This document shows positions 1-48,472 of a stretch of 48,472 nt of DNA, piece after piece. Below the pieces are notes generated by a model that saw nothing but the letters and a program-made list of their open reading frames with translations, ran no database searches and was not told the DNA's origin. A program made the translations under genes and the position numbers. The stretch is taken from positions 1-48,472 of the forward strand of contig JAFSPR010000102.1 of the NCBI GenBank assembly GCA_017451395.1. The letters run 5' to 3'. How positions within the stretch are numbered: the stretch's first letter is position 1; each line of letters starts with the position of its first letter. Source of the stretch: Bacteroidales bacterium (GTDB lineage Bacteria; Bacteroidota; Bacteroidia; Bacteroidales; UBA932).

Positions 1-5
1 GCGTT

Positions 6-30
6 AAAAACCCGCTCGTTTCCGAACGGG
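6..30 (-). terminator. Hairpin plus T5, candidate intrinsic terminator or leader hairpin
   Basis: On the minus strand an inverted repeat (arms at 23-30 and 11-18, four-base loop, one mismatch) is followed by five T at 10-6. It lies downstream of the last gene of the leftward operon and could end it. However, a good promoter (35-65) fires into it from 5 bp away, so it might instead be a 5' leader hairpin of the next leftward transcript. Confidence 0.5.
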
Positions 31-34
31 ACTG

Positions 35-65
35 CAAAGGTACAACCTTTTTTTGAATCTCCAAA
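35..65 (-). promoter_or_regulatory. Bacteroidales-type promoter reading off the left edge
   Basis: On the minus strand, TTTG (65-62), a 19-bp spacer and TACCTTTG (42-35) match the Bacteroidota primary sigma-factor consensus (TTTG, about 19 bp, TAnnTTTG). The start point would be near 28, inside the hairpin at 11-30. The gene it drives is outside the window. Confidence 0.5.
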
Positions 66-124
66 CTTTTTCGAAGAAATTTTTAAAGAAATATTTAAAA
101 TTTTTTATAAAGCCTTAAAACTCA

Positions 125-523
125 CTACTTTAGCTCTTCAACAAATTTTTGGGCCTCTTTTGAGCGCGGCAGGAGGCGTTTTACGGCGCGGAGCCAGGCA
201 TCGGCCTCATCCTCTCCCACACCCTTGAGGGGGAATTCCGCCTCCACGGCGCCGCATACGGCCTTGACCACTACGCTGAGGGCGGTCTGGCTTATTGAGC
301 CGGGCGTTTCCATACGGTCAAGAACCTCTCCGTAGACAAAGATCTCCTGGCCATCGGCCGAAACCGTATGCCCTCCGGCCTCCAGCATCTGGGTAAAACG
401 CTGCACCAGAACCTCCTTTGCCGCGGACGGCACGGAGGCGGTATCTACTTTTATAGAATAATCACGCGCATACACGCATACGCACGTGAGAAGGGCTATA
501 GCCGACAGTAAAAACTTATTCAT
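125..523 (-). CDS. Small secreted protein of unknown function, last gene of the glucan operon
   Basis: A 132-residue protein that I do not recognise. It begins with a clear Sec signal peptide (hydrophobic residues 4-17, likely cleavage after VYA), so it should reach the periplasm or beyond. The mature part is acidic, mixed alpha/beta in appearance, and has no metal or catalytic motif I can name. The start at 523 was chosen because the signal peptide begins there; an in-frame upstream start at 559 would add 12 non-signal residues inside the neighbouring gene. It overlaps the 3' end of the upstream GH144-like gene by 8 bases, which suggests translational coupling and membership in the polysaccharide operon. 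Confidence 0.7.
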   Translation of the reverse strand: MNKFLLSAIALLTCVCVYARDYSIKVDTASVPSAAKEVLVQRFTQMLEAGGHTVSADGQEIFVYGEVLDRMETPGSISQTALSVVVKAVCGAVEAEFPLKGVGEDEADAWLRAVKRLLPRSKEAQKFVEELK

Positions 524-2150
524 ACGCAATTCCAAGTTTTGTAAGGCCGCCGCGGACATCCTGGTTTTTCATAAAGAGTTTCCACAGAAGCGCCGAGCGG
601 TGGTTTTCTATCATTGCAATAATCGGGCCCTGGTCTATCGCAAGGTAAGAAGAAGCGAACCATCCGCTATCAAGACAAAATGCATCCTTGAAGCCGTAAG
701 TGCCGAAGAGGCGGTCTCCAAGTTTGTAGTAGAAGTAGCGGAGGGCCACCATACTCTCATCGGGCATATACGGCATAGAAGCCAGCGCCGCCGTGGGAGC
801 GATGGTTCCTTTGTCGTTGGAGGGGGAAGAAGCCGTGTAGCCGCCCGGGTAATCGCTGGCGGTAAGGCCCCAGCAATTCTCTGAATATCCCGCGTGCCCG
901 GCGGTATTACGCACGCAGTAATCGTAGTTGTAGCGCGCCTGGGCAACGTTCTGCGCCCAGTAACTGCCGTTTGAATCGGAAAGGTTGCGGGGATCCAGGC
1001 CAAGGAAGGAATAGTGCGCGAAGAAAAGCGGCTGATTCTTTGCCACGGGGAAAGTGAAGGTTCCCCAGCCCTGGCGGAATACATCGGCCGATATGGTATG
1101 AGTGGGGGAAGACGCCGCCAGCACATACACTATAAGGGCCTCGTTCCAACCGCGGATATGCATATTCATAGCCCAGTCCTTGTCCGGGGACCAGTGCCAG
1201 TAGAGCACCTTCTCCCCGCCGCGGGTGTACCAGTCCCACTCCACGCCGCGCCAGAGGGCGTCGATGCCCGCGCGGATATCGGCCTCACCATCCCTGTCAA
1301 AATAGGCCGATGCCGTGAGAAGGCCTTCCATAAGGAACGCCGTTTCCACAAGGTCTCCGCCGTTGTCTTTGTCCGAGAACGGGATTACCTTGCCGGTGCT
1401 GCCGTTGAGCCAGTGGGAGTACGCGCCGTGGAAGCGGTCCGCTTTCTCAAGGAAGCCGATAATCTTCCGCATACGCTCAGCGCCTTCTTCGCGGGTAATG
1501 AAACCGCGCTCGATGCCCACGGGGATGGCCATAATGCCAAAGCCGGAGCCGCCGGAAGTGACCGTGTCTCCGCTCCCATAGCGCTCACGCGCAAGGCCGG
1601 AGACGGGGTGGGCATAGTCCCAGAAGTACTTGAAAGTGCGCTCCTGGACCAGCGTCAGGAGTTCTTCGTCGGGGATTTGCGGGAACTTATCAGATGTGTC
1701 GTCTATATCAGACTCGGTAGTTATCCAGAACGTGAATTCCTTCTGGAGATTCACCCCGAAGCACTCCCCTGCCGATATGGTAAACCTGTACCGCGTGTCA
1801 GAGGCAAGCACCGCATCCGGCTTGAATACCAGCACTGTGGAGTTGGAAGGATCCACGGAAACGGAGAGGCTTCCGCCGGAAAAGTCCACCGATGACAGGG
1901 ACTTTGAATCGGCCTTTACATCCCTTGAAAACTCCAGTGATATTGACGGGGAAAGCGAAACCCTGTCCAGGTTTTCCCTTTCCCTTACGGCCTTTCCGTC
2001 AACTTTGGCCGATACGACGAGGGCCTTGGGGAGAGGCCCTGAAGGGGTTTCATCCGCAGCAGGAGTCTCCTCCGGAGGCGTTTCCACCGGAGGAGGCGTG
2101 CTGCAGCATACTGCCACAACGGCGGCAGCGAGTAAAAAAAGGCGTTTCAA
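516..2150 (-). CDS. GH144-type glucanase lipoprotein with N-terminal Ig-like domain
   Basis: A 544-residue exported glycoside hydrolase. Residues 1-16 are a lipoprotein-like signal ending in Cys15-Cys16. Residues 17-38 are a Pro/Glu/Thr-rich linker, about 40-146 a bacterial Ig-like (Big_5-like) domain, and about 155-544 the glucoamylase-like catalytic fold (PF10091) classed in CAZy as GH144, whose characterised members cut beta-1,2-glucan. The conserved block GGDLVETAF (264-272) and the paired FHGAxxHW motif are shared with the paralogue at 7732-9009. The start is TTG: it directly follows the TAG stop of the preceding gene in the same reading frame, and the signal peptide begins exactly there. 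An AGGA lies a few bases upstream. With its linker and extra domain it is a candidate surface enzyme that makes oligosaccharides for the SusCD importer. Confidence 0.85.
   Translation of the reverse strand: MKRLFLLAAAVVAVCCSTPPPVETPPEETPAADETPSGPLPKALVVSAKVDGKAVRERENLDRVSLSPSISLEFSRDVKADSKSLSSVDFSGGSLSVSVDPSNSTVLVFKPDAVLASDTRYRFTISAGECFGVNLQKEFTFWITTESDIDDTSDKFPQIPDEELLTLVQERTFKYFWDYAHPVSGLARERYGSGDTVTSGGSGFGIMAIPVGIERGFITREEGAERMRKIIGFLEKADRFHGAYSHWLNGSTGKVIPFSDKDNGGDLVETAFLMEGLLTASAYFDRDGEADIRAGIDALWRGVEWDWYTRGGEKVLYWHWSPDKDWAMNMHIRGWNEALIVYVLAASSPTHTISADVFRQGWGTFTFPVAKNQPLFFAHYSFLGLDPRNLSDSNGSYWAQNVAQARYNYDYCVRNTAGHAGYSENCWGLTASDYPGGYTASSPSNDKGTIAPTAALASMPYMPDESMVALRYFYYKLGDRLFGTYGFKDAFCLDSGWFASSYLAIDQGPIIAMIENHRSALLWKLFMKNQDVRGGLTKLGIAYE
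1083..1092. repeat. Example of the iterated GGCCGAT motif (palindromic double copy)
   Basis: ATCGGCCGAT contains the iterated heptamer on both strands (1083-1089 and 1086-1092). Further copies read by eye include 200-206, 353-359, 1278-1284, 1305-1311, 1908-1914, 2007-2013, 2820-2826, 3105-3111, 3483-3489, 3969-3975, 4344-4350, 5504-5510, 6489-6495, 36313-36319, 39522-39528, 40600-40606, 43403-43409 and 44063-44069. About 61 copies occur in the window. Confidence 0.75.
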
Positions 2151-3191
2151 CTATTCCTGCTCAAGATTGATGTTGAGTTCTTCCTTGTAAAGGGCAGAGA
2201 TTTCCTCTGCGCTGAGAGCCTTGTTGTACATACGTACTTCGTCGATGGAGCCCGCCCAGAAACTCTGCCAGGCCGCAGTTGAGTGTCCCTCCACATAGGT
2301 GGACCAGGCGCCCACATAGAATGCATCTGCGAAGTCTGTCACAAGGTTATTGAAGGCGATGTTGGGGTCGAAGGCGCGTTCTGCCACAAGCTGGCCGTTG
2401 GAGTAAAGCGTAACGGTTGCGCAGGTCTTCTTTTCTCCGTCCGGATTCTCAGGATCCACGGGCTTCTGGGTGTTGAGCTCATAAGTGACGGCAAGCTGGA
2501 ACCACTGGTCATAAATGGCAAATGCGGGGTCGTTGGTGTCCAGCCATACATTCTGCTCTGCGCCCTTGTCGTCGTGCATAATAAAGCGGCCGTTTACCTG
2601 CTGTGCGGGAACCTCCTGCTCGTCGATGATAACGGGATTGTTATTATCCAGATAGACGATGAAGGCCGGGAAGTCGTGGGGCTTGTCACCGTTTCTTCCG
2701 CCATTGAGGGAGACCACTCCGCCCTTGTAGTAACTCTTGTTGTTATTGATCCAGACGGTAAAGGTCATATTATCAAGTTTCTTGAAAAGGTTATCCTTGG
2801 CCACGTCAAACTTGGAATAGGCCGATGCCGTGTTGTTCTTGGCATTGTTCACCCAGCCCTTTCCGATGAAACCGGTCTTGATGGCTGCGTCTCCCTTGTT
2901 CTCCTTGAATGAAACGCCTTCACCCTTCTCGATGAGGTTGTCATTATCAAAGGAAATCCAGAGGACCAGGTTTTCGTCGCAGGTTTTTACCTTGGGGCCT
3001 TCGGGCTCAGTATTACCGCCTCCGTTTTCTCCTCCGTTGTTATCTCCACTATTATCTCCGCTATTATCTCCGGTATTGTCGCCTGTCTGGTCAGCGGGTT
3101 TTGAATCGGCCCTGTCGGCGCCGGGTTTTGTGCAGCTGAATCCAATGAGGACCAGCGAAAGCATTGCTGCTAAATAAAGAACTTTTTTCAT
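2151..3191 (-). CDS. LamG/concanavalin-like domain surface lipoprotein
   Basis: A 346-residue lipoprotein (lipobox ending at Cys20). A low-complexity Asp/Asn/Gly linker at about 36-60 contains four 4-residue GDNx repeats. From about 75 to 335 is a LamG-like jellyroll (ConA-like lectin/glucanase superfamily), with typical VLWISFD, FTVWI and IDEVRMYNKALSAEEI elements. It sits directly after susD, where Bacteroidota loci often encode surface glycan-binding proteins (SusE/SusF position), so binding of the target glucan at the cell surface is the likely role. No glycosidase catalytic pair is evident. Its TAG stop abuts, in frame, the TTG start of the next gene. Confidence 0.8.
   Translation of the reverse strand: MKKVLYLAAMLSLVLIGFSCTKPGADRADSKPADQTGDNTGDNSGDNSGDNNGGENGGGNTEPEGPKVKTCDENLVLWISFDNDNLIEKGEGVSFKENKGDAAIKTGFIGKGWVNNAKNNTASAYSKFDVAKDNLFKKLDNMTFTVWINNNKSYYKGGVVSLNGGRNGDKPHDFPAFIVYLDNNNPVIIDEQEVPAQQVNGRFIMHDDKGAEQNVWLDTNDPAFAIYDQWFQLAVTYELNTQKPVDPENPDGEKKTCATVTLYSNGQLVAERAFDPNIAFNNLVTDFADAFYVGAWSTYVEGHSTAAWQSFWAGSIDEVRMYNKALSAEEISALYKEELNINLEQE
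3036..3083. repeat. Four tandem 12-bp repeats coding GDNx
   Basis: Four imperfect 12-base units within the linker of the LamG lipoprotein encode GDNT, GDNS, GDNS and GDNN on the minus strand. The repeat probably expands and contracts by slippage and sets the spacer length between the lipid anchor and the binding domain. Confidence 0.7.
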
Positions 3192-3215
3192 AATGGTATT
3201 TGGTTAATGGTTAAA

Positions 3216-4688
3216 TCAATATCCGGGATTCTGCGGCAGGGCAGAGTTAAGCTGGCGCTGGTTGGCCGGTATGGGGAAGACTTCGTTCTTCCCGGCCTTG
3301 AAGCCAAGGGGCCCCAGGACCTCCGCGGCCTTACCCCAGCGAACGAGGTCGAAGAAACGGTTCTCCTCAAGGGCAAGTTCTGCACGGCGTTCGTCGTAGA
3401 TGTTATCCAGCGTAGCAGTTGATGCCGGGAGCCCAGCACGGGCGCGGACCTCATTGAGAGCCATATCGGCAGTATATCCTGAGGCCGATGCTATAGATGC
3501 GCCGTTTGCCATAGCCTCCGCATAGATAAGGAGTATCTCCGCGTAACGGATAATCCTCATATTGTGATCAAGGCCGTAGGCGTTGAAGGAACGGGTGCTG
3601 TAGCGTGAGGGGACATACACCTTGCCGTTGTAATAAGGGTTGGAGCATTTGTCGGAAATGGTGTCCCCTTCCGGGGTGGTGGCGCCGCTTTCAAGAAGGG
3701 TCACCGCCTTGCGGATAATGTCTCCGCGACTGTCGAAGAAGTCTATGAGAGCCTGACTGGGAACCTTGTATCCCCATCCCTGCAGAGGCTCATTGCCGTT
3801 TCTGGGACCCTGGATGAAGCCGTAGTAGCATATGGGCATAGCGCCGGAGCTCTGGCCCATATCGGAACTCTGGATTTCCATAAGGGATTCCGGGCCGTTC
3901 TCGTGCTCCACGCTGAAGGCGTCACGGAATTTGGGCATAAGGGAGAATTTCCCTGAGGCGATGATTGCATCGGCCTCCTTTGCAGCCTCGGTCCAGTCCT
4001 TGTTGTAAAGGGCAACCTTTGCCTTGAGGGCCATTGCCGTGTACTTTGTGTAGCGGCCGGGCATATCCACATAGGATTCCGGGAGGGTCTCGATGGCCGC
4101 ATCTATATCGGCATAGATGAACTTGTAAAGGTCCTCAACGGAACTCACCTCCTTGGAAGCAAGTTCTGCGGAGTCCATTGTCCTGTCTATGAGCGGCACG
4201 CGCCCGAACAGGCGCACGAGGTTCCAATAGGCGTATGCGCGGATGAGACGGGCCTCTGCGCGGCACTCCTTGACCTGCTGCTTTGCGTCATCGGAAGTGG
4301 CCGCTTTTTCGAACTCCGCCATAGATTCAACGGCATAGTTGGAGGCCGATACTATATTGAAGAATATGCTCCAGATATACTGGATGTGCTCGTTTTCCGG
4401 GCCGTACTTGAAAGTGTCAAATTCCTTCACAAGCGGACCGTCATCGGCAGAACTGCCTTTGTCGTCGTCGTCGGAGGGAATGCCCAGGACGGCTACGTAG
4501 TTGAGGGCCTCGCCTTCCCCAAGGCGCATACTTGCGTAGGCGGCGCTCACGGGAAGGAAGATATTCTCCGCCTTGGTATAATCTGTACCGGTAGAGGGCA
4601 TTGTAGCCTCCGTGCGGATGTTCAGGAAATCCTGGCAGGATACAGCCGCAAGAAGTGCGATTACTATAAGGATATATTTAGTTTTCAT
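3216..4688 (-). CDS. SusD/RagB-family glycan-binding outer-membrane lipoprotein
   Basis: A 490-residue lipoprotein (lipobox AVSC, Cys18), a usual SusD length. N-terminal TPR-like helices (about 60-200) and the C-terminal RagB/SusD region are present, including IRYAEILLIYAEA, ALNEVRARAGLP, DERRAELALE and a final FPIP..QNPGY segment typical of the family. SusD proteins form the lid over a SusC TonB-dependent transporter and bind the oligosaccharide at the cell surface. Its start is 12 bases after the SusC stop, the standard SusC-SusD arrangement. The neighbouring GH144 and GH3 enzymes suggest a beta-1,2-glucan ligand, which is an inference. Confidence 0.95.
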   Translation of the reverse strand: MKTKYILIVIALLAAVSCQDFLNIRTEATMPSTGTDYTKAENIFLPVSAAYASMRLGEGEALNYVAVLGIPSDDDDKGSSADDGPLVKEFDTFKYGPENEHIQYIWSIFFNIVSASNYAVESMAEFEKAATSDDAKQQVKECRAEARLIRAYAYWNLVRLFGRVPLIDRTMDSAELASKEVSSVEDLYKFIYADIDAAIETLPESYVDMPGRYTKYTAMALKAKVALYNKDWTEAAKEADAIIASGKFSLMPKFRDAFSVEHENGPESLMEIQSSDMGQSSGAMPICYYGFIQGPRNGNEPLQGWGYKVPSQALIDFFDSRGDIIRKAVTLLESGATTPEGDTISDKCSNPYYNGKVYVPSRYSTRSFNAYGLDHNMRIIRYAEILLIYAEAMANGASIASASGYTADMALNEVRARAGLPASTATLDNIYDERRAELALEENRFFDLVRWGKAAEVLGPLGFKAGKNEVFPIPANQRQLNSALPQNPGY

Positions 4689-4700
4689 AACGCTTCCTCC

Positions 4701-7700
4701 TTAGAAATTGATGTTTACGCCGGCGGTATAGATGGCCTGCATGGGGTAGACGGAAGAGGAGTCTATGCCAGTTGCGATGGGAGAGCCTCCGATTTCCGTG
4801 GTGAAACCGTTATAGCCGAACAGCGTAAGCGGGCGCTGGGCGCTCACATATATTCTGATGCGTCCGCTGCCGAAAACGTTGCGGAAAGTATAGCCAACCT
4901 GCACGTTCTGGATGCGGAACATGGAGCCGTCCTCAATCCAGAAACTGTTGGACTGGGCCATAAGGCCGGAAGTGAGGGCCTTGGGAGAAGGATATGTGGT
5001 GGAAGGAAGATCCTTGCTCCAGGCGTGAAGGTAGAAGTCGTAGTCGTAGTTACCTGCAGGGAAGACCTGCTTGTTGAGACGCTTGGCGTTGAAAATCTTG
5101 TTGCCGATATTAGCGTTCATAACCATCGAGAAGTCAAGCCCCTTCCACTGGAAGCCAAGGTTCAGGCCCAGCATAAGCCAGGGCAGCGGGGAGCCCAGGT
5201 ACACGCGGTCTGCGTCCGTGATCTTGCCGTCCGGGCCGCCGTCATCGGCTCCTGCGAAATCGTGATAGGCAAAGTATCCGGCGCCTGTATCCTGTTGGTC
5301 GGGGACGCCCTCGGCCAGGGCCTCCTTACGGCTCTGGAAGATGCTGTCCACCTTGTAGCCCCAGAATGCGCCGATGGGGTATCCAACCTGAGTGAGAGTG
5401 GATGCAACGCCGTTCACATAGCCGCCGGGGATGTTGTCACGGCCTTCAAGGGCAAGGACCTCGTTGTGGTTGAAGGTGGCGTTCATTCCTACGTTGTAGG
5501 AGAAATCGGCCCCTATCTTGTCCTCCCATTTGAGGGAGAATTCAACGCCGGTGTTGAGCACGCGGCCGTTGTTGGCAAGGAGGGTGGCTACGCCGCCGCC
5601 GGTTGCGATTGGCGCGTGGAAAACTACTCGGTCAGTGACCCTCCGGTACCAGTCAATCTCACCGCTTAGGCGGCTGTCAAGCATTGCGAAATCGGCACCC
5701 ACATTGGTCTCCGTCACAACCTCCCACTTGAGGTAGTTCTGGAATACGGTCTGGGCGCCCACACCGTCCACAAGGGTTTCTCCAAAGAGGGCCGATGAAT
5801 CCACGCCGCTGCGGCCGGCGATGTTTATGTCGTTGGCGGGGACGTTGTCGTTACCCAGCATACCCCAGCTGGCGCGGAGTTTCAGGAAACTGAGCCAGGA
5901 GGAAGCGCCCTTCATAAAGGATTCGTCGGAGATGTTCCAGCCAAGGCCCACTGAAGGGAAGACGCCCCACTTGTCCTGATACTTGGAACTGCCATCGGCA
6001 CGTACCGTAACGGTGGCAAGGTATTTTTCCTTGTAATTATAGGTGCCCCTGGCAAAGAAGGAGAGGCCGTTGTAACGGGATGCTCCGTCTCCCGATTCCT
6101 GATTCTTGTAGGAGCCGTTCACAAGGTAGCGGGAAGCGGCGTCAAAGTCAGGAACGCTGTTTCTGCGGCCGTTGAGCCAGGCATTGTACTGCATACGCGT
6201 GGACTGGCCCAGCATAGCCGTGAAGGAGTGGGCGCCTATGTGATCCGAATACGTAAGGGTGTTGTCCAGGATGTGGTACAGGCCGTACGCGTAGGTCTTG
6301 GAGAGAGAGGATACGGACGTTCCCTGGGAGCCACCAACCTTGTGCTCAGGGGTGTAGTTCTGCTCGTCGGCAAAACTGAAATCAAGGTTGTAGGCGGTCT
6401 TGAACTTAAGTTTTTCCGGGATGATGGTGGCCTCCGCGTAAGCGCTGAACACGGTCTTGATGCCGGTGTTGGTGCTGTTTGTATAATAGGCCGATGCCGC
6501 CGGGTTTCCGAACGCCGCCGCGAAGCCGTAGAGTTGAGGGGAGTCGAACTTAACGGGATATGCGGCCTCATTGGCTTCATTGTACACGCCGTACACGGGC
6601 GGATTCACGAACGCCTGGTAGTACACGCCCGAATTGGGATTATTCTGGTTGTAGCGTGAAACCACGGTGTTGAAACCCACTTTGAGCCAACTGGTAAGGG
6701 TCTGGTCCAGGCGGGCGCGGAAGTTAAGACGGCCGTAATTGTTCTTGCAGTAATTCATAATGCCGTCCTGGAAGAAGTAACTCAGGCCCACGGAGTAGTT
6801 GGTCTTCTCCGTGCCGCCTGAAAGGTCCAGGGAGTGGCTGTGGGTAAGGGCGGGCCTCACCAGCGTGCGGTACCAGTCCGTGCTTACGCCTGTATTGGCT
6901 GCAAGGGGGTAGACGGTATTGAAAGGGTCGTCGGGATTTGCCAGATTGTACATCTGGATGTACTGCTGGGCAGAAGCCATAGGAAGGATGTTGGTGGGCA
7001 CCTGGACGCCGCCGTAGCCGTCGTAGGCCACACGGACCTTCCCCGTTGCACCCTTCTTGGTGGTGACAAGGATGACGCCGTTTGCGGCGCGTACGCCGTA
7101 GATTGCCGCGGCCGATGCATCCTTGAGCACTGTGAGGGATTCAATATCCGATGCGCTCAGGAAGTCTATGTTATCCATAAACGCGCCGTCCACTATATAC
7201 AGGGGATTGGCATAGTCTCCGATTGAGCCCACGCCGCGGATCTTGACGGAAGGGCCGGCGCCGGGGGCTCCGCTCTGGGTGATCTGGACGCCGGAAACCA
7301 TACCCTGGAGGGCGCTCATAGGGTTGGCGGCAACCTGCTTTGCAAGTTCTTCACCCTTCACGTTGGTGATGGGAGCGGTAAGGTCCTTGGCTTTCTGGGT
7401 GCCGTAACCCACCACAACAACCTCATCAAGGAAGGTGGTGTCTTCGCCAAGAAGGATCTTTGCGGGGACTGCCGATGCCGGGAAAACCTGAGAGGCATAG
7501 CCAATGCAACTTACCTCAACCTTTGCATCGGCCCCGGAGACGGTGAGGACAAAGTCTCCGTCAAGGCCCGTTGAGACGCCGTTGGTGGTGCCCACTTCCA
7601 TTACGGTGGCGCCGATAACCGGCCCCAGGGCATCCTCAACAACGCCTTTCACCTGATACTGGGCAAATGCCGTGGCGCTTGCAAGTATCAGGGACAGCAG

Positions 7701-7721
7701 TGCTATTAATACTTTTTTCAT
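4701..7721 (-). CDS. SusC/RagA-family TonB-dependent outer-membrane transporter
   Basis: A 1006-residue TonB-linked receptor. It has a signal peptide (1-20), a carboxypeptidase-regulatory-like domain (about 22-92), the VVVGYGTQ motif at the plug start, and a plug with PLYIVDGAF and DASAAAIYGVRAANGVILVTTKKG-like motifs. A long beta-barrel ends in the terminal aromatic INF. It imports oligosaccharides across the outer membrane with energy from TonB-ExbBD, working with the adjacent SusD. It lies between the second GH144 gene (start 7721; GH144 stop 7732) and susD. Confidence 0.96.
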   Translation of the reverse strand: MKKVLIALLSLILASATAFAQYQVKGVVEDALGPVIGATVMEVGTTNGVSTGLDGDFVLTVSGADAKVEVSCIGYASQVFPASAVPAKILLGEDTTFLDEVVVVGYGTQKAKDLTAPITNVKGEELAKQVAANPMSALQGMVSGVQITQSGAPGAGPSVKIRGVGSIGDYANPLYIVDGAFMDNIDFLSASDIESLTVLKDASAAAIYGVRAANGVILVTTKKGATGKVRVAYDGYGGVQVPTNILPMASAQQYIQMYNLANPDDPFNTVYPLAANTGVSTDWYRTLVRPALTHSHSLDLSGGTEKTNYSVGLSYFFQDGIMNYCKNNYGRLNFRARLDQTLTSWLKVGFNTVVSRYNQNNPNSGVYYQAFVNPPVYGVYNEANEAAYPVKFDSPQLYGFAAAFGNPAASAYYTNSTNTGIKTVFSAYAEATIIPEKLKFKTAYNLDFSFADEQNYTPEHKVGGSQGTSVSSLSKTYAYGLYHILDNTLTYSDHIGAHSFTAMLGQSTRMQYNAWLNGRRNSVPDFDAASRYLVNGSYKNQESGDGASRYNGLSFFARGTYNYKEKYLATVTVRADGSSKYQDKWGVFPSVGLGWNISDESFMKGASSWLSFLKLRASWGMLGNDNVPANDINIAGRSGVDSSALFGETLVDGVGAQTVFQNYLKWEVVTETNVGADFAMLDSRLSGEIDWYRRVTDRVVFHAPIATGGGVATLLANNGRVLNTGVEFSLKWEDKIGADFSYNVGMNATFNHNEVLALEGRDNIPGGYVNGVASTLTQVGYPIGAFWGYKVDSIFQSRKEALAEGVPDQQDTGAGYFAYHDFAGADDGGPDGKITDADRVYLGSPLPWLMLGLNLGFQWKGLDFSMVMNANIGNKIFNAKRLNKQVFPAGNYDYDFYLHAWSKDLPSTTYPSPKALTSGLMAQSNSFWIEDGSMFRIQNVQVGYTFRNVFGSGRIRIYVSAQRPLTLFGYNGFTTEIGGSPIATGIDSSSVYPMQAIYTAGVNINF

Positions 7722-7731
7722 ATTTGGTTAG

Positions 7732-9009
7732 TTAGTTTTCCGTATAGAAGAAGCCAAGTTTTTCAAGGCCTTTCTGAATTTCCGGAGCCTGCATGAAGAG
7801 TTTCCAGAGAAGGCCGCTGCGGTAGTTTTCTATCATCACGGCCTCAGGACCCTGGTCTATTGCAAGGTAGTGGTCCACAACAGCAGGCTCACGGGAAGGG
7901 TTGTATGCGTCGTAGAAGCCATATGGTCCAACCATTCCGGGAGTGTCCCACAGGCGGCGGATAACCTTCATTGATTCCTCCGGGGTGTAGACTATGGAAC
8001 TCACCGCAGCAGTGGGGCTTACGGTGCCGTTTTCGTCGGGGGTGCCGGGATGATGGGAACTGTAACCCACGTCAGGGTCGTCGGAAGAGGTGAAGCCCCA
8101 GAGGTACTCTGAGTAGCCCTTGTGGTTCTTTGGATTGTCTATGGCGTAGGCGCGCTGGATAAGGGTATGGGCCTTATTGCGCTCAAAGTAGTTGGTGGTG
8201 CCGTCCGTGAGGCCGCGGGGATCGAGGCCAAGGAATGAGTAGTGGCAGAAAAACAGGGGGCCGCCCATTTCCATCCCCAGGGGAAGGGTTATGCCGTAGT
8301 ACTCCTTGCCGTTATAATAATAGGAGGAGTTTTTGTAGGAAGCCTCATAGAGTTCCTTTGAAATGGGATATGAAGGAGATGAGGCCGCCAGGATGTAGGT
8401 TATGAGGGTTTCGTCATAACCTGTTATGCGGTGATTCATCTTGAAGCCGTAGTTCTTGGACCAGTGCCAGTAGAGGGCATCAGGCTGCCCCTGGGTGTAC
8501 CAGTTCCATTCCACGCCAAGCCAGAGGTCATGGATACGCTCGGCAAGCGGGAAATTATCGGCCTCCAGCCAGTGGCGGGCCGCCAGAAGGCCCTGCACCA
8601 GGAATGCGGTTTCCACAAGGTCTCCGCCGTCGTCAAACTCCGAAAAATGGAAGGCCTCCCCGGTTTCTGCGTTGTACCAGTGAGCCCAGGCACCGTGGAA
8701 ACGTTCCAGGCTCTCAAGGGAAGACACTATCTTCTCAATGCGGGCAACGCCCTCCTCACGGGAGAAATATCCGCGCTCCGCCCCGGCTATTATGGCCATT
8801 ATGCCAAAGCCGGTGCCGCCTGTTGTCACGATGGGGTTATCATTATTGCTGCGTTCACGGGCCATTCCCGTTGTTGGATCGGCAAAGTCCGTGAAATATC
8901 CTATTGTAAGGCGCTCTATCTTATCCAGAAGGGCGTCGTCAGAAAGATACGGCTTGCAGGAGGACACCGATATTATAGCCGATAATATAAGGAGAAGTTT
9001 AGATCTCAT
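7732..9009 (-). CDS. GH144-type beta-1,2-glucanase-like lipoprotein
   Basis: A 425-residue lipoprotein (lipobox VSSC, Cys18), almost entirely the GH144/glucoamylase-like alpha/alpha barrel (PF10091; about 26-425). It shares with the enzyme at 516-2150 the GFGIMAI segment, FHGAWAHW, and the acidic block DDGGDLVETAF around 126-136, then YWHWS and the C-terminal SGLLWKLFM. It lacks the Ig-like domain of that paralogue. GH144 enzymes cleave beta-1,2-glucans to short sophorooligosaccharides. Two architectures in one locus suggest one surface and one periplasmic enzyme, or endo versus exo action; the sequence does not decide this. Its 5' end overlaps the GH3 gene by 11 bases. Confidence 0.9.
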   Translation of the reverse strand: MRSKLLLILSAIISVSSCKPYLSDDALLDKIERLTIGYFTDFADPTTGMARERSNNDNPIVTTGGTGFGIMAIIAGAERGYFSREEGVARIEKIVSSLESLERFHGAWAHWYNAETGEAFHFSEFDDGGDLVETAFLVQGLLAARHWLEADNFPLAERIHDLWLGVEWNWYTQGQPDALYWHWSKNYGFKMNHRITGYDETLITYILAASSPSYPISKELYEASYKNSSYYYNGKEYYGITLPLGMEMGGPLFFCHYSFLGLDPRGLTDGTTNYFERNKAHTLIQRAYAIDNPKNHKGYSEYLWGFTSSDDPDVGYSSHHPGTPDENGTVSPTAAVSSIVYTPEESMKVIRRLWDTPGMVGPYGFYDAYNPSREPAVVDHYLAIDQGPEAVMIENYRSGLLWKLFMQAPEIQKGLEKLGFFYTEN

Positions 9010-11137
9010 ACCTGAAAGATGCTTCTTTTACGTTATCCGATGCGCCGCCTATGAATACCTTGAAGTCTCCGGGTTCCGGGCCCCAGGTCATATCCTGGCG
9101 GTAAAAGGAAATCATTTCCGTATCAATTTTGAAACTGATTTCCCTGCATTCACCAGGCTGGAGGGTGATGCGCTCAAAGCCCTTTAACTGCTTCACTGGG
9201 CGGGTTACGCTGCCCACAAGGTCACGTATGTAGAGTTGGACGGTTTCAGTGCCGGCTACGGAGCCGGTATTGGTGACTTTAACTTTTGCAACAAGTTTGC
9301 CGCCGGCCTTGAACGAGGCGGCGTCAAGGGTTATGTCTGAATACTCGAATTTGGTGTAACTGAGGCCGTGGCCGAAGGCATAGAGGGGCTCGTTGGGGCA
9401 GTCCAGATACCTGGATTCATACTTTGCATCCGGGTGGATGTAGGGACGGCCGGTATTCTTGGCGTAGTGATAGATGGGAACCTGGCCAAGGTTCCGGGGG
9501 AAGGTGACGGAGAGTTTTCCGGAAGGGTTGCAATCTCCGAACAGGATATCTGCCACAGCGTAGCCGCCCATTGTGCCGGGATACCAGGCTTCAAGGATTG
9601 CATCGGCCAACTCGGACTCCTCGCTCAGATCCAGCGGACGGCCGTTAAGGAGCACTACGGCAACGGTTTTACCCTGCTTCTTGAGGGACTTGAGGAGTTC
9701 CGTCTGCTCCTTGGGAAGACTGATGGAGGTGCGGGAAGCGGCTTCTCCGGTCCAACTCCAGGGCTCTCCAAGGACAAGGACAACCTTGGAGGCCGATGCC
9801 GCAACGGGGGTCACTTCCCTGATTGCGTCTTCTATGCTGGCGGGAACGGATTCCACTTCACCGGCGCCCCTCCAGGAGCCAAGGAGATCGTCCTTTGTAC
9901 CGGCCATCGGCCCTAAAACCGCTATTTTCTCTCCCTTCTTAAGAGGAAGGACGCCGTTATTCTTTAGGAGCACCATACTCTCTGCGGCAATCTGGCGGGC
10001 GAAGGCCTTGTTCTCAGGGGTAAGGGTGCGGTCTTTCTCACGCTGAGAGTCGCAGTACTTATAAGGATCGTCCAGAAGGCCAAGGGCGGCCTTTATGTTA
10101 AGGATGCGCCTTACGGCATTGTCAAGCGTTTTTTCGCTCACCTTGCCGCTTTTAACAAGGTCCGTGAGGTGGTTCATATAGGCGGCGCTCATCATATCCA
10201 TATCAAGGCCGGCGTTCATGGAGAGTTCCGCGGCGTGGGATTCATCGGCCGCATAACCGTGCATTATCATCTCGTTGATGCCGGTGTAGTCGCTCACCAC
10301 AAAACCCTCAAAGCCCCACTCTTCCTTCAGGATCTCATTCATCAGATGGTTGGAGGCGTGGGCCGGGACGCCGTCAAGTTCATTGAAGGAAGCCATTACG
10401 CTGAGGGCGCCGGCGTCTATTGCGGCCTTGTAGGGAGGGAGGTAGAATTCCCTGAACCAGCGCTCGCTCATATCCACGGTGTTGTAGTCCCTTCCGGCCT
10501 GGGGGGCGCCGTATGCGGCAAAGTGCTTCACGCAGGCGAGGATGGTGTTGTCCTTTGAAAGGTCATCTCCCTGATAGCCTCTTGTCATTGCGGCCGATAT
10601 TAGGCTGCCAAGGTAGGGATCTTCACCGGAGCCCTCGCTGATGCGGCCCCAGCGGGGTTCCACGGAGATGTCGCACATAGGGCTGTAGGTCCACTGCAGA
10701 CCTGCTGCGGCCGCTTCTTCGGCGGCTATGCGGGCGCTTTCCTCAATGGCGGGGATGTCCCAGGAGCAGGACATTCCCAGGTTTATGGGGAAGATTGTGC
10801 GGAATCCGTGGATTACGTCATAACCAAAGAGAATGGGGATGCCAAGGCGGGTTTCCTCAACGGCTACGCGCTGGACTTCCCTTGTGAAATCTGCGGTGTA
10901 GGCATTGAGAAGGGCTCCGCACCTGCCAGCCTTGATGTCCTCAAGATAACCGCTTCTCATACTGGGGCCGGTCACCGTCCAGTCACTGGTGAAAAGGACG
11001 GTCTGGCCCACCTTCTCCTCCAGGGTCATCTTCTTAAGGAGTTCATCTACGCGGGGGTCTTGTGATTTCACGGCTTTTTTGCCGCAGCAGGACGCTACGG
11101 CAAGTGCCATAACGGCAAGGAATAGTGCTTTTCTCAT
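8999..11137 (-). CDS. bglX: Glycoside hydrolase family 3 beta-glucosidase
   Basis: A 712-residue exported GH3 enzyme (lipobox-like VASC, Cys17). Its architecture is complete: an N-terminal TIM barrel with KHFAAYG (about 204-210) and the nucleophile motif VVSDYTG (Asp283), an alpha/beta sandwich from about 375 (VLLKNNGVLPL), and a C-terminal fibronectin type III-like domain (about 590-700). It hydrolyses non-reducing-end beta-glucosyl residues. Next to two GH144 genes, the likely substrates are sophorose and short beta-1,2-glucooligosaccharides; a characterised Bacteroides GH3 in a similar setting has that specificity, though other beta-glucosides are possible. It is the first gene of the leftward operon, with a TATCTTTG element at 11154-11161. 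Confidence 0.93.
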   Translation of the reverse strand: MRKALFLAVMALAVASCCGKKAVKSQDPRVDELLKKMTLEEKVGQTVLFTSDWTVTGPSMRSGYLEDIKAGRCGALLNAYTADFTREVQRVAVEETRLGIPILFGYDVIHGFRTIFPINLGMSCSWDIPAIEESARIAAEEAAAAGLQWTYSPMCDISVEPRWGRISEGSGEDPYLGSLISAAMTRGYQGDDLSKDNTILACVKHFAAYGAPQAGRDYNTVDMSERWFREFYLPPYKAAIDAGALSVMASFNELDGVPAHASNHLMNEILKEEWGFEGFVVSDYTGINEMIMHGYAADESHAAELSMNAGLDMDMMSAAYMNHLTDLVKSGKVSEKTLDNAVRRILNIKAALGLLDDPYKYCDSQREKDRTLTPENKAFARQIAAESMVLLKNNGVLPLKKGEKIAVLGPMAGTKDDLLGSWRGAGEVESVPASIEDAIREVTPVAASASKVVLVLGEPWSWTGEAASRTSISLPKEQTELLKSLKKQGKTVAVVLLNGRPLDLSEESELADAILEAWYPGTMGGYAVADILFGDCNPSGKLSVTFPRNLGQVPIYHYAKNTGRPYIHPDAKYESRYLDCPNEPLYAFGHGLSYTKFEYSDITLDAASFKAGGKLVAKVKVTNTGSVAGTETVQLYIRDLVGSVTRPVKQLKGFERITLQPGECREISFKIDTEMISFYRQDMTWGPEPGDFKVFIGGASDNVKEASFRYEI

Positions 11138-11153
11138 CAGTTATTAGTTTTTT

Positions 11154-11161
11154 CAAAGATA
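11154..11161 (-). promoter_or_regulatory. Promoter -7 element for the glucan utilisation operon
   Basis: The minus strand reads TATCTTTG, an exact TAnnTTTG match. Its predicted start point is about 10 bases before the GH3 start codon. The upstream region is T-rich, but I see no clean -33 TTG at 19-21 bp spacing, as might be expected of an activator-dependent promoter. Confidence 0.5.
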
Positions 11162-11215
11162 GCACAAAAATGGGACAAAAAAAAAGGTTCTGAAAGTAAC
11201 TAAAAAAAGTAGATG

Positions 11216-11246
11216 TTGTCTTTTCGGGTGAATATTAGTATTTTTG
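11216..11246 (+). promoter_or_regulatory. Promoter for the Fic-family gene
   Basis: TTG at 11216-11218, a 20-bp spacer and TATTTTTG at 11239-11246 match the Bacteroidota consensus. The start point would fall near 11253, almost at the ATG at 11255. This argues against an upstream in-frame ATG at 11213, which would lie before the promoter. Confidence 0.6.
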
Positions 11247-11254
11247 CTGATGAA

Positions 11255-12571
11255 ATGAGAAAAGCCACAGATAAAATACAGGAACAAGTACCCGGACGCA
11301 GCGAAAAAGAAGCGGCCTGGTCTGCTGCAATAGGTATACAAGCCGCAGACGGACTGAGAACGTCTGAATATCTTTGGCAGATTTCACAAAAACATATAAG
11401 CGGAAAACTAAGTTTAGAAGAAGCGGAAGATCAGGTAAAAGGTTACTATTTTGAAAGAAATTCTCAAGATTTGGGTGACCCCGAAAAAGAGGATGCAGAT
11501 AAGGCGGCGGTAAACATTGCCAAGATTCTTCTAACTGAAACACTGGATTTTAGCACATCTGGACTGAAATCACTGGACAGCGGAATATTTGAAGGAATAT
11601 ATGAAAACGCCGGAATCCTAAGAGATCTTGATGTATCAAAAAGAGAATGGGTACTTGGCGGAGACATAGCAAGTTTTATTAGCGTTGAGACAGTCCAGGA
11701 ATCTCTTGTGCAGTGCATATCTGATGAAAGAAGTTTCAGATACAGCACAGCCTCCACAGACACGCTCATCTCCCATCTCAGCGTTTTCATATCCAGAATC
11801 TGGCACATATGTCCTTTTGGTGAAGGTAACAGCAGATTTACGGCGGTGTTTACCCTTCTGTACCTACGCCTTTTAGGTATTAGTTACAAAAATGAAATAT
11901 TCAAAAATGATTCCTGGTACTTCCACAATGCGCTTGTAAGGGCTAATTATAGGAATATTGAGAAGAATATTGAGTATGAGCCTATATATCTTGAGCGCTT
12001 TTTCAGGAATTTACTGCTTTCAGAGCAGTGGGATTTAAGAAACAGGTACGTCCACGTTCGTCCCGCTGCAGAGTGGAGCAACCAGCCAAAAGCAAACAAA
12101 AATACAAGCGCAGGACAAGTACAGATAAAGCAAGATGTAAGAAAAGATAAACAGCGGGATAAAAAACAATCAAGTAAGGAGGATGTAGTAATTGATACAA
12201 AACCTCAAATAATAGATATTTCCCCCGATTTTCTGCCAGAATTTGTAGATATTAGTGCAGAACCTGAGAAAAATGAGGAAATCACATTGGATAATCCCAA
12301 CATTCTCTTCCTGACTGTTGCAATTGGGGAGGAATTCGTGTCCGTAAAGGACATCATGGAGCGCTTGCACCTGAAGGGCAGAGACAACTTCCTTAAGCTA
12401 TATCTCACTCCGGCACTAGACAGCGGGCTTATTTCATTATTGTATCCTAAGTCTCCGCGTCACCCCAGACAGAAATATCTTCTTACTCAAAAGGGAATAG
12501 CCTTTCTACGTGCCCTAGACCCGGAAATGAGAGCCAGGATAGAGCGTCACCTTGCTTCTTTGAAGGCCTAG
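11255..12571 (+). CDS. Fic-family protein with Cys in place of the catalytic His
   Basis: A 438-residue protein. The N-terminal helices (about 20-60) resemble the VbhA-like antitoxin domain fused to many Bacteroidota Fic proteins. The central Fic core ends in CPFGEGNSR; the family consensus is HPFxxGNGR, so the catalytic His is Cys (residue 186, codon TGT) and the second Gly is Ser. The C-terminal winged-helix part has the conserved VSVKDIMERL and SPRHPRQKY segments. Fic enzymes AMPylate or otherwise modify target proteins using that His, so this one may be inactive, altered in chemistry, or regulatory. The gene is visibly AT-richer than its neighbours and stands alone between two leftward operons, which fits acquisition by transfer. 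The ATG at 11255 was chosen because the promoter sits just upstream of it. Confidence 0.85.
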   Translation: MRKATDKIQEQVPGRSEKEAAWSAAIGIQAADGLRTSEYLWQISQKHISGKLSLEEAEDQVKGYYFERNSQDLGDPEKEDADKAAVNIAKILLTETLDFSTSGLKSLDSGIFEGIYENAGILRDLDVSKREWVLGGDIASFISVETVQESLVQCISDERSFRYSTASTDTLISHLSVFISRIWHICPFGEGNSRFTAVFTLLYLRLLGISYKNEIFKNDSWYFHNALVRANYRNIEKNIEYEPIYLERFFRNLLLSEQWDLRNRYVHVRPAAEWSNQPKANKNTSAGQVQIKQDVRKDKQRDKKQSSKEDVVIDTKPQIIDISPDFLPEFVDISAEPEKNEEITLDNPNILFLTVAIGEEFVSVKDIMERLHLKGRDNFLKLYLTPALDSGLISLLYPKSPRHPRQKYLLTQKGIAFLRALDPEMRARIERHLASLKA

Positions 12572-12593
12572 CTCCTCTTTTGATTTTGATACT

Positions 12594-13103
12594 CTACTGG
12601 ATCTTCTCCAGCCAGGCTCTGGGAACCCTTGCGCGGGCAAACAGGCAGTTCAAAAGACCTACCACAACGTATATCCTTCCCTGCAGTTCAAGGACGTATC
12701 CTTCCACGCCTCGAAGGACGCCCTGGGTTACACGAACCTTTTCACCCACGGAAAGGGGTTTATCCATAAGACCGCCTTCTTCTATGGACGCTTCCAATAC
12801 ACGGCGGAAATCTTCCATACATTTATCGGCCACAAACATAAGTTGGTGTGTAGCGCAGTCGTTCACAAGAGCAGCCTTCACTCCGTAAGAGTGTATCAGA
12901 TTCAGTGCCTCAATTTTTGTGGCGCGAAGAAACACAAAACTGGTGAGCAGGGGTTCCTCAACCACGCGGCTTCCGCGGCTGGCGCGGCGTATCCTGGTTG
13001 GAACAAAATTCTCCACGCCTAGTTGCGTGAGCCGGTTCCTTACTCCCAGTTCCGCTCCGTGACGCGTTTTTGCCACAAACCAATATGCTTTCTGCTCCGA
13101 CAT
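12594..13103 (-). CDS. UpxY-like NusG-family transcription antiterminator
   Basis: A 169-residue NusG paralogue with an N-terminal NGN domain (about 5-105, starting WFVAKTRHGAE) and a C-terminal KOW-type domain (about 117-167, VGEKVRVTQG..GVEGYV). In Bacteroides, UpxY proteins are specialised NusG homologues that let RNA polymerase read through long capsule operons, acting through the operon leader. Here it is the second gene of a leftward pair with the initiating sugar transferase (12 bases between them), while the main polysaccharide operon runs the other way from 14685. The most likely target is that 22.6-kb operon. No UpxZ partner is visible. Confidence 0.85.
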   Translation of the reverse strand: MSEQKAYWFVAKTRHGAELGVRNRLTQLGVENFVPTRIRRASRGSRVVEEPLLTSFVFLRATKIEALNLIHSYGVKAALVNDCATHQLMFVADKCMEDFRRVLEASIEEGGLMDKPLSVGEKVRVTQGVLRGVEGYVLELQGRIYVVVGLLNCLFARARVPRAWLEKIQ

Positions 13104-13115
13104 CTGCCGTTCCCG

Positions 13116-14441
13116 TTAAAACTTCTTACCGGTAACTATACTAAGGAAAGTGAGCCCGAGTACCTTTATGTCAAACCAGACGGTATGGTTTCTCAGATAG
13201 TATAAATCCAGGTCAAGTCTTGTAAGCATTTTGTCCATAGTGTCCGTGTAGCCGTTGTACAGCGTAGCGTAACTGGTAACGCCGGGACGGATCTGGAACA
13301 GGTAGTCGTATCTGGGATTATAGTGCTTTATCTGGTTGATATAATACTGCCTCTCAGGCCGGTATCCTATAAACGACATATCCCCTTTCAGGACATTCCA
13401 AAGCTGGGGAAGTTCGTCAAGATGATGCGCCCTGAGGAAACTGCCCACACGGGTGAGGCGGGGGTCTTCATCTCCGGAATAAAGGGCAGGAGCGCCCGGG
13501 GCTTCGGCGTCCGTACGCATAGAACGGAACTTGTAAATATTGAAAGGCTTTCCGCCGCGGCCTATACGTTCCTGTACAAAGAAGACAGGGCCGCCGTCCT
13601 CCCGTTTGATAAAATATGCGCAAAGCGCTATCACCGGAGAGAAAACAAGCAGTAAAAGACTGGAAAGGCCGATATCGAAACTGCGCTTGACCATATGGCC
13701 AAGAAGTGACATTCCGTCACGCTGCTGAACGGTGTCACGCTCTTCATTCTTATCACCATGATCCCTGGTGGAATCATTCTCCATTATTGTACGCGGAAAG
13801 AAAACTCCGTCAACGCCGCCAAACCGCCACTGAAGATTCTCAAGATCCTCATCTGTCCTGCAGGCATACACCACATAATCCATTATCACACGGCCGTTCA
13901 TCTCAGGTTTCCTTGTAAGCAGGCCGATAACGTCATAGCCCTCCTTTTCCAGTTCCGAGGCCAAATTCAGCGAAGCATCGTCAGTTCCGGCCACAAGCGC
14001 AGTTTTGCGCGACGCCATCTGCGAGGGGTTGGGGCCATGACCGGACAGGAGCCTTGACGCTACCCTGATATACGACAGGGCGCCTAAGGTGAGAATAAAG
14101 TCAAGGAGAATTATCAGCACGTACTGAAGCATCTGCGGAAGAATCACCAGCCCGACGACCAGCATTAACACCAGCACGGCTTCCTTGATAAGGATGGCTG
14201 TCATAACCCTTGCTATGGACCTTACCGTGGCATATTTTTTAACATCACGGCTGCATCTGGAAATAAGGACTCCGGGGACTGTGCCTGCGGCCGATACTGC
14301 CAGCCACTTTAACACAAGTACAGTAAATCCGGGTATGGGCTCCGATATCCATCTGATTATGAGGATGGAAACCAAGGAAGCCGCCAAAGACAATAAAATG
14401 TCCTGGAAGAGTGAAAAAGATATTAAATAATGCCGCCTCAT
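13116..14441 (-). CDS. Initiating polyprenyl-phosphate sugar phosphotransferase (WbaP/WcaJ type)
   Basis: A 441-residue integral membrane enzyme that transfers a sugar-1-phosphate from a nucleotide sugar to undecaprenyl phosphate, the first step of repeat-unit assembly. N-terminal membrane helices (about 8-30, 40-60, 85-125) precede a nucleotide-fold-like cytoplasmic region (about 145-220). The bacterial sugar transferase domain (PF02397, about 250-441) has the membrane entry KRSFDIGLS, KFRSMRTDAE and LDELPQLWNV..GDMSFIGYRP signatures. I start it at the ATG at 14441; an in-frame TTG at 14489 lies upstream of the TATCTTTG promoter element. The first sugar (glucose, galactose or an amino sugar) cannot be read from the sequence. 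Confidence 0.92.
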   Translation of the reverse strand: MRRHYLISFSLFQDILLSLAASLVSILIIRWISEPIPGFTVLVLKWLAVSAAGTVPGVLISRCSRDVKKYATVRSIARVMTAILIKEAVLVLMLVVGLVILPQMLQYVLIILLDFILTLGALSYIRVASRLLSGHGPNPSQMASRKTALVAGTDDASLNLASELEKEGYDVIGLLTRKPEMNGRVIMDYVVYACRTDEDLENLQWRFGGVDGVFFPRTIMENDSTRDHGDKNEERDTVQQRDGMSLLGHMVKRSFDIGLSSLLLLVFSPVIALCAYFIKREDGGPVFFVQERIGRGGKPFNIYKFRSMRTDAEAPGAPALYSGDEDPRLTRVGSFLRAHHLDELPQLWNVLKGDMSFIGYRPERQYYINQIKHYNPRYDYLFQIRPGVTSYATLYNGYTDTMDKMLTRLDLDLYYLRNHTVWFDIKVLGLTFLSIVTGKKF

Positions 14442-14452
14442 ATTATAATCTA

Positions 14453-14460
14453 CAAAGATA
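14453..14460 (-). promoter_or_regulatory. Promoter -7 element for sugar transferase-UpxY operon
   Basis: The minus strand reads TATCTTTG, ending 11 bases before the ATG at 14441. The nearest TTG on that strand (14489-14487) is 26 bp away, too far for a standard -33, so the upstream element is unclear. Confidence 0.45.
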
Positions 14461-14552
14461 ACATTTTTTCGCGGTTTTTGCCGGTCCAATCGGCCAAATA
14501 ATCAAAAAAAGCCTTCCGACATATTTTATTTGGCGTTTTTGAGGGTGTTTTC

Positions 14553-14583
14553 TTGCATTTTTTCCAAAGATGCTGTATTTTTG
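14553..14583 (+). promoter_or_regulatory. Promoter of the polysaccharide operon
   Basis: TTG at 14553-14555, a 20-bp spacer and TATTTTTG at 14576-14583 match the Bacteroidota consensus well. Start is expected near 14590, leaving a leader of about 95 bases before 14685. I see no long inverted repeats flanking it, so it does not look like an invertible capsule promoter. Confidence 0.65.
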
Positions 14584-14591
14584 TGGTTTAT

Positions 14592-14656
14592 ATGGAAAGC
14601 ATTTCCATAAGCACCGGTTCTGGGACGCTCAATTGACAGTCCCAGCGGCGGAGCCG
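14592..14656 (+). promoter_or_regulatory. Structured 5' leader with three hairpins
   Basis: Three inverted repeats follow the predicted start: 14592-14598 with 14602-14608 (7-bp stem, 3-base loop), 14621-14626 with 14639-14644 (6-bp stem, 12-base loop), and 14646-14649 with 14653-14656. None carries a T-run, so they are not intrinsic terminators. Such a leader could be where the UpxY-like protein loads on RNA polymerase; that is inference. Confidence 0.45.
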
Positions 14657-14684
14657 TATTTGAATTATAAAAGATTACAGCATA

Positions 14685-15374
14685 ATGAAAAAACTATTCG
14701 GCGTAACAATTGCCATCTTGCTTTCCTGTGTCCTTGCTTACGCGCAGCCTGTGAAGTTCAGCCACGAAGGCCGCTTTTATGTGGGGCTGCAGGCAGGACC
14801 TATGCTCAACATCAATGAGAACCATTTCTCCTACAAGGAAAACGGAAGGGCCTTGGGCCTTATCACTTACCAGGCCGGTCTGGTTGGAGGATACGACGTA
14901 AATGACATCTTCGGCCTCAGGCTCAGCGCCTCTTTCGCAAAGAATGCCAGCGCCTGCAACACCAGGAACACATCGGCCCACGGCTTCTATCCCTACTCCT
15001 TCAGCAGCGTGAATGTCTTTATGGATGCCATCCTGGACCTTCACGGGCTCTCCGACCTACTCACTCCCCTTCGGATAAAACTTTACGGAGGTATGGGCCT
15101 GGGGCATTCCTTCAATATGACGGATTCCCACCACCCCTGGCAGGATGTATCGGATCCCAATACGGCTTTCGGCTTCCGCTTCGGAGGAATTGTGGAGTAT
15201 AATTTCAACCACCATTTCGGTATATTCGGAGATCTCTGCGGAGAAGCATATACGGATAAATACAACGGCCTTATGCCAAGCGCAGAAGAACAGGCCAGCG
15301 ATTTCGAAGGTTATGGCGGTTTCCCGCTGGATCTTCGCGGACTGATATCATTTGGAGTATTATACAGGTTTTAA
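14685..15374 (+). CDS. Outer-membrane beta-barrel protein, first gene of the polysaccharide operon
   Basis: A 229-residue protein with a Sec signal peptide (cleavage near AYA/QP, about residue 20). It shows alternating aromatic/glycine strands typical of small OMP_b-brl porin-like barrels, ending in FGVLYRF with the terminal Phe of outer-membrane barrels. It has no lipobox or OmpA domain. It sits 4 bases before an OmpA-family gene with a related barrel and heads the capsule operon, so it may help anchor or export the polysaccharide, but the sequence does not show its precise role. Confidence 0.8.
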   Translation: MKKLFGVTIAILLSCVLAYAQPVKFSHEGRFYVGLQAGPMLNINENHFSYKENGRALGLITYQAGLVGGYDVNDIFGLRLSASFAKNASACNTRNTSAHGFYPYSFSSVNVFMDAILDLHGLSDLLTPLRIKLYGGMGLGHSFNMTDSHHPWQDVSDPNTAFGFRFGGIVEYNFNHHFGIFGDLCGEAYTDKYNGLMPSAEEQASDFEGYGGFPLDLRGLISFGVLYRF

Positions 15375-15378
15375 ATAG

Positions 15379-16443
15379 ATGAAAAAGATTGCACTCATAG
15401 CTGCCGCCCTTTTATCGCTTTCAATAGCGGCACGCGCCCAGGAAGAACCCAAAGACAACAGCAGTTGGTTCGTTGGAGCCGGACTGGGAATGAATTTCGG
15501 CTTTGACGGCCAGCGTAATACAGACCGCGAGACTTCGCACAATGGCGCAGGCATTGCCGACGACATTTACTTCGGCTACTGGTTCAGTAACTGGGGCGGT
15601 TTCCGTGCAGGCCTCCAGGGCCTTTCCATTTCCGACAAATTCACGGACTTCGGCTATAAGAGATATGAGTATCTCCACGGCGATATGCTCATCCGCGCTC
15701 ATCGCAACATTATCCCCTACCTCCACATTGGCTGGGCAAGGATAGACAACAGCGCCCTGGGCGGAGGTGCAGGTATCGCATTCCCCCTTTATATCACCAA
15801 GAGGATAGCAATCGTCCCGGATATCAAGGCCACCGCTTACAGCAGCCGCATCTATGAGAATTCCAAGAGTTTCCCCGCAGTTTCTTTGAGCGCAACTCTT
15901 GGCCTTAGCATCAACCTTGGCAAGCCGCATAGAAGGCCCACCACCATAACCGTACAGCCTCAGCCCATAACCGTAGTGGTTCCGGAAGTACGTCCCACAA
16001 TTGTCCGCGACACCGTGGTTGTGGATAAGATTAACCGTAATCCTTATTCCGACGATTCCTCCTCATCCAAGACCCTGACCGGTGATCATGACACCGACCA
16101 TCCGGTCATTACCACCATCAGCGCAGAAGCGCTCTTTGACAGCAACAGCGACATTATCCGTGCCGATGCAAAGGACACCCTGATGGACGTTGTGAACTGG
16201 ATGAAGGACCATCCCGAAAGCGGTATCATAGTGGAAGGCCACACCGACAGCGTGGGCGGCAGGGAATTCAATCTGAATCTGTCACTGCGCCGTGCCCAGA
16301 GCGTGAAAAACTTCCTGGTGCGCAACGGTGCCCGCGCTTCGCTCATCAGCATTGACGGCTACGGCTATTCCCGTCCGGTGGCTTCAAACGACACTCCGGA
16401 AGGCCGTCAGCGCAACCGCCGTGTGGAGGTGAGGCAGTGGTAA
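15379..16443 (+). CDS. OmpA-family protein with N-terminal beta-barrel
   Basis: A 354-residue protein with signal peptide (1-20), an outer-membrane barrel of about 8 strands (about 28-190), a Pro/Thr/Val-rich linker (about 190-245), and a C-terminal OmpA peptidoglycan-binding domain (about 248-354). The last contains VEGHTDSVGGREFNLNLS, LRRAQSVKNFL and RNRRVEV, with the Asp and Arg that bind diaminopimelate. It tethers the outer membrane to peptidoglycan. Its place inside a capsule operon is common in Bacteroidales, though its link to export is unproven. Confidence 0.9.
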   Translation: MKKIALIAAALLSLSIAARAQEEPKDNSSWFVGAGLGMNFGFDGQRNTDRETSHNGAGIADDIYFGYWFSNWGGFRAGLQGLSISDKFTDFGYKRYEYLHGDMLIRAHRNIIPYLHIGWARIDNSALGGGAGIAFPLYITKRIAIVPDIKATAYSSRIYENSKSFPAVSLSATLGLSINLGKPHRRPTTITVQPQPITVVVPEVRPTIVRDTVVVDKINRNPYSDDSSSSKTLTGDHDTDHPVITTISAEALFDSNSDIIRADAKDTLMDVVNWMKDHPESGIIVEGHTDSVGGREFNLNLSLRRAQSVKNFLVRNGARASLISIDGYGYSRPVASNDTPEGRQRNRRVEVRQW

Positions 16444-16449
16444 GAGATA

Positions 16450-16866
16450 ATGAATCTTCAGGATTGTAAAACTGTCCAGTTACCCATCATTCCGGATGAA
16501 AGGGGAAACCTGTCATTCATAGAAGAGTGCAATCATATCCCTTTCCGGATTAAAAGGACATACTGGTTATACGACGTCCCCGGAGGCGAACGCCGGGCAG
16601 GCTATGCCCTACGGGCAACTGATGACTTTGTGGTTGCAATGTCAGGCAGTTTCGACGTCCTTCTGACCGACGGAATCGCTGAAAAGACCGTCCATCTGAA
16701 CCGCTCATACGAGGGCCTTTACATACCCCGTGGAGTGTGGCGCGAGTTCCGGAATTTCTCCACCAATTCCCTTGCCATGGTACTGTCGTCGGAGCATTAC
16801 GATGCCGCACAGTACGTGCGTGGCATAGATGAGTTGAAAGTTCTTAAGGCCGATGGTAAAATATAG
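16450..16866 (+). CDS. FdtA/WxcM-like cupin lacking the catalytic histidine pair
   Basis: A 138-residue cupin related to sugar 3,4-ketoisomerases (FdtA/QdtA; PF05523). It keeps the opening RGNLSFIE, the IKRTYWLYDVPGGERR segment and the GSFDVLLTDG strand. At the HxH position (His56/His58 of its neighbour) it has Tyr52 and Leu54. FdtA-type enzymes need those His residues to interconvert dTDP-4-keto-6-deoxyglucose and its 3-keto isomer, so this copy is probably catalytically dead or has another role, for example as partner subunit of the next gene product. It overlaps that gene by 14 bases. Confidence 0.75.
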   Translation: MNLQDCKTVQLPIIPDERGNLSFIEECNHIPFRIKRTYWLYDVPGGERRAGYALRATDDFVVAMSGSFDVLLTDGIAEKTVHLNRSYEGLYIPRGVWREFRNFSTNSLAMVLSSEHYDAAQYVRGIDELKVLKADGKI

Positions 16867-17278
16867 CGTAAATGACTGTCCCATAATCGACCTTGGCAAG
16901 ATCCGGGGCGAGAGAAGAGGCAGCATCACCGTTGTGGAAAACGACGGCACGCTTCCCTTTGACGTGAAGAGGGTTTTCTACCTGTATGACGTCCCGGGAG
17001 GTTCCTATAGAGGCGCTCACGCCCACATTGAGCAGTACCAGTTCATCATTGCCGCCAGCGGTTCCTTCCAGGTAACCCTGGACGACGGGATAATCAAAAG
17101 GACCTTTTTCCTGAACCGCCCCAACAAGGGCCTCCTGGTATATCCCGGCCTTTGGAGCTATCTGGACGATTTTTCATCCGGAGCCATAGGCATGGTGCTG
17201 ACATCCGACAAATATACCGCGGACGACTATATCCGTGATTATCAGGAATTCCTGGATTTTCGAAATCATCTTAAATAA
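16853..17278 (+). CDS. fdtA: dTDP-6-deoxy-hexose 3,4-ketoisomerase (FdtA/QdtA-like cupin)
   Basis: A 141-residue cupin with the family signatures intact: RGSITVVE, VKRVFYLYDVPGG, RGAHAH (His56 and His58) and SGSFQVTLDDG. It would isomerise dTDP-4-oxo-6-deoxyglucose to the 3-oxo sugar, giving the substrate for the aminotransferase two genes on. FdtA and QdtA differ only in the C4 configuration of the product (galacto or gluco), which I cannot tell apart here. The dTDP-glucose synthase and dehydratase genes (rmlA, rmlB) that feed it are not in the window. Confidence 0.83.
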   Translation: MVKYSVNDCPIIDLGKIRGERRGSITVVENDGTLPFDVKRVFYLYDVPGGSYRGAHAHIEQYQFIIAASGSFQVTLDDGIIKRTFFLNRPNKGLLVYPGLWSYLDDFSSGAIGMVLTSDKYTADDYIRDYQEFLDFRNHLK

Positions 17279-17740
17279 ATGGCTTTTATCCATCCCCTGG
17301 CAGACTGCAAGTCTTCCGCTGTCGGTGAGAACACCAATATATGGCAGTTCTGCGTAATCTTCAAGGATGCCGTCATCGGCAGCAATTGCAATATTTGCGC
17401 TGGCGTGCTGGTGGAAAACGATGTGCGCATCGGAAACAACGTAACCGTGAAATCCGGAGTACAACTTTGGGACGGCGTTGAGATAGAAGACAACGTTTTC
17501 ATCGGCCCCAACGTGACTTTCACCAACGACCTTTTTCCCCGCTCCAAGGTCCATAAGACACCGGAGCGCACGCTTGTGAAAAAGGGGGCTTCAATAGGCG
17601 CCAACTCAACGATACTGGCAGGAATAACGATAGGAGAAAACGCAATGGTAGGTGCCGGTTCAGTGGTGACCAAAAGCATTCCAACCAGCGAAGTCTGGTG
17701 CGGAAATCCCGCACAGTTCGTAAAAAAGACTGATAAGTGA
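17279..17740 (+). CDS. fdtC: Hexapeptide-repeat sugar N-acetyltransferase (FdtC-like)
   Basis: A 153-residue left-handed beta-helix acyltransferase with isoleucine-patch hexapeptides through about residues 10-140 ([52 protein letters not shown]). It closely resembles dTDP-3-amino-3,6-dideoxyhexose N-acetyltransferases (FdtC, QdtC, WlbB type), which use acetyl-CoA to make Fuc3NAc or Qui3NAc. It lies between the ketoisomerase and the aminotransferase, the three activities needed for dTDP-Fuc3NAc. Its stop overlaps the GTG of the next gene. Confidence 0.82.
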
Positions 17741-18843
17741 TTCCATTTCTGTCACTAAAGGATGTTACGGCCCTCCACGGAGAAGAGATCCAGGAGGCTG
17801 TAGCCAAGGTGGTCGCCGGCGGCTGGTATCTCCAGGGAGAACAGAATGCCCTATTTGAGAAGCACTATGCCGATTATATAGGGACAGAGTTTTGCGTTGG
17901 CTGCGCCAATGGCCTGGATGCCCTCATCTGGATCTTCCGTGCCTACATTGAACTTGGCGTGATGAAGCGGGGCGATGAAGTAATCGTGCCTGCAAACACG
18001 TACATTGCCACAATACTGGCTATTACAGAAAACGGCCTTAAACCGGTTCTGGTGGAGCCCCGCCTTGATACTCTTGAGATTGATGACGCAAAGATAGAGG
18101 AAGCCATTACGGACAGGACCAGGGCAATTGCCATAGTCCACCTCTACGGCCGCAACGCCTATACGGAAAAGATTGGTGAGCTATGCCGAAAATACGGCCT
18201 GAAACTCATTGAAGACAATGCCCAGGCGCACGGATGCCGTGTACCGGACGGCAGAAAAACCGGCTCAATAGGCGACGCCGCCGGGCACAGTTTCTACCCA
18301 GGCAAGAACCTGGGTGCCCTTGGCGATGGAGGAGCCGTAACCACCAATGATCCGGCTCTGGCCGAAGCCGTGAGGGCCCTTGCAAACTACGGCAGCCAGA
18401 AAAAATACGTCTTCAAATATACCGGCCGGAACAGCCGTCTGGACGAAATCCAGGCAGCCGTCCTGGACGTAAAACTGAAATACCTTGAGGCCGATAACGC
18501 CAACAGAAGGGCAATCGCCGCATACTATTACGATAATATACAGAGCCCGCTGGTGTATCTCCCTGAAAGGCTCCCGGATGCCCAGAACGTGTATCACCTT
18601 TTCCCGGTGTTCAGCCCTAAAAGAGATGCGCTGCAGGCCTGGCTCAAAAACAATGGCGTAGGTACGCTCATTCACTACCCCATCCCCCCGCATAAGCAGG
18701 AGTGTTATAAGGAGTATGCCCACTACAGTCTTCCCATCACGGAAAAGATTGCCGCGGAAGAACTGAGCATCCCTATCGGCCCCTGCATCAAAGAGGAAGA
18801 AGCCGCGGAGGTTGTCTCCATCATAAACGGGTTCAGAGGATAA
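17737..18843 (+). CDS. fdtB: DegT/DnrJ/EryC1-family sugar 3-aminotransferase (FdtB-like)
   Basis: A 368-residue PLP-dependent aminotransferase of the DegT/StrS family. The PLP Schiff-base lysine lies in [15 protein letters not shown] (Lys190), and EDNAQAHG (159-166) supplies the Asp that contacts the cofactor. It would transfer an amino group from glutamate to the 3-keto sugar made by the upstream isomerase. The start is GTG at 17737 in a 4-base GTGA overlap with the acetyltransferase stop, and the protein begins at the family-typical IPFLSL. Confidence 0.87.
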
Positions 18844-18845
18844 TA

Positions 18846-19886
18846 ATGAAGACAATACAGGAAATCTCTTCCCTGCGTTTTCTTTTCATAATCGCCATTT
18901 TCCTTCACCATACGGTTTCGTACACAGGTGGCGGATATCTTGGCGTAGAATTCTTCTTTATCCTGGGCGGCTTTGTTATGACTCTTGGGTACAAGGACAG
19001 GATATTGGGAAGTGACTTTTCATACAAGTCATTTATATTCAAGCGCATCGCAAAATACTATCCGCTTCACTGGTTGTGTCTTGCAGCCATTCTGATACTG
19101 TTACTATTCACGGGAGAATTCGGGAAAGACAAGATTGGTCCGCTTATGGTGAATGCGGCCCTGCTCCAGAGTTGGGTCCCGCTCAAGACCGTTTACTTTT
19201 CTTTCAACGCCCCGTCGTGGTATCTTTCCGATATGCTGTTCCTGGTGGGCGTATTCCCGTTTCTGTTAAAAGGGATCACAGCAATACTGAAGACCAAACG
19301 ACGGGCAGCAGTTTTTTTAACCTCACTGTTTACGGCTTATATCGCTCTGTTTATTATGCTTCAAGACGATCAGCGGCATTTCTGGCTGTACATTAATCCG
19401 CTGGTCCGTCTGATGGACTATATCCTGGGGATCCTGTCAGCATTTTTATTCCTGTCGTTAAAGGGCAGGGAGATGGCTTTGGCGTCATCGGCGGTGTCGC
19501 TGAAGATTCTTATGTACGGATGTCTGGGCCTGTTGATCTATCTGTCCATTGTGCTCCCGCCGCGATATCTGATGTGCTCTCTCATCTTTGCACCCCTGGT
19601 ATCGGCACTGCTGATTCTGGTTTCACTGGAGCCCGTAGGCGGCAAAAGTGTCTTCTCCTGGAAGCCGATGGTATTCCTTGGAGGCTTCAGTTTCGAAATC
19701 TATATGATACACGGGGTGTGCCTGCGTTATTTCGACTTTATAAAGAATAATTTTATCGGAGTAGATGACAAGTTGCTGTACGTACCTGTCTATCTGATAC
19801 TTACTGTGCTTCTGGCCATAGCGTGCAGAAAGTTATTTGTAGAACCTGTAAGCCGATATCTGATTGGAACTGATGGCTCGCGCTGA
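18846..19886 (+). CDS. Acyltransferase 3 family membrane protein (O-acetylase type)
   Basis: A 346-residue polytopic membrane protein (about ten hydrophobic segments) of acyltransferase family 3. Signature features are the N-terminal SLRFLFIIAIFLHH with the active-site-like His, then GYLGVEFFFILGGFV, and the RIAKYYPLHWL motif. Such proteins usually O-acetylate a sugar of the lipid-linked repeat unit. It overlaps the next glycosyltransferase gene by 14 bases. Confidence 0.85.
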   Translation: MKTIQEISSLRFLFIIAIFLHHTVSYTGGGYLGVEFFFILGGFVMTLGYKDRILGSDFSYKSFIFKRIAKYYPLHWLCLAAILILLLFTGEFGKDKIGPLMVNAALLQSWVPLKTVYFSFNAPSWYLSDMLFLVGVFPFLLKGITAILKTKRRAAVFLTSLFTAYIALFIMLQDDQRHFWLYINPLVRLMDYILGILSAFLFLSLKGREMALASSAVSLKILMYGCLGLLIYLSIVLPPRYLMCSLIFAPLVSALLILVSLEPVGGKSVFSWKPMVFLGGFSFEIYMIHGVCLRYFDFIKNNFIGVDDKLLYVPVYLILTVLLAIACRKLFVEPVSRYLIGTDGSR

Positions 19887-20775
19887 ATACCCCCTTGCAA
19901 CTCTCCTTGTACTCTTTTACAAACACCGGAAGTTTGTGGAAGATACCGTTGCCGGAGCGTTGTCGCAGACTTATCCCAACCTGGAGATAATCTTTTCCGA
20001 CGACAACTCCCCGGACGGCACCTTTGACATCCTGAAGAAGGCGGTTGAAGGCTATAATGGGCCGCACAAGGTTATCCTGAACAGAAATGAGCGGAACCTG
20101 GGACTTGTCCCCCACGTGAACAAACTCCTGTTTGAACTCTCGCACGGAGAATACATCTTCCTCAACGGCGGCGACGATGTCTCCCTGCCTGAAAGAGTAT
20201 CCATCCAGATGGATTATTTCCTCCGTGAACCCTCTGTAATGGCCGTAACCGGGTCTTACATAACCATAGACCGAGACGGAAATGAAACGGGAAATGGAAT
20301 CCTGGAAAAGGATACATTCCTTTGTGTCGATGACAAGAAATACCTGAAGTCCGATACCTTTATGACGGGCGGCGTAGCCCTTGGATTCAGGAAAACGGTG
20401 CTTGAAATATTCGGAAGGCTGGCCGATGACTGCCAGACCGAGGACAGCGTCCTCCGCTTCCGCGCCCTTCTCCTTGGGCCGGCACTGAGGAGTTCAAAAC
20501 TGTTGCTCAAGTACCGGATCCACGACAGCAACATAAGCCGGGACATCCGTAATTTCAACACCCGTAAGATTGCCTCCCAGTATATGGCCGATCTTGCCGC
20601 CGTAAAGGATTCAATATCTCAGGAACTCTACAAGAAACTGGTAAAAAAAATAAGGCATTATTCAAAGATACGCCTTCTGCAGGAAAAACAGGCCGATAGC
20701 CCAAGGCTGTTAAGGCCGCTTTATGAACTTGGACACAAGTGCATAAGGCTCCTGTACCTTCTTCGCTTTATTTAG
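19873..20775 (+). CDS. Glycosyltransferase family 2
   Basis: A 300-residue GT-A fold enzyme with the opening LATLLVLFYKH, nucleotide-binding DD at 43-44 (FSDDNSPDGT) and the metal-binding NGGDD (98-102). It adds one sugar from a nucleotide donor to the lipid-linked intermediate on the cytoplasmic face; donor and acceptor are unknown. I use the ATG at 19873; a TTG at 19864 would add three residues. Confidence 0.88.
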   Translation: MARAEYPLATLLVLFYKHRKFVEDTVAGALSQTYPNLEIIFSDDNSPDGTFDILKKAVEGYNGPHKVILNRNERNLGLVPHVNKLLFELSHGEYIFLNGGDDVSLPERVSIQMDYFLREPSVMAVTGSYITIDRDGNETGNGILEKDTFLCVDDKKYLKSDTFMTGGVALGFRKTVLEIFGRLADDCQTEDSVLRFRALLLGPALRSSKLLLKYRIHDSNISRDIRNFNTRKIASQYMADLAAVKDSISQELYKKLVKKIRHYSKIRLLQEKQADSPRLLRPLYELGHKCIRLLYLLRFI

Positions 20776-20780
20776 GCATT

Positions 20781-22316
20781 ATGCCCACCGCCAACAACAT
20801 ACGCATCGCAAAGAACACGATGTATATGTACCTCAGGATGTTTGTCATCCTCCTGGTATCACTGTATACCACAAGGATAGTCTTCAACGTCCTTGGGGTT
20901 CAGGATTACGGCATCTACAACGTAGTTGGAGGTATAATCGTATTCTTTACCTTCATCAACAGCAGCCTCACCGGCGCAACTCAGCGCTACATTACGGCGG
21001 AACTTGCGGAGGGGAACCTTGACTCACAGAGGGAGGTTTTCTCAACAGCCATAGTATCGCACCTTCTGATAGGCCTCCTGATAGTCCTCCTGGGGGAAAC
21101 GATCGGCCTGTGGTTCCTTAATTCCGTGATGAATATCCCTGAGGATAGGATGGGAGCGGCCAATGTGGTGTACCAGTTATCCATCTTTTCCACTTTCCTA
21201 TCCATACTCCAGGCGCCTTTCAACGCAACTATCATCGCCCACGAGAAGATGTCCGTGTATGCCTACTTCTCCATCTTCGACGTGATGTTCAAACTGGCGG
21301 TTGCGTTCCTTATCCGTGCCATAAGCGGGGATAAACTCATTGTCTATGCCATCCTCATAGCTGCCGTGGGAGTTCTGAACATCCTTATCTACCGCATTTA
21401 CTGCTACCGCACGTTCGGGATGTGCCGATTCAAAAAGCCCACAAACCGCAGCACCTTCAAGGGACTGTTCTCATATACGGGCTGGGCCCTGTTCGGGACC
21501 GCCACCTATGTGGGCACAAACCAGGGCGTGACGATGCTCGTAAACTATTACAACGGTGTTCTGGTAAACGCAGCGATGGGCGTCAGCAACCAGATAGTAT
21601 CCGTGGTCAGCCAGTTTGTGTCAAACTTCCAGGCCGCCTTCAGGCCGCAGATAGTGAAGTACTATGTTACAAAGGATTCCTTTGAACTGTCGAAACTCAC
21701 CATACGCGCTTCACGGCTGTCGGCCTATCTTATCCTGGTCCTTCTTGTGCCCATTTGCTTTGAGATCAGGGATTTCCTGGGGTTATGGCTTGGAGACTAT
21801 CCGCAGTATGCCGTGGAATTCTGCCTTCTCACGCTCTTTTGTATCTATTTTGAAAGTATCTGCAATCCGCTGATTACCCTGATAACATCGGACAAGGACA
21901 TAAGGAAGTACCAGATTACGGTATCACTGATCTATGCCACCAATCTCATCTTCTGCTGGATTGTATTGTGGGGAAACGCCGTACCGTACCTTGTCATTGC
22001 GGTGCGGCTGGCTATAGATCTTGTACTTATTGTCTCAAGGCTCCTCCTGATGCGCCGTCAATGGTATGATTTCCCCATTTTGGAATGGGTGAAAAAGGTA
22101 ATTGTAAAGCCGCTTCTTGTGATGGCCATACCCGTTGGCCTCACATTCCTTGTGCAGATGATACCCGTGGGCTCGGTATGGGTGAGATTGTTCCTTTTCT
22201 CCGGAATCTCGTTTGCCGCTAGTGCGCTCAGTGTATACCTGCTACTTCTGGAGGAAGGTGAAAAGGCCTTTTTGCTGGAACAGTTTGCCCGTATTAAAAT
22301 CTTATCCTGCAAATAA
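20781..22316 (+). CDS. Wzx-type polysaccharide flippase
   Basis: A 511-residue polytopic membrane protein of the polysaccharide transporter (MOP/PST) family with about 12-14 helices. It opens with the amphipathic RIAKNTMYMYLRM, then TRIVFNVLGVQDYGIYNVVGG, typical of Bacteroidales O-antigen flippases. It moves the undecaprenyl-linked repeat unit across the inner membrane for polymerisation by the Wzy protein encoded downstream (27138). The ATG at 20781, 5 bases after the previous stop, was preferred to a GTG at 20739 inside that gene. Confidence 0.9.
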   Translation: MPTANNIRIAKNTMYMYLRMFVILLVSLYTTRIVFNVLGVQDYGIYNVVGGIIVFFTFINSSLTGATQRYITAELAEGNLDSQREVFSTAIVSHLLIGLLIVLLGETIGLWFLNSVMNIPEDRMGAANVVYQLSIFSTFLSILQAPFNATIIAHEKMSVYAYFSIFDVMFKLAVAFLIRAISGDKLIVYAILIAAVGVLNILIYRIYCYRTFGMCRFKKPTNRSTFKGLFSYTGWALFGTATYVGTNQGVTMLVNYYNGVLVNAAMGVSNQIVSVVSQFVSNFQAAFRPQIVKYYVTKDSFELSKLTIRASRLSAYLILVLLVPICFEIRDFLGLWLGDYPQYAVEFCLLTLFCIYFESICNPLITLITSDKDIRKYQITVSLIYATNLIFCWIVLWGNAVPYLVIAVRLAIDLVLIVSRLLLMRRQWYDFPILEWVKKVIVKPLLVMAIPVGLTFLVQMIPVGSVWVRLFLFSGISFAASALSVYLLLLEEGEKAFLLEQFARIKILSCK

Positions 22317-22318
22317 TT

Positions 22319-23212
22319 ATGGAAAAGCATACCATACTTACCCTGAGACGCCTGATATATGACGCCGCGTCTCTTTTCAGGCCCAGAAAGATCTTTGTCT
22401 ATGCATATGTCAGAAGGCAGGGACTGGGCTATGCAAAAAGCAACTGGGGAGACGACATAAATATTGAGATGCTGGAGGAAATATCCGACCTGAAGGTACT
22501 GATACTGAACCGTTCCAGGCTATTTCCCCACCTTCCAGTAAGATCCTTCTGCTGCATAGGCTCCATTCTGGGCGAGTGCTACGGGAAGAACCTGGAAATA
22601 TGGGGCAGCGGTTTCAGATCGGACAAGAGCCGCCTCCACGTTATGCCAAAGAAGATTCACTCCGTCCGGGGACCGCTCACCCGCCAGGCACTGCTTCAGC
22701 AGGGTTTCGACTGCCCCGAGGTTTACGGAGACCCGGCGCTTCTGGTATCCAGATACTACCATCCCAAGCCCCGGAAGAAATACAAATACGGCATCATCCC
22801 CCACTACGTAGACGAGAAGAATCCGCTGGTGAGATCCATCATATCAAGGCCGGACGTGCTGGTAATAAGTATGGCCGATTATAAGAATTGGCACGATATC
22901 CCGGATGCCGTCTGCTCCTGTGAGAAGATTATATCAAGTTCCCTTCACGGCCTTATTGTGGCCGACAGTTATGGCATCCCCAACGCGTGGGTCCGTTTTT
23001 CGGACAACATTGCCGGGGGCAGTTTCAAGTACCTGGATTATTTCGCTTCCGTGGGAAGGGACGTCCCTGCGCCGGTGCGTATCGGCAGCAGTGAAGACCT
23101 TGATGCAATTCTTAATGACGATGCGCTGTTTGGCGCGGCCGGGAATATAGATTTTGAGGCCATAATGAACGCCTGTCCTTTCAAGGATCATTTAAAAAAA
23201 TGGCAGGAGTAA
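22319..23212 (+). CDS. Polysaccharide pyruvyl transferase family protein
   Basis: A 297-residue protein of the pyruvyltransferase/ExoV-like family (PF04230). It has NWGDDINIEML near residue 42, VYGDPALLV (about 140) and the C-terminal EKIISSSLHGLIVADSYGIP motif characteristic of the fold. Members add a pyruvate ketal from phosphoenolpyruvate to capsule sugars, which gives negative charge; some act in other sugar chemistry. It is one of two such genes here and overlaps the next by 13 bases. Confidence 0.83.
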   Translation: MEKHTILTLRRLIYDAASLFRPRKIFVYAYVRRQGLGYAKSNWGDDINIEMLEEISDLKVLILNRSRLFPHLPVRSFCCIGSILGECYGKNLEIWGSGFRSDKSRLHVMPKKIHSVRGPLTRQALLQQGFDCPEVYGDPALLVSRYYHPKPRKKYKYGIIPHYVDEKNPLVRSIISRPDVLVISMADYKNWHDIPDAVCSCEKIISSSLHGLIVADSYGIPNAWVRFSDNIAGGSFKYLDYFASVGRDVPAPVRIGSSEDLDAILNDDALFGAAGNIDFEAIMNACPFKDHLKKWQE

Positions 23213-24138
23213 AGTCCCCTGAAATATCGGTAATTGTTGCCGCCTTCAATGCCGGGAACTCCATTGGAAGGTGCATTGAGAGCATCCTCAGGCAATCCTT
23301 CCGGGATTTCGAACTGCTGATACTGGACGACGGAAGTACGGACTCCACCCGGGATGTAATCGGCCTGTATAAGGATGATCGAATCAGGACCATCTGCCAG
23401 CAGAACCACGGAGTTGCCTATACGCGCCAGAAAGGCTTGGAAAGGGCCCAGGGCCGATTCTCAATCTTTGTGGATTCCGACGACTGGATTGATGCCGATA
23501 TGCTTGAAGGGATGTATGGGAAACTGCAGGAATCCCACGCCGATATGGTCATCTGCGATATCGTGGAAGAGTTCGGCAACTACAGCGTATACAAAATGCA
23601 GGCTCCTGGTTCAGAGGACCCGCAGGTCATCCAGTGGAAAATGCTGAATGACCTTCACGCCGGAATGGCGAATAAACTTATCCGGCACAGCCTGTACCGG
23701 CAGTTCAATATAGGTTTTTTAAGCGGTGTCAACTGCTGCGAGGACCAACTCCTTCTGGTCCGGCTTCTGTCCCACCCGCTGAAGTTGGCTTACGTCGGTA
23801 AAGCGTATTACCACTATGACAAATCCATCAATACCGGTTCCATCACCAATCAGTGGCATTCCCGCCCTGTCAAAGAGTGGACGCTTCTTCTTGAAGCGTT
23901 GGAGCCCTATATGCAGGAGGCCTGCCATCAGAAAGCCTTTGACCTATATGCGGCAAGAAGAATCTATGATTCAACCTATGCCGGTAAAGATGAAAAGGCC
24001 GATTACAGATACATCTACTCCCGATACAAAAGCCGCCTTGACCGTTCTGCCCTGCCCCTTAAACAGAAGATGGTCTGCCATATGCAATATGCGGGACTGG
24101 GGTGGATCGTAAGTCTTCTCAGAAAAATCCGTTCATAA
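23200..24138 (+). CDS. Glycosyltransferase family 2
   Basis: A 312-residue GT-A glycosyltransferase starting EISVIVAAFNAG, with LDDGSTDST (Asp43/44) and the metal-binding VDSDDW (91-96). The C-terminal part matches the group of EpsE/WfaB-like capsule GT2 enzymes. Donor and acceptor cannot be assigned. Confidence 0.9.
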   Translation: MAGVKSPEISVIVAAFNAGNSIGRCIESILRQSFRDFELLILDDGSTDSTRDVIGLYKDDRIRTICQQNHGVAYTRQKGLERAQGRFSIFVDSDDWIDADMLEGMYGKLQESHADMVICDIVEEFGNYSVYKMQAPGSEDPQVIQWKMLNDLHAGMANKLIRHSLYRQFNIGFLSGVNCCEDQLLLVRLLSHPLKLAYVGKAYYHYDKSINTGSITNQWHSRPVKEWTLLLEALEPYMQEACHQKAFDLYAARRIYDSTYAGKDEKADYRYIYSRYKSRLDRSALPLKQKMVCHMQYAGLGWIVSLLRKIRS

Positions 24139-24139
24139 T

Positions 24140-25072
24140 ATGAAAACGGTTCCTATACTCTTCACCTTTGACTCTTCATTAGAACCGGCTGCCGGAGTGT
24201 GCCTTACTTCCCTTCTGGAAAGTGCCGCTCCCACCACCTTCTATGACATCTTTGTCCTCCACTCCCCTGCCTGCGATTTCACGGGAAGCCGCCTGAACTC
24301 TCTTCCCGGGCGTTATGGGAACTGCCGCATTACATTCAGAAAGGTTGAAGGCGAGTTCGTTGGAAGTTATGAGGTCCGTGGCATCCCGGAGACTGCTTAT
24401 TACAGGCTTCTGTCACCTGAACTTATACCGGAATATGACAAACTGCTGTACTCTGACGTAGACGTAATAATACGTGAGGATCTGAGTAAGTACTACGACC
24501 TTGACCTTGGGCAGAACTATTTTGCCGGTGTGGACAACTGCTCCCGCCTACGTCCTTCCTTCAGGAAATATATAGAGGATTTGGGCCTTGACTGGCAGAA
24601 AGGCTTTTATTATTCCGGAAACCTGATTATCAATTCCGCCCTCCTTCTTGCCGACGGCAAACTCAATGAGTTCCGTGAACTTGGAAAGAACAACTACCTT
24701 TATCAGGATATGGACATAATCAACATCTCCTGTAACGGCCGCATCCTTCCCCTTGGGCCCTCCTACTGTATGACCGTCCAACTCTACGACCTTATAGTGG
24801 ACCGGCGTAAGGAAATGGAGGAAATATACGGGGCCGATGAAGTGGAGCGGGCACTGAGTTGCGGTATTGTCCATTACAACGGAGAAAAACCCTGGAAAGG
24901 GGCCTGCCCCAATATGGACATATGGTGGGACTGCTACAGAAGGTCCGTTTTCTTTGATGAAAAATTCACACGGGACTTCTGGACAGCGCAGCGTGACAGC
25001 CTTCAGAACCTGTCTTTGACAAAGCGCATCAAACTGCTTCTGAGATATCCTCTTGACCGCCGTCAGAAATGA
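24140..25072 (+). CDS. Glycosyltransferase family 8
   Basis: A 310-residue GT8 retaining transferase like the LPS galactosyl/glucosyltransferases. It contains the metal-binding DxD in YSDVDVI (Asp106/Asp108), YYSGNLIINSALL (about 162) and the C-terminal VHYNGEKPWKG motif typical of GT8. It probably adds alpha-linked hexose. Its end overlaps the next start in ATGA. Confidence 0.9.
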   Translation: MKTVPILFTFDSSLEPAAGVCLTSLLESAAPTTFYDIFVLHSPACDFTGSRLNSLPGRYGNCRITFRKVEGEFVGSYEVRGIPETAYYRLLSPELIPEYDKLLYSDVDVIIREDLSKYYDLDLGQNYFAGVDNCSRLRPSFRKYIEDLGLDWQKGFYYSGNLIINSALLLADGKLNEFRELGKNNYLYQDMDIINISCNGRILPLGPSYCMTVQLYDLIVDRRKEMEEIYGADEVERALSCGIVHYNGEKPWKGACPNMDIWWDCYRRSVFFDEKFTRDFWTAQRDSLQNLSLTKRIKLLLRYPLDRRQK

Positions 25073-26169
25073 GAATAGGGATCATAACCATGCACAAAGT
25101 GCTCAACTGCGGGAGCGCCCTGCAGGCCTATGCCCTGCAGCGGAAACTGCGTGAAATGGGTTATGACAGTGAGATTATCGATTACAAGTACCTGGATAAA
25201 AGCGGCTCCACGCCTTCGCTGAAGGCAAGGGTCATCTCCTTTTTACGGGAAGCCCTGTTTGGCTTCCCGGTAGAGCGGATGAAGTGTAAGTTCAAGGCTT
25301 TCCGCAGGCGTAATCTGGTCCTTTCAAAAAAGACTTACGACAAAAAGAGCATCGTGAAGAATCCTCCGCAGTATGACATTTACATTGCGGGGAGCGACCA
25401 GATATGGAACCCCCGTTTCATAGGAGACGACGTTAACTTCCTGCTTGCCTTTGCCGCACCGGACGCCAGGAGGATATCCTACGCCTCAAGCATCGCTGCC
25501 GGCGCAATTGAAGGAAGCGCCAAGGAAGTTTATTCGAGGCACCTGTCCCGCTTCCAGGCCATTTCCGTAAGGGAGCGCACCGGCGTGGGAATAGTAAAGG
25601 AACTCACGGGTAGGGATCCCGCCGTATGCTGCGACCCTACGCTGCTTCTGGGGCGGGATGTATGGGATGAACTTGCATTGCAGTCAAAGTACAGGATAAC
25701 CGAAAAGTATATCCTGGTCTATGCCCTTTCCTATATGTTCGACCCTTTCCCTCAGATTTACGGGATAGTAGATAAGGTGCAAAAGACGCTGGGAATGAAA
25801 GTAGTGTTCCTTCAGGGGCGGGCCAAGGATGTTTTCCGCCCTGATTCAAAACTCATAAAATCGGCAGGTCCGGCCGATTTCGCATACCTACTCAAGCACG
25901 CCTCTTTCGTTATCACCACGTCTTTCCACGGGGCTACGTTTGCCCTTATAAACGACAAGCCGCTTATAGGCGTGGTAGATTCCAAATCGGCCTCTGACAG
26001 CCGTATACAGTCTCTTTTGAAGTCGGTATCGGCCCAGGCGTCCATCTATGATTACAGGGAGACGCCGGAACTTGATGCTTCGGCCCTCCTCAGCCTCAAG
26101 GGAAACAGGGACGCGCTTGACAATCTGGTAAGTGGAAGCGTCAAATACCTGAAAGACAATCTGCAATGA
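25069..26169 (+). CDS. Polysaccharide pyruvyl transferase family protein (second)
   Basis: A 366-residue PF04230 protein with the family start RIGIITMHKVLNCGSALQAYAL, IAGSDQIWNP (about 106-115), VRERTG, CCDPTLLLGRDVW (about 188-200) and the C-terminal ITTSFHGATFALINDKPLI. The class is common in Bacteroidales capsule loci and adds pyruvate ketals. It differs clearly from the gene at 22319, so the two probably modify different sugars. ATGA overlaps join it to both neighbours. Confidence 0.87.
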   Translation: MRIGIITMHKVLNCGSALQAYALQRKLREMGYDSEIIDYKYLDKSGSTPSLKARVISFLREALFGFPVERMKCKFKAFRRRNLVLSKKTYDKKSIVKNPPQYDIYIAGSDQIWNPRFIGDDVNFLLAFAAPDARRISYASSIAAGAIEGSAKEVYSRHLSRFQAISVRERTGVGIVKELTGRDPAVCCDPTLLLGRDVWDELALQSKYRITEKYILVYALSYMFDPFPQIYGIVDKVQKTLGMKVVFLQGRAKDVFRPDSKLIKSAGPADFAYLLKHASFVITTSFHGATFALINDKPLIGVVDSKSASDSRIQSLLKSVSAQASIYDYRETPELDASALLSLKGNRDALDNLVSGSVKYLKDNLQ

Positions 26170-27131
26170 CGGTTTCCATCATCATACCCGTTTATAAGGT
26201 AGAGGCCTATGCAGAGCGCTGCGCGAGGTCCCTTATGGAGCAGACATTTTCCGATATCCAGTTCATCTTTGTGGATGACGGCTCTCCGGACGGGAGTATG
26301 GACATCCTCAGGCGCGTATGCTCTGAATACGGGCGCGATGTACGTTTCCTTGCGCACCCTGAAAACAAGGGCCTTCCCGCGGCCAGGAACACAGGCATCA
26401 AGGCGAGCAGCGGAGAGTGGATCCTCAACGTGGACTCCGACGACTGGCTGGAGCCCACGATGGTGGAGCATCTCCTGAACGCGGCCGTAAAGGCCGATGC
26501 AGATATCGCGTACTGTGACTATTATCTGGACTTCGGCGGCTCAAGAAGGCGCCTTGGGAACCCTTCCTTCCAGAACGGTGAGACCATGGTCAGGGAAGGC
26601 TATTTTGGAGGAACGGCAAAATACAATGTATGGAACAAACTGGTAAGGGCAAGGCTATTTGACGGCATCTCCTTCCCCGAAGGCCATTCCATGGGTGAAG
26701 ATATGACGATGATACCGGTCACGGCAAGGGCAGCGAAGGTTGTATATGTCCAGGAAGCGCTGTACCACTATTTCAAACTGAATCCAGGAGCATATTCCAA
26801 TTCATTCTCGGAAAAGAACCTGGAGGATGTCCTTTTCAATGTGAACCGCACTTTGGAGAGCATCCGGAATTATCCGTTTACGCAGAAGGATATAGCCTTT
26901 TTCAAACTGAACATTAAACTTCCCTTCCTGATGTCCGGCAGCAGTGAGCAGTTCCGGCTATGGAAGGAGTGGTTCCCGGAAGCCAACAGGTATATTGGAG
27001 AGAATCATTATCTTCCGCTTCGCACCCGTATGGTCCAGGAGGCAGCCGCACACAATCTCTTTTTCCTGGTAAGGCTCTACTGCTTTACCGTGGACAAGGT
27101 ATTCTATGGCTTTCACCGGTTATTCAAATAG
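26166..27131 (+). CDS. Glycosyltransferase family 2
   Basis: A 321-residue GT-A enzyme beginning VSIIIPVYKVEAY with VDDGSPDGS (Asp37/38) and NVDSDDW (89-95), both donor/metal-binding sites. The helical C-terminal part is typical of capsule GT2 proteins. It overlaps the previous gene by 4 bases. Confidence 0.92.
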   Translation: MTVSIIIPVYKVEAYAERCARSLMEQTFSDIQFIFVDDGSPDGSMDILRRVCSEYGRDVRFLAHPENKGLPAARNTGIKASSGEWILNVDSDDWLEPTMVEHLLNAAVKADADIAYCDYYLDFGGSRRRLGNPSFQNGETMVREGYFGGTAKYNVWNKLVRARLFDGISFPEGHSMGEDMTMIPVTARAAKVVYVQEALYHYFKLNPGAYSNSFSEKNLEDVLFNVNRTLESIRNYPFTQKDIAFFKLNIKLPFLMSGSSEQFRLWKEWFPEANRYIGENHYLPLRTRMVQEAAAHNLFFLVRLYCFTVDKVFYGFHRLFK

Positions 27132-27137
27132 GCCAAG

Positions 27138-28418
27138 ATGATGAAAAAGTTTATTCTGGTCATACTGACGGGAATCATAACAAGCCTGTTCATCTTCCCT
27201 TTCAACCTGCCGTTCCTGTCCGACGTCAATACCAAGATGGTGATAGCCGCCGCCGGCCTTCTCCTCTTCGGCATTGACATGCTCAATAAACGGGAATTCG
27301 CAATCTCCAAGGATTTCCTGATATTCAGTTTGATCTGCATCCTTGTGAGCGTCTGGACATATCTTGTCATTACCATCAACAATACCGTTGATATGTCATA
27401 CGCCCAGTACGTCATTTCCGCCTGGGTATGGATGGGAGGAGCCTATACCGTGGTGTGGCTGATCAGAGCCGTTCACGGCAAAGCGAGCGTGGAACTGATA
27501 GGCCAGTACTTTGTCTTTATATGTACAGCCCAGTGCATCCTGGCATACGCTATGACACTGTCCCCGTCTCTCAAAAACTTTGTGGACAGCCTGATGGGTA
27601 ATGCCGCCGATTTTATGGGCCCGGCAGAAGGCCGTATCTATGGTCTGGGAGCCGCCCTGGATCCATCCGGCCTGCGTTTTGCCGCAGTACTGGTTATCCT
27701 GGCCCACCTCATTCACGAGACCAATTCCTACACCAACCGGGGCCTTGAGGCGTTCTATATCTTTGCCTTCGTCATTATCGGCATCATCGGCAATATGATA
27801 TCCCGAACAACCATTATCGGTGTGGGCATTGCGCTGTTTTACTGGATACTCCTGCTCTTTATCGAGAAGAGGCAGAGATATTTAAGCGGATTCTGGGTGA
27901 CGGCGGTCATCTGCGCCTTTGTCAGTTTAGGTCTTATCGTGATGCTGTACCAGAGCAATTTCGCTTTCCGGAACAACCTCCGCTTTGGTTTTGAAGGCTT
28001 TTTCTCCCTTGTAGAAAAAGGTTACTGGGAGACAAACTCCACAAACATCCTGAAGGGTATGGTGGTATGGCCGGAATCCCTCAAGACCTGGGCCATAGGA
28101 GACGGGCTCTTTTTCAATTCCGAGGGCACGCCGGACAGGTTCGGACAACTTGAGACCGGTTTCTATATGGATACGGATATCGGCTACCTTAGATATATCT
28201 TTTATTTCGGAAGCATCGGCCTTCTGCTCCTGACGACTGTATTTGTACATATTACATCCACCTGCTGCAGGATGCTTGGAGGAAAACACACTATACTGTT
28301 TCTCCTGATCCTGCTGGTGAATATGGTGGGATGGGTAAAGGTATCCAGCGATATCATTATGATGTTTGCGCCGTTCTTCGTACTTGCCTGTATCAATGAA
28401 AAAGAACAGACGGAATGA
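27138..28418 (+). CDS. O-antigen/capsule polymerase, Wzy-like
   Basis: A 426-residue polytopic membrane protein with about ten helices and little motif conservation, as usual for Wzy. Between helices lies a large periplasmic loop (about 285-345, including RFGFEGFFSL and GDGLFFNSEGTP), where Wzy proteins carry functional residues. Being the only multi-helix protein of this size left in a locus with a flippase, Wza and Wzc, it is the best polymerase candidate. This rests on topology and context more than on sequence identity. Confidence 0.75.
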   Translation: MMKKFILVILTGIITSLFIFPFNLPFLSDVNTKMVIAAAGLLLFGIDMLNKREFAISKDFLIFSLICILVSVWTYLVITINNTVDMSYAQYVISAWVWMGGAYTVVWLIRAVHGKASVELIGQYFVFICTAQCILAYAMTLSPSLKNFVDSLMGNAADFMGPAEGRIYGLGAALDPSGLRFAAVLVILAHLIHETNSYTNRGLEAFYIFAFVIIGIIGNMISRTTIIGVGIALFYWILLLFIEKRQRYLSGFWVTAVICAFVSLGLIVMLYQSNFAFRNNLRFGFEGFFSLVEKGYWETNSTNILKGMVVWPESLKTWAIGDGLFFNSEGTPDRFGQLETGFYMDTDIGYLRYIFYFGSIGLLLLTTVFVHITSTCCRMLGGKHTILFLLILLVNMVGWVKVSSDIIMMFAPFFVLACINEKEQTE

Positions 28419-29629
28419 AAAGGCTCCTTCAGATAAACCCTACCATCCGGGAGAACACCTCTACGGGAAAGATTATGCGTGAGATTGGGCAGATGGCCAT
28501 TTCTGCGGGATGGGAGAGTTATATAGCCTACAGCGGAGGGCGTGACGGAATAAAGCCGCATTCGTCCTCCCTTGTTCCGGTTGGAAACCGGCTGGACCTG
28601 TTTTTTCACTGGCTGGCCACCCGCCTATTTGACGCCCATGGCCTTGTTTCCAAGAGGGCCACACGCAAACTTATAAAGCGCATAAAGGAAATAGATCCGG
28701 ATGTAATCCATATACACAACATACACGGATATTTCCTCAACTATCCGGAACTTTGCGCATACTTTGCTGAATCCGGAAAACCCGTTATCTGGACGGTCCA
28801 CGACTGCTGGCTTTATACGGGCCACTGCTATCACTACTCTTCCGCCGGATGCAGCCGCTGGCAGACTGAATGCCACAACTGTCCCTGCAAGAAGCGCTTC
28901 CCTGCCAGTTACGGGCTTGACCGGTCACGCCGGAATTATCGGCTTAAAAAGAGCCTGTTTACATCCATCCCCAACTTTACGCTTGTAGTGGTATCGGAGT
29001 GGATGAAGAAGGAACTCTCAAAATCTTTCCTGTCCAAGGTTCCCTGCCTTTGCATCCACAACGGGATAGACACCGGGGTTTTTGCTCCGGTGAAAGAAAT
29101 GGAAGCATCCGTGTATTATCTTGCTGTTGCCTCAATCTGGCTTCCGGAGAAAGGACTTCCGGATCTTGTGAAACTCTCAGGTATGCTTTCCCCGGACGAG
29201 AAACTTATTATAGTGGGGAAGATGACGGAAGCGCAGAAGCAATCTCTTCCGGAAGGAGTGGTTGCCATAGAAAGGACTTCCGATGCTGAAGCGCTGGTAA
29301 GGCTTTACAGCGGGGCAGCCGCCCTTGTGAACCCCACCTGGCAGGACAACTACCCCACCGTAAACCTGGAATCAATATCCTGCGGAACGCCGGTTGTCAC
29401 ATACAGGACTGGAGGAAGCGTGGAGTCAGTGGTCCCCGAAACGGGGTTTATTGTTGAGCAGGGCGATGTAGAAGGCCTCTACGGGCGCCTTCAGGAAATA
29501 CGGAAGCAGGACCGGGAAACCTGGCGCCGCAGTTGCCGGGAGTATGCGCTTTCCCATTTTGACAAGAGCACCGCACTGAAAGAGTACATAAAACTCTACG
29601 AAAGCAAGTTGAGCGATGTCGTTCGATAA
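28415..29629 (+). CDS. Glycosyltransferase family 4 (WcaC-like)
   Basis: A 404-residue GT-B enzyme. The N-terminal half has STGKIMREIG and DVIHIHNIHGYFLNYPEL with a Cys-rich CSRWQTECHNCPCKKRFP stretch, typical of this GT4 subgroup. The C-terminal donor domain has HNGIDTGVF, WLPEKGLPDL and the EX7E-like region NYPTVNLESISCGTPVV. It overlaps the polymerase gene in ATGA and the next gene by 14 bases. Confidence 0.9.
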   Translation: MKRLLQINPTIRENTSTGKIMREIGQMAISAGWESYIAYSGGRDGIKPHSSSLVPVGNRLDLFFHWLATRLFDAHGLVSKRATRKLIKRIKEIDPDVIHIHNIHGYFLNYPELCAYFAESGKPVIWTVHDCWLYTGHCYHYSSAGCSRWQTECHNCPCKKRFPASYGLDRSRRNYRLKKSLFTSIPNFTLVVVSEWMKKELSKSFLSKVPCLCIHNGIDTGVFAPVKEMEASVYYLAVASIWLPEKGLPDLVKLSGMLSPDEKLIIVGKMTEAQKQSLPEGVVAIERTSDAEALVRLYSGAAALVNPTWQDNYPTVNLESISCGTPVVTYRTGGSVESVVPETGFIVEQGDVEGLYGRLQEIRKQDRETWRRSCREYALSHFDKSTALKEYIKLYESKLSDVVR

Positions 29630-30548
29630 GGACAAACTGATACTGGTGAAAGCGCTTATGGCGCTTATGATAGTGGCAGACCACCTGAATTTCTTCCTGG
29701 ACCTGCCGTGGCTCAAGCCTGCCCGGGAAATAGGAGCCCCCATAGTGTCGGTATTTTTCTTCATATCGGGATTCGGCCTCATACGCTCATACCAGTCAAA
29801 GGGCCAGGATTATCTGAAAACTTTCCTTGGACGGAAGTTCCTGAGGATAGTGCTGCCTGCGCTTCTTGCCCTGGCGTGCTATTACGTCCTTCTTTGGAAT
29901 CCCGGACGGAATTATCCGGACGACTGGAAAAACCTGGTGCTTTATGGCACGCCCATACTTCCTTTTTCCTGGTTTGCCCAGGCCATAGTGTTCTTCTACC
30001 TTATATATTACTTTTCATTCAGGTTCCTCAAGGGGAAATGGAAGGCCGCGGGTCTTCTGGCTGGCACTCTTGCGTGGATGGCCGTCACCATCCTTGCCGG
30101 ATACGACTGGTGCTGGTGGATATGTTCCCTGTCTTTCCCCAGCGGCGCCTTATTCGCTTACAAGGAAAAGGAAATCTATGCGTTCTGCGAAGCCCGGCCC
30201 TACAGATACTATGCCCTTCTTGGCGTCTTGTCCATACTGTTTGTGGCCCTGTATCTTCCAAGAAATCCCTACGTGTGGACGCTTTGCTACATCCTTATTC
30301 CAACCATCGTAGCGCTGGTTGTGGCGCGTCTGCCTATCGGCCGGCTGCACGGCCCTGTAATTATGTTCATAGCCGGCATTTCCTATGAGATCTACCTCTG
30401 CCACGGAATCCCTATGGAACTGTTCCGGGACAGGCTCCCCATTGAGTCTCCGCTTCTTTTCATCCTGGCAGTTTATGCCCTTACGATTGTCCTTGCATTC
30501 GCCGTCAATAAGGCAAGTACCCTTATCTCCAAAAAGATATGCGCATAG
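29616..30548 (+). CDS. Acyltransferase 3 family membrane protein (second)
   Basis: A 310-residue polytopic membrane protein of acyltransferase family 3 with MIVADHLNFF (His in the first helix) and GAPIVSVFFFISGFGLIRSY, then repeated hydrophobic helices. It likely O-acetylates a repeat-unit sugar, at a different position from the protein at 18846, to which it is only distantly similar. Confidence 0.83.
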   Translation: MSFDKDKLILVKALMALMIVADHLNFFLDLPWLKPAREIGAPIVSVFFFISGFGLIRSYQSKGQDYLKTFLGRKFLRIVLPALLALACYYVLLWNPGRNYPDDWKNLVLYGTPILPFSWFAQAIVFFYLIYYFSFRFLKGKWKAAGLLAGTLAWMAVTILAGYDWCWWICSLSFPSGALFAYKEKEIYAFCEARPYRYYALLGVLSILFVALYLPRNPYVWTLCYILIPTIVALVVARLPIGRLHGPVIMFIAGISYEIYLCHGIPMELFRDRLPIESPLLFILAVYALTIVLAFAVNKASTLISKKICA

Positions 30549-31669
30549 TCTATAACATAGCCGGCCTGTACCGTCCTTCAGGGATGGAGAAGATTCTGAC
30601 TGATAAGGCCAACTGGCTCTCAGGGCACGGATATGACGTCACCATCATAACCACCGAGCAGAAAGGCCGCCCGGACGCATTCCCGCTGGACAGCAGGATT
30701 GAAAGGCGGGACCTTGACATAGGCTACGAAGACAACAACGGCGCAAGCCTTTGGAACAAACTCATCCATTACCCGCTCAAGCAGTATCGGCACCGGAAGC
30801 GGCTCACCAAAGCCTTGATGGAGATCCGCCCCCATATAACCATCTCCATGTTCTGCAACGACCAAAGTTTCCTTCCCGCCATAAAGGATGGAAGCCGTAA
30901 GGTCCTGGAACTTCATTTCTCCCGCCTTAAGCGCCTTCAGTACGGGCGTAAGGGCCTCTGGGGGCTTGTGGATAGGCTTCGGAGCGCCAATGAAGTGCGT
31001 CAGGTAAGGCGCTTTGACCGCTTTGTGACCCTTACCAAAGAAGACCTTTCAATGTGGGGAGACATCCCCGGCATCTGTTCCATCCCCAACGGCATCTCCC
31101 TCAATGGCATTGCCCCGGGCGGGCACGGGGGCAATACCGTCATAGCGGTGGGAAGGTATATGTACCAGAAAGGCCTGGACCGGCTTATTGACGCCTGGAA
31201 AATAGTGCAGGATGCGCTTGGGGCCGATAACAGGTGGGAACTGCGCCTTCTTGGCGACGGTGAACTCCGCTCCCGGCTTCAGGAGCAGACAGATAGCCTG
31301 GGACTGACAGATTCAGTTCATTTGTGCGGAACCGTGAAAGATATGCCTTCTGAGTACAGGAATGCTGCTATCCTTGCCCTGTCGTCACATTACGAAGGCC
31401 TGCCGATGGCTCTTATCGAGGCTCAGGCTTACGGCCTTCCCGCAGTGAGTTTTGACTGTAAGTGCGGCCCAAGGGAGGTTATTGTGGACGGCCGGACAGG
31501 GCTGCTGGTCCCAGAAGGAGATGTCCAGGCTCTTGCCCGGGCCCTTCTGGATCTTATCCGGAATCCTGAGCGCCGCCGGCAGATGGGGGAAGAAGCAGCA
31601 AAAATGGCCGTACGCTTTGACTTTGAAGCCATAATGAATAAGTGGGACCAACTGTTCAAGTCCGTATGA
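30539..31669 (+). CDS. Glycosyltransferase family 4
   Basis: A 376-residue GT-B enzyme starting RIVYNIAGLYRPSGMEKIL. The donor domain has SIPNGIS (about 180), VGRYMYQKGLDRLI, and the EX7E region SHYEGLPMALIEAQAYGLPAVSFDC followed by GPREVI, typical of hexose-transferring GT4 enzymes such as GalNAc/galactosyl transferases. It overlaps the acyltransferase gene by 10 bases and the next gene in ATGA. Confidence 0.92.
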   Translation: MRIVYNIAGLYRPSGMEKILTDKANWLSGHGYDVTIITTEQKGRPDAFPLDSRIERRDLDIGYEDNNGASLWNKLIHYPLKQYRHRKRLTKALMEIRPHITISMFCNDQSFLPAIKDGSRKVLELHFSRLKRLQYGRKGLWGLVDRLRSANEVRQVRRFDRFVTLTKEDLSMWGDIPGICSIPNGISLNGIAPGGHGGNTVIAVGRYMYQKGLDRLIDAWKIVQDALGADNRWELRLLGDGELRSRLQEQTDSLGLTDSVHLCGTVKDMPSEYRNAAILALSSHYEGLPMALIEAQAYGLPAVSFDCKCGPREVIVDGRTGLLVPEGDVQALARALLDLIRNPERRRQMGEEAAKMAVRFDFEAIMNKWDQLFKSV

Positions 31670-32802
31670 GAATCCTTCAGTTAGGAAAATTCTACCCCAT
31701 ACGCGGGGGCGTGGAAAAGGTGATGTGGGACCTTACCCGGGGATTATCTGCCCGGGGAGTGGACTGCGACATGCTTTGCGCTACCCTCCCCTCAGACAGG
31801 ACAGACCTAAAGGACCTGGAACTGGAGCAGCCGGACGGCAGCCTTAGGTTCGGCGCCCACGGCCGCGTTATCCGCGTGAGGGCCCTGTCAAAGAAAGCCG
31901 CCACTATGATATCGCCTGCAATGATTTCCTGGCTTCGCAGCCACAGTGCAGATTACGACATAATCCACGTCCACCATCCTGACCCTATGGCCGCCCTTGC
32001 GCTGCGCCTGAGTGGATTCCGTGGAAAAGTGGCGCTCCACTGGCACAGCGACATTCTCTCCCAGAAGTTTCTGCTCTCGCTTTACAGGCCCCTTCAGAAC
32101 TGGCTCATCAGGCGGGCCGATATAATAGTTGGTACAAGCCCCGTTTACGTCAAGTCTTCGCCCTGGCTTAGGGACGTGCAGCAAAAGTGCACCTATGTTC
32201 CCATCGGCATAGAGCCCATAACTATAGATAAGGCAGCCTCTGATACTGTGAGGGGCCGTTTCCCTGGGAAGACCATCCTCTTTTCAGTCGGGCGCCTTGT
32301 GCCTTACAAAGGCTTTTCCGTCCTCATCCGGGCTATGAAGTACCTTCCTGAAAAGTATCAACTTGTTCTAGGCGGTTCAGGCCCGCTGCGAACTGAACTC
32401 AAGGAACTCATTGACTCTGAAAACCTCCGGGGAAGAGTGTGCCTGGAAGGCTATCTTTCCGATGAGGCCCTTATGGCCAACTACGGAGCCTGCGACATCT
32501 ATGTCCTTCCCAGCATTATGAAGACGGAGGCCTTTGGAATTGTTCAGATAGAGGCGATGTCCTGCGGAAAACCTGTTGTAGCAACCACCATTCCCGGCTC
32601 AGGGGTGTCCTGGGTAAATGAAGACGGGGTTTCCGGAAGGAATGTCACTCCCGGAGAGCCCGCACTTATGGCGTGGGCCATAGAAGATGTTATGGCCAAT
32701 TACCGGAACTTTTCCGACGGGGCGCGTGCCCGTTTCGATGAGATGTTCCGCGAAGAGAAAATGATTAATTCAATAATTAAAATATATGAAGCGCTTGTTT
32801 AA
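31666..32802 (+). CDS. Glycosyltransferase family 4
   Basis: A 378-residue GT-B enzyme beginning RILQLGKFYPIRGGVEKV, with DIIHVHHPDP and HWHSDI in the acceptor half. The donor domain has VGRLVPYKGFSVLI and EAFGIVQIEAMSCGKPVV (EX7E). I start at the ATG at 31666, which forms the ATGA overlap used throughout this operon; a further in-frame ATG at 31642 lies inside the previous gene. The 3' end overlaps the wza-like gene by 17 bases. Confidence 0.92.
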   Translation: MRILQLGKFYPIRGGVEKVMWDLTRGLSARGVDCDMLCATLPSDRTDLKDLELEQPDGSLRFGAHGRVIRVRALSKKAATMISPAMISWLRSHSADYDIIHVHHPDPMAALALRLSGFRGKVALHWHSDILSQKFLLSLYRPLQNWLIRRADIIVGTSPVYVKSSPWLRDVQQKCTYVPIGIEPITIDKAASDTVRGRFPGKTILFSVGRLVPYKGFSVLIRAMKYLPEKYQLVLGGSGPLRTELKELIDSENLRGRVCLEGYLSDEALMANYGACDIYVLPSIMKTEAFGIVQIEAMSCGKPVVATTIPGSGVSWVNEDGVSGRNVTPGEPALMAWAIEDVMANYRNFSDGARARFDEMFREEKMINSIIKIYEALV

Positions 32803-33538
32803 TTCTTTTCCGGCGTGGATAGCCCTTCTTGCCCTGGTATCCTGTACCACGGCCCGGCAGATGAGTTACCTCACGGATATGGAGTACAATACGGACTATC
32901 CGGTTAAACCGGCTCCGGAACTTCTTATTCAGCCCGATGACCTTCTTGGCATCACCGTCACCAGCCCCACCCCCGAACTGGCCGCCCCGTTCAATCTTTT
33001 CAGCGACGGAAAATCCACCCACGAATACGTAGTGGACCGTAACGGAAACATAGAATTCCCGGTGCAGGGAACCATAAACGTCTGGGGCGCCACCCTCACC
33101 CAGATCCGTAACGGCATTGCCGACGGTATCAGGGCCAACGGGTTCATCAAAGACCCCATAGTGAACGTGACCCTGGATAATTTCAGCGTCACGGTCATAG
33201 GCAGCGCGGGCAATTCAATGATTCCCGTCAAGGGAAACAGCATCAACATCCTTCAGGTGCTGGCAACCAACAAGAGCGTAACCAACAAGTCTGACATCCG
33301 TGACGTGATGGTCATAAGGACGGAGAACGGCGTGCGCCGCTCATATTCCGTTGACCTTCAGAGCAAAGACCTATTTGACTCTCCGGTATTCTACCTGAAG
33401 CAGAACGATGTGGTTTATATTAAACCCAAGGGAGTGAGCCTCAGCGCCAGCGGCCAGACCACGATGACATTCGTAACCGCAGGCCTGTCGCTTATTTCGA
33501 TTATCGTAAATGCCCTTCTTTGGACAAGCAGAAACTGA
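32786..33538 (+). CDS. Wza-like polysaccharide export lipoprotein
   Basis: A 250-residue outer-membrane export protein with lipobox LVSC (Cys20), a polysaccharide biosynthesis/export domain (about 45-125, IQPDDLLGITV, VDRNGNIEFPVQGTI) and an SLBB-type domain (about 128-205). A C-terminal hydrophobic helix (about 228-247) would span the outer membrane. As in other Bacteroidota it is shorter than E. coli Wza. It forms the export channel with the Wzc-like protein encoded 6 bases downstream. Confidence 0.93.
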   Translation: MKRLFNSFPAWIALLALVSCTTARQMSYLTDMEYNTDYPVKPAPELLIQPDDLLGITVTSPTPELAAPFNLFSDGKSTHEYVVDRNGNIEFPVQGTINVWGATLTQIRNGIADGIRANGFIKDPIVNVTLDNFSVTVIGSAGNSMIPVKGNSINILQVLATNKSVTNKSDIRDVMVIRTENGVRRSYSVDLQSKDLFDSPVFYLKQNDVVYIKPKGVSLSASGQTTMTFVTAGLSLISIIVNALLWTSRN

Positions 33539-33544
33539 TAAGTT

Positions 33545-35914
33545 ATGAACGAGAAAAACAACAACAGCACTATCAACCTGGTGGACCTGTTCTTCTACCT
33601 GCTCAGCCACTGGTACCTGTTTGTAATCTGCGTAGCCGTATGCGTGGGTTTCGCGTATTACCGCTATTCCAAGATGCAGCACGTATACAGGAGTGACGCC
33701 ACCATCATCATCAAGGACCCTTCCAACACACAGAGTACCGTGCAGATGGGCGCATACAGCAGCCTCATCAACCACGTGAGTATGTCCAACGAGATACTCC
33801 AGCTACAGTCCCGGGAACTGATGCAGATGGTTGTCACAACCCTCGATACCGATATCGACTATATAGAGAAGGACAGGCTGCGTAACGTGGAACTTTACCG
33901 GAATGCCCCGGTGAGGATGTTCGTGGTAAGGGATGACGGAGATTTCCAGTGCCAGTTGAAAGTAATCCCTTCCGGAGAGATGCAGATTACCGTAGAGGGC
34001 TCGGGCTTTGCAAAACAGACTGTCCAACTGGGCGATACGCTCCGTGTGGACGGACACAGGGTGATATTCTCCCCCAATTCCAGTTTCTCCTCCTATATGG
34101 GTAAGGAAATCAAGGTGATAAAGATACCCGTTCCCTACAGGGCGTCGCAGTTTGTCTCCCGCCTCAAGGTTGTCCAGGCCGAGACCGACGGCTCCATCCT
34201 TCAACTCTCTATGATGGATTATTCCCACCTCAGGGCCGATGACGTGCTGAATATGCTGGTCCAGAAGTATAATGAGGACGCGGTGAGGGAAAAGAACCGC
34301 ATTGCAGTGAATACGGCCGCTTTCATCAACGAGCGCCTTGCCATCATCCAGGACGAACTGGGATCCGTGGAAGAGGACCTTTCCAGGCTCAAGACCAACG
34401 AACGCATCCTGAACGTGGAGGCCACGGCTGCCGATTACCTGAACCAGAACAACGCCCTGAACAAGCAGATAGTGGAGATTGAGACCAAACTGAGCACTAT
34501 GCGCTATCTGAAGGACTATGTAAGGTCGGCCTTCCAGGGGTATGAGGTGATTCCCGCCAACCTTGTTACGGAAGACAGTTACATTGAAGACGCCATTCTG
34601 AAGTACAACGCAGCAGTACGCAAAAGGGAGCACTACCTCAAGGGCGGCGGCGAGTACAGCCTTGCCGTAAGCGGACTGGAAAACGACATCAAGGACCTTA
34701 AGGCCGATATCTTCGGCTTCATAGACAGCCGTATATCCCTGCTCATCTCCGAGCGCCAGGCACTTGCCGAGCAGGAGCAGAGTTCCCTCAGGAAGTTCAC
34801 CTCCATGCCTACCAAGGCCCGCCGCTTCCTGTCCATAGAGAGGCAGCAGAAAATCAAGGAAACCCTGTATATGTTCCTCCTCAACAAGCGCGAGGAGAAC
34901 TCCCTCACCCAGGCTATGGCCGACAACAATGCCCGAATGATAGATTCGGCCACATCCAGCAGGACCCCCGTCTATCCTTCCCGCAACAAGATGCTTATGG
35001 TGGCCTTCCTAATCGGCCTTCTGGCTCCGGCACTGGTGCTCATCCTTCGAATAGTCATAGACAACCGCGTCCATACCCGAAAGGATATCGAGGAAGGTAC
35101 TACGATGCCTTTCCTTGCCGATGTTCCATACGCCCGGGAAAAGAAGCGCGAGAAAGGCGACACGACGCTCACCACGGCCTACAAGAACTCCAGGTCGAAG
35201 GTTTTCACCGAGGCTATGCGCCTGCTGTGCACGAATCTGGATTATATGCGTCCGGAAGGCTGCGAGCACCCGGTGATTGCATCAACATCGTTCTCCGTTG
35301 CCGCCGGTAAGACCTTCCTTACCACCAATATAGCCGCCTGCCTTGCCGATGCCAGAAAGAGAGTGGTGCTGGTGGATATGGACCTCAGGAAGAGGACCGC
35401 GTCCAATTTCTTCTCCCTCAAGCACGGCGTTCCGGGGCTGTCCAATTATATTTTCGACGACTCCGTGAGGCTGGCCGAGATCCTGCACAAGGACGTCCTT
35501 CCCGGAGTGGACTTCATCCCCGGAGGACACATCCCGCCGAACCCCGCCGAACTTCTTGGCCGTGCCCGTTTTGACACTCTCATACAGGAACTCAGGAAAG
35601 AATACGACTTTATCCTGCTGGACGGTGTTCCGGTGAATGCCGTGGCCGATATGATGGTGGTCCAGAGGCTGGTGGATATGAACCTGTTCATCCTGAGAAG
35701 CGGAAAAGTGGACCGCAGGGCGCTTTCCGAACTGGAGACGGTTTACCAGAGCGGCCGCCTGAACCATCCCAGCATCATCCTCAACGGCGGTGATCTCCGC
35801 GCCTCATACGGCTACGGATATGGCTACGGCTACGGTTATGGTTACGGTTATGGCTATGGTTACGGATACGGCTATGGCTATGGTTACGGATATGGAGAAA
35901 AAGACGACAAATGA
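33545..35914 (+). CDS. Wzc-like chain-length regulator/tyrosine kinase with (Gly-Tyr)14 tail
   Basis: A 789-residue inner-membrane protein with an N-terminal Wzz domain and first membrane helix (about 18-42), a periplasmic coiled-coil-rich region (about 240-430), a GNVR-like segment and second helix (about 480-505). The cytoplasmic BY-kinase has Walker A VAAGKT (Lys589), Walker A' VLVDMDLRK (Asp611/Asp613) and a DGVPVN Walker B. It controls polymerisation and export through cyclic phosphorylation of C-terminal tyrosines. The tail is extreme: SY followed by fourteen uninterrupted Gly-Tyr pairs (Tyr755 onward, 15 tyrosines), then GEKDDK. It ends in an ATGA overlap with the next gene. Confidence 0.95.
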   Translation: MNEKNNNSTINLVDLFFYLLSHWYLFVICVAVCVGFAYYRYSKMQHVYRSDATIIIKDPSNTQSTVQMGAYSSLINHVSMSNEILQLQSRELMQMVVTTLDTDIDYIEKDRLRNVELYRNAPVRMFVVRDDGDFQCQLKVIPSGEMQITVEGSGFAKQTVQLGDTLRVDGHRVIFSPNSSFSSYMGKEIKVIKIPVPYRASQFVSRLKVVQAETDGSILQLSMMDYSHLRADDVLNMLVQKYNEDAVREKNRIAVNTAAFINERLAIIQDELGSVEEDLSRLKTNERILNVEATAADYLNQNNALNKQIVEIETKLSTMRYLKDYVRSAFQGYEVIPANLVTEDSYIEDAILKYNAAVRKREHYLKGGGEYSLAVSGLENDIKDLKADIFGFIDSRISLLISERQALAEQEQSSLRKFTSMPTKARRFLSIERQQKIKETLYMFLLNKREENSLTQAMADNNARMIDSATSSRTPVYPSRNKMLMVAFLIGLLAPALVLILRIVIDNRVHTRKDIEEGTTMPFLADVPYAREKKREKGDTTLTTAYKNSRSKVFTEAMRLLCTNLDYMRPEGCEHPVIASTSFSVAAGKTFLTTNIAACLADARKRVVLVDMDLRKRTASNFFSLKHGVPGLSNYIFDDSVRLAEILHKDVLPGVDFIPGGHIPPNPAELLGRARFDTLIQELRKEYDFILLDGVPVNAVADMMVVQRLVDMNLFILRSGKVDRRALSELETVYQSGRLNHPSIILNGGDLRASYGYGYGYGYGYGYGYGYGYGYGYGYGYGYGEKDDK
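35807..35893 (+). repeat. (GGN TAY) tandem hexanucleotide repeat, 15 Tyr codons
   Basis: Fifteen Tyr codons at exact 6-base steps (first 35807-35809, last 35891-35893) alternate with Gly codons. TAC/TAT and GGC/GGA/GGT are mixed, so the amino-acid pattern is more uniform than the DNA, as expected if the peptide is under selection. Copy number may still vary by slippage. Confidence 0.9.
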
Positions 35915-36321
35915 TTATTGCAGTAGATTTTGACGGGACCATTGTAGAGCACAAGTACCCGAAGATTGGCAAGGAAAAGCCCTTTGCCATTGATACGCTC
36001 CGAAGGCTTGCTTCCGAGGGGCATAAGATTATCCTGTGGACATCCCGCGAGGGAGACCTTCTGGAAGACGCCATCCGCTTCTGCAAGGAGCGCGGCCTCA
36101 CGTTTTATTCCGTGAACAGCGACATCCCCACGGGCAGTCTCACCTTTTCCGACAAGACAACCTCCACAAAACTTGTTGCCGATGTCTACATTGACGACAG
36201 GAACCTTGGAGGCCTGCCTGACTGGGGTGAAATCTACGGAATAGTGAACGGAGCAAGGCGCCATTCCCACCATAAGCATCACCACAAACGCTCCTTCCTC
36301 AGTAAACTCTTCGGCCGATGA
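35911..36321 (+). CDS. Small HAD-superfamily hydrolase with His-rich tail
   Basis: A 136-residue minimal HAD protein. The nucleophile motif VDFDGT (Asp6, Asp8), LWTSREGDLLEDA (motif II/III region) and VYIDDRNLGG (motif IV) are all present, with no cap domain. It resembles the BT0820-type HAD family of Bacteroidota. Unusually, the C-terminus carries RRHSHHKHHHKRS, a His/Arg-rich tail that could bind metal or nucleic acid. The substrate is unknown; it lies in ATGA overlaps between the Wzc-like kinase and a nucleotidyltransferase-like gene. Confidence 0.82.
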   Translation: MIIAVDFDGTIVEHKYPKIGKEKPFAIDTLRRLASEGHKIILWTSREGDLLEDAIRFCKERGLTFYSVNSDIPTGSLTFSDKTTSTKLVADVYIDDRNLGGLPDWGEIYGIVNGARRHSHHKHHHKRSFLSKLFGR

Positions 36322-37304
36322 CAGGTGAGCAAAGCCTTCGGCTCCTCCTCCGGATCCTGAGAGGCGAATTACCCCCGCCGGACCTTGGCGAGGAAGACTG
36401 GATGGAACTCCTCCGCACAGCCGGTCACCAGACGGTGACCGGCCTGCTGTACAAGGCTGCAGAGGGTTTTCCTGAAGGCTTCCGCCTACCGGACCGCGTA
36501 CTTTTCACCCTTCTGGCAAAGGTCAGAAAGACGGTACGGCGGAATCAGGAACTCTCCCAGGCCCAGAAGGAAGTCCTGGAGATACTCCGTTCGGGAGGGA
36601 TTGAGGCCTTGGTGATGAAAGGCAGCACCTGCGCCGCCAGATACCCATCTCCAGAACTCCGGACCGGCGGGGATATAGACCTGTACATTCCTGAAACGGG
36701 TTTTGAGAGGGCCCTGGAAGTGCTCCGGGCCTCCGGAATTGATTGTTCTCCCAAGCCGGACAACAGCGTGGCTTTCATCGTGAGTGGCTGCGAAGTGGAA
36801 CTGCACCGGAAATACTTTGACCTTCACGTTCGGAATGCCTTACTCCCTCCCGTAGGGACTCCGGAAGCCGAACTGCTGATGCTTTCCTCCCACATACTGA
36901 AGCATGCCTGCGGGGTTGGAGTGGGGCTCAGGCAGATTATTGATTTTGCCTTTGCGTATAAAGCCTACCCGGGTGATTATCAGCGGCTTCATAAGTTATT
37001 CAGGCAATGCGGCCTGTCCCGCTGGGACGCCCTTTTGGTATCCTTTGTTAAAGACTACATAGCCCCCGGGACAGAAGTTCCGGAAAAGGTAGATTCCGCG
37101 AATCTTTTCAGGATTGTTGCAAGAGGAGGGAATTTTGGCCATTTCAGAGGCGGCCGCCTTGAATCCATAGAGAAAGAGGGAGAATTCAGGAGGAAAATGG
37201 ACACCTTGAGGCGAATCCTGTCAAATCTTCATTTTTCACTGAGATATGCGCCTCGGGAAGTCTTTCCGTTTATAGCCGGACTTTTTCAGGAAAACCTGCA
37301 TTAA
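36318..37304 (+). CDS. Nucleotidyltransferase family protein (NTP_transf_5 type)
   Basis: A 328-residue protein with the putative nucleotidyltransferase signature GGDIDLYI (about 114-121) preceded by VMKGSTCAARYP, matching the NTP_transf_5 family (PF14907) often found in Bacteroidales polysaccharide loci. The remainder is largely helical. Function is uncharacterised; addition of a nucleotide to a protein or sugar is possible. It is the last gene of the 22.6-kb operon. I see no convincing intrinsic terminator after it, only a T6 run at about 37321. Confidence 0.75.
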   Translation: MTGEQSLRLLLRILRGELPPPDLGEEDWMELLRTAGHQTVTGLLYKAAEGFPEGFRLPDRVLFTLLAKVRKTVRRNQELSQAQKEVLEILRSGGIEALVMKGSTCAARYPSPELRTGGDIDLYIPETGFERALEVLRASGIDCSPKPDNSVAFIVSGCEVELHRKYFDLHVRNALLPPVGTPEAELLMLSSHILKHACGVGVGLRQIIDFAFAYKAYPGDYQRLHKLFRQCGLSRWDALLVSFVKDYIAPGTEVPEKVDSANLFRIVARGGNFGHFRGGRLESIEKEGEFRRKMDTLRRILSNLHFSLRYAPREVFPFIAGLFQENLH

Positions 37305-37339
37305 ATGCGGTATAAGCGCCTTTTTTCAAAATTAATGAC

Positions 37340-37347
37340 TATATTTG
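37340..37347 (+). promoter_or_regulatory. Promoter -7 element for the membrane AraC gene
   Basis: TATATTTG matches TAnnTTTG, 28 bases before the ATG at 37376. No clean TTG lies at the expected upstream distance; a T6 run is there instead. Confidence 0.45.
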
Positions 37348-37375
37348 CATATCCGGTATGTAACCCATTGGCCTT

Positions 37376-38470
37376 ATGATGGAACTATCATCTATAACCC
37401 AGGACATATTCTTCATCCTTCTCTATGGAGGTGTACTGGCATTAGAACTGGTGGCAGCACTATATATATTGTTTCGCAAAGGCAATGCATTTGTCAGCGG
37501 CATAGAACCTCCCGTACGGCTGCGCCGATGGACTGCTTTCTTCCTGGCCACTTTAGCCATTGGCCATCTGTATTGGATGTATTTCGCTTTACACCCTTCT
37601 GCCGCCACATATATAACCGCCTGCCTGCTGGATGTACTGTTTATAATCATTTCGGTGGCAGGTATTATGCTGGCCATGTTGCAAGACCGGAAACGGCATA
37701 TCTGGCCGGTTCTGGTGTCATTGGTCCCACTCGTCGTATGGTCGGTCCTTGGCATTGTCCGTAAAGACATCGACCTGTTACGCCCGGCCCGCATTTATGT
37801 AATTCTTCTGGTCGTCCTGTTTACGGTGTATATGGTATTTGCCATCCGTATCTATGGACGCTGGCTCAGGGACAATTTTGCCGACCTGGAGCATAAGGAG
37901 TTCTGGCAAAGCATCCTGGTGCTGGCCGTTCTCCTGCTCACTCTGTTGTTTTATGGCTATACCGATAGCAACATTATTTTCCTTTATTCTATTCAGGCAG
38001 TCAATATCTTAGTCGTGGGACTGATGATGTGGCGCGTGGAAACGCTTCGGAGTCTGGACAGCAGCGACACCGTAGCGGAGGAACCTTCGAAAGATGACAT
38101 GGAGACTCCTTCGTCAAACTCCGTTCCAGACACAATAGGCCCGCAACTGAAAAAGTACTGCGAAGACACGCTGCTCTTCCTGCAGTACGACCTAACCCTT
38201 GCCCAACTAGCCCAGGCCATCGGCACAAACCGTTACTATCTGAGCCAATACTTCTCCAGACAGGGGCTCACCTATAATGCCTACATCAACGGCCTGCGCG
38301 TAGAACACTTCATCCGCCTGTATCACCGTGCCGTTGCTGGCAACCGTGTCTTTACGGCAAATCAACTCTCAGCCGAAAGCGGATTCCACAGTTACAGCAC
38401 GTTCAGCGCCGCTTTCAAACAGAAGATGGGAAAGACCGTCACGGCGTGGATGATTGACGCAAAGGAGTAA
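37376..38470 (+). CDS. AraC-family regulator with N-terminal seven-helix membrane domain
   Basis: A 364-residue protein. Residues 1-220 hold about seven membrane helices (around 10-32, 52-72, 76-98, 112-128, 140-158, 178-196, 200-218). An acidic linker follows (about 222-250). An AraC/XylS DNA-binding domain (about 255-360) includes LTLAQLAQAIGTNRYYLSQYF and FHSYSTFSAAFKQKMGKT. It probably senses a signal in the membrane and binds DNA from there, as proposed for similar Bacteroidota regulators. It immediately precedes the fimbrial operon, whose promoter carries two direct repeats 21 bp apart, a good candidate binding site. Confidence 0.88.
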   Translation: MMELSSITQDIFFILLYGGVLALELVAALYILFRKGNAFVSGIEPPVRLRRWTAFFLATLAIGHLYWMYFALHPSAATYITACLLDVLFIIISVAGIMLAMLQDRKRHIWPVLVSLVPLVVWSVLGIVRKDIDLLRPARIYVILLVVLFTVYMVFAIRIYGRWLRDNFADLEHKEFWQSILVLAVLLLTLLFYGYTDSNIIFLYSIQAVNILVVGLMMWRVETLRSLDSSDTVAEEPSKDDMETPSSNSVPDTIGPQLKKYCEDTLLFLQYDLTLAQLAQAIGTNRYYLSQYFSRQGLTYNAYINGLRVEHFIRLYHRAVAGNRVFTANQLSAESGFHSYSTFSAAFKQKMGKTVTAWMIDAKE

Positions 38471-38487
38471 CTTTTCCTCTCCTTTCC

Positions 38488-38527
38488 TTTCAGAATTCAC
38501 AAATATAGTTTCAGAATTTGCAAAAAT
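38488..38527 (+). promoter_or_regulatory. Two 19-bp direct repeats with 21-bp period, candidate AraC operator
   Basis: Copies at 38488-38506 and 38509-38527 agree at 16 of 19 positions and share an identical first ten bases, TTTCAGAATT. The period of 21 bp is two helical turns, the spacing of half-sites bound by AraC-type activators such as araI1/I2. They lie 22 bp upstream of the -33 element of the fimbrial promoter and just after the araC-like gene. Confidence 0.6.
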
Positions 38528-38545
38528 GCAACCTGAACTTTTTTT

Positions 38546-38568
38546 AACCTTGATTCTTTGTCAAGGTT
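38546..38568. promoter_or_regulatory. 8-bp perfect inverted repeat overlapping the -33 element
   Basis: AACCTTGA (38546-38553) and TCAAGGTT (38561-38568) are exact reverse complements separated by 7 bases. The left arm contains the -33 TTG. A protein bound here would occlude or contact RNA polymerase, so it is a possible operator. Confidence 0.45.
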
Positions 38569-38580
38569 TGTTTATTTTTG
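38550..38580 (+). promoter_or_regulatory. Promoter of the fimbrial operon
   Basis: TTG at 38550-38552, a 20-bp spacer and TATTTTTG at 38573-38580 form a strong Bacteroidota promoter. Start is expected near 38587. The leader up to 38673 holds a C7 run (38599-38605). Confidence 0.65.
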
Positions 38581-38673
38581 TCAGTTATTATATAAACACC
38601 CCCCCAGGAGAGGCTATGTATTAGTGCTTTCGCGGGGTTTTTCGACAGAGGATTTTAGTTAAAGTTAGTGTAT

Positions 38674-38850
38674 ATGGAATCTTGTAAAAGATACATTGCT
38701 CCAGCCATAATCAGAACGGTTTCCGTAGAACTGGAGACCGAGATTCTTGCCGCTTCCACCATCCAAAAGAGTTCCGAAGTGAAAACTATGGGTCAGGAAG
38801 TTGTCACTATGGATTTTTCAGAAACCTCCTTCAACCAGGTGTGGGAGTAA
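38674..38850 (+). CDS. 58-residue peptide of unknown function, first gene of the fimbrial operon
   Basis: A short acidic protein starting MESCKRYIAPAIIRTVSVELE, followed by EILAAS and ending SFNQVWE. There is no signal peptide. It resembles the small, unnamed ORFs with a YIxPxI...ExxILAAS pattern that often accompany fimbrillin-type gene clusters in Bacteroidales; that is from memory and is not a named family. The ATG at 38674 is used; a GTG at 38668 would add two residues. It is 15 bases upstream of the first fimbrillin-like gene and shares its promoter, so it is probably translated and may regulate or assist pilus production. Confidence 0.6.
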   Translation: MESCKRYIAPAIIRTVSVELETEILAASTIQKSSEVKTMGQEVVTMDFSETSFNQVWE

Positions 38851-38865
38851 TAGAGAGGAAGAGCA

Positions 38866-39936
38866 ATGAGAAAAAGCAGAGTAATCATCAGCATCACAGC
38901 CGCGGCAGTTTGTCTGCTGGGGCTTGCCGGTTGCGCCAAAGATTTATCCGGCATGAGAATCCGTTTCCGCGCCAGCACACGCCCTGAGGCCCCTGTCACC
39001 AAGACGGTATACAGCGGAGCCACGTACGACGGCGCCGGAAGCAAGACCTACGAACGTATAGACTGGTCAAACGGGGACAGAATAGTCCTTGCCATGAAAA
39101 ACGATGAAGTAGGAATGGCCTCTCAGGAATATTCCGTGAACACTATCTCCGTAGCGGGAGTGAACAGCAAGACAGACCTTATGCCTTACGGCGCAGAGAA
39201 CGGCCTTGAGTGGGGCTCCGGCACCCATGATTTCTGGGCCGGATATCCCGCTTCAAAGGTTACTGTAGGGAACCACAGGATGTCGGCCACAATTCCTTCT
39301 TCCCAGGTTGTAACCTACAGCAAGAAGGCCAACAATACTCTCATTTTCAACCCCGATATGTCCGATGCCTTTATGGTAGCCGGTCTCCAGAGTCCTCAGG
39401 ACGCCAATGGCATCAACCTGGATTTCTATCCCGCCTATACCTGCTTCGAATTCACAGTGGGCGCCAACGACAACATTACCATCACAAGTTTTGAGATGGA
39501 AACCAGCACCTATGAGACTGAATCGGCCAACTTCCAGCCCATTGCAGGTGTTTCAACGGCAACGTTCGATGCCGGCAGCGGTATGTCCGTCACATACTCA
39601 GGCACCGGTTCCACAAGCAGTACCATAGGGGTTGTCTTCCACGACGACAAAGATGCGCCCTACAATCCCATTATTTCCACCACAACGTCAATGAATTTCA
39701 AGGTGTTCGCCCTGCCTCTGGACATTACCGGAGTGAAGATCACCTTCAATATGAGCAACGGCACCAGCAAGTCCCTGCGCCTCAAGCAGAATGATGCCTG
39801 GATTACTTTCCCTGCTGCTACAAAAATTCAGATTTCCGGACTTATGGTTCCCGGAGCAGTCTGGTATATCAATTTCGATTATCCCCGCAAGGAACAGTGG
39901 ATTATCCACCCGGACATTGAAATCGGCGTAGAATAA
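38866..39936 (+). CDS. Fimbrillin-family lipoprotein
   Basis: A 356-residue lipoprotein (lipobox LAGC, Cys23) with the beta-rich pattern of fimbrillin-like/Mfa-like proteins (PF13149 group). It has an N-terminal RFRASTRP..VTKTVYSG segment, WSNGDRIVLAM, HDFWAGYPAS and a central FYPAYTCFEFTV strand. Related type V pilus subunits are lipidated, exported, then trimmed by a protease before polymerising through donor-strand exchange. Whether this is a stalk, anchor or accessory subunit is unclear. It ends 19 bases before the next fimbrillin gene. Confidence 0.8.
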   Translation: MRKSRVIISITAAAVCLLGLAGCAKDLSGMRIRFRASTRPEAPVTKTVYSGATYDGAGSKTYERIDWSNGDRIVLAMKNDEVGMASQEYSVNTISVAGVNSKTDLMPYGAENGLEWGSGTHDFWAGYPASKVTVGNHRMSATIPSSQVVTYSKKANNTLIFNPDMSDAFMVAGLQSPQDANGINLDFYPAYTCFEFTVGANDNITITSFEMETSTYETESANFQPIAGVSTATFDAGSGMSVTYSGTGSTSSTIGVVFHDDKDAPYNPIISTTTSMNFKVFALPLDITGVKITFNMSNGTSKSLRLKQNDAWITFPAATKIQISGLMVPGAVWYINFDYPRKEQWIIHPDIEIGVE

Positions 39937-39955
39937 CAGAAAGGAGAAGACAAAG

Positions 39956-41422
39956 ATGACAAATAAGTTCAATACAATACTTATTCCGGCCCTGATGGCC
40001 CTTCTGGCAGTTCCCGCCTGCAGCCGCATTGAAAATGCCCCCAAAACGGCAGAGAAAGAGGGAATCCGTTTTGCCGCTCCCCTCCAGACAAAGGCTACCG
40101 ATGCCGTGAACACCACCAGCGTTTTCCAGGTCCGCGACTGGTACAATGGCAGCCAATACCACATCAACAACACCCTCAGGTGGAATGCAACCGAGTCCCA
40201 GTGGGTCTATGGTACCGCGGCAAATTATGTATGGGCCGGTGGAAATCACCTGTTCTTCAGTTGGCTGGAGCACAATGAAAACTACAGTACCGCCGCCTTC
40301 TTCGGCACCGGCCTGAGTGCCAGCGGCAATACGCTCACCATTCCGGCAAAGGCTCTGACCACATCTACCCAGCAGTACGACTTCATGTACTCCAACCCGG
40401 TGAGCCGCAACACTTCCGCCAACGACTATTCGGATGTCCCCCTGGTTTTCAACCACCTTTTTGCTCAGGTGGCAATGTCCTTCCAGATATCCGACCAGAC
40501 CCCGAACGGAGAACAGCCCATATATCTTCACGGGGTATATCTGAACGATGATTTCATCAATAGCAAGAAAACCGTTATCACTTTCAACGATGACGGAACG
40601 GCCGATGTCGCTTTCAGCAATCCCACTAAAGGAGCCTTCTCCCCCAGGACCGATTTTGGCGGAATTTCCTACGGTAAGGGGGATACGCCCGTCGATATGC
40701 TTTCACAGCATCAGTCAAACACAAAGGATTTCTACTATTTCTGGCCGGCGGAAGAAGCCGAACTGTCTGAAGTTATCACCGTTGTTTACCAAATAGACGG
40801 AGAGACGGATCCCGTCACAGGAAACCCGTACATCCGTACTTCTAAACTTTCATTCCCCAATGGCACTACCTGGAAAGGCGGTCACAAGTATTCCTATACC
40901 GTCACCTATATGGGCGCTATCTTCAAAGTTGAAGAAACCGTTATGGACTGGGACTACACAGAACAAGCAGCCTCTGTAGAGAATCAGTCGGCTATGGCCT
41001 CATGGGTTGACTGGGATTCCTCCTCCTGCACTATCAGCGGAAGGAATATCACTTTCAAGACAGACCTCCAGGGAAAGCTTATGCCCATCCACGGAATGTT
41101 CAAGATATTCTCGCCCACCCAGTGCACCTACCACATCAACCTGTCACAGAACGCGTCTTACTACTCCTTCAATCACGATTTCGGAAGCGGCATTGTTGAC
41201 ACAAGTACAGGCTCCATTGGAACTTCAACCGGCGATATCCTTCCCGGCACCACCATAGACTTCTATATTTATGCCGATGACAACGACCGTCCGGCGGCGG
41301 GCCAGCCTGACATTACGGCAGACCTGAGTTTCTCCGTACAGGCATCCGGCGGCCGTGAATTCTCCCTGGACTCCGAACTCCAGAGGGATGGCGCCTATAC
41401 AATAATAATCCCCAGCATGTAG
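39956..41422 (+). CDS. Fimbrillin-family (Mfa-like) lipoprotein
   Basis: A 488-residue lipoprotein (lipobox VPAC, Cys22) of the fimbrillin-like family. It contains the early GIRFAAPLQTKATDAV motif, FVFNHL-like VFNHLFAQVAMSF in the middle and GHKYSYTVTY near residue 312, all recurring in Mfa-like pilus proteins. From about 345 to the end is an additional beta-rich domain. It is probably a shaft or accessory pilin and follows the shorter fimbrillin in the same operon. Confidence 0.82.
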   Translation: MTNKFNTILIPALMALLAVPACSRIENAPKTAEKEGIRFAAPLQTKATDAVNTTSVFQVRDWYNGSQYHINNTLRWNATESQWVYGTAANYVWAGGNHLFFSWLEHNENYSTAAFFGTGLSASGNTLTIPAKALTTSTQQYDFMYSNPVSRNTSANDYSDVPLVFNHLFAQVAMSFQISDQTPNGEQPIYLHGVYLNDDFINSKKTVITFNDDGTADVAFSNPTKGAFSPRTDFGGISYGKGDTPVDMLSQHQSNTKDFYYFWPAEEAELSEVITVVYQIDGETDPVTGNPYIRTSKLSFPNGTTWKGGHKYSYTVTYMGAIFKVEETVMDWDYTEQAASVENQSAMASWVDWDSSSCTISGRNITFKTDLQGKLMPIHGMFKIFSPTQCTYHINLSQNASYYSFNHDFGSGIVDTSTGSIGTSTGDILPGTTIDFYIYADDNDRPAAGQPDITADLSFSVQASGGREFSLDSELQRDGAYTIIIPSM

Positions 41423-41428
41423 TGTGAT

Positions 41429-43714
41429 ATGAAAAAGTCAATCAGTATAACAGCAGTTTTTGCAGCGCTTCTTTCAATCGCGGCGTGCCAGCAGGTACCG
41501 GAGCCCGGGCAGGACGTTTCAAGTGAAAACGGAATCCGCCTCACTTTTACCTGCGGGGACATTAACACCAAGGCGGTTAAACCCGGCGTTGGCAACGAAA
41601 ACCTTATCAAAACGCTGGACGTTTTCCTGTTTAGCAATTCCTACCCGGAATTCAGGCACCATTCGCGCTTCTCTCCGGAGATTGAATCCTATTTTACCTG
41701 CTTCATTCAAGCCTCGGCTATAGCGGACGGTGAATATAAGGTATTCTCTATCGCAAACTATCCCGGTCCGGAATCCGACTTCTATGACAGTGGCAACCCA
41801 ACCACTATGGCATTTTTGCAGGCACTTGCGCTAAGCGAGGGTTCCCACCGCACTTTCACCCAAGAAGCCGGCGGCAACATAATGCCTGCCGAAGATGAGG
41901 ACCTTAGCCTTGTTATGACAGGCCTGGCAGAAAACATCCACGTGGCTCCAGTTCTCGGTCAGAATCTGGTAGGTAAAGCAAATGTGGAACTTAAGCGTCT
42001 CCCTGCCAAGGTTACAATGGATTTTTACCTGAAGGATGAGGTCAATCACGACAAAGGGAACGTCACCGAAGTCTGGACCCCTCTCACCGAAGGCAGCAAT
42101 ATTCGCGTGTACCTTTGCAACGGTACCACGGAAGCCCTCGTGGGCGGTGTTGACGCAAACCATACCTTATTTGATTATTATCCAAATATTAACAATACAG
42201 CCATATCTGGAAAAGCCGATTTCTCTACTGCTTTTTCAAGTGCGTCGTTCTATACCTATCCGGAAACTTGGTCTTACGGTTCGGCCACGGAGCCTTACCT
42301 TAAACTCATAGTTCCCTGGAAACTTTCCCGAAGCACTTCCGGAATAGTGCAGCAATCCCAGAAGGAGTACTATTATAAGGTAATGCTTCCCACCAACGCC
42401 TTTGAGAGCAATAACTGGTATCACCTTGTCCTTGACGTCACTCAACTTGGCGGTAATGCCGATGACGAGGCCGTGAACGTCCCTTGCGGCTATCAGGTAC
42501 TGGACTGGAGAACTGGCAGCGCTATTTCTTCCTCTATGTCTCCCGGTTACTACCTGGATGTGAACGTACCTGATCCTATGGATATCAAGTTCTACGGCAA
42601 CACACTGGATATCCCGTATTTTGCCAGCGGTACAGTTGCTATCCGCAGCAAACAGTTGGATTATGAGTATTTCCGTACCGGTACTCATGTGACCGAGGAT
42701 CCGGGCGCAGCAGTCGCAAAAGCAACTGACGGCGATTTTATCCACATCGATCACACGTTGAAATACGATTTCACTACGGATGATTATGACGTGTCGCCTT
42801 ATACCTTTACAATCGTCCTGCAACTAGCAAATGACGATATCGGGCAGTACGACAAAACCTTGAAGGTTACGCAGTATCCGCCGCTGTATATTACCAATAC
42901 AGATACGTATAACTCCGCCAACAGTCCGTCTAACGTATACGTCAATAACTATAACGCGACTACCGCCAGAGTTAAGGTTTGGGACGACTCGGGCCTGAGT
43001 ACCACCAGTACCATTTCAGCCACGTACCAGCCTCATTACTTAGGCTCTATCAACTACAATTTAGGGGCTGTTCCGTCTTTCGACCCTAATGCCAGTAATC
43101 AGAATCCTAACATCTATTCTGTTACTACAACCATCCTTAAATTCACGCCTGTTATCAATGGTGGCCCGTTCGAGACGGTTCTTGGAGATCCCCGTGCAGC
43201 CGCCACCAATGAATATAGCTCCCTTTTGAACGGGGGTGATGCAGGTAATCCTCTTACCGATTATCGTCCTACAGACCCTGATGCGCAGAATGTGATTTCT
43301 CCTAAATTCATCTCTGCTTCCTCTTACGGAAGAACTTATGCTGTTTCCTATGAGGGCGCAAGGAAGAGATGTGCCGCTTATCAGGAATCCGGTTATCCCG
43401 CAGGCCGATGGCGCCTTCCTACCAAGGCGGAAATCCTTTTCCTCCAGAAACTTAACACTGATAATAAGATCCCGAAGCTTTACGGCACATCCCAGGAATC
43501 AGGTTATTGGGCGGCCGGTCATCTTCTTTTCATTCAGGATTCCGGCGGCAACGATACGTTTATGACAATCGATGATGCCGATGCTTCTGGTGGTACAAGT
43601 GCCGTCACCTACAACGGTCTTAGCGGATATGTCCGTTGCGTCTATGACACCTGGTATTGGGGAGAAGACCCTGTTTCAGGAACCGGTTGGCTTGGATACC
43701 AAACCAGTCTTTAA
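41429..43714 (+). CDS. Fimbrial subunit with FimA-like N-terminus and lectin-like C-terminal domain, candidate tip adhesin
   Basis: A 761-residue lipoprotein (lipobox IAAC, Cys20). Residues about 30-340 are fimbrillin-like: DINTKAVKPG, IKTLDVFLFSN, VELKRLPAKVTMDFYL and NNWYHLVLDV. Further beta domains follow. The last about 130 residues, with ARKRCAAYQESGYPAGRWRLPTKAEILFLQKL and a closing YVRCVYDTWYW, resemble the DUF1566/FISUMP C-type-lectin-like fold. Such C-terminal domains are expected on pilus tip adhesins. The two Cys may form a disulfide. It is joined to the previous gene with a 6-base gap. Confidence 0.78.
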   Translation: MKKSISITAVFAALLSIAACQQVPEPGQDVSSENGIRLTFTCGDINTKAVKPGVGNENLIKTLDVFLFSNSYPEFRHHSRFSPEIESYFTCFIQASAIADGEYKVFSIANYPGPESDFYDSGNPTTMAFLQALALSEGSHRTFTQEAGGNIMPAEDEDLSLVMTGLAENIHVAPVLGQNLVGKANVELKRLPAKVTMDFYLKDEVNHDKGNVTEVWTPLTEGSNIRVYLCNGTTEALVGGVDANHTLFDYYPNINNTAISGKADFSTAFSSASFYTYPETWSYGSATEPYLKLIVPWKLSRSTSGIVQQSQKEYYYKVMLPTNAFESNNWYHLVLDVTQLGGNADDEAVNVPCGYQVLDWRTGSAISSSMSPGYYLDVNVPDPMDIKFYGNTLDIPYFASGTVAIRSKQLDYEYFRTGTHVTEDPGAAVAKATDGDFIHIDHTLKYDFTTDDYDVSPYTFTIVLQLANDDIGQYDKTLKVTQYPPLYITNTDTYNSANSPSNVYVNNYNATTARVKVWDDSGLSTTSTISATYQPHYLGSINYNLGAVPSFDPNASNQNPNIYSVTTTILKFTPVINGGPFETVLGDPRAAATNEYSSLLNGGDAGNPLTDYRPTDPDAQNVISPKFISASSYGRTYAVSYEGARKRCAAYQESGYPAGRWRLPTKAEILFLQKLNTDNKIPKLYGTSQESGYWAAGHLLFIQDSGGNDTFMTIDDADASGGTSAVTYNGLSGYVRCVYDTWYWGEDPVSGTGWLGYQTSL

Positions 43715-43742
43715 CGAATTGCTTGACGAGATTTAAAGAGAT

Positions 43743-46700
43743 ATGAAAAAATTATATTCCATATTTTCAGTCTTGCTTGTGCTTGCTTCCGTGTCCTGTA
43801 CACGTGAGGAGCCGATATCCATAGCCAATTTTGAAAATGAGGGCGCAACAGTTCCAGTTGTCATCTCTTTCCAGGAGCCATTGGTCCTTCAGGCCTCTAC
43901 CAAGGCCGAGCCAGGAATGGAAATGGGGGTTGAGCCTGCAATCAGCAGCATCAACGTTGCCATTTTCGGTACAGACCGCTACCTGAAAGACTATGTGAGC
44001 GCCTATCCTTGCGATGCGCAGGGCAATCCCCTCGGCGGAGGCTTTGCATCTCAGAATGCGACATCGGCCTATTTCCTTGCCCGTCTTCCCATCTCTTCCA
44101 AGGAGCGCGTGCTCCATATCATCGCCAACGGCCCGTCATCCCTGCCGTTCAATGCATATGAGAACGATATTATGCAGAACATGACGGTCACCGACGGCAA
44201 CGGCGCATATTGGCAGCGTGTTGTCCTCCCCGACGGAATTCAAATAAAGGAAGTTGACGGAAACCCCGAGCAAACTCCTGAAGGAGAATATATCCCTACT
44301 GACGCAACCGTAGCAGCCCTTTGCAACCTCACCCTCATCCGTAACTTTGCCAGCATCACCGTTACCGAAGAAGCGGCAAACTTCGAGATTGTCTCCTACA
44401 CGCTCTGCAATATGCCCAGGAGCGGTGCCATCGCCATGTACAGCACCAACCACGGAGACTGGGTTTCAGGCTACACAGACCCTGCCCTCACGCTGTCCAA
44501 TTACATCTACAATTACGGCGGAAAAGACTATCTGGGCTTCCCCACAAATCCTGATATAGATACCGATATCCCTACCACGGTGGATGCATTTAACGCCCCG
44601 GGCGTATCTGTCGCCGCGGGTGAAACTATCTATGTATATGAGAGGGCTGTCACCACAGAAAATCCGCCTTTCATCCTGATGGCGGCACGTTATGTTTCCA
44701 GTGGCACTCCGGATTCCTCAACACCTATCCACTACTACCGACTGGACCTTGCTCTGGAAAGCGGATACTTCCCTATTTACAGGAATTTCACCTATGGCAT
44801 CAAAATCTCCGAAGTGTCGGTGGACGGTTACGAGAATATCTCCGATGCTGCGGGTCATAACAGCGGAAGCAACTTCTCCGTTTCCCTTGATACCCGCACC
44901 CTTCCCGACGTTTCCAACGGTGTTGTGCGTCTTTATGTAGAGCAGCCCAACTTTGACTGGGTGTACACTGCTGACAGCCAGAAATTCTGGTACAAGTTCC
45001 TGCTGAACGGTGCCGCCAGCGGCAACCTTAACGGGAACGTTACGGTTACCGAGAAAGAAGGCAATGCCATTAAAACGCTTTCCGTAGACGGCAGCGACAG
45101 CGCAAACAACCAGCGTTATGTGAACTATACGCTGAATGTGCCCAATGGTACGTCCACACTTTCTTCCACCCTGCAGTTGATAGGAACGTATAACGACGGC
45201 GGAGACATCTACAGGCTTGTCCGTATGGTTACAATCCGTGTGTTCAACGCCAAGGAAATATCTCCATCTCTTTCACCCGCTACGGTTGCGGACGAGGAGG
45301 GGCAGCTCACAACCCTGAGTATTCCACTTCCCTGGGATCTTCAGGCCTCTATGTTCCCTATGGAAATCCTGATTGAGGACAGCGCCAAGGCATTGAATCC
45401 TGCTTCCAATGAAAATATGCCTGTGAAAACCACCGGTATAGAGAATCTGGAAGAGCCCTTCAAGTCGCTTTCCGGAAACAATCAGTCTTCATACTGCTTT
45501 GTCCGCACCCTCAACTGGTCTGAATACCAGCGCCTGAAGAACAACGCAGAACTTTCCGGAAGTGACGACATTATCCTCACCTGTGATTTTGAGACCACAA
45601 AGGCTTTCTCAACTTCCACGGTGTATGTCTATAACAAGTATTTCAAAACCGATGCTTCCGGTGTAACCACCGCCCAGACAACACTGACCGGTGACGCCAA
45701 CAACAATATCACGCCTAACCGTCAGACAGTCTCCGGAACTGCTGCCACCGTCAGGGTGAAATCTACCGGAAACTGGGTGCTTAATATAAGTATGGCTAAT
45801 GGTGGCGTAGCTGCCGGCGCATCCATCAGTCCTTCCAGCGGCAGTGCAACCGCAGGACAGGATGTTGCCGTTACCCTGCCAGAGAACGTGACGGAGAATG
45901 CCATACGTTATCTGGTCACCCTCACCAACACTTCATCCAGCCTTGTCCGTACGGCCTACATCACCCAGGAAGGCATTATGATGAAACTGACATCGGCAAC
46001 AACTACTGTCGACAACGGCGACAACTCGGTGACCGTCACCGTTGAGTCCGGCACAAACTATGTCATTGAACTTATTGATGAAGGCGGAAATGTTCTCAGT
46101 ACATCCGCAGATCAAACGCCTACAACCGGCCCTACTAATTATAATGTAAACATACCGCAGAACACTACAATCCACGAGCGTAGATTCACGGTGCGTGCAC
46201 GTAACCTTAGCAGTACTGTTTGGGAAGATATAATCATCACCCAGGAGCCCGGTGTGGTAAGCGTATCTGCCGCCAACGATGAACTCCGTAAGTCCGATAC
46301 ATCGGCAAGCGTACATCTGGTCAGCAGTTTTGCCACCAACCTTAAGGCCTACGTTCAGGGTAATGACACGCCCATCTACACTGCTGCTATTGCCGAAACT
46401 GCAGGCCGCGATGAAACAATTACAGGCATTCCTGTCAATGGTACAGGCTCTGACCGTCACATCATCGTAAATCTTTGCGACACTTCTACAGGAGATGTCC
46501 TCGCATCCAAGACGTTGACGCAACTGGGAACATCGTACATCAAACTCACCACCGCCAATGCCAACATTGGCAACACTACCACTTCGGCATCTATCAATGT
46601 AGATTCCGAGGCAGCGTGGACATTGACTGTGAACGGTACTCTCAGCGGTGCCAGCGTGTCTCCTTCAAGCGGCCCTGCCGGTTCAACCAATGCTGTTACC

Positions 46701-47768
46701 CTCACTGTTCCCGTGAATAACAGGCTGCAGCCTCAAACCTATACCGTCACGGGTGACAACGGCTCTCACAGCAACTCCGTCACCGTTACCCAGGCTGCCG
46801 GTACTGCTACACTGAGTATTGTGGACAGCAATATCTGGATGAGTGCTACATCTGCTAATGCGAACGTATCCTCCAGTTTCCCTACCGTTCTGAAGGTTTA
46901 CGTTCCCGGTAATCCCAGTCCTGTGTTCACAAAGGACGTGGCGGCAGCCGCAGTCCATAATGAAGCCCTCACCCTGCCGGCCAACACTACCGGCGCCAAC
47001 CGCACCATCAGGGTTGACCTTTGCAATGAGGACGGAATAGTTGTGGCTACCGGTAACATAGTTCAGGCAGGAACACCTGCGTTCTCACTTACCGCAGCAT
47101 CAACCTCGGTAATAGGTAATGCAACCACTACCACCATCCAACTGGTTTCCGAACTCCCTTGCGACCTTACCGTGGATGGCGATGGCGCAAGCATTTCCAC
47201 CCCTCTTGGAACCACCGGTGTTACAACCGATGCCGCCGGAACCACCATCACGCTCACGATGCCCGTCAACTACACCACATCTGACGTGCCGTTTACCGTG
47301 AAGGCCTCCAGGACCAGTTATGCCGACCAATCCGTGGTTATTACCCACCGTAAGGCCACCCTGCGCACCGGCCAGACGGTAACGTTCCCTTGCGGCAGTG
47401 GACGCGTGTATTCAGGTAGCACCTTGACTGATACAAGAAACGGTATCACTGCGACCTTCGAAGGGACCCTGAACTCTACCTCCAGCACGAACCATATCCG
47501 CTTTGGCAGTGGAACACAGTTGCGTTTCACCACTGACGGCACGAAGGTTTATGAAATAACTAATGCATCTTTTGAGTTTACAGGGAATAATTATCGACCC
47601 AATGGTGGTTCTGCATCAAACGGAACGATGAGTTGGGGAACAACCACCACCTGGACTAAGAGCGGCACCAATCCTGTGAAGTCTCTTGACATTACATTTA
47701 CCAGGGCGGGCTACACCTTCAGGTTGTCATCCTTCACCGTAACTTACACAGATTACCAGTGGAACTAA
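43743..47768 (+). CDS. Giant fimbrial/adhesin lipoprotein with six tandem BACON-like domains
   Basis: A 1341-residue lipoprotein (lipobox SVSC, Cys19). The N-terminal part (about 30-370) is fimbrillin-like, with LQASTKAEPG, ISSINVAIFG and LIRNFASITV. A middle beta-rich region (about 380-650) follows. Six Ig-like BACON-type repeats end in TQ-like strands at about 741, 833, 926, 1016, 1108 and 1201, spaced 90-94 residues. A C-terminal beta-sandwich (about 1206-1341, ending FRLSSFTVTYTDYQWN) may bind carbohydrate or mucin. Repeats 3 and 5 are clearly more alike than the others. It would extend far from the cell as a stalk or tip adhesin. It is the last gene of the operon. Confidence 0.8.
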   Translation: MKKLYSIFSVLLVLASVSCTREEPISIANFENEGATVPVVISFQEPLVLQASTKAEPGMEMGVEPAISSINVAIFGTDRYLKDYVSAYPCDAQGNPLGGGFASQNATSAYFLARLPISSKERVLHIIANGPSSLPFNAYENDIMQNMTVTDGNGAYWQRVVLPDGIQIKEVDGNPEQTPEGEYIPTDATVAALCNLTLIRNFASITVTEEAANFEIVSYTLCNMPRSGAIAMYSTNHGDWVSGYTDPALTLSNYIYNYGGKDYLGFPTNPDIDTDIPTTVDAFNAPGVSVAAGETIYVYERAVTTENPPFILMAARYVSSGTPDSSTPIHYYRLDLALESGYFPIYRNFTYGIKISEVSVDGYENISDAAGHNSGSNFSVSLDTRTLPDVSNGVVRLYVEQPNFDWVYTADSQKFWYKFLLNGAASGNLNGNVTVTEKEGNAIKTLSVDGSDSANNQRYVNYTLNVPNGTSTLSSTLQLIGTYNDGGDIYRLVRMVTIRVFNAKEISPSLSPATVADEEGQLTTLSIPLPWDLQASMFPMEILIEDSAKALNPASNENMPVKTTGIENLEEPFKSLSGNNQSSYCFVRTLNWSEYQRLKNNAELSGSDDIILTCDFETTKAFSTSTVYVYNKYFKTDASGVTTAQTTLTGDANNNITPNRQTVSGTAATVRVKSTGNWVLNISMANGGVAAGASISPSSGSATAGQDVAVTLPENVTENAIRYLVTLTNTSSSLVRTAYITQEGIMMKLTSATTTVDNGDNSVTVTVESGTNYVIELIDEGGNVLSTSADQTPTTGPTNYNVNIPQNTTIHERRFTVRARNLSSTVWEDIIITQEPGVVSVSAANDELRKSDTSASVHLVSSFATNLKAYVQGNDTPIYTAAIAETAGRDETITGIPVNGTGSDRHIIVNLCDTSTGDVLASKTLTQLGTSYIKLTTANANIGNTTTSASINVDSEAAWTLTVNGTLSGASVSPSSGPAGSTNAVTLTVPVNNRLQPQTYTVTGDNGSHSNSVTVTQAAGTATLSIVDSNIWMSATSANANVSSSFPTVLKVYVPGNPSPVFTKDVAAAAVHNEALTLPANTTGANRTIRVDLCNEDGIVVATGNIVQAGTPAFSLTAASTSVIGNATTTTIQLVSELPCDLTVDGDGASISTPLGTTGVTTDAAGTTITLTMPVNYTTSDVPFTVKASRTSYADQSVVITHRKATLRTGQTVTFPCGSGRVYSGSTLTDTRNGITATFEGTLNSTSSTNHIRFGSGTQLRFTTDGTKVYEITNASFEFTGNNYRPNGGSASNGTMSWGTTTTWTKSGTNPVKSLDITFTRAGYTFRLSSFTVTYTDYQWN

Positions 47769-47793
47769 CCTCCCGGTAATCTCCCTCATAATG

Positions 47794-47832
47794 AAAATTG
47801 GGTGACCTTCGGTTGAAGGCCACCCAATTTTT
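47794..47832. terminator. Strong bidirectional intrinsic terminator
   Basis: A 10-bp stem (47795-47804 with 47821-47830) continues after one mismatch into a further 5-bp stem (47806-47810 with 47815-47819) around a GGTT loop. A/T runs flank both sides. It lies between the convergent fimbrial operon and groEL and can end transcription from either direction. Confidence 0.88.
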
Positions 47833-47848
47833 AAATAAGAGGAAATGA

Positions 47849-48472
47849 TTACATCATTCCGCCGGCGGGCATTGCGGGGGCTGCGGGAGCGGGCTCCGGG
47901 ATGTCAACGATACCGCATTCGGTGGTGAGGAACATACCGGCTACGGAAGCGGCGTTCTCAAGAGCCACGCGGGCCACCTTGGTAGGATCAATAACGCCGG
48001 CCTCGTACATCTTCACGTATTCGTCCGTGCGGGCGTTGTAACCGAAGTCACCCTTTCCTTCACGGATCTTGTTGATGATGACGGATGCCTCTACACCTGC
48101 GTTGGCTGCGATCTGACGGAGGGGCTCCTCAATTGCGCGCTCGATGATGTGGATACCGGTGGTCTGGTCATCGTTCTCACCCTTGAGACCCTTCAGGGCC
48201 TCTGCTGCACGGATGTATGCTACGCCGCCGCCGGGAAGGTAACCTTCCTCAACTGCTGCACGGGTGGCGTTAAGGGCGTCGTCCACGCGGTCCTTCTTCT
48301 CCTTCATCTCAACTTCAGTGGTAGCACCCACGTAGATTACTGCTACGCCGCCGGCAAGTTTGCCAAGACGCTCCTGGAGTTTCTCGCGGTCGTAGTCGGA
48401 CTTTGTGGTCTCAATCTGGGCACGGATTTGATCGGCCCTGTCCTTGATGGCAGCCTGGTCTCCAGCGCCGCC
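47849..48472 (-). CDS. groEL: GroEL chaperonin, C-terminal 207 residues (5' end outside window)
   Basis: The visible part begins [20 protein letters not shown] at the right edge and includes [46 protein letters not shown], the [12 protein letters not shown] segment, [18 protein letters not shown] and a terminal Ala/Pro-rich MPAGGMM. This is the intermediate and equatorial C-terminal portion of the 60-kDa chaperonin, including the ATP-site region. It folds cytoplasmic proteins with GroES, which should lie upstream, beyond 48472. Confidence 0.98.

Follow-up and report, generated by a model that had tools for sequence, protein, structure and literature searches.

GGCCGAT, a hyper-abundant heptamer limited to a clade of rumen Bacteroidales, as a possible self-recognition word

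Genomes of one clade of rumen Bacteroidales carry thousands of copies of the heptamer GGCCGAT, on both strands and in coding and non-coding DNA. The word occupies many of the sites at which the encoded protein permits it, its single copies are retained between relatives, its 5' base varies, and the trait is clade-limited. We tentatively favour the reading that GGCCGAT is a genome-wide self-recognition word, kept by transfer-biased drive via a putative reader. Other genome words that are hyper-abundant and maintained copy by copy are known to us in Neisseriaceae, Pasteurellaceae and cyanobacteria.

The window, i.e., the whole stretch of 48,472 nucleotides that was analysed (1..48472), contains 61 copies on both strands (33 of GGCCGAT and 28 of ATCGGCC), compared to 6.6 predicted from base composition; an earlier sequence-only reading had put these numbers at about 61 and 6-7, and the recount agrees. 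GGCCGAT is the top-ranking heptamer of the window, and the sister words TGCCGAT (32, the weaker form of the motif), AGCCGAT (9) and CGCCGAT (7) are all rarer, as that reading had stated. Given a set of 35 ORFs, 56 of the 61 copies lie entirely within a single ORF, and the remaining five start at 200, 353, 14489, 16848 and 36313. The ATCGGCC copy at 14489..14495 (reverse strand), previously called intergenic, does border an intergenic gap, but its first base also belongs to an ORF with a questionable TTG start. The whole genome, a rumen-type Bacteroidales assembly of 2.15 Mb, has 3173 copies (1601 + 1572), whereas the reversed word, used as control in the same genome, has 241 (109 + 132). A third-order Markov model, which already includes the motif itself, predicts 82 copies where 442 were observed; thus, an effect of composition or of Markov structure was rejected. 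The exact word recurs on the order of once per kb, as uptake sequences do, with an even, near-random spread (variance/mean 1.04-1.17 in blocks of 1-10 kb), and its fuller form is [G/T]GCCGAT[A/G].

Synonymous codon shuffling of 302 kb left 65.7 coding copies compared to 420 observed, and in the frames requiring TCG and CGA the excess over the shuffle was 25-fold and 18-fold, respectively; three of the six frames hold 397 of the 420 coding copies. The fraction of protein-permissive sites that are occupied was 37-45% in four high-copy genomes, 17% in a genome of middle copy number (G084) and 3% in a low-copy genome (G022). The intergenic over-representation that is a hallmark of uptake sequences was absent in the shuffle sample, in which the density per kb was 1.07 in intergenic and 1.48 in coding DNA. 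A graded excess of one-mismatch forms, another such hallmark, was likewise absent among the 21 words compared to the shuffle: TGCCGAT reached 2.85 times and GGCCGAA 1.77 times the shuffled number, three further words 1.34-1.54 times, with small excesses at position 6, and the remaining 16 words 0.28-1.17 times. Part of this depletion may be artefactual, as some codons in the pool used for shuffling were contributed by the motif itself.

Retention of individual copies was much higher than expected. In a relative with 88.6% identity, GGCCGAT was unchanged at 191 of 230 sites versus 77.4 expected (z 16.4), and intergenic copies were retained at 11 of 13 sites, with an expectation of 0.47 per site. 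No clear retention excess (z <=1.3) was found for 17 of the 21 one-mismatch words, while TGCCGAT was retained at 59 of 100 sites versus 37.7 expected (z 4.6) and GTCCGAT at 6 of 8 (z 3.1); TGCCGAT, although rarer than GGCCGAT, is therefore above background in this species in both retention and codon-shuffle comparisons. The DNA that flanks conserved copies diverges normally, with a flat profile to either side, and conservation via local recombination tracts was rejected on this ground. Together with the shuffle and the occupancy of permissive sites, retention led us to reject codon or amino-acid bias, in agreement with the earlier claim that codon bias alone is insufficient; in the parts of the genome that were analysed, counts neither approached a codon-aware expectation nor were equal among the NGCCGAT variants, the two outcomes which the sequence-only reading had named as contrary to its motif. 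It should be noted that copies in dxs share positions across genomes at about 75% protein identity. Given the few permissive sites of this gene, the ratio of such sharing to that expected under independence is 1.22 in pairs below 80% identity and 0.62 in those at 80-90%, and its interpretation as deep conservation was downgraded.

At least 2,000 copies are present in 41 of 400 genomes of the genus, and none of 291 Bacteroidales from other families comes near such counts. Copy number varies several-fold among species of this one genus, and the 5' base of the word shifts between species, so that species have dialects of one core, G, G/T and GCCGATG forms among them, as is found for uptake sequences. 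Species with low, middle and high copy numbers within one genus, together with the dialect shifts, form a natural series for studying how such words originate and change, and whether drive or function maintains them. Literature searches for GGCCGAT as a motif gave no title of relevance among the matches listed, those for an uptake sequence in Bacteroidetes and for methylation in Cryptobacteroides found none, and the matches for competence in Bacteroidales were unrelated by title.

Under the reading that we favour, a putative sequence-specific protein, which would act when DNA is taken up or when it recombines with the chromosome, would prefer fragments that bear the word; alleles with the word would then replace alleles without it, and such biased transfer, or molecular drive, would fill permissive sites and keep them filled, with dialects following as the reader protein changes. 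The coding excess over the shuffle, the occupancy of permissive sites, the retention of single copies, strand balance, 5'-base dialects, clade limitation, flat divergence around kept copies and islands poor in the motif, for instance the fimbrial one described below, are observations that favour an uptake-type reading, whereas the intergenic density below that of coding DNA and the mostly missing excess of one-mismatch words speak against it. The ComEC DNA channel domain (PF03772) was found in all 33 high-, middle- and low-copy genomes tested, which is in line with an uptake-type reading, but, being equally common in low-copy genomes, ComEC fails to explain the trait. We know of no natural transformation in these bacteria. 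The word, of 7-8 bases, is shorter than the DUS of Neisseriaceae with 10-12 bases, the phylum differs, there is neither an intergenic excess nor a general excess of one-mismatch forms, and the reader is putative.

Known uptake sequences share several features with GGCCGAT in the cited passages on these systems. In Neisseriaceae, copy number per genome runs from 943 to nearly 6000 (PMC3630211), a range that includes the 3173 copies in 2.15 Mb found here, which counts for an uptake-type reading; their DUS likewise occur in thousands per about 2.3 Mb, are often intragenic, show species dialects tied to phylogeny and, in one species, form some overlapping dyad pairs, although their one-mismatch forms outnumber perfect copies (PMC3630211). 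The USS of Pasteurellaceae likewise recur about once per kb with a fairly even spread and are sparse in newly acquired segments, and both USS and DUS are under-represented in coding sequence (PMC7811141). Compared to the USS, GGCCGAT is short with a weak flanking preference, and in some genomes its adjacent copies tend to point in opposite directions, whereas USS uptake is reported to be independent of orientation (PMC1939737). This preference (G000, G298 and G237) is unexpected from an orientation-blind uptake receptor; other samples show little or none of it.

Among the three readings offered from the sequence alone, namely an uptake signal, a Chi-like or chromosome-architecture motif and a methylation site, an uptake-type self signal fits best, with two hallmarks missing. 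A replication-oriented Chi- or KOPS-like motif is disfavoured by the balanced strands, and a methylation-site origin by the finding that none of the methyltransferase families tested is shared by the high-copy genomes. More broadly, and likewise tentatively, a self-marking word with dialects may have arisen independently in Bacteroidota under transfer-biased drive, with a putative reader that treats the strands separately. If true, uptake-type self-recognition would have originated independently once more, or taken a new, recombination-gated form, in a rumen genus that is represented mainly by assemblies; GGCCGAT also hints that sequence may gate the exchange of genes among these gut bacteria.

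It is unlikely that GGCCGAT is a Chi-like recombination signal, read one-directionally by an AddAB/RecBCD-type enzyme, although the word is short, non-palindromic and of Chi length. Known Chi sites are biased towards the leading strand. In two contiguous stretches of 200 kb and 177 kb, GGCCGAT consistently favours neither strand, and its strands are balanced in the 41 high-copy genomes (mean |z| 0.70, maximum 2.8); the strand-bias check suggested by the sequence-only reading thus gave the absence of chromosomal strand bias that is typical of uptake sequences. Orientation towards the replication origin, as judged from strand lean over contigs and whole genomes, was not found. This balance disfavours a replication-oriented Chi or KOPS motif, and lagging-strand priming sites were rejected for the same reason. 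GGCCGAT also greatly exceeds Chi in both density and over-representation, and to our knowledge no Chi site fills 40% of its permissive positions.

The orientation of adjacent copies is a point in favour of a Chi-like signal. Neighbouring copies alternate in G000 (370/615, z 4.9) and G298 (722/1257, z 5.3), which share copy positions and are not independent, and in G237 (89/141, z 3.0), while alternation is weak or absent in G377 (z 0.6), G406 (z 1.1), G436 (z 0.4), G173 (z 0.3) and G366 (z -0.2). In the pooled other lineages, G237 included, it amounts to 446/812 (z 3.2), but pairs at 8-150 bp are 77 opposite versus 73 same, which argues against Chi. When TGCCGAT is added, alternation persists in G000 (z 4.5) and G298 (z 5.1), and is gone in G237 and G377 together (z 0.0) and in the others (z -1.6 to 1.3). 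A same-orientation copy within 60 bp lowers the occupancy of permissive sites and an opposite copy does not (G000, G298, G237 and G377 pooled), a hint that each strand is counted separately in some genomes. The pooled opposite-orientation preference has a z of 7.6, which rests partly on related genomes with common sites, and its weight was downgraded. Overlapping pairs that form the 10-base palindrome ATCGGCCGAT number 50 among 2176 copies; their excess was discounted as evidence because GGCC is common to both copies.

A methylation-linked iterated motif similar to HIP1 of cyanobacteria, in which the word would be marked by an orphan methyltransferase and both generated and kept by mismatch repair, is a rather unlikely explanation. 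The penultimate A may be likened to the m6A that MmeI-type and BREX enzymes place on a single strand. According to the cited passages, HIP1 and the alternate HIPs are likewise short and replaced by other words in some relatives, HIP1 has a similar density of about one per 1000 bases, and the most frequent of its one-off variants differ at a terminal base (Elhai 2015, PMC4390886), as TGCCGAT and GGCCGAA do here. However, HIPs are palindromic and as a rule have a methyltransferase to match, whereas GGCCGAT is non-palindromic, ATCGGCCGAT being a minority, and a search of four methyltransferase families (PF00145, PF01555, PF02086 and PF07669) in incomplete assemblies found none common to the high-copy genomes. 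The number of high-copy versus low-copy genomes with matches was 7/22 versus 9/21 for PF00145 (the match of the source genome itself has an internal TAA), 2/18 versus 8/12 over cut-off for PF01555, 4/18 versus 6/12 for PF02086 and 9/18 versus 8/12 for PF07669, and four of 18 high-copy genomes (G474, G332, G263 and G237) had none of the four over cut-off. Thus, a shared C5, N4/N6, Dam-like or Eco57I methyltransferase was rejected, and a methylation-site origin is disfavoured.

The near-random, even spread and the retention of single copies are compatible with binding sites of an abundant nucleoid or chromosome-organising protein, each site being directly selected. This explanation is improbable, as selection would hardly be able to act directly on each of thousands of sites that are redundant and synonymous, and copy number differs several-fold among species of one genus; we know of no nucleoid-protein binding site of this density. 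Finally, GGCCGAT is hardly a by-product of codon-pair, amino-acid or mutational bias: the concentration of most coding copies in three frames is in line with such a bias, but the shuffle yields 66 copies versus 420, with the largest excess in the TCG- and CGA-requiring frames, only TGCCGAT and GTCCGAT among the 21 one-mismatch words are retained beyond z 2.2, and intergenic copies are kept too.

Within the window, the motif-rich part with SusC/SusD and other genes (1..14600) has 29 copies (1.99 per kb), and its permissive sites are filled about as expected (24/57 versus 21.8 for 1-11.2 kb; 4/10 versus 4.6 for 11.2-14.6 kb). It includes the sole palindrome ATCGGCCGAT of the window, two opposed copies sharing GGCC (1083..1092). 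The capsule/exopolysaccharide gene cluster (14600..36200; 26 copies, 1.20 per kb) is somewhat under expectation, with 26 of 83 permissive sites filled versus 35.1 (z -2.2). The fimbrial/lipoprotein island with a FimD tip adhesin match (36200..47800) is motif-poor (5 copies, 0.43 per kb); only 4 of its 38 permissive sites are filled versus 13.8 expected (z -3.5), and it is perhaps acquired or fast-evolving.

We aligned 148 kb of our genome (G000) with a high-copy relative (G298) at 88.6% identity, and compared the retention of the heptamer GGCCGAT with an expectation derived from codon retention outside motifs. GGCCGAT was kept at 191 of 230 sites, compared to 77.4 expected (z 16.4); a first run that still contained gapped sites gave 191 of 233, compared to 78.1. 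TGCCGAT was kept at 59 of 100 sites (37.7 expected, z 4.6). Among the other 20 one-mismatch words, retention exceeded expectation for GTCCGAT (z 3.1, eight sites), GGCCGAA (z 2.2) and AGCCGAT (z 2.0), fell below it for GGTCGAT (z -2.7) and GGCCGAG (z -2.2), and was within z 1.3 for the remaining 15. Intergenic GGCCGAT was kept at 11 of 13 sites, where per-base identity predicts a fraction of 0.47. The flanks diverge by a constant 10-12% on either side, up to 600 bp. Because copies are retained while their flanks diverge evenly, it is the seven bases themselves that are kept; thus, GGCCGAT copies are maintained one by one.

The window contains exactly 61 copies (33 GGCCGAT and 28 ATCGGCC) versus 6.6 expected from base composition, in agreement with the sequence-only reading of about 61 against 6-7 by chance, and its sister words are rarer, as had been claimed (TGCCGAT 32, AGCCGAT 9, CGCCGAT 7), so that the NGCCGAT forms are not equal. 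The entire assembly (2.15 Mb in 133 contigs, 81% complete, the window being contig 47) has 1601 + 1572 copies versus 109 + 132 of the reversed word. In 302 kb of this genome, we found 442 copies: 420 coding, 20 intergenic and 2 at edges. Shuffling synonymous codons within genes, called simply as longest ORFs, predicts 65.7 coding copies, with 25-fold and 18-fold excesses over the shuffle for the frames ..A TCG GCC, which needs TCG, and GGC CGA T.., which needs CGA. Codon bias, already judged insufficient from the sequence alone, is not the cause of the excess, which stands against a codon-aware expectation in these 302 kb. We also calculated the fraction filled of permissive sites, i.e., those where a synonymous change could yield GGCCGAT. 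In the part of each genome examined, it was 609/1625 (37%) for G000, 1218/2890 (42%) for G298, 134/301 and 102/232 for two further genomes (G237 and G377), 55/318 for the mid-copy G084, and 10/336 (3%) for the low-copy G022. For example, dxs of G000 carries the word at 6 of 7 permissive sites.

Our genome presumably belongs to GTDB Cryptobacteroides. By Dxs identity, its nearest named relatives are the Bacteroidales assemblies RUG478 (99%), Tb.RUG.384 (97%), RUG784 (97%) and RUG722 (96%), with titles indicating rumen and other ruminant gut samples (we take RUG to mean rumen uncultured genome). Copies number 2000 or more in 41 of 400 genomes from the genus, 1000-1999 in 33 and fewer in 326, with a top density of 1.90 per kb. 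Other genera of the family have at most 984 copies (24 genera, 110 genomes), and in other families of the order (291 genomes), the densities read did not exceed about 0.40 per kb. An RpoB tree was built with 25 rows from 24 of 32 searched genomes, seven being without a match, and without the short fragments of G337 and G332; our genome is absent from it, since no rpoB match was found. The 11 rows that reach 2000 copies all belong to a single well-supported clade of 12 rows, whose one other member is the mid-level G366. The level varies within the high clade, because the 76 listed genomes whose Dxs is 70% or more identical to ours comprise 37 above 0.9 per kb, 25 at 0.4-0.9 and 14 below 0.4. 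It should be noted that genome G279 occupies two rows: its two different rpoB genes (L050, L066) are placed in different clades, and it is therefore probably a mixed assembly bin. A record titled uncultured Fibrobacter (CAMHDS010000135.1) has a Dxs 73% identical to that of our Bacteroidales clade and is therefore probably mislabelled. Genome G243 of the same genus is perhaps of very different composition: its 1.5 Mb contain 18 copies of GGCCGAT and 14 of the reversed word, well under the rest.

All enriched genomes share the core GCCGAT. G237 and G406 have G at the 5' position; G000, G298, G377 and G436 have mostly G but also some T; the two bases are equally frequent in G173, and T is more frequent than G in G366. 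Whole-genome TGCCGAT counts (2678 in G173, 2409 in G366, 397 in G406) are in line with these dialects. GCCGATG is the highest-scoring heptamer by third-order Markov score in G173, G084 and G457, and CGCCGAT also reaches 0.8-1.4 per kb in some named loci (L231, L232, L254). Thus, a short word fills permissive sites, its exact form is kept and its edge base differs by species. Searches of open-licence PMC papers for this word and for uptake or Chi sequences in this group, one of them under a guessed genus name, brought up no earlier description of it.

A drive by biased transfer would fill and hold such sites, as passages of two papers propose for uptake sequences (PMC7811141, PMC1939737). ComEC was found in 33 of 33 genomes tested; therefore, DNA import is possible, yet ComEC is no marker of the high clade. 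The suggestion of an uptake signal thus holds in part: the drive fits, but intergenic excess and a one-mismatch halo are missing, and we therefore do not file GGCCGAT with the uptake sequences of Neisseriaceae (DUS) and Pasteurellaceae (USS). Its density is 1.07 per kb in intergenic and 1.48 in coding DNA, unlike DUS and USS, and its one-mismatch forms make no halo, whereas those of DUS outnumber perfect copies, according to a passage in PMC3630211.

The main alternative to biased transfer is that an enzyme of, for example, the AddAB type reads the word in a strand-aware manner. The Chi-like role proposed earlier did not bear out as a strand bias: no consistent lean was found over stretches of 200 and 177 kb in two G298 contigs, where the least balanced 20 kb block had 12 vs 22 copies, and the strand difference in 41 high genomes had a mean |z| of 0.70 and a maximum of 2.8. 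Spacing is close to random. Compared to shuffled signs, adjacent copies alternate more often in orientation in G000 (370/615, z 4.9) and G298 (722/1257, z 5.3), two results that overlap since these genomes share sites; z was 3.0 for G237, 0.6 for G377 and 3.2 for pooled other lineages including G237 (446/812). In G000, G298, G237 and G377 pooled, a same-orientation neighbour within 60 bp lowers the filling of permissive sites (ratio 0.40 at 0-8, 0.58 at 8-30 and 0.77 at 30-60 bp), whereas an opposite one does not. Among eight words tried, GGCCGAT alone shows this neighbour effect: at 8-100 bp, 191 sites were filled where 236.7 were expected (z -4.1). Pairs at 8-150 bp number 73 same and 77 opposite in the pooled other lineages, and 9 and 20 in G237 alone; when TGCCGAT is included, the preference for alternation is gone outside G000 and G298. 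These results hint that strands are counted separately, in a lineage-dependent manner.

If the word were a methylation site, as had also been suggested, an orphan methyltransferase common to high genomes would be expected. Matches to PF00145 were found in 7/22 high and 9/21 low genomes; over the cut-off, PF01555 was found in 2/18 and 8/12, PF02086 in 4/18 and 6/12, and PF07669 in 9/18 and 8/12. PF01555 and PF02086 are scarcer in high genomes, and the difference is smaller for PF00145 and PF07669. Single absences mean little because the 18 high assemblies searched are 80-97% complete. Four of the high genomes (G474, G332, G263, G237) jointly lack all four families over the cut-off; therefore, a common orphan enzyme of these families is unlikely. 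Type I methyltransferase sites are bipartite. The sole C5 methyltransferase match of our genome (contig 98, 4799-5947) contains an internal TAA.

Direct selection would have to act on each of thousands of redundant synonymous sites, which is hard to credit, and biased-transfer drive explains the pattern more simply.

Some stretches are poor in the word. In the window, the word occupies 4 of 38 permissive sites in a fimbrial/lipoprotein island (36200-47800), compared to 13.8 expected, and 26 of 83 in the capsule cluster, compared to 35.1; such deficits would follow if DNA that was acquired or evolves fast has yet to catch up. Ten proteins from three other motif-poor stretches include an alkaline phosphatase, a ROK protein, a transporter and proteins of the SusC/SusD type, while three have no Pfam hit. 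On contig 3 of G084, a repeat word occurs 29 times at 6243-8077, with the first 12 gaps of 65-66 bp, and looks like a CRISPR array.
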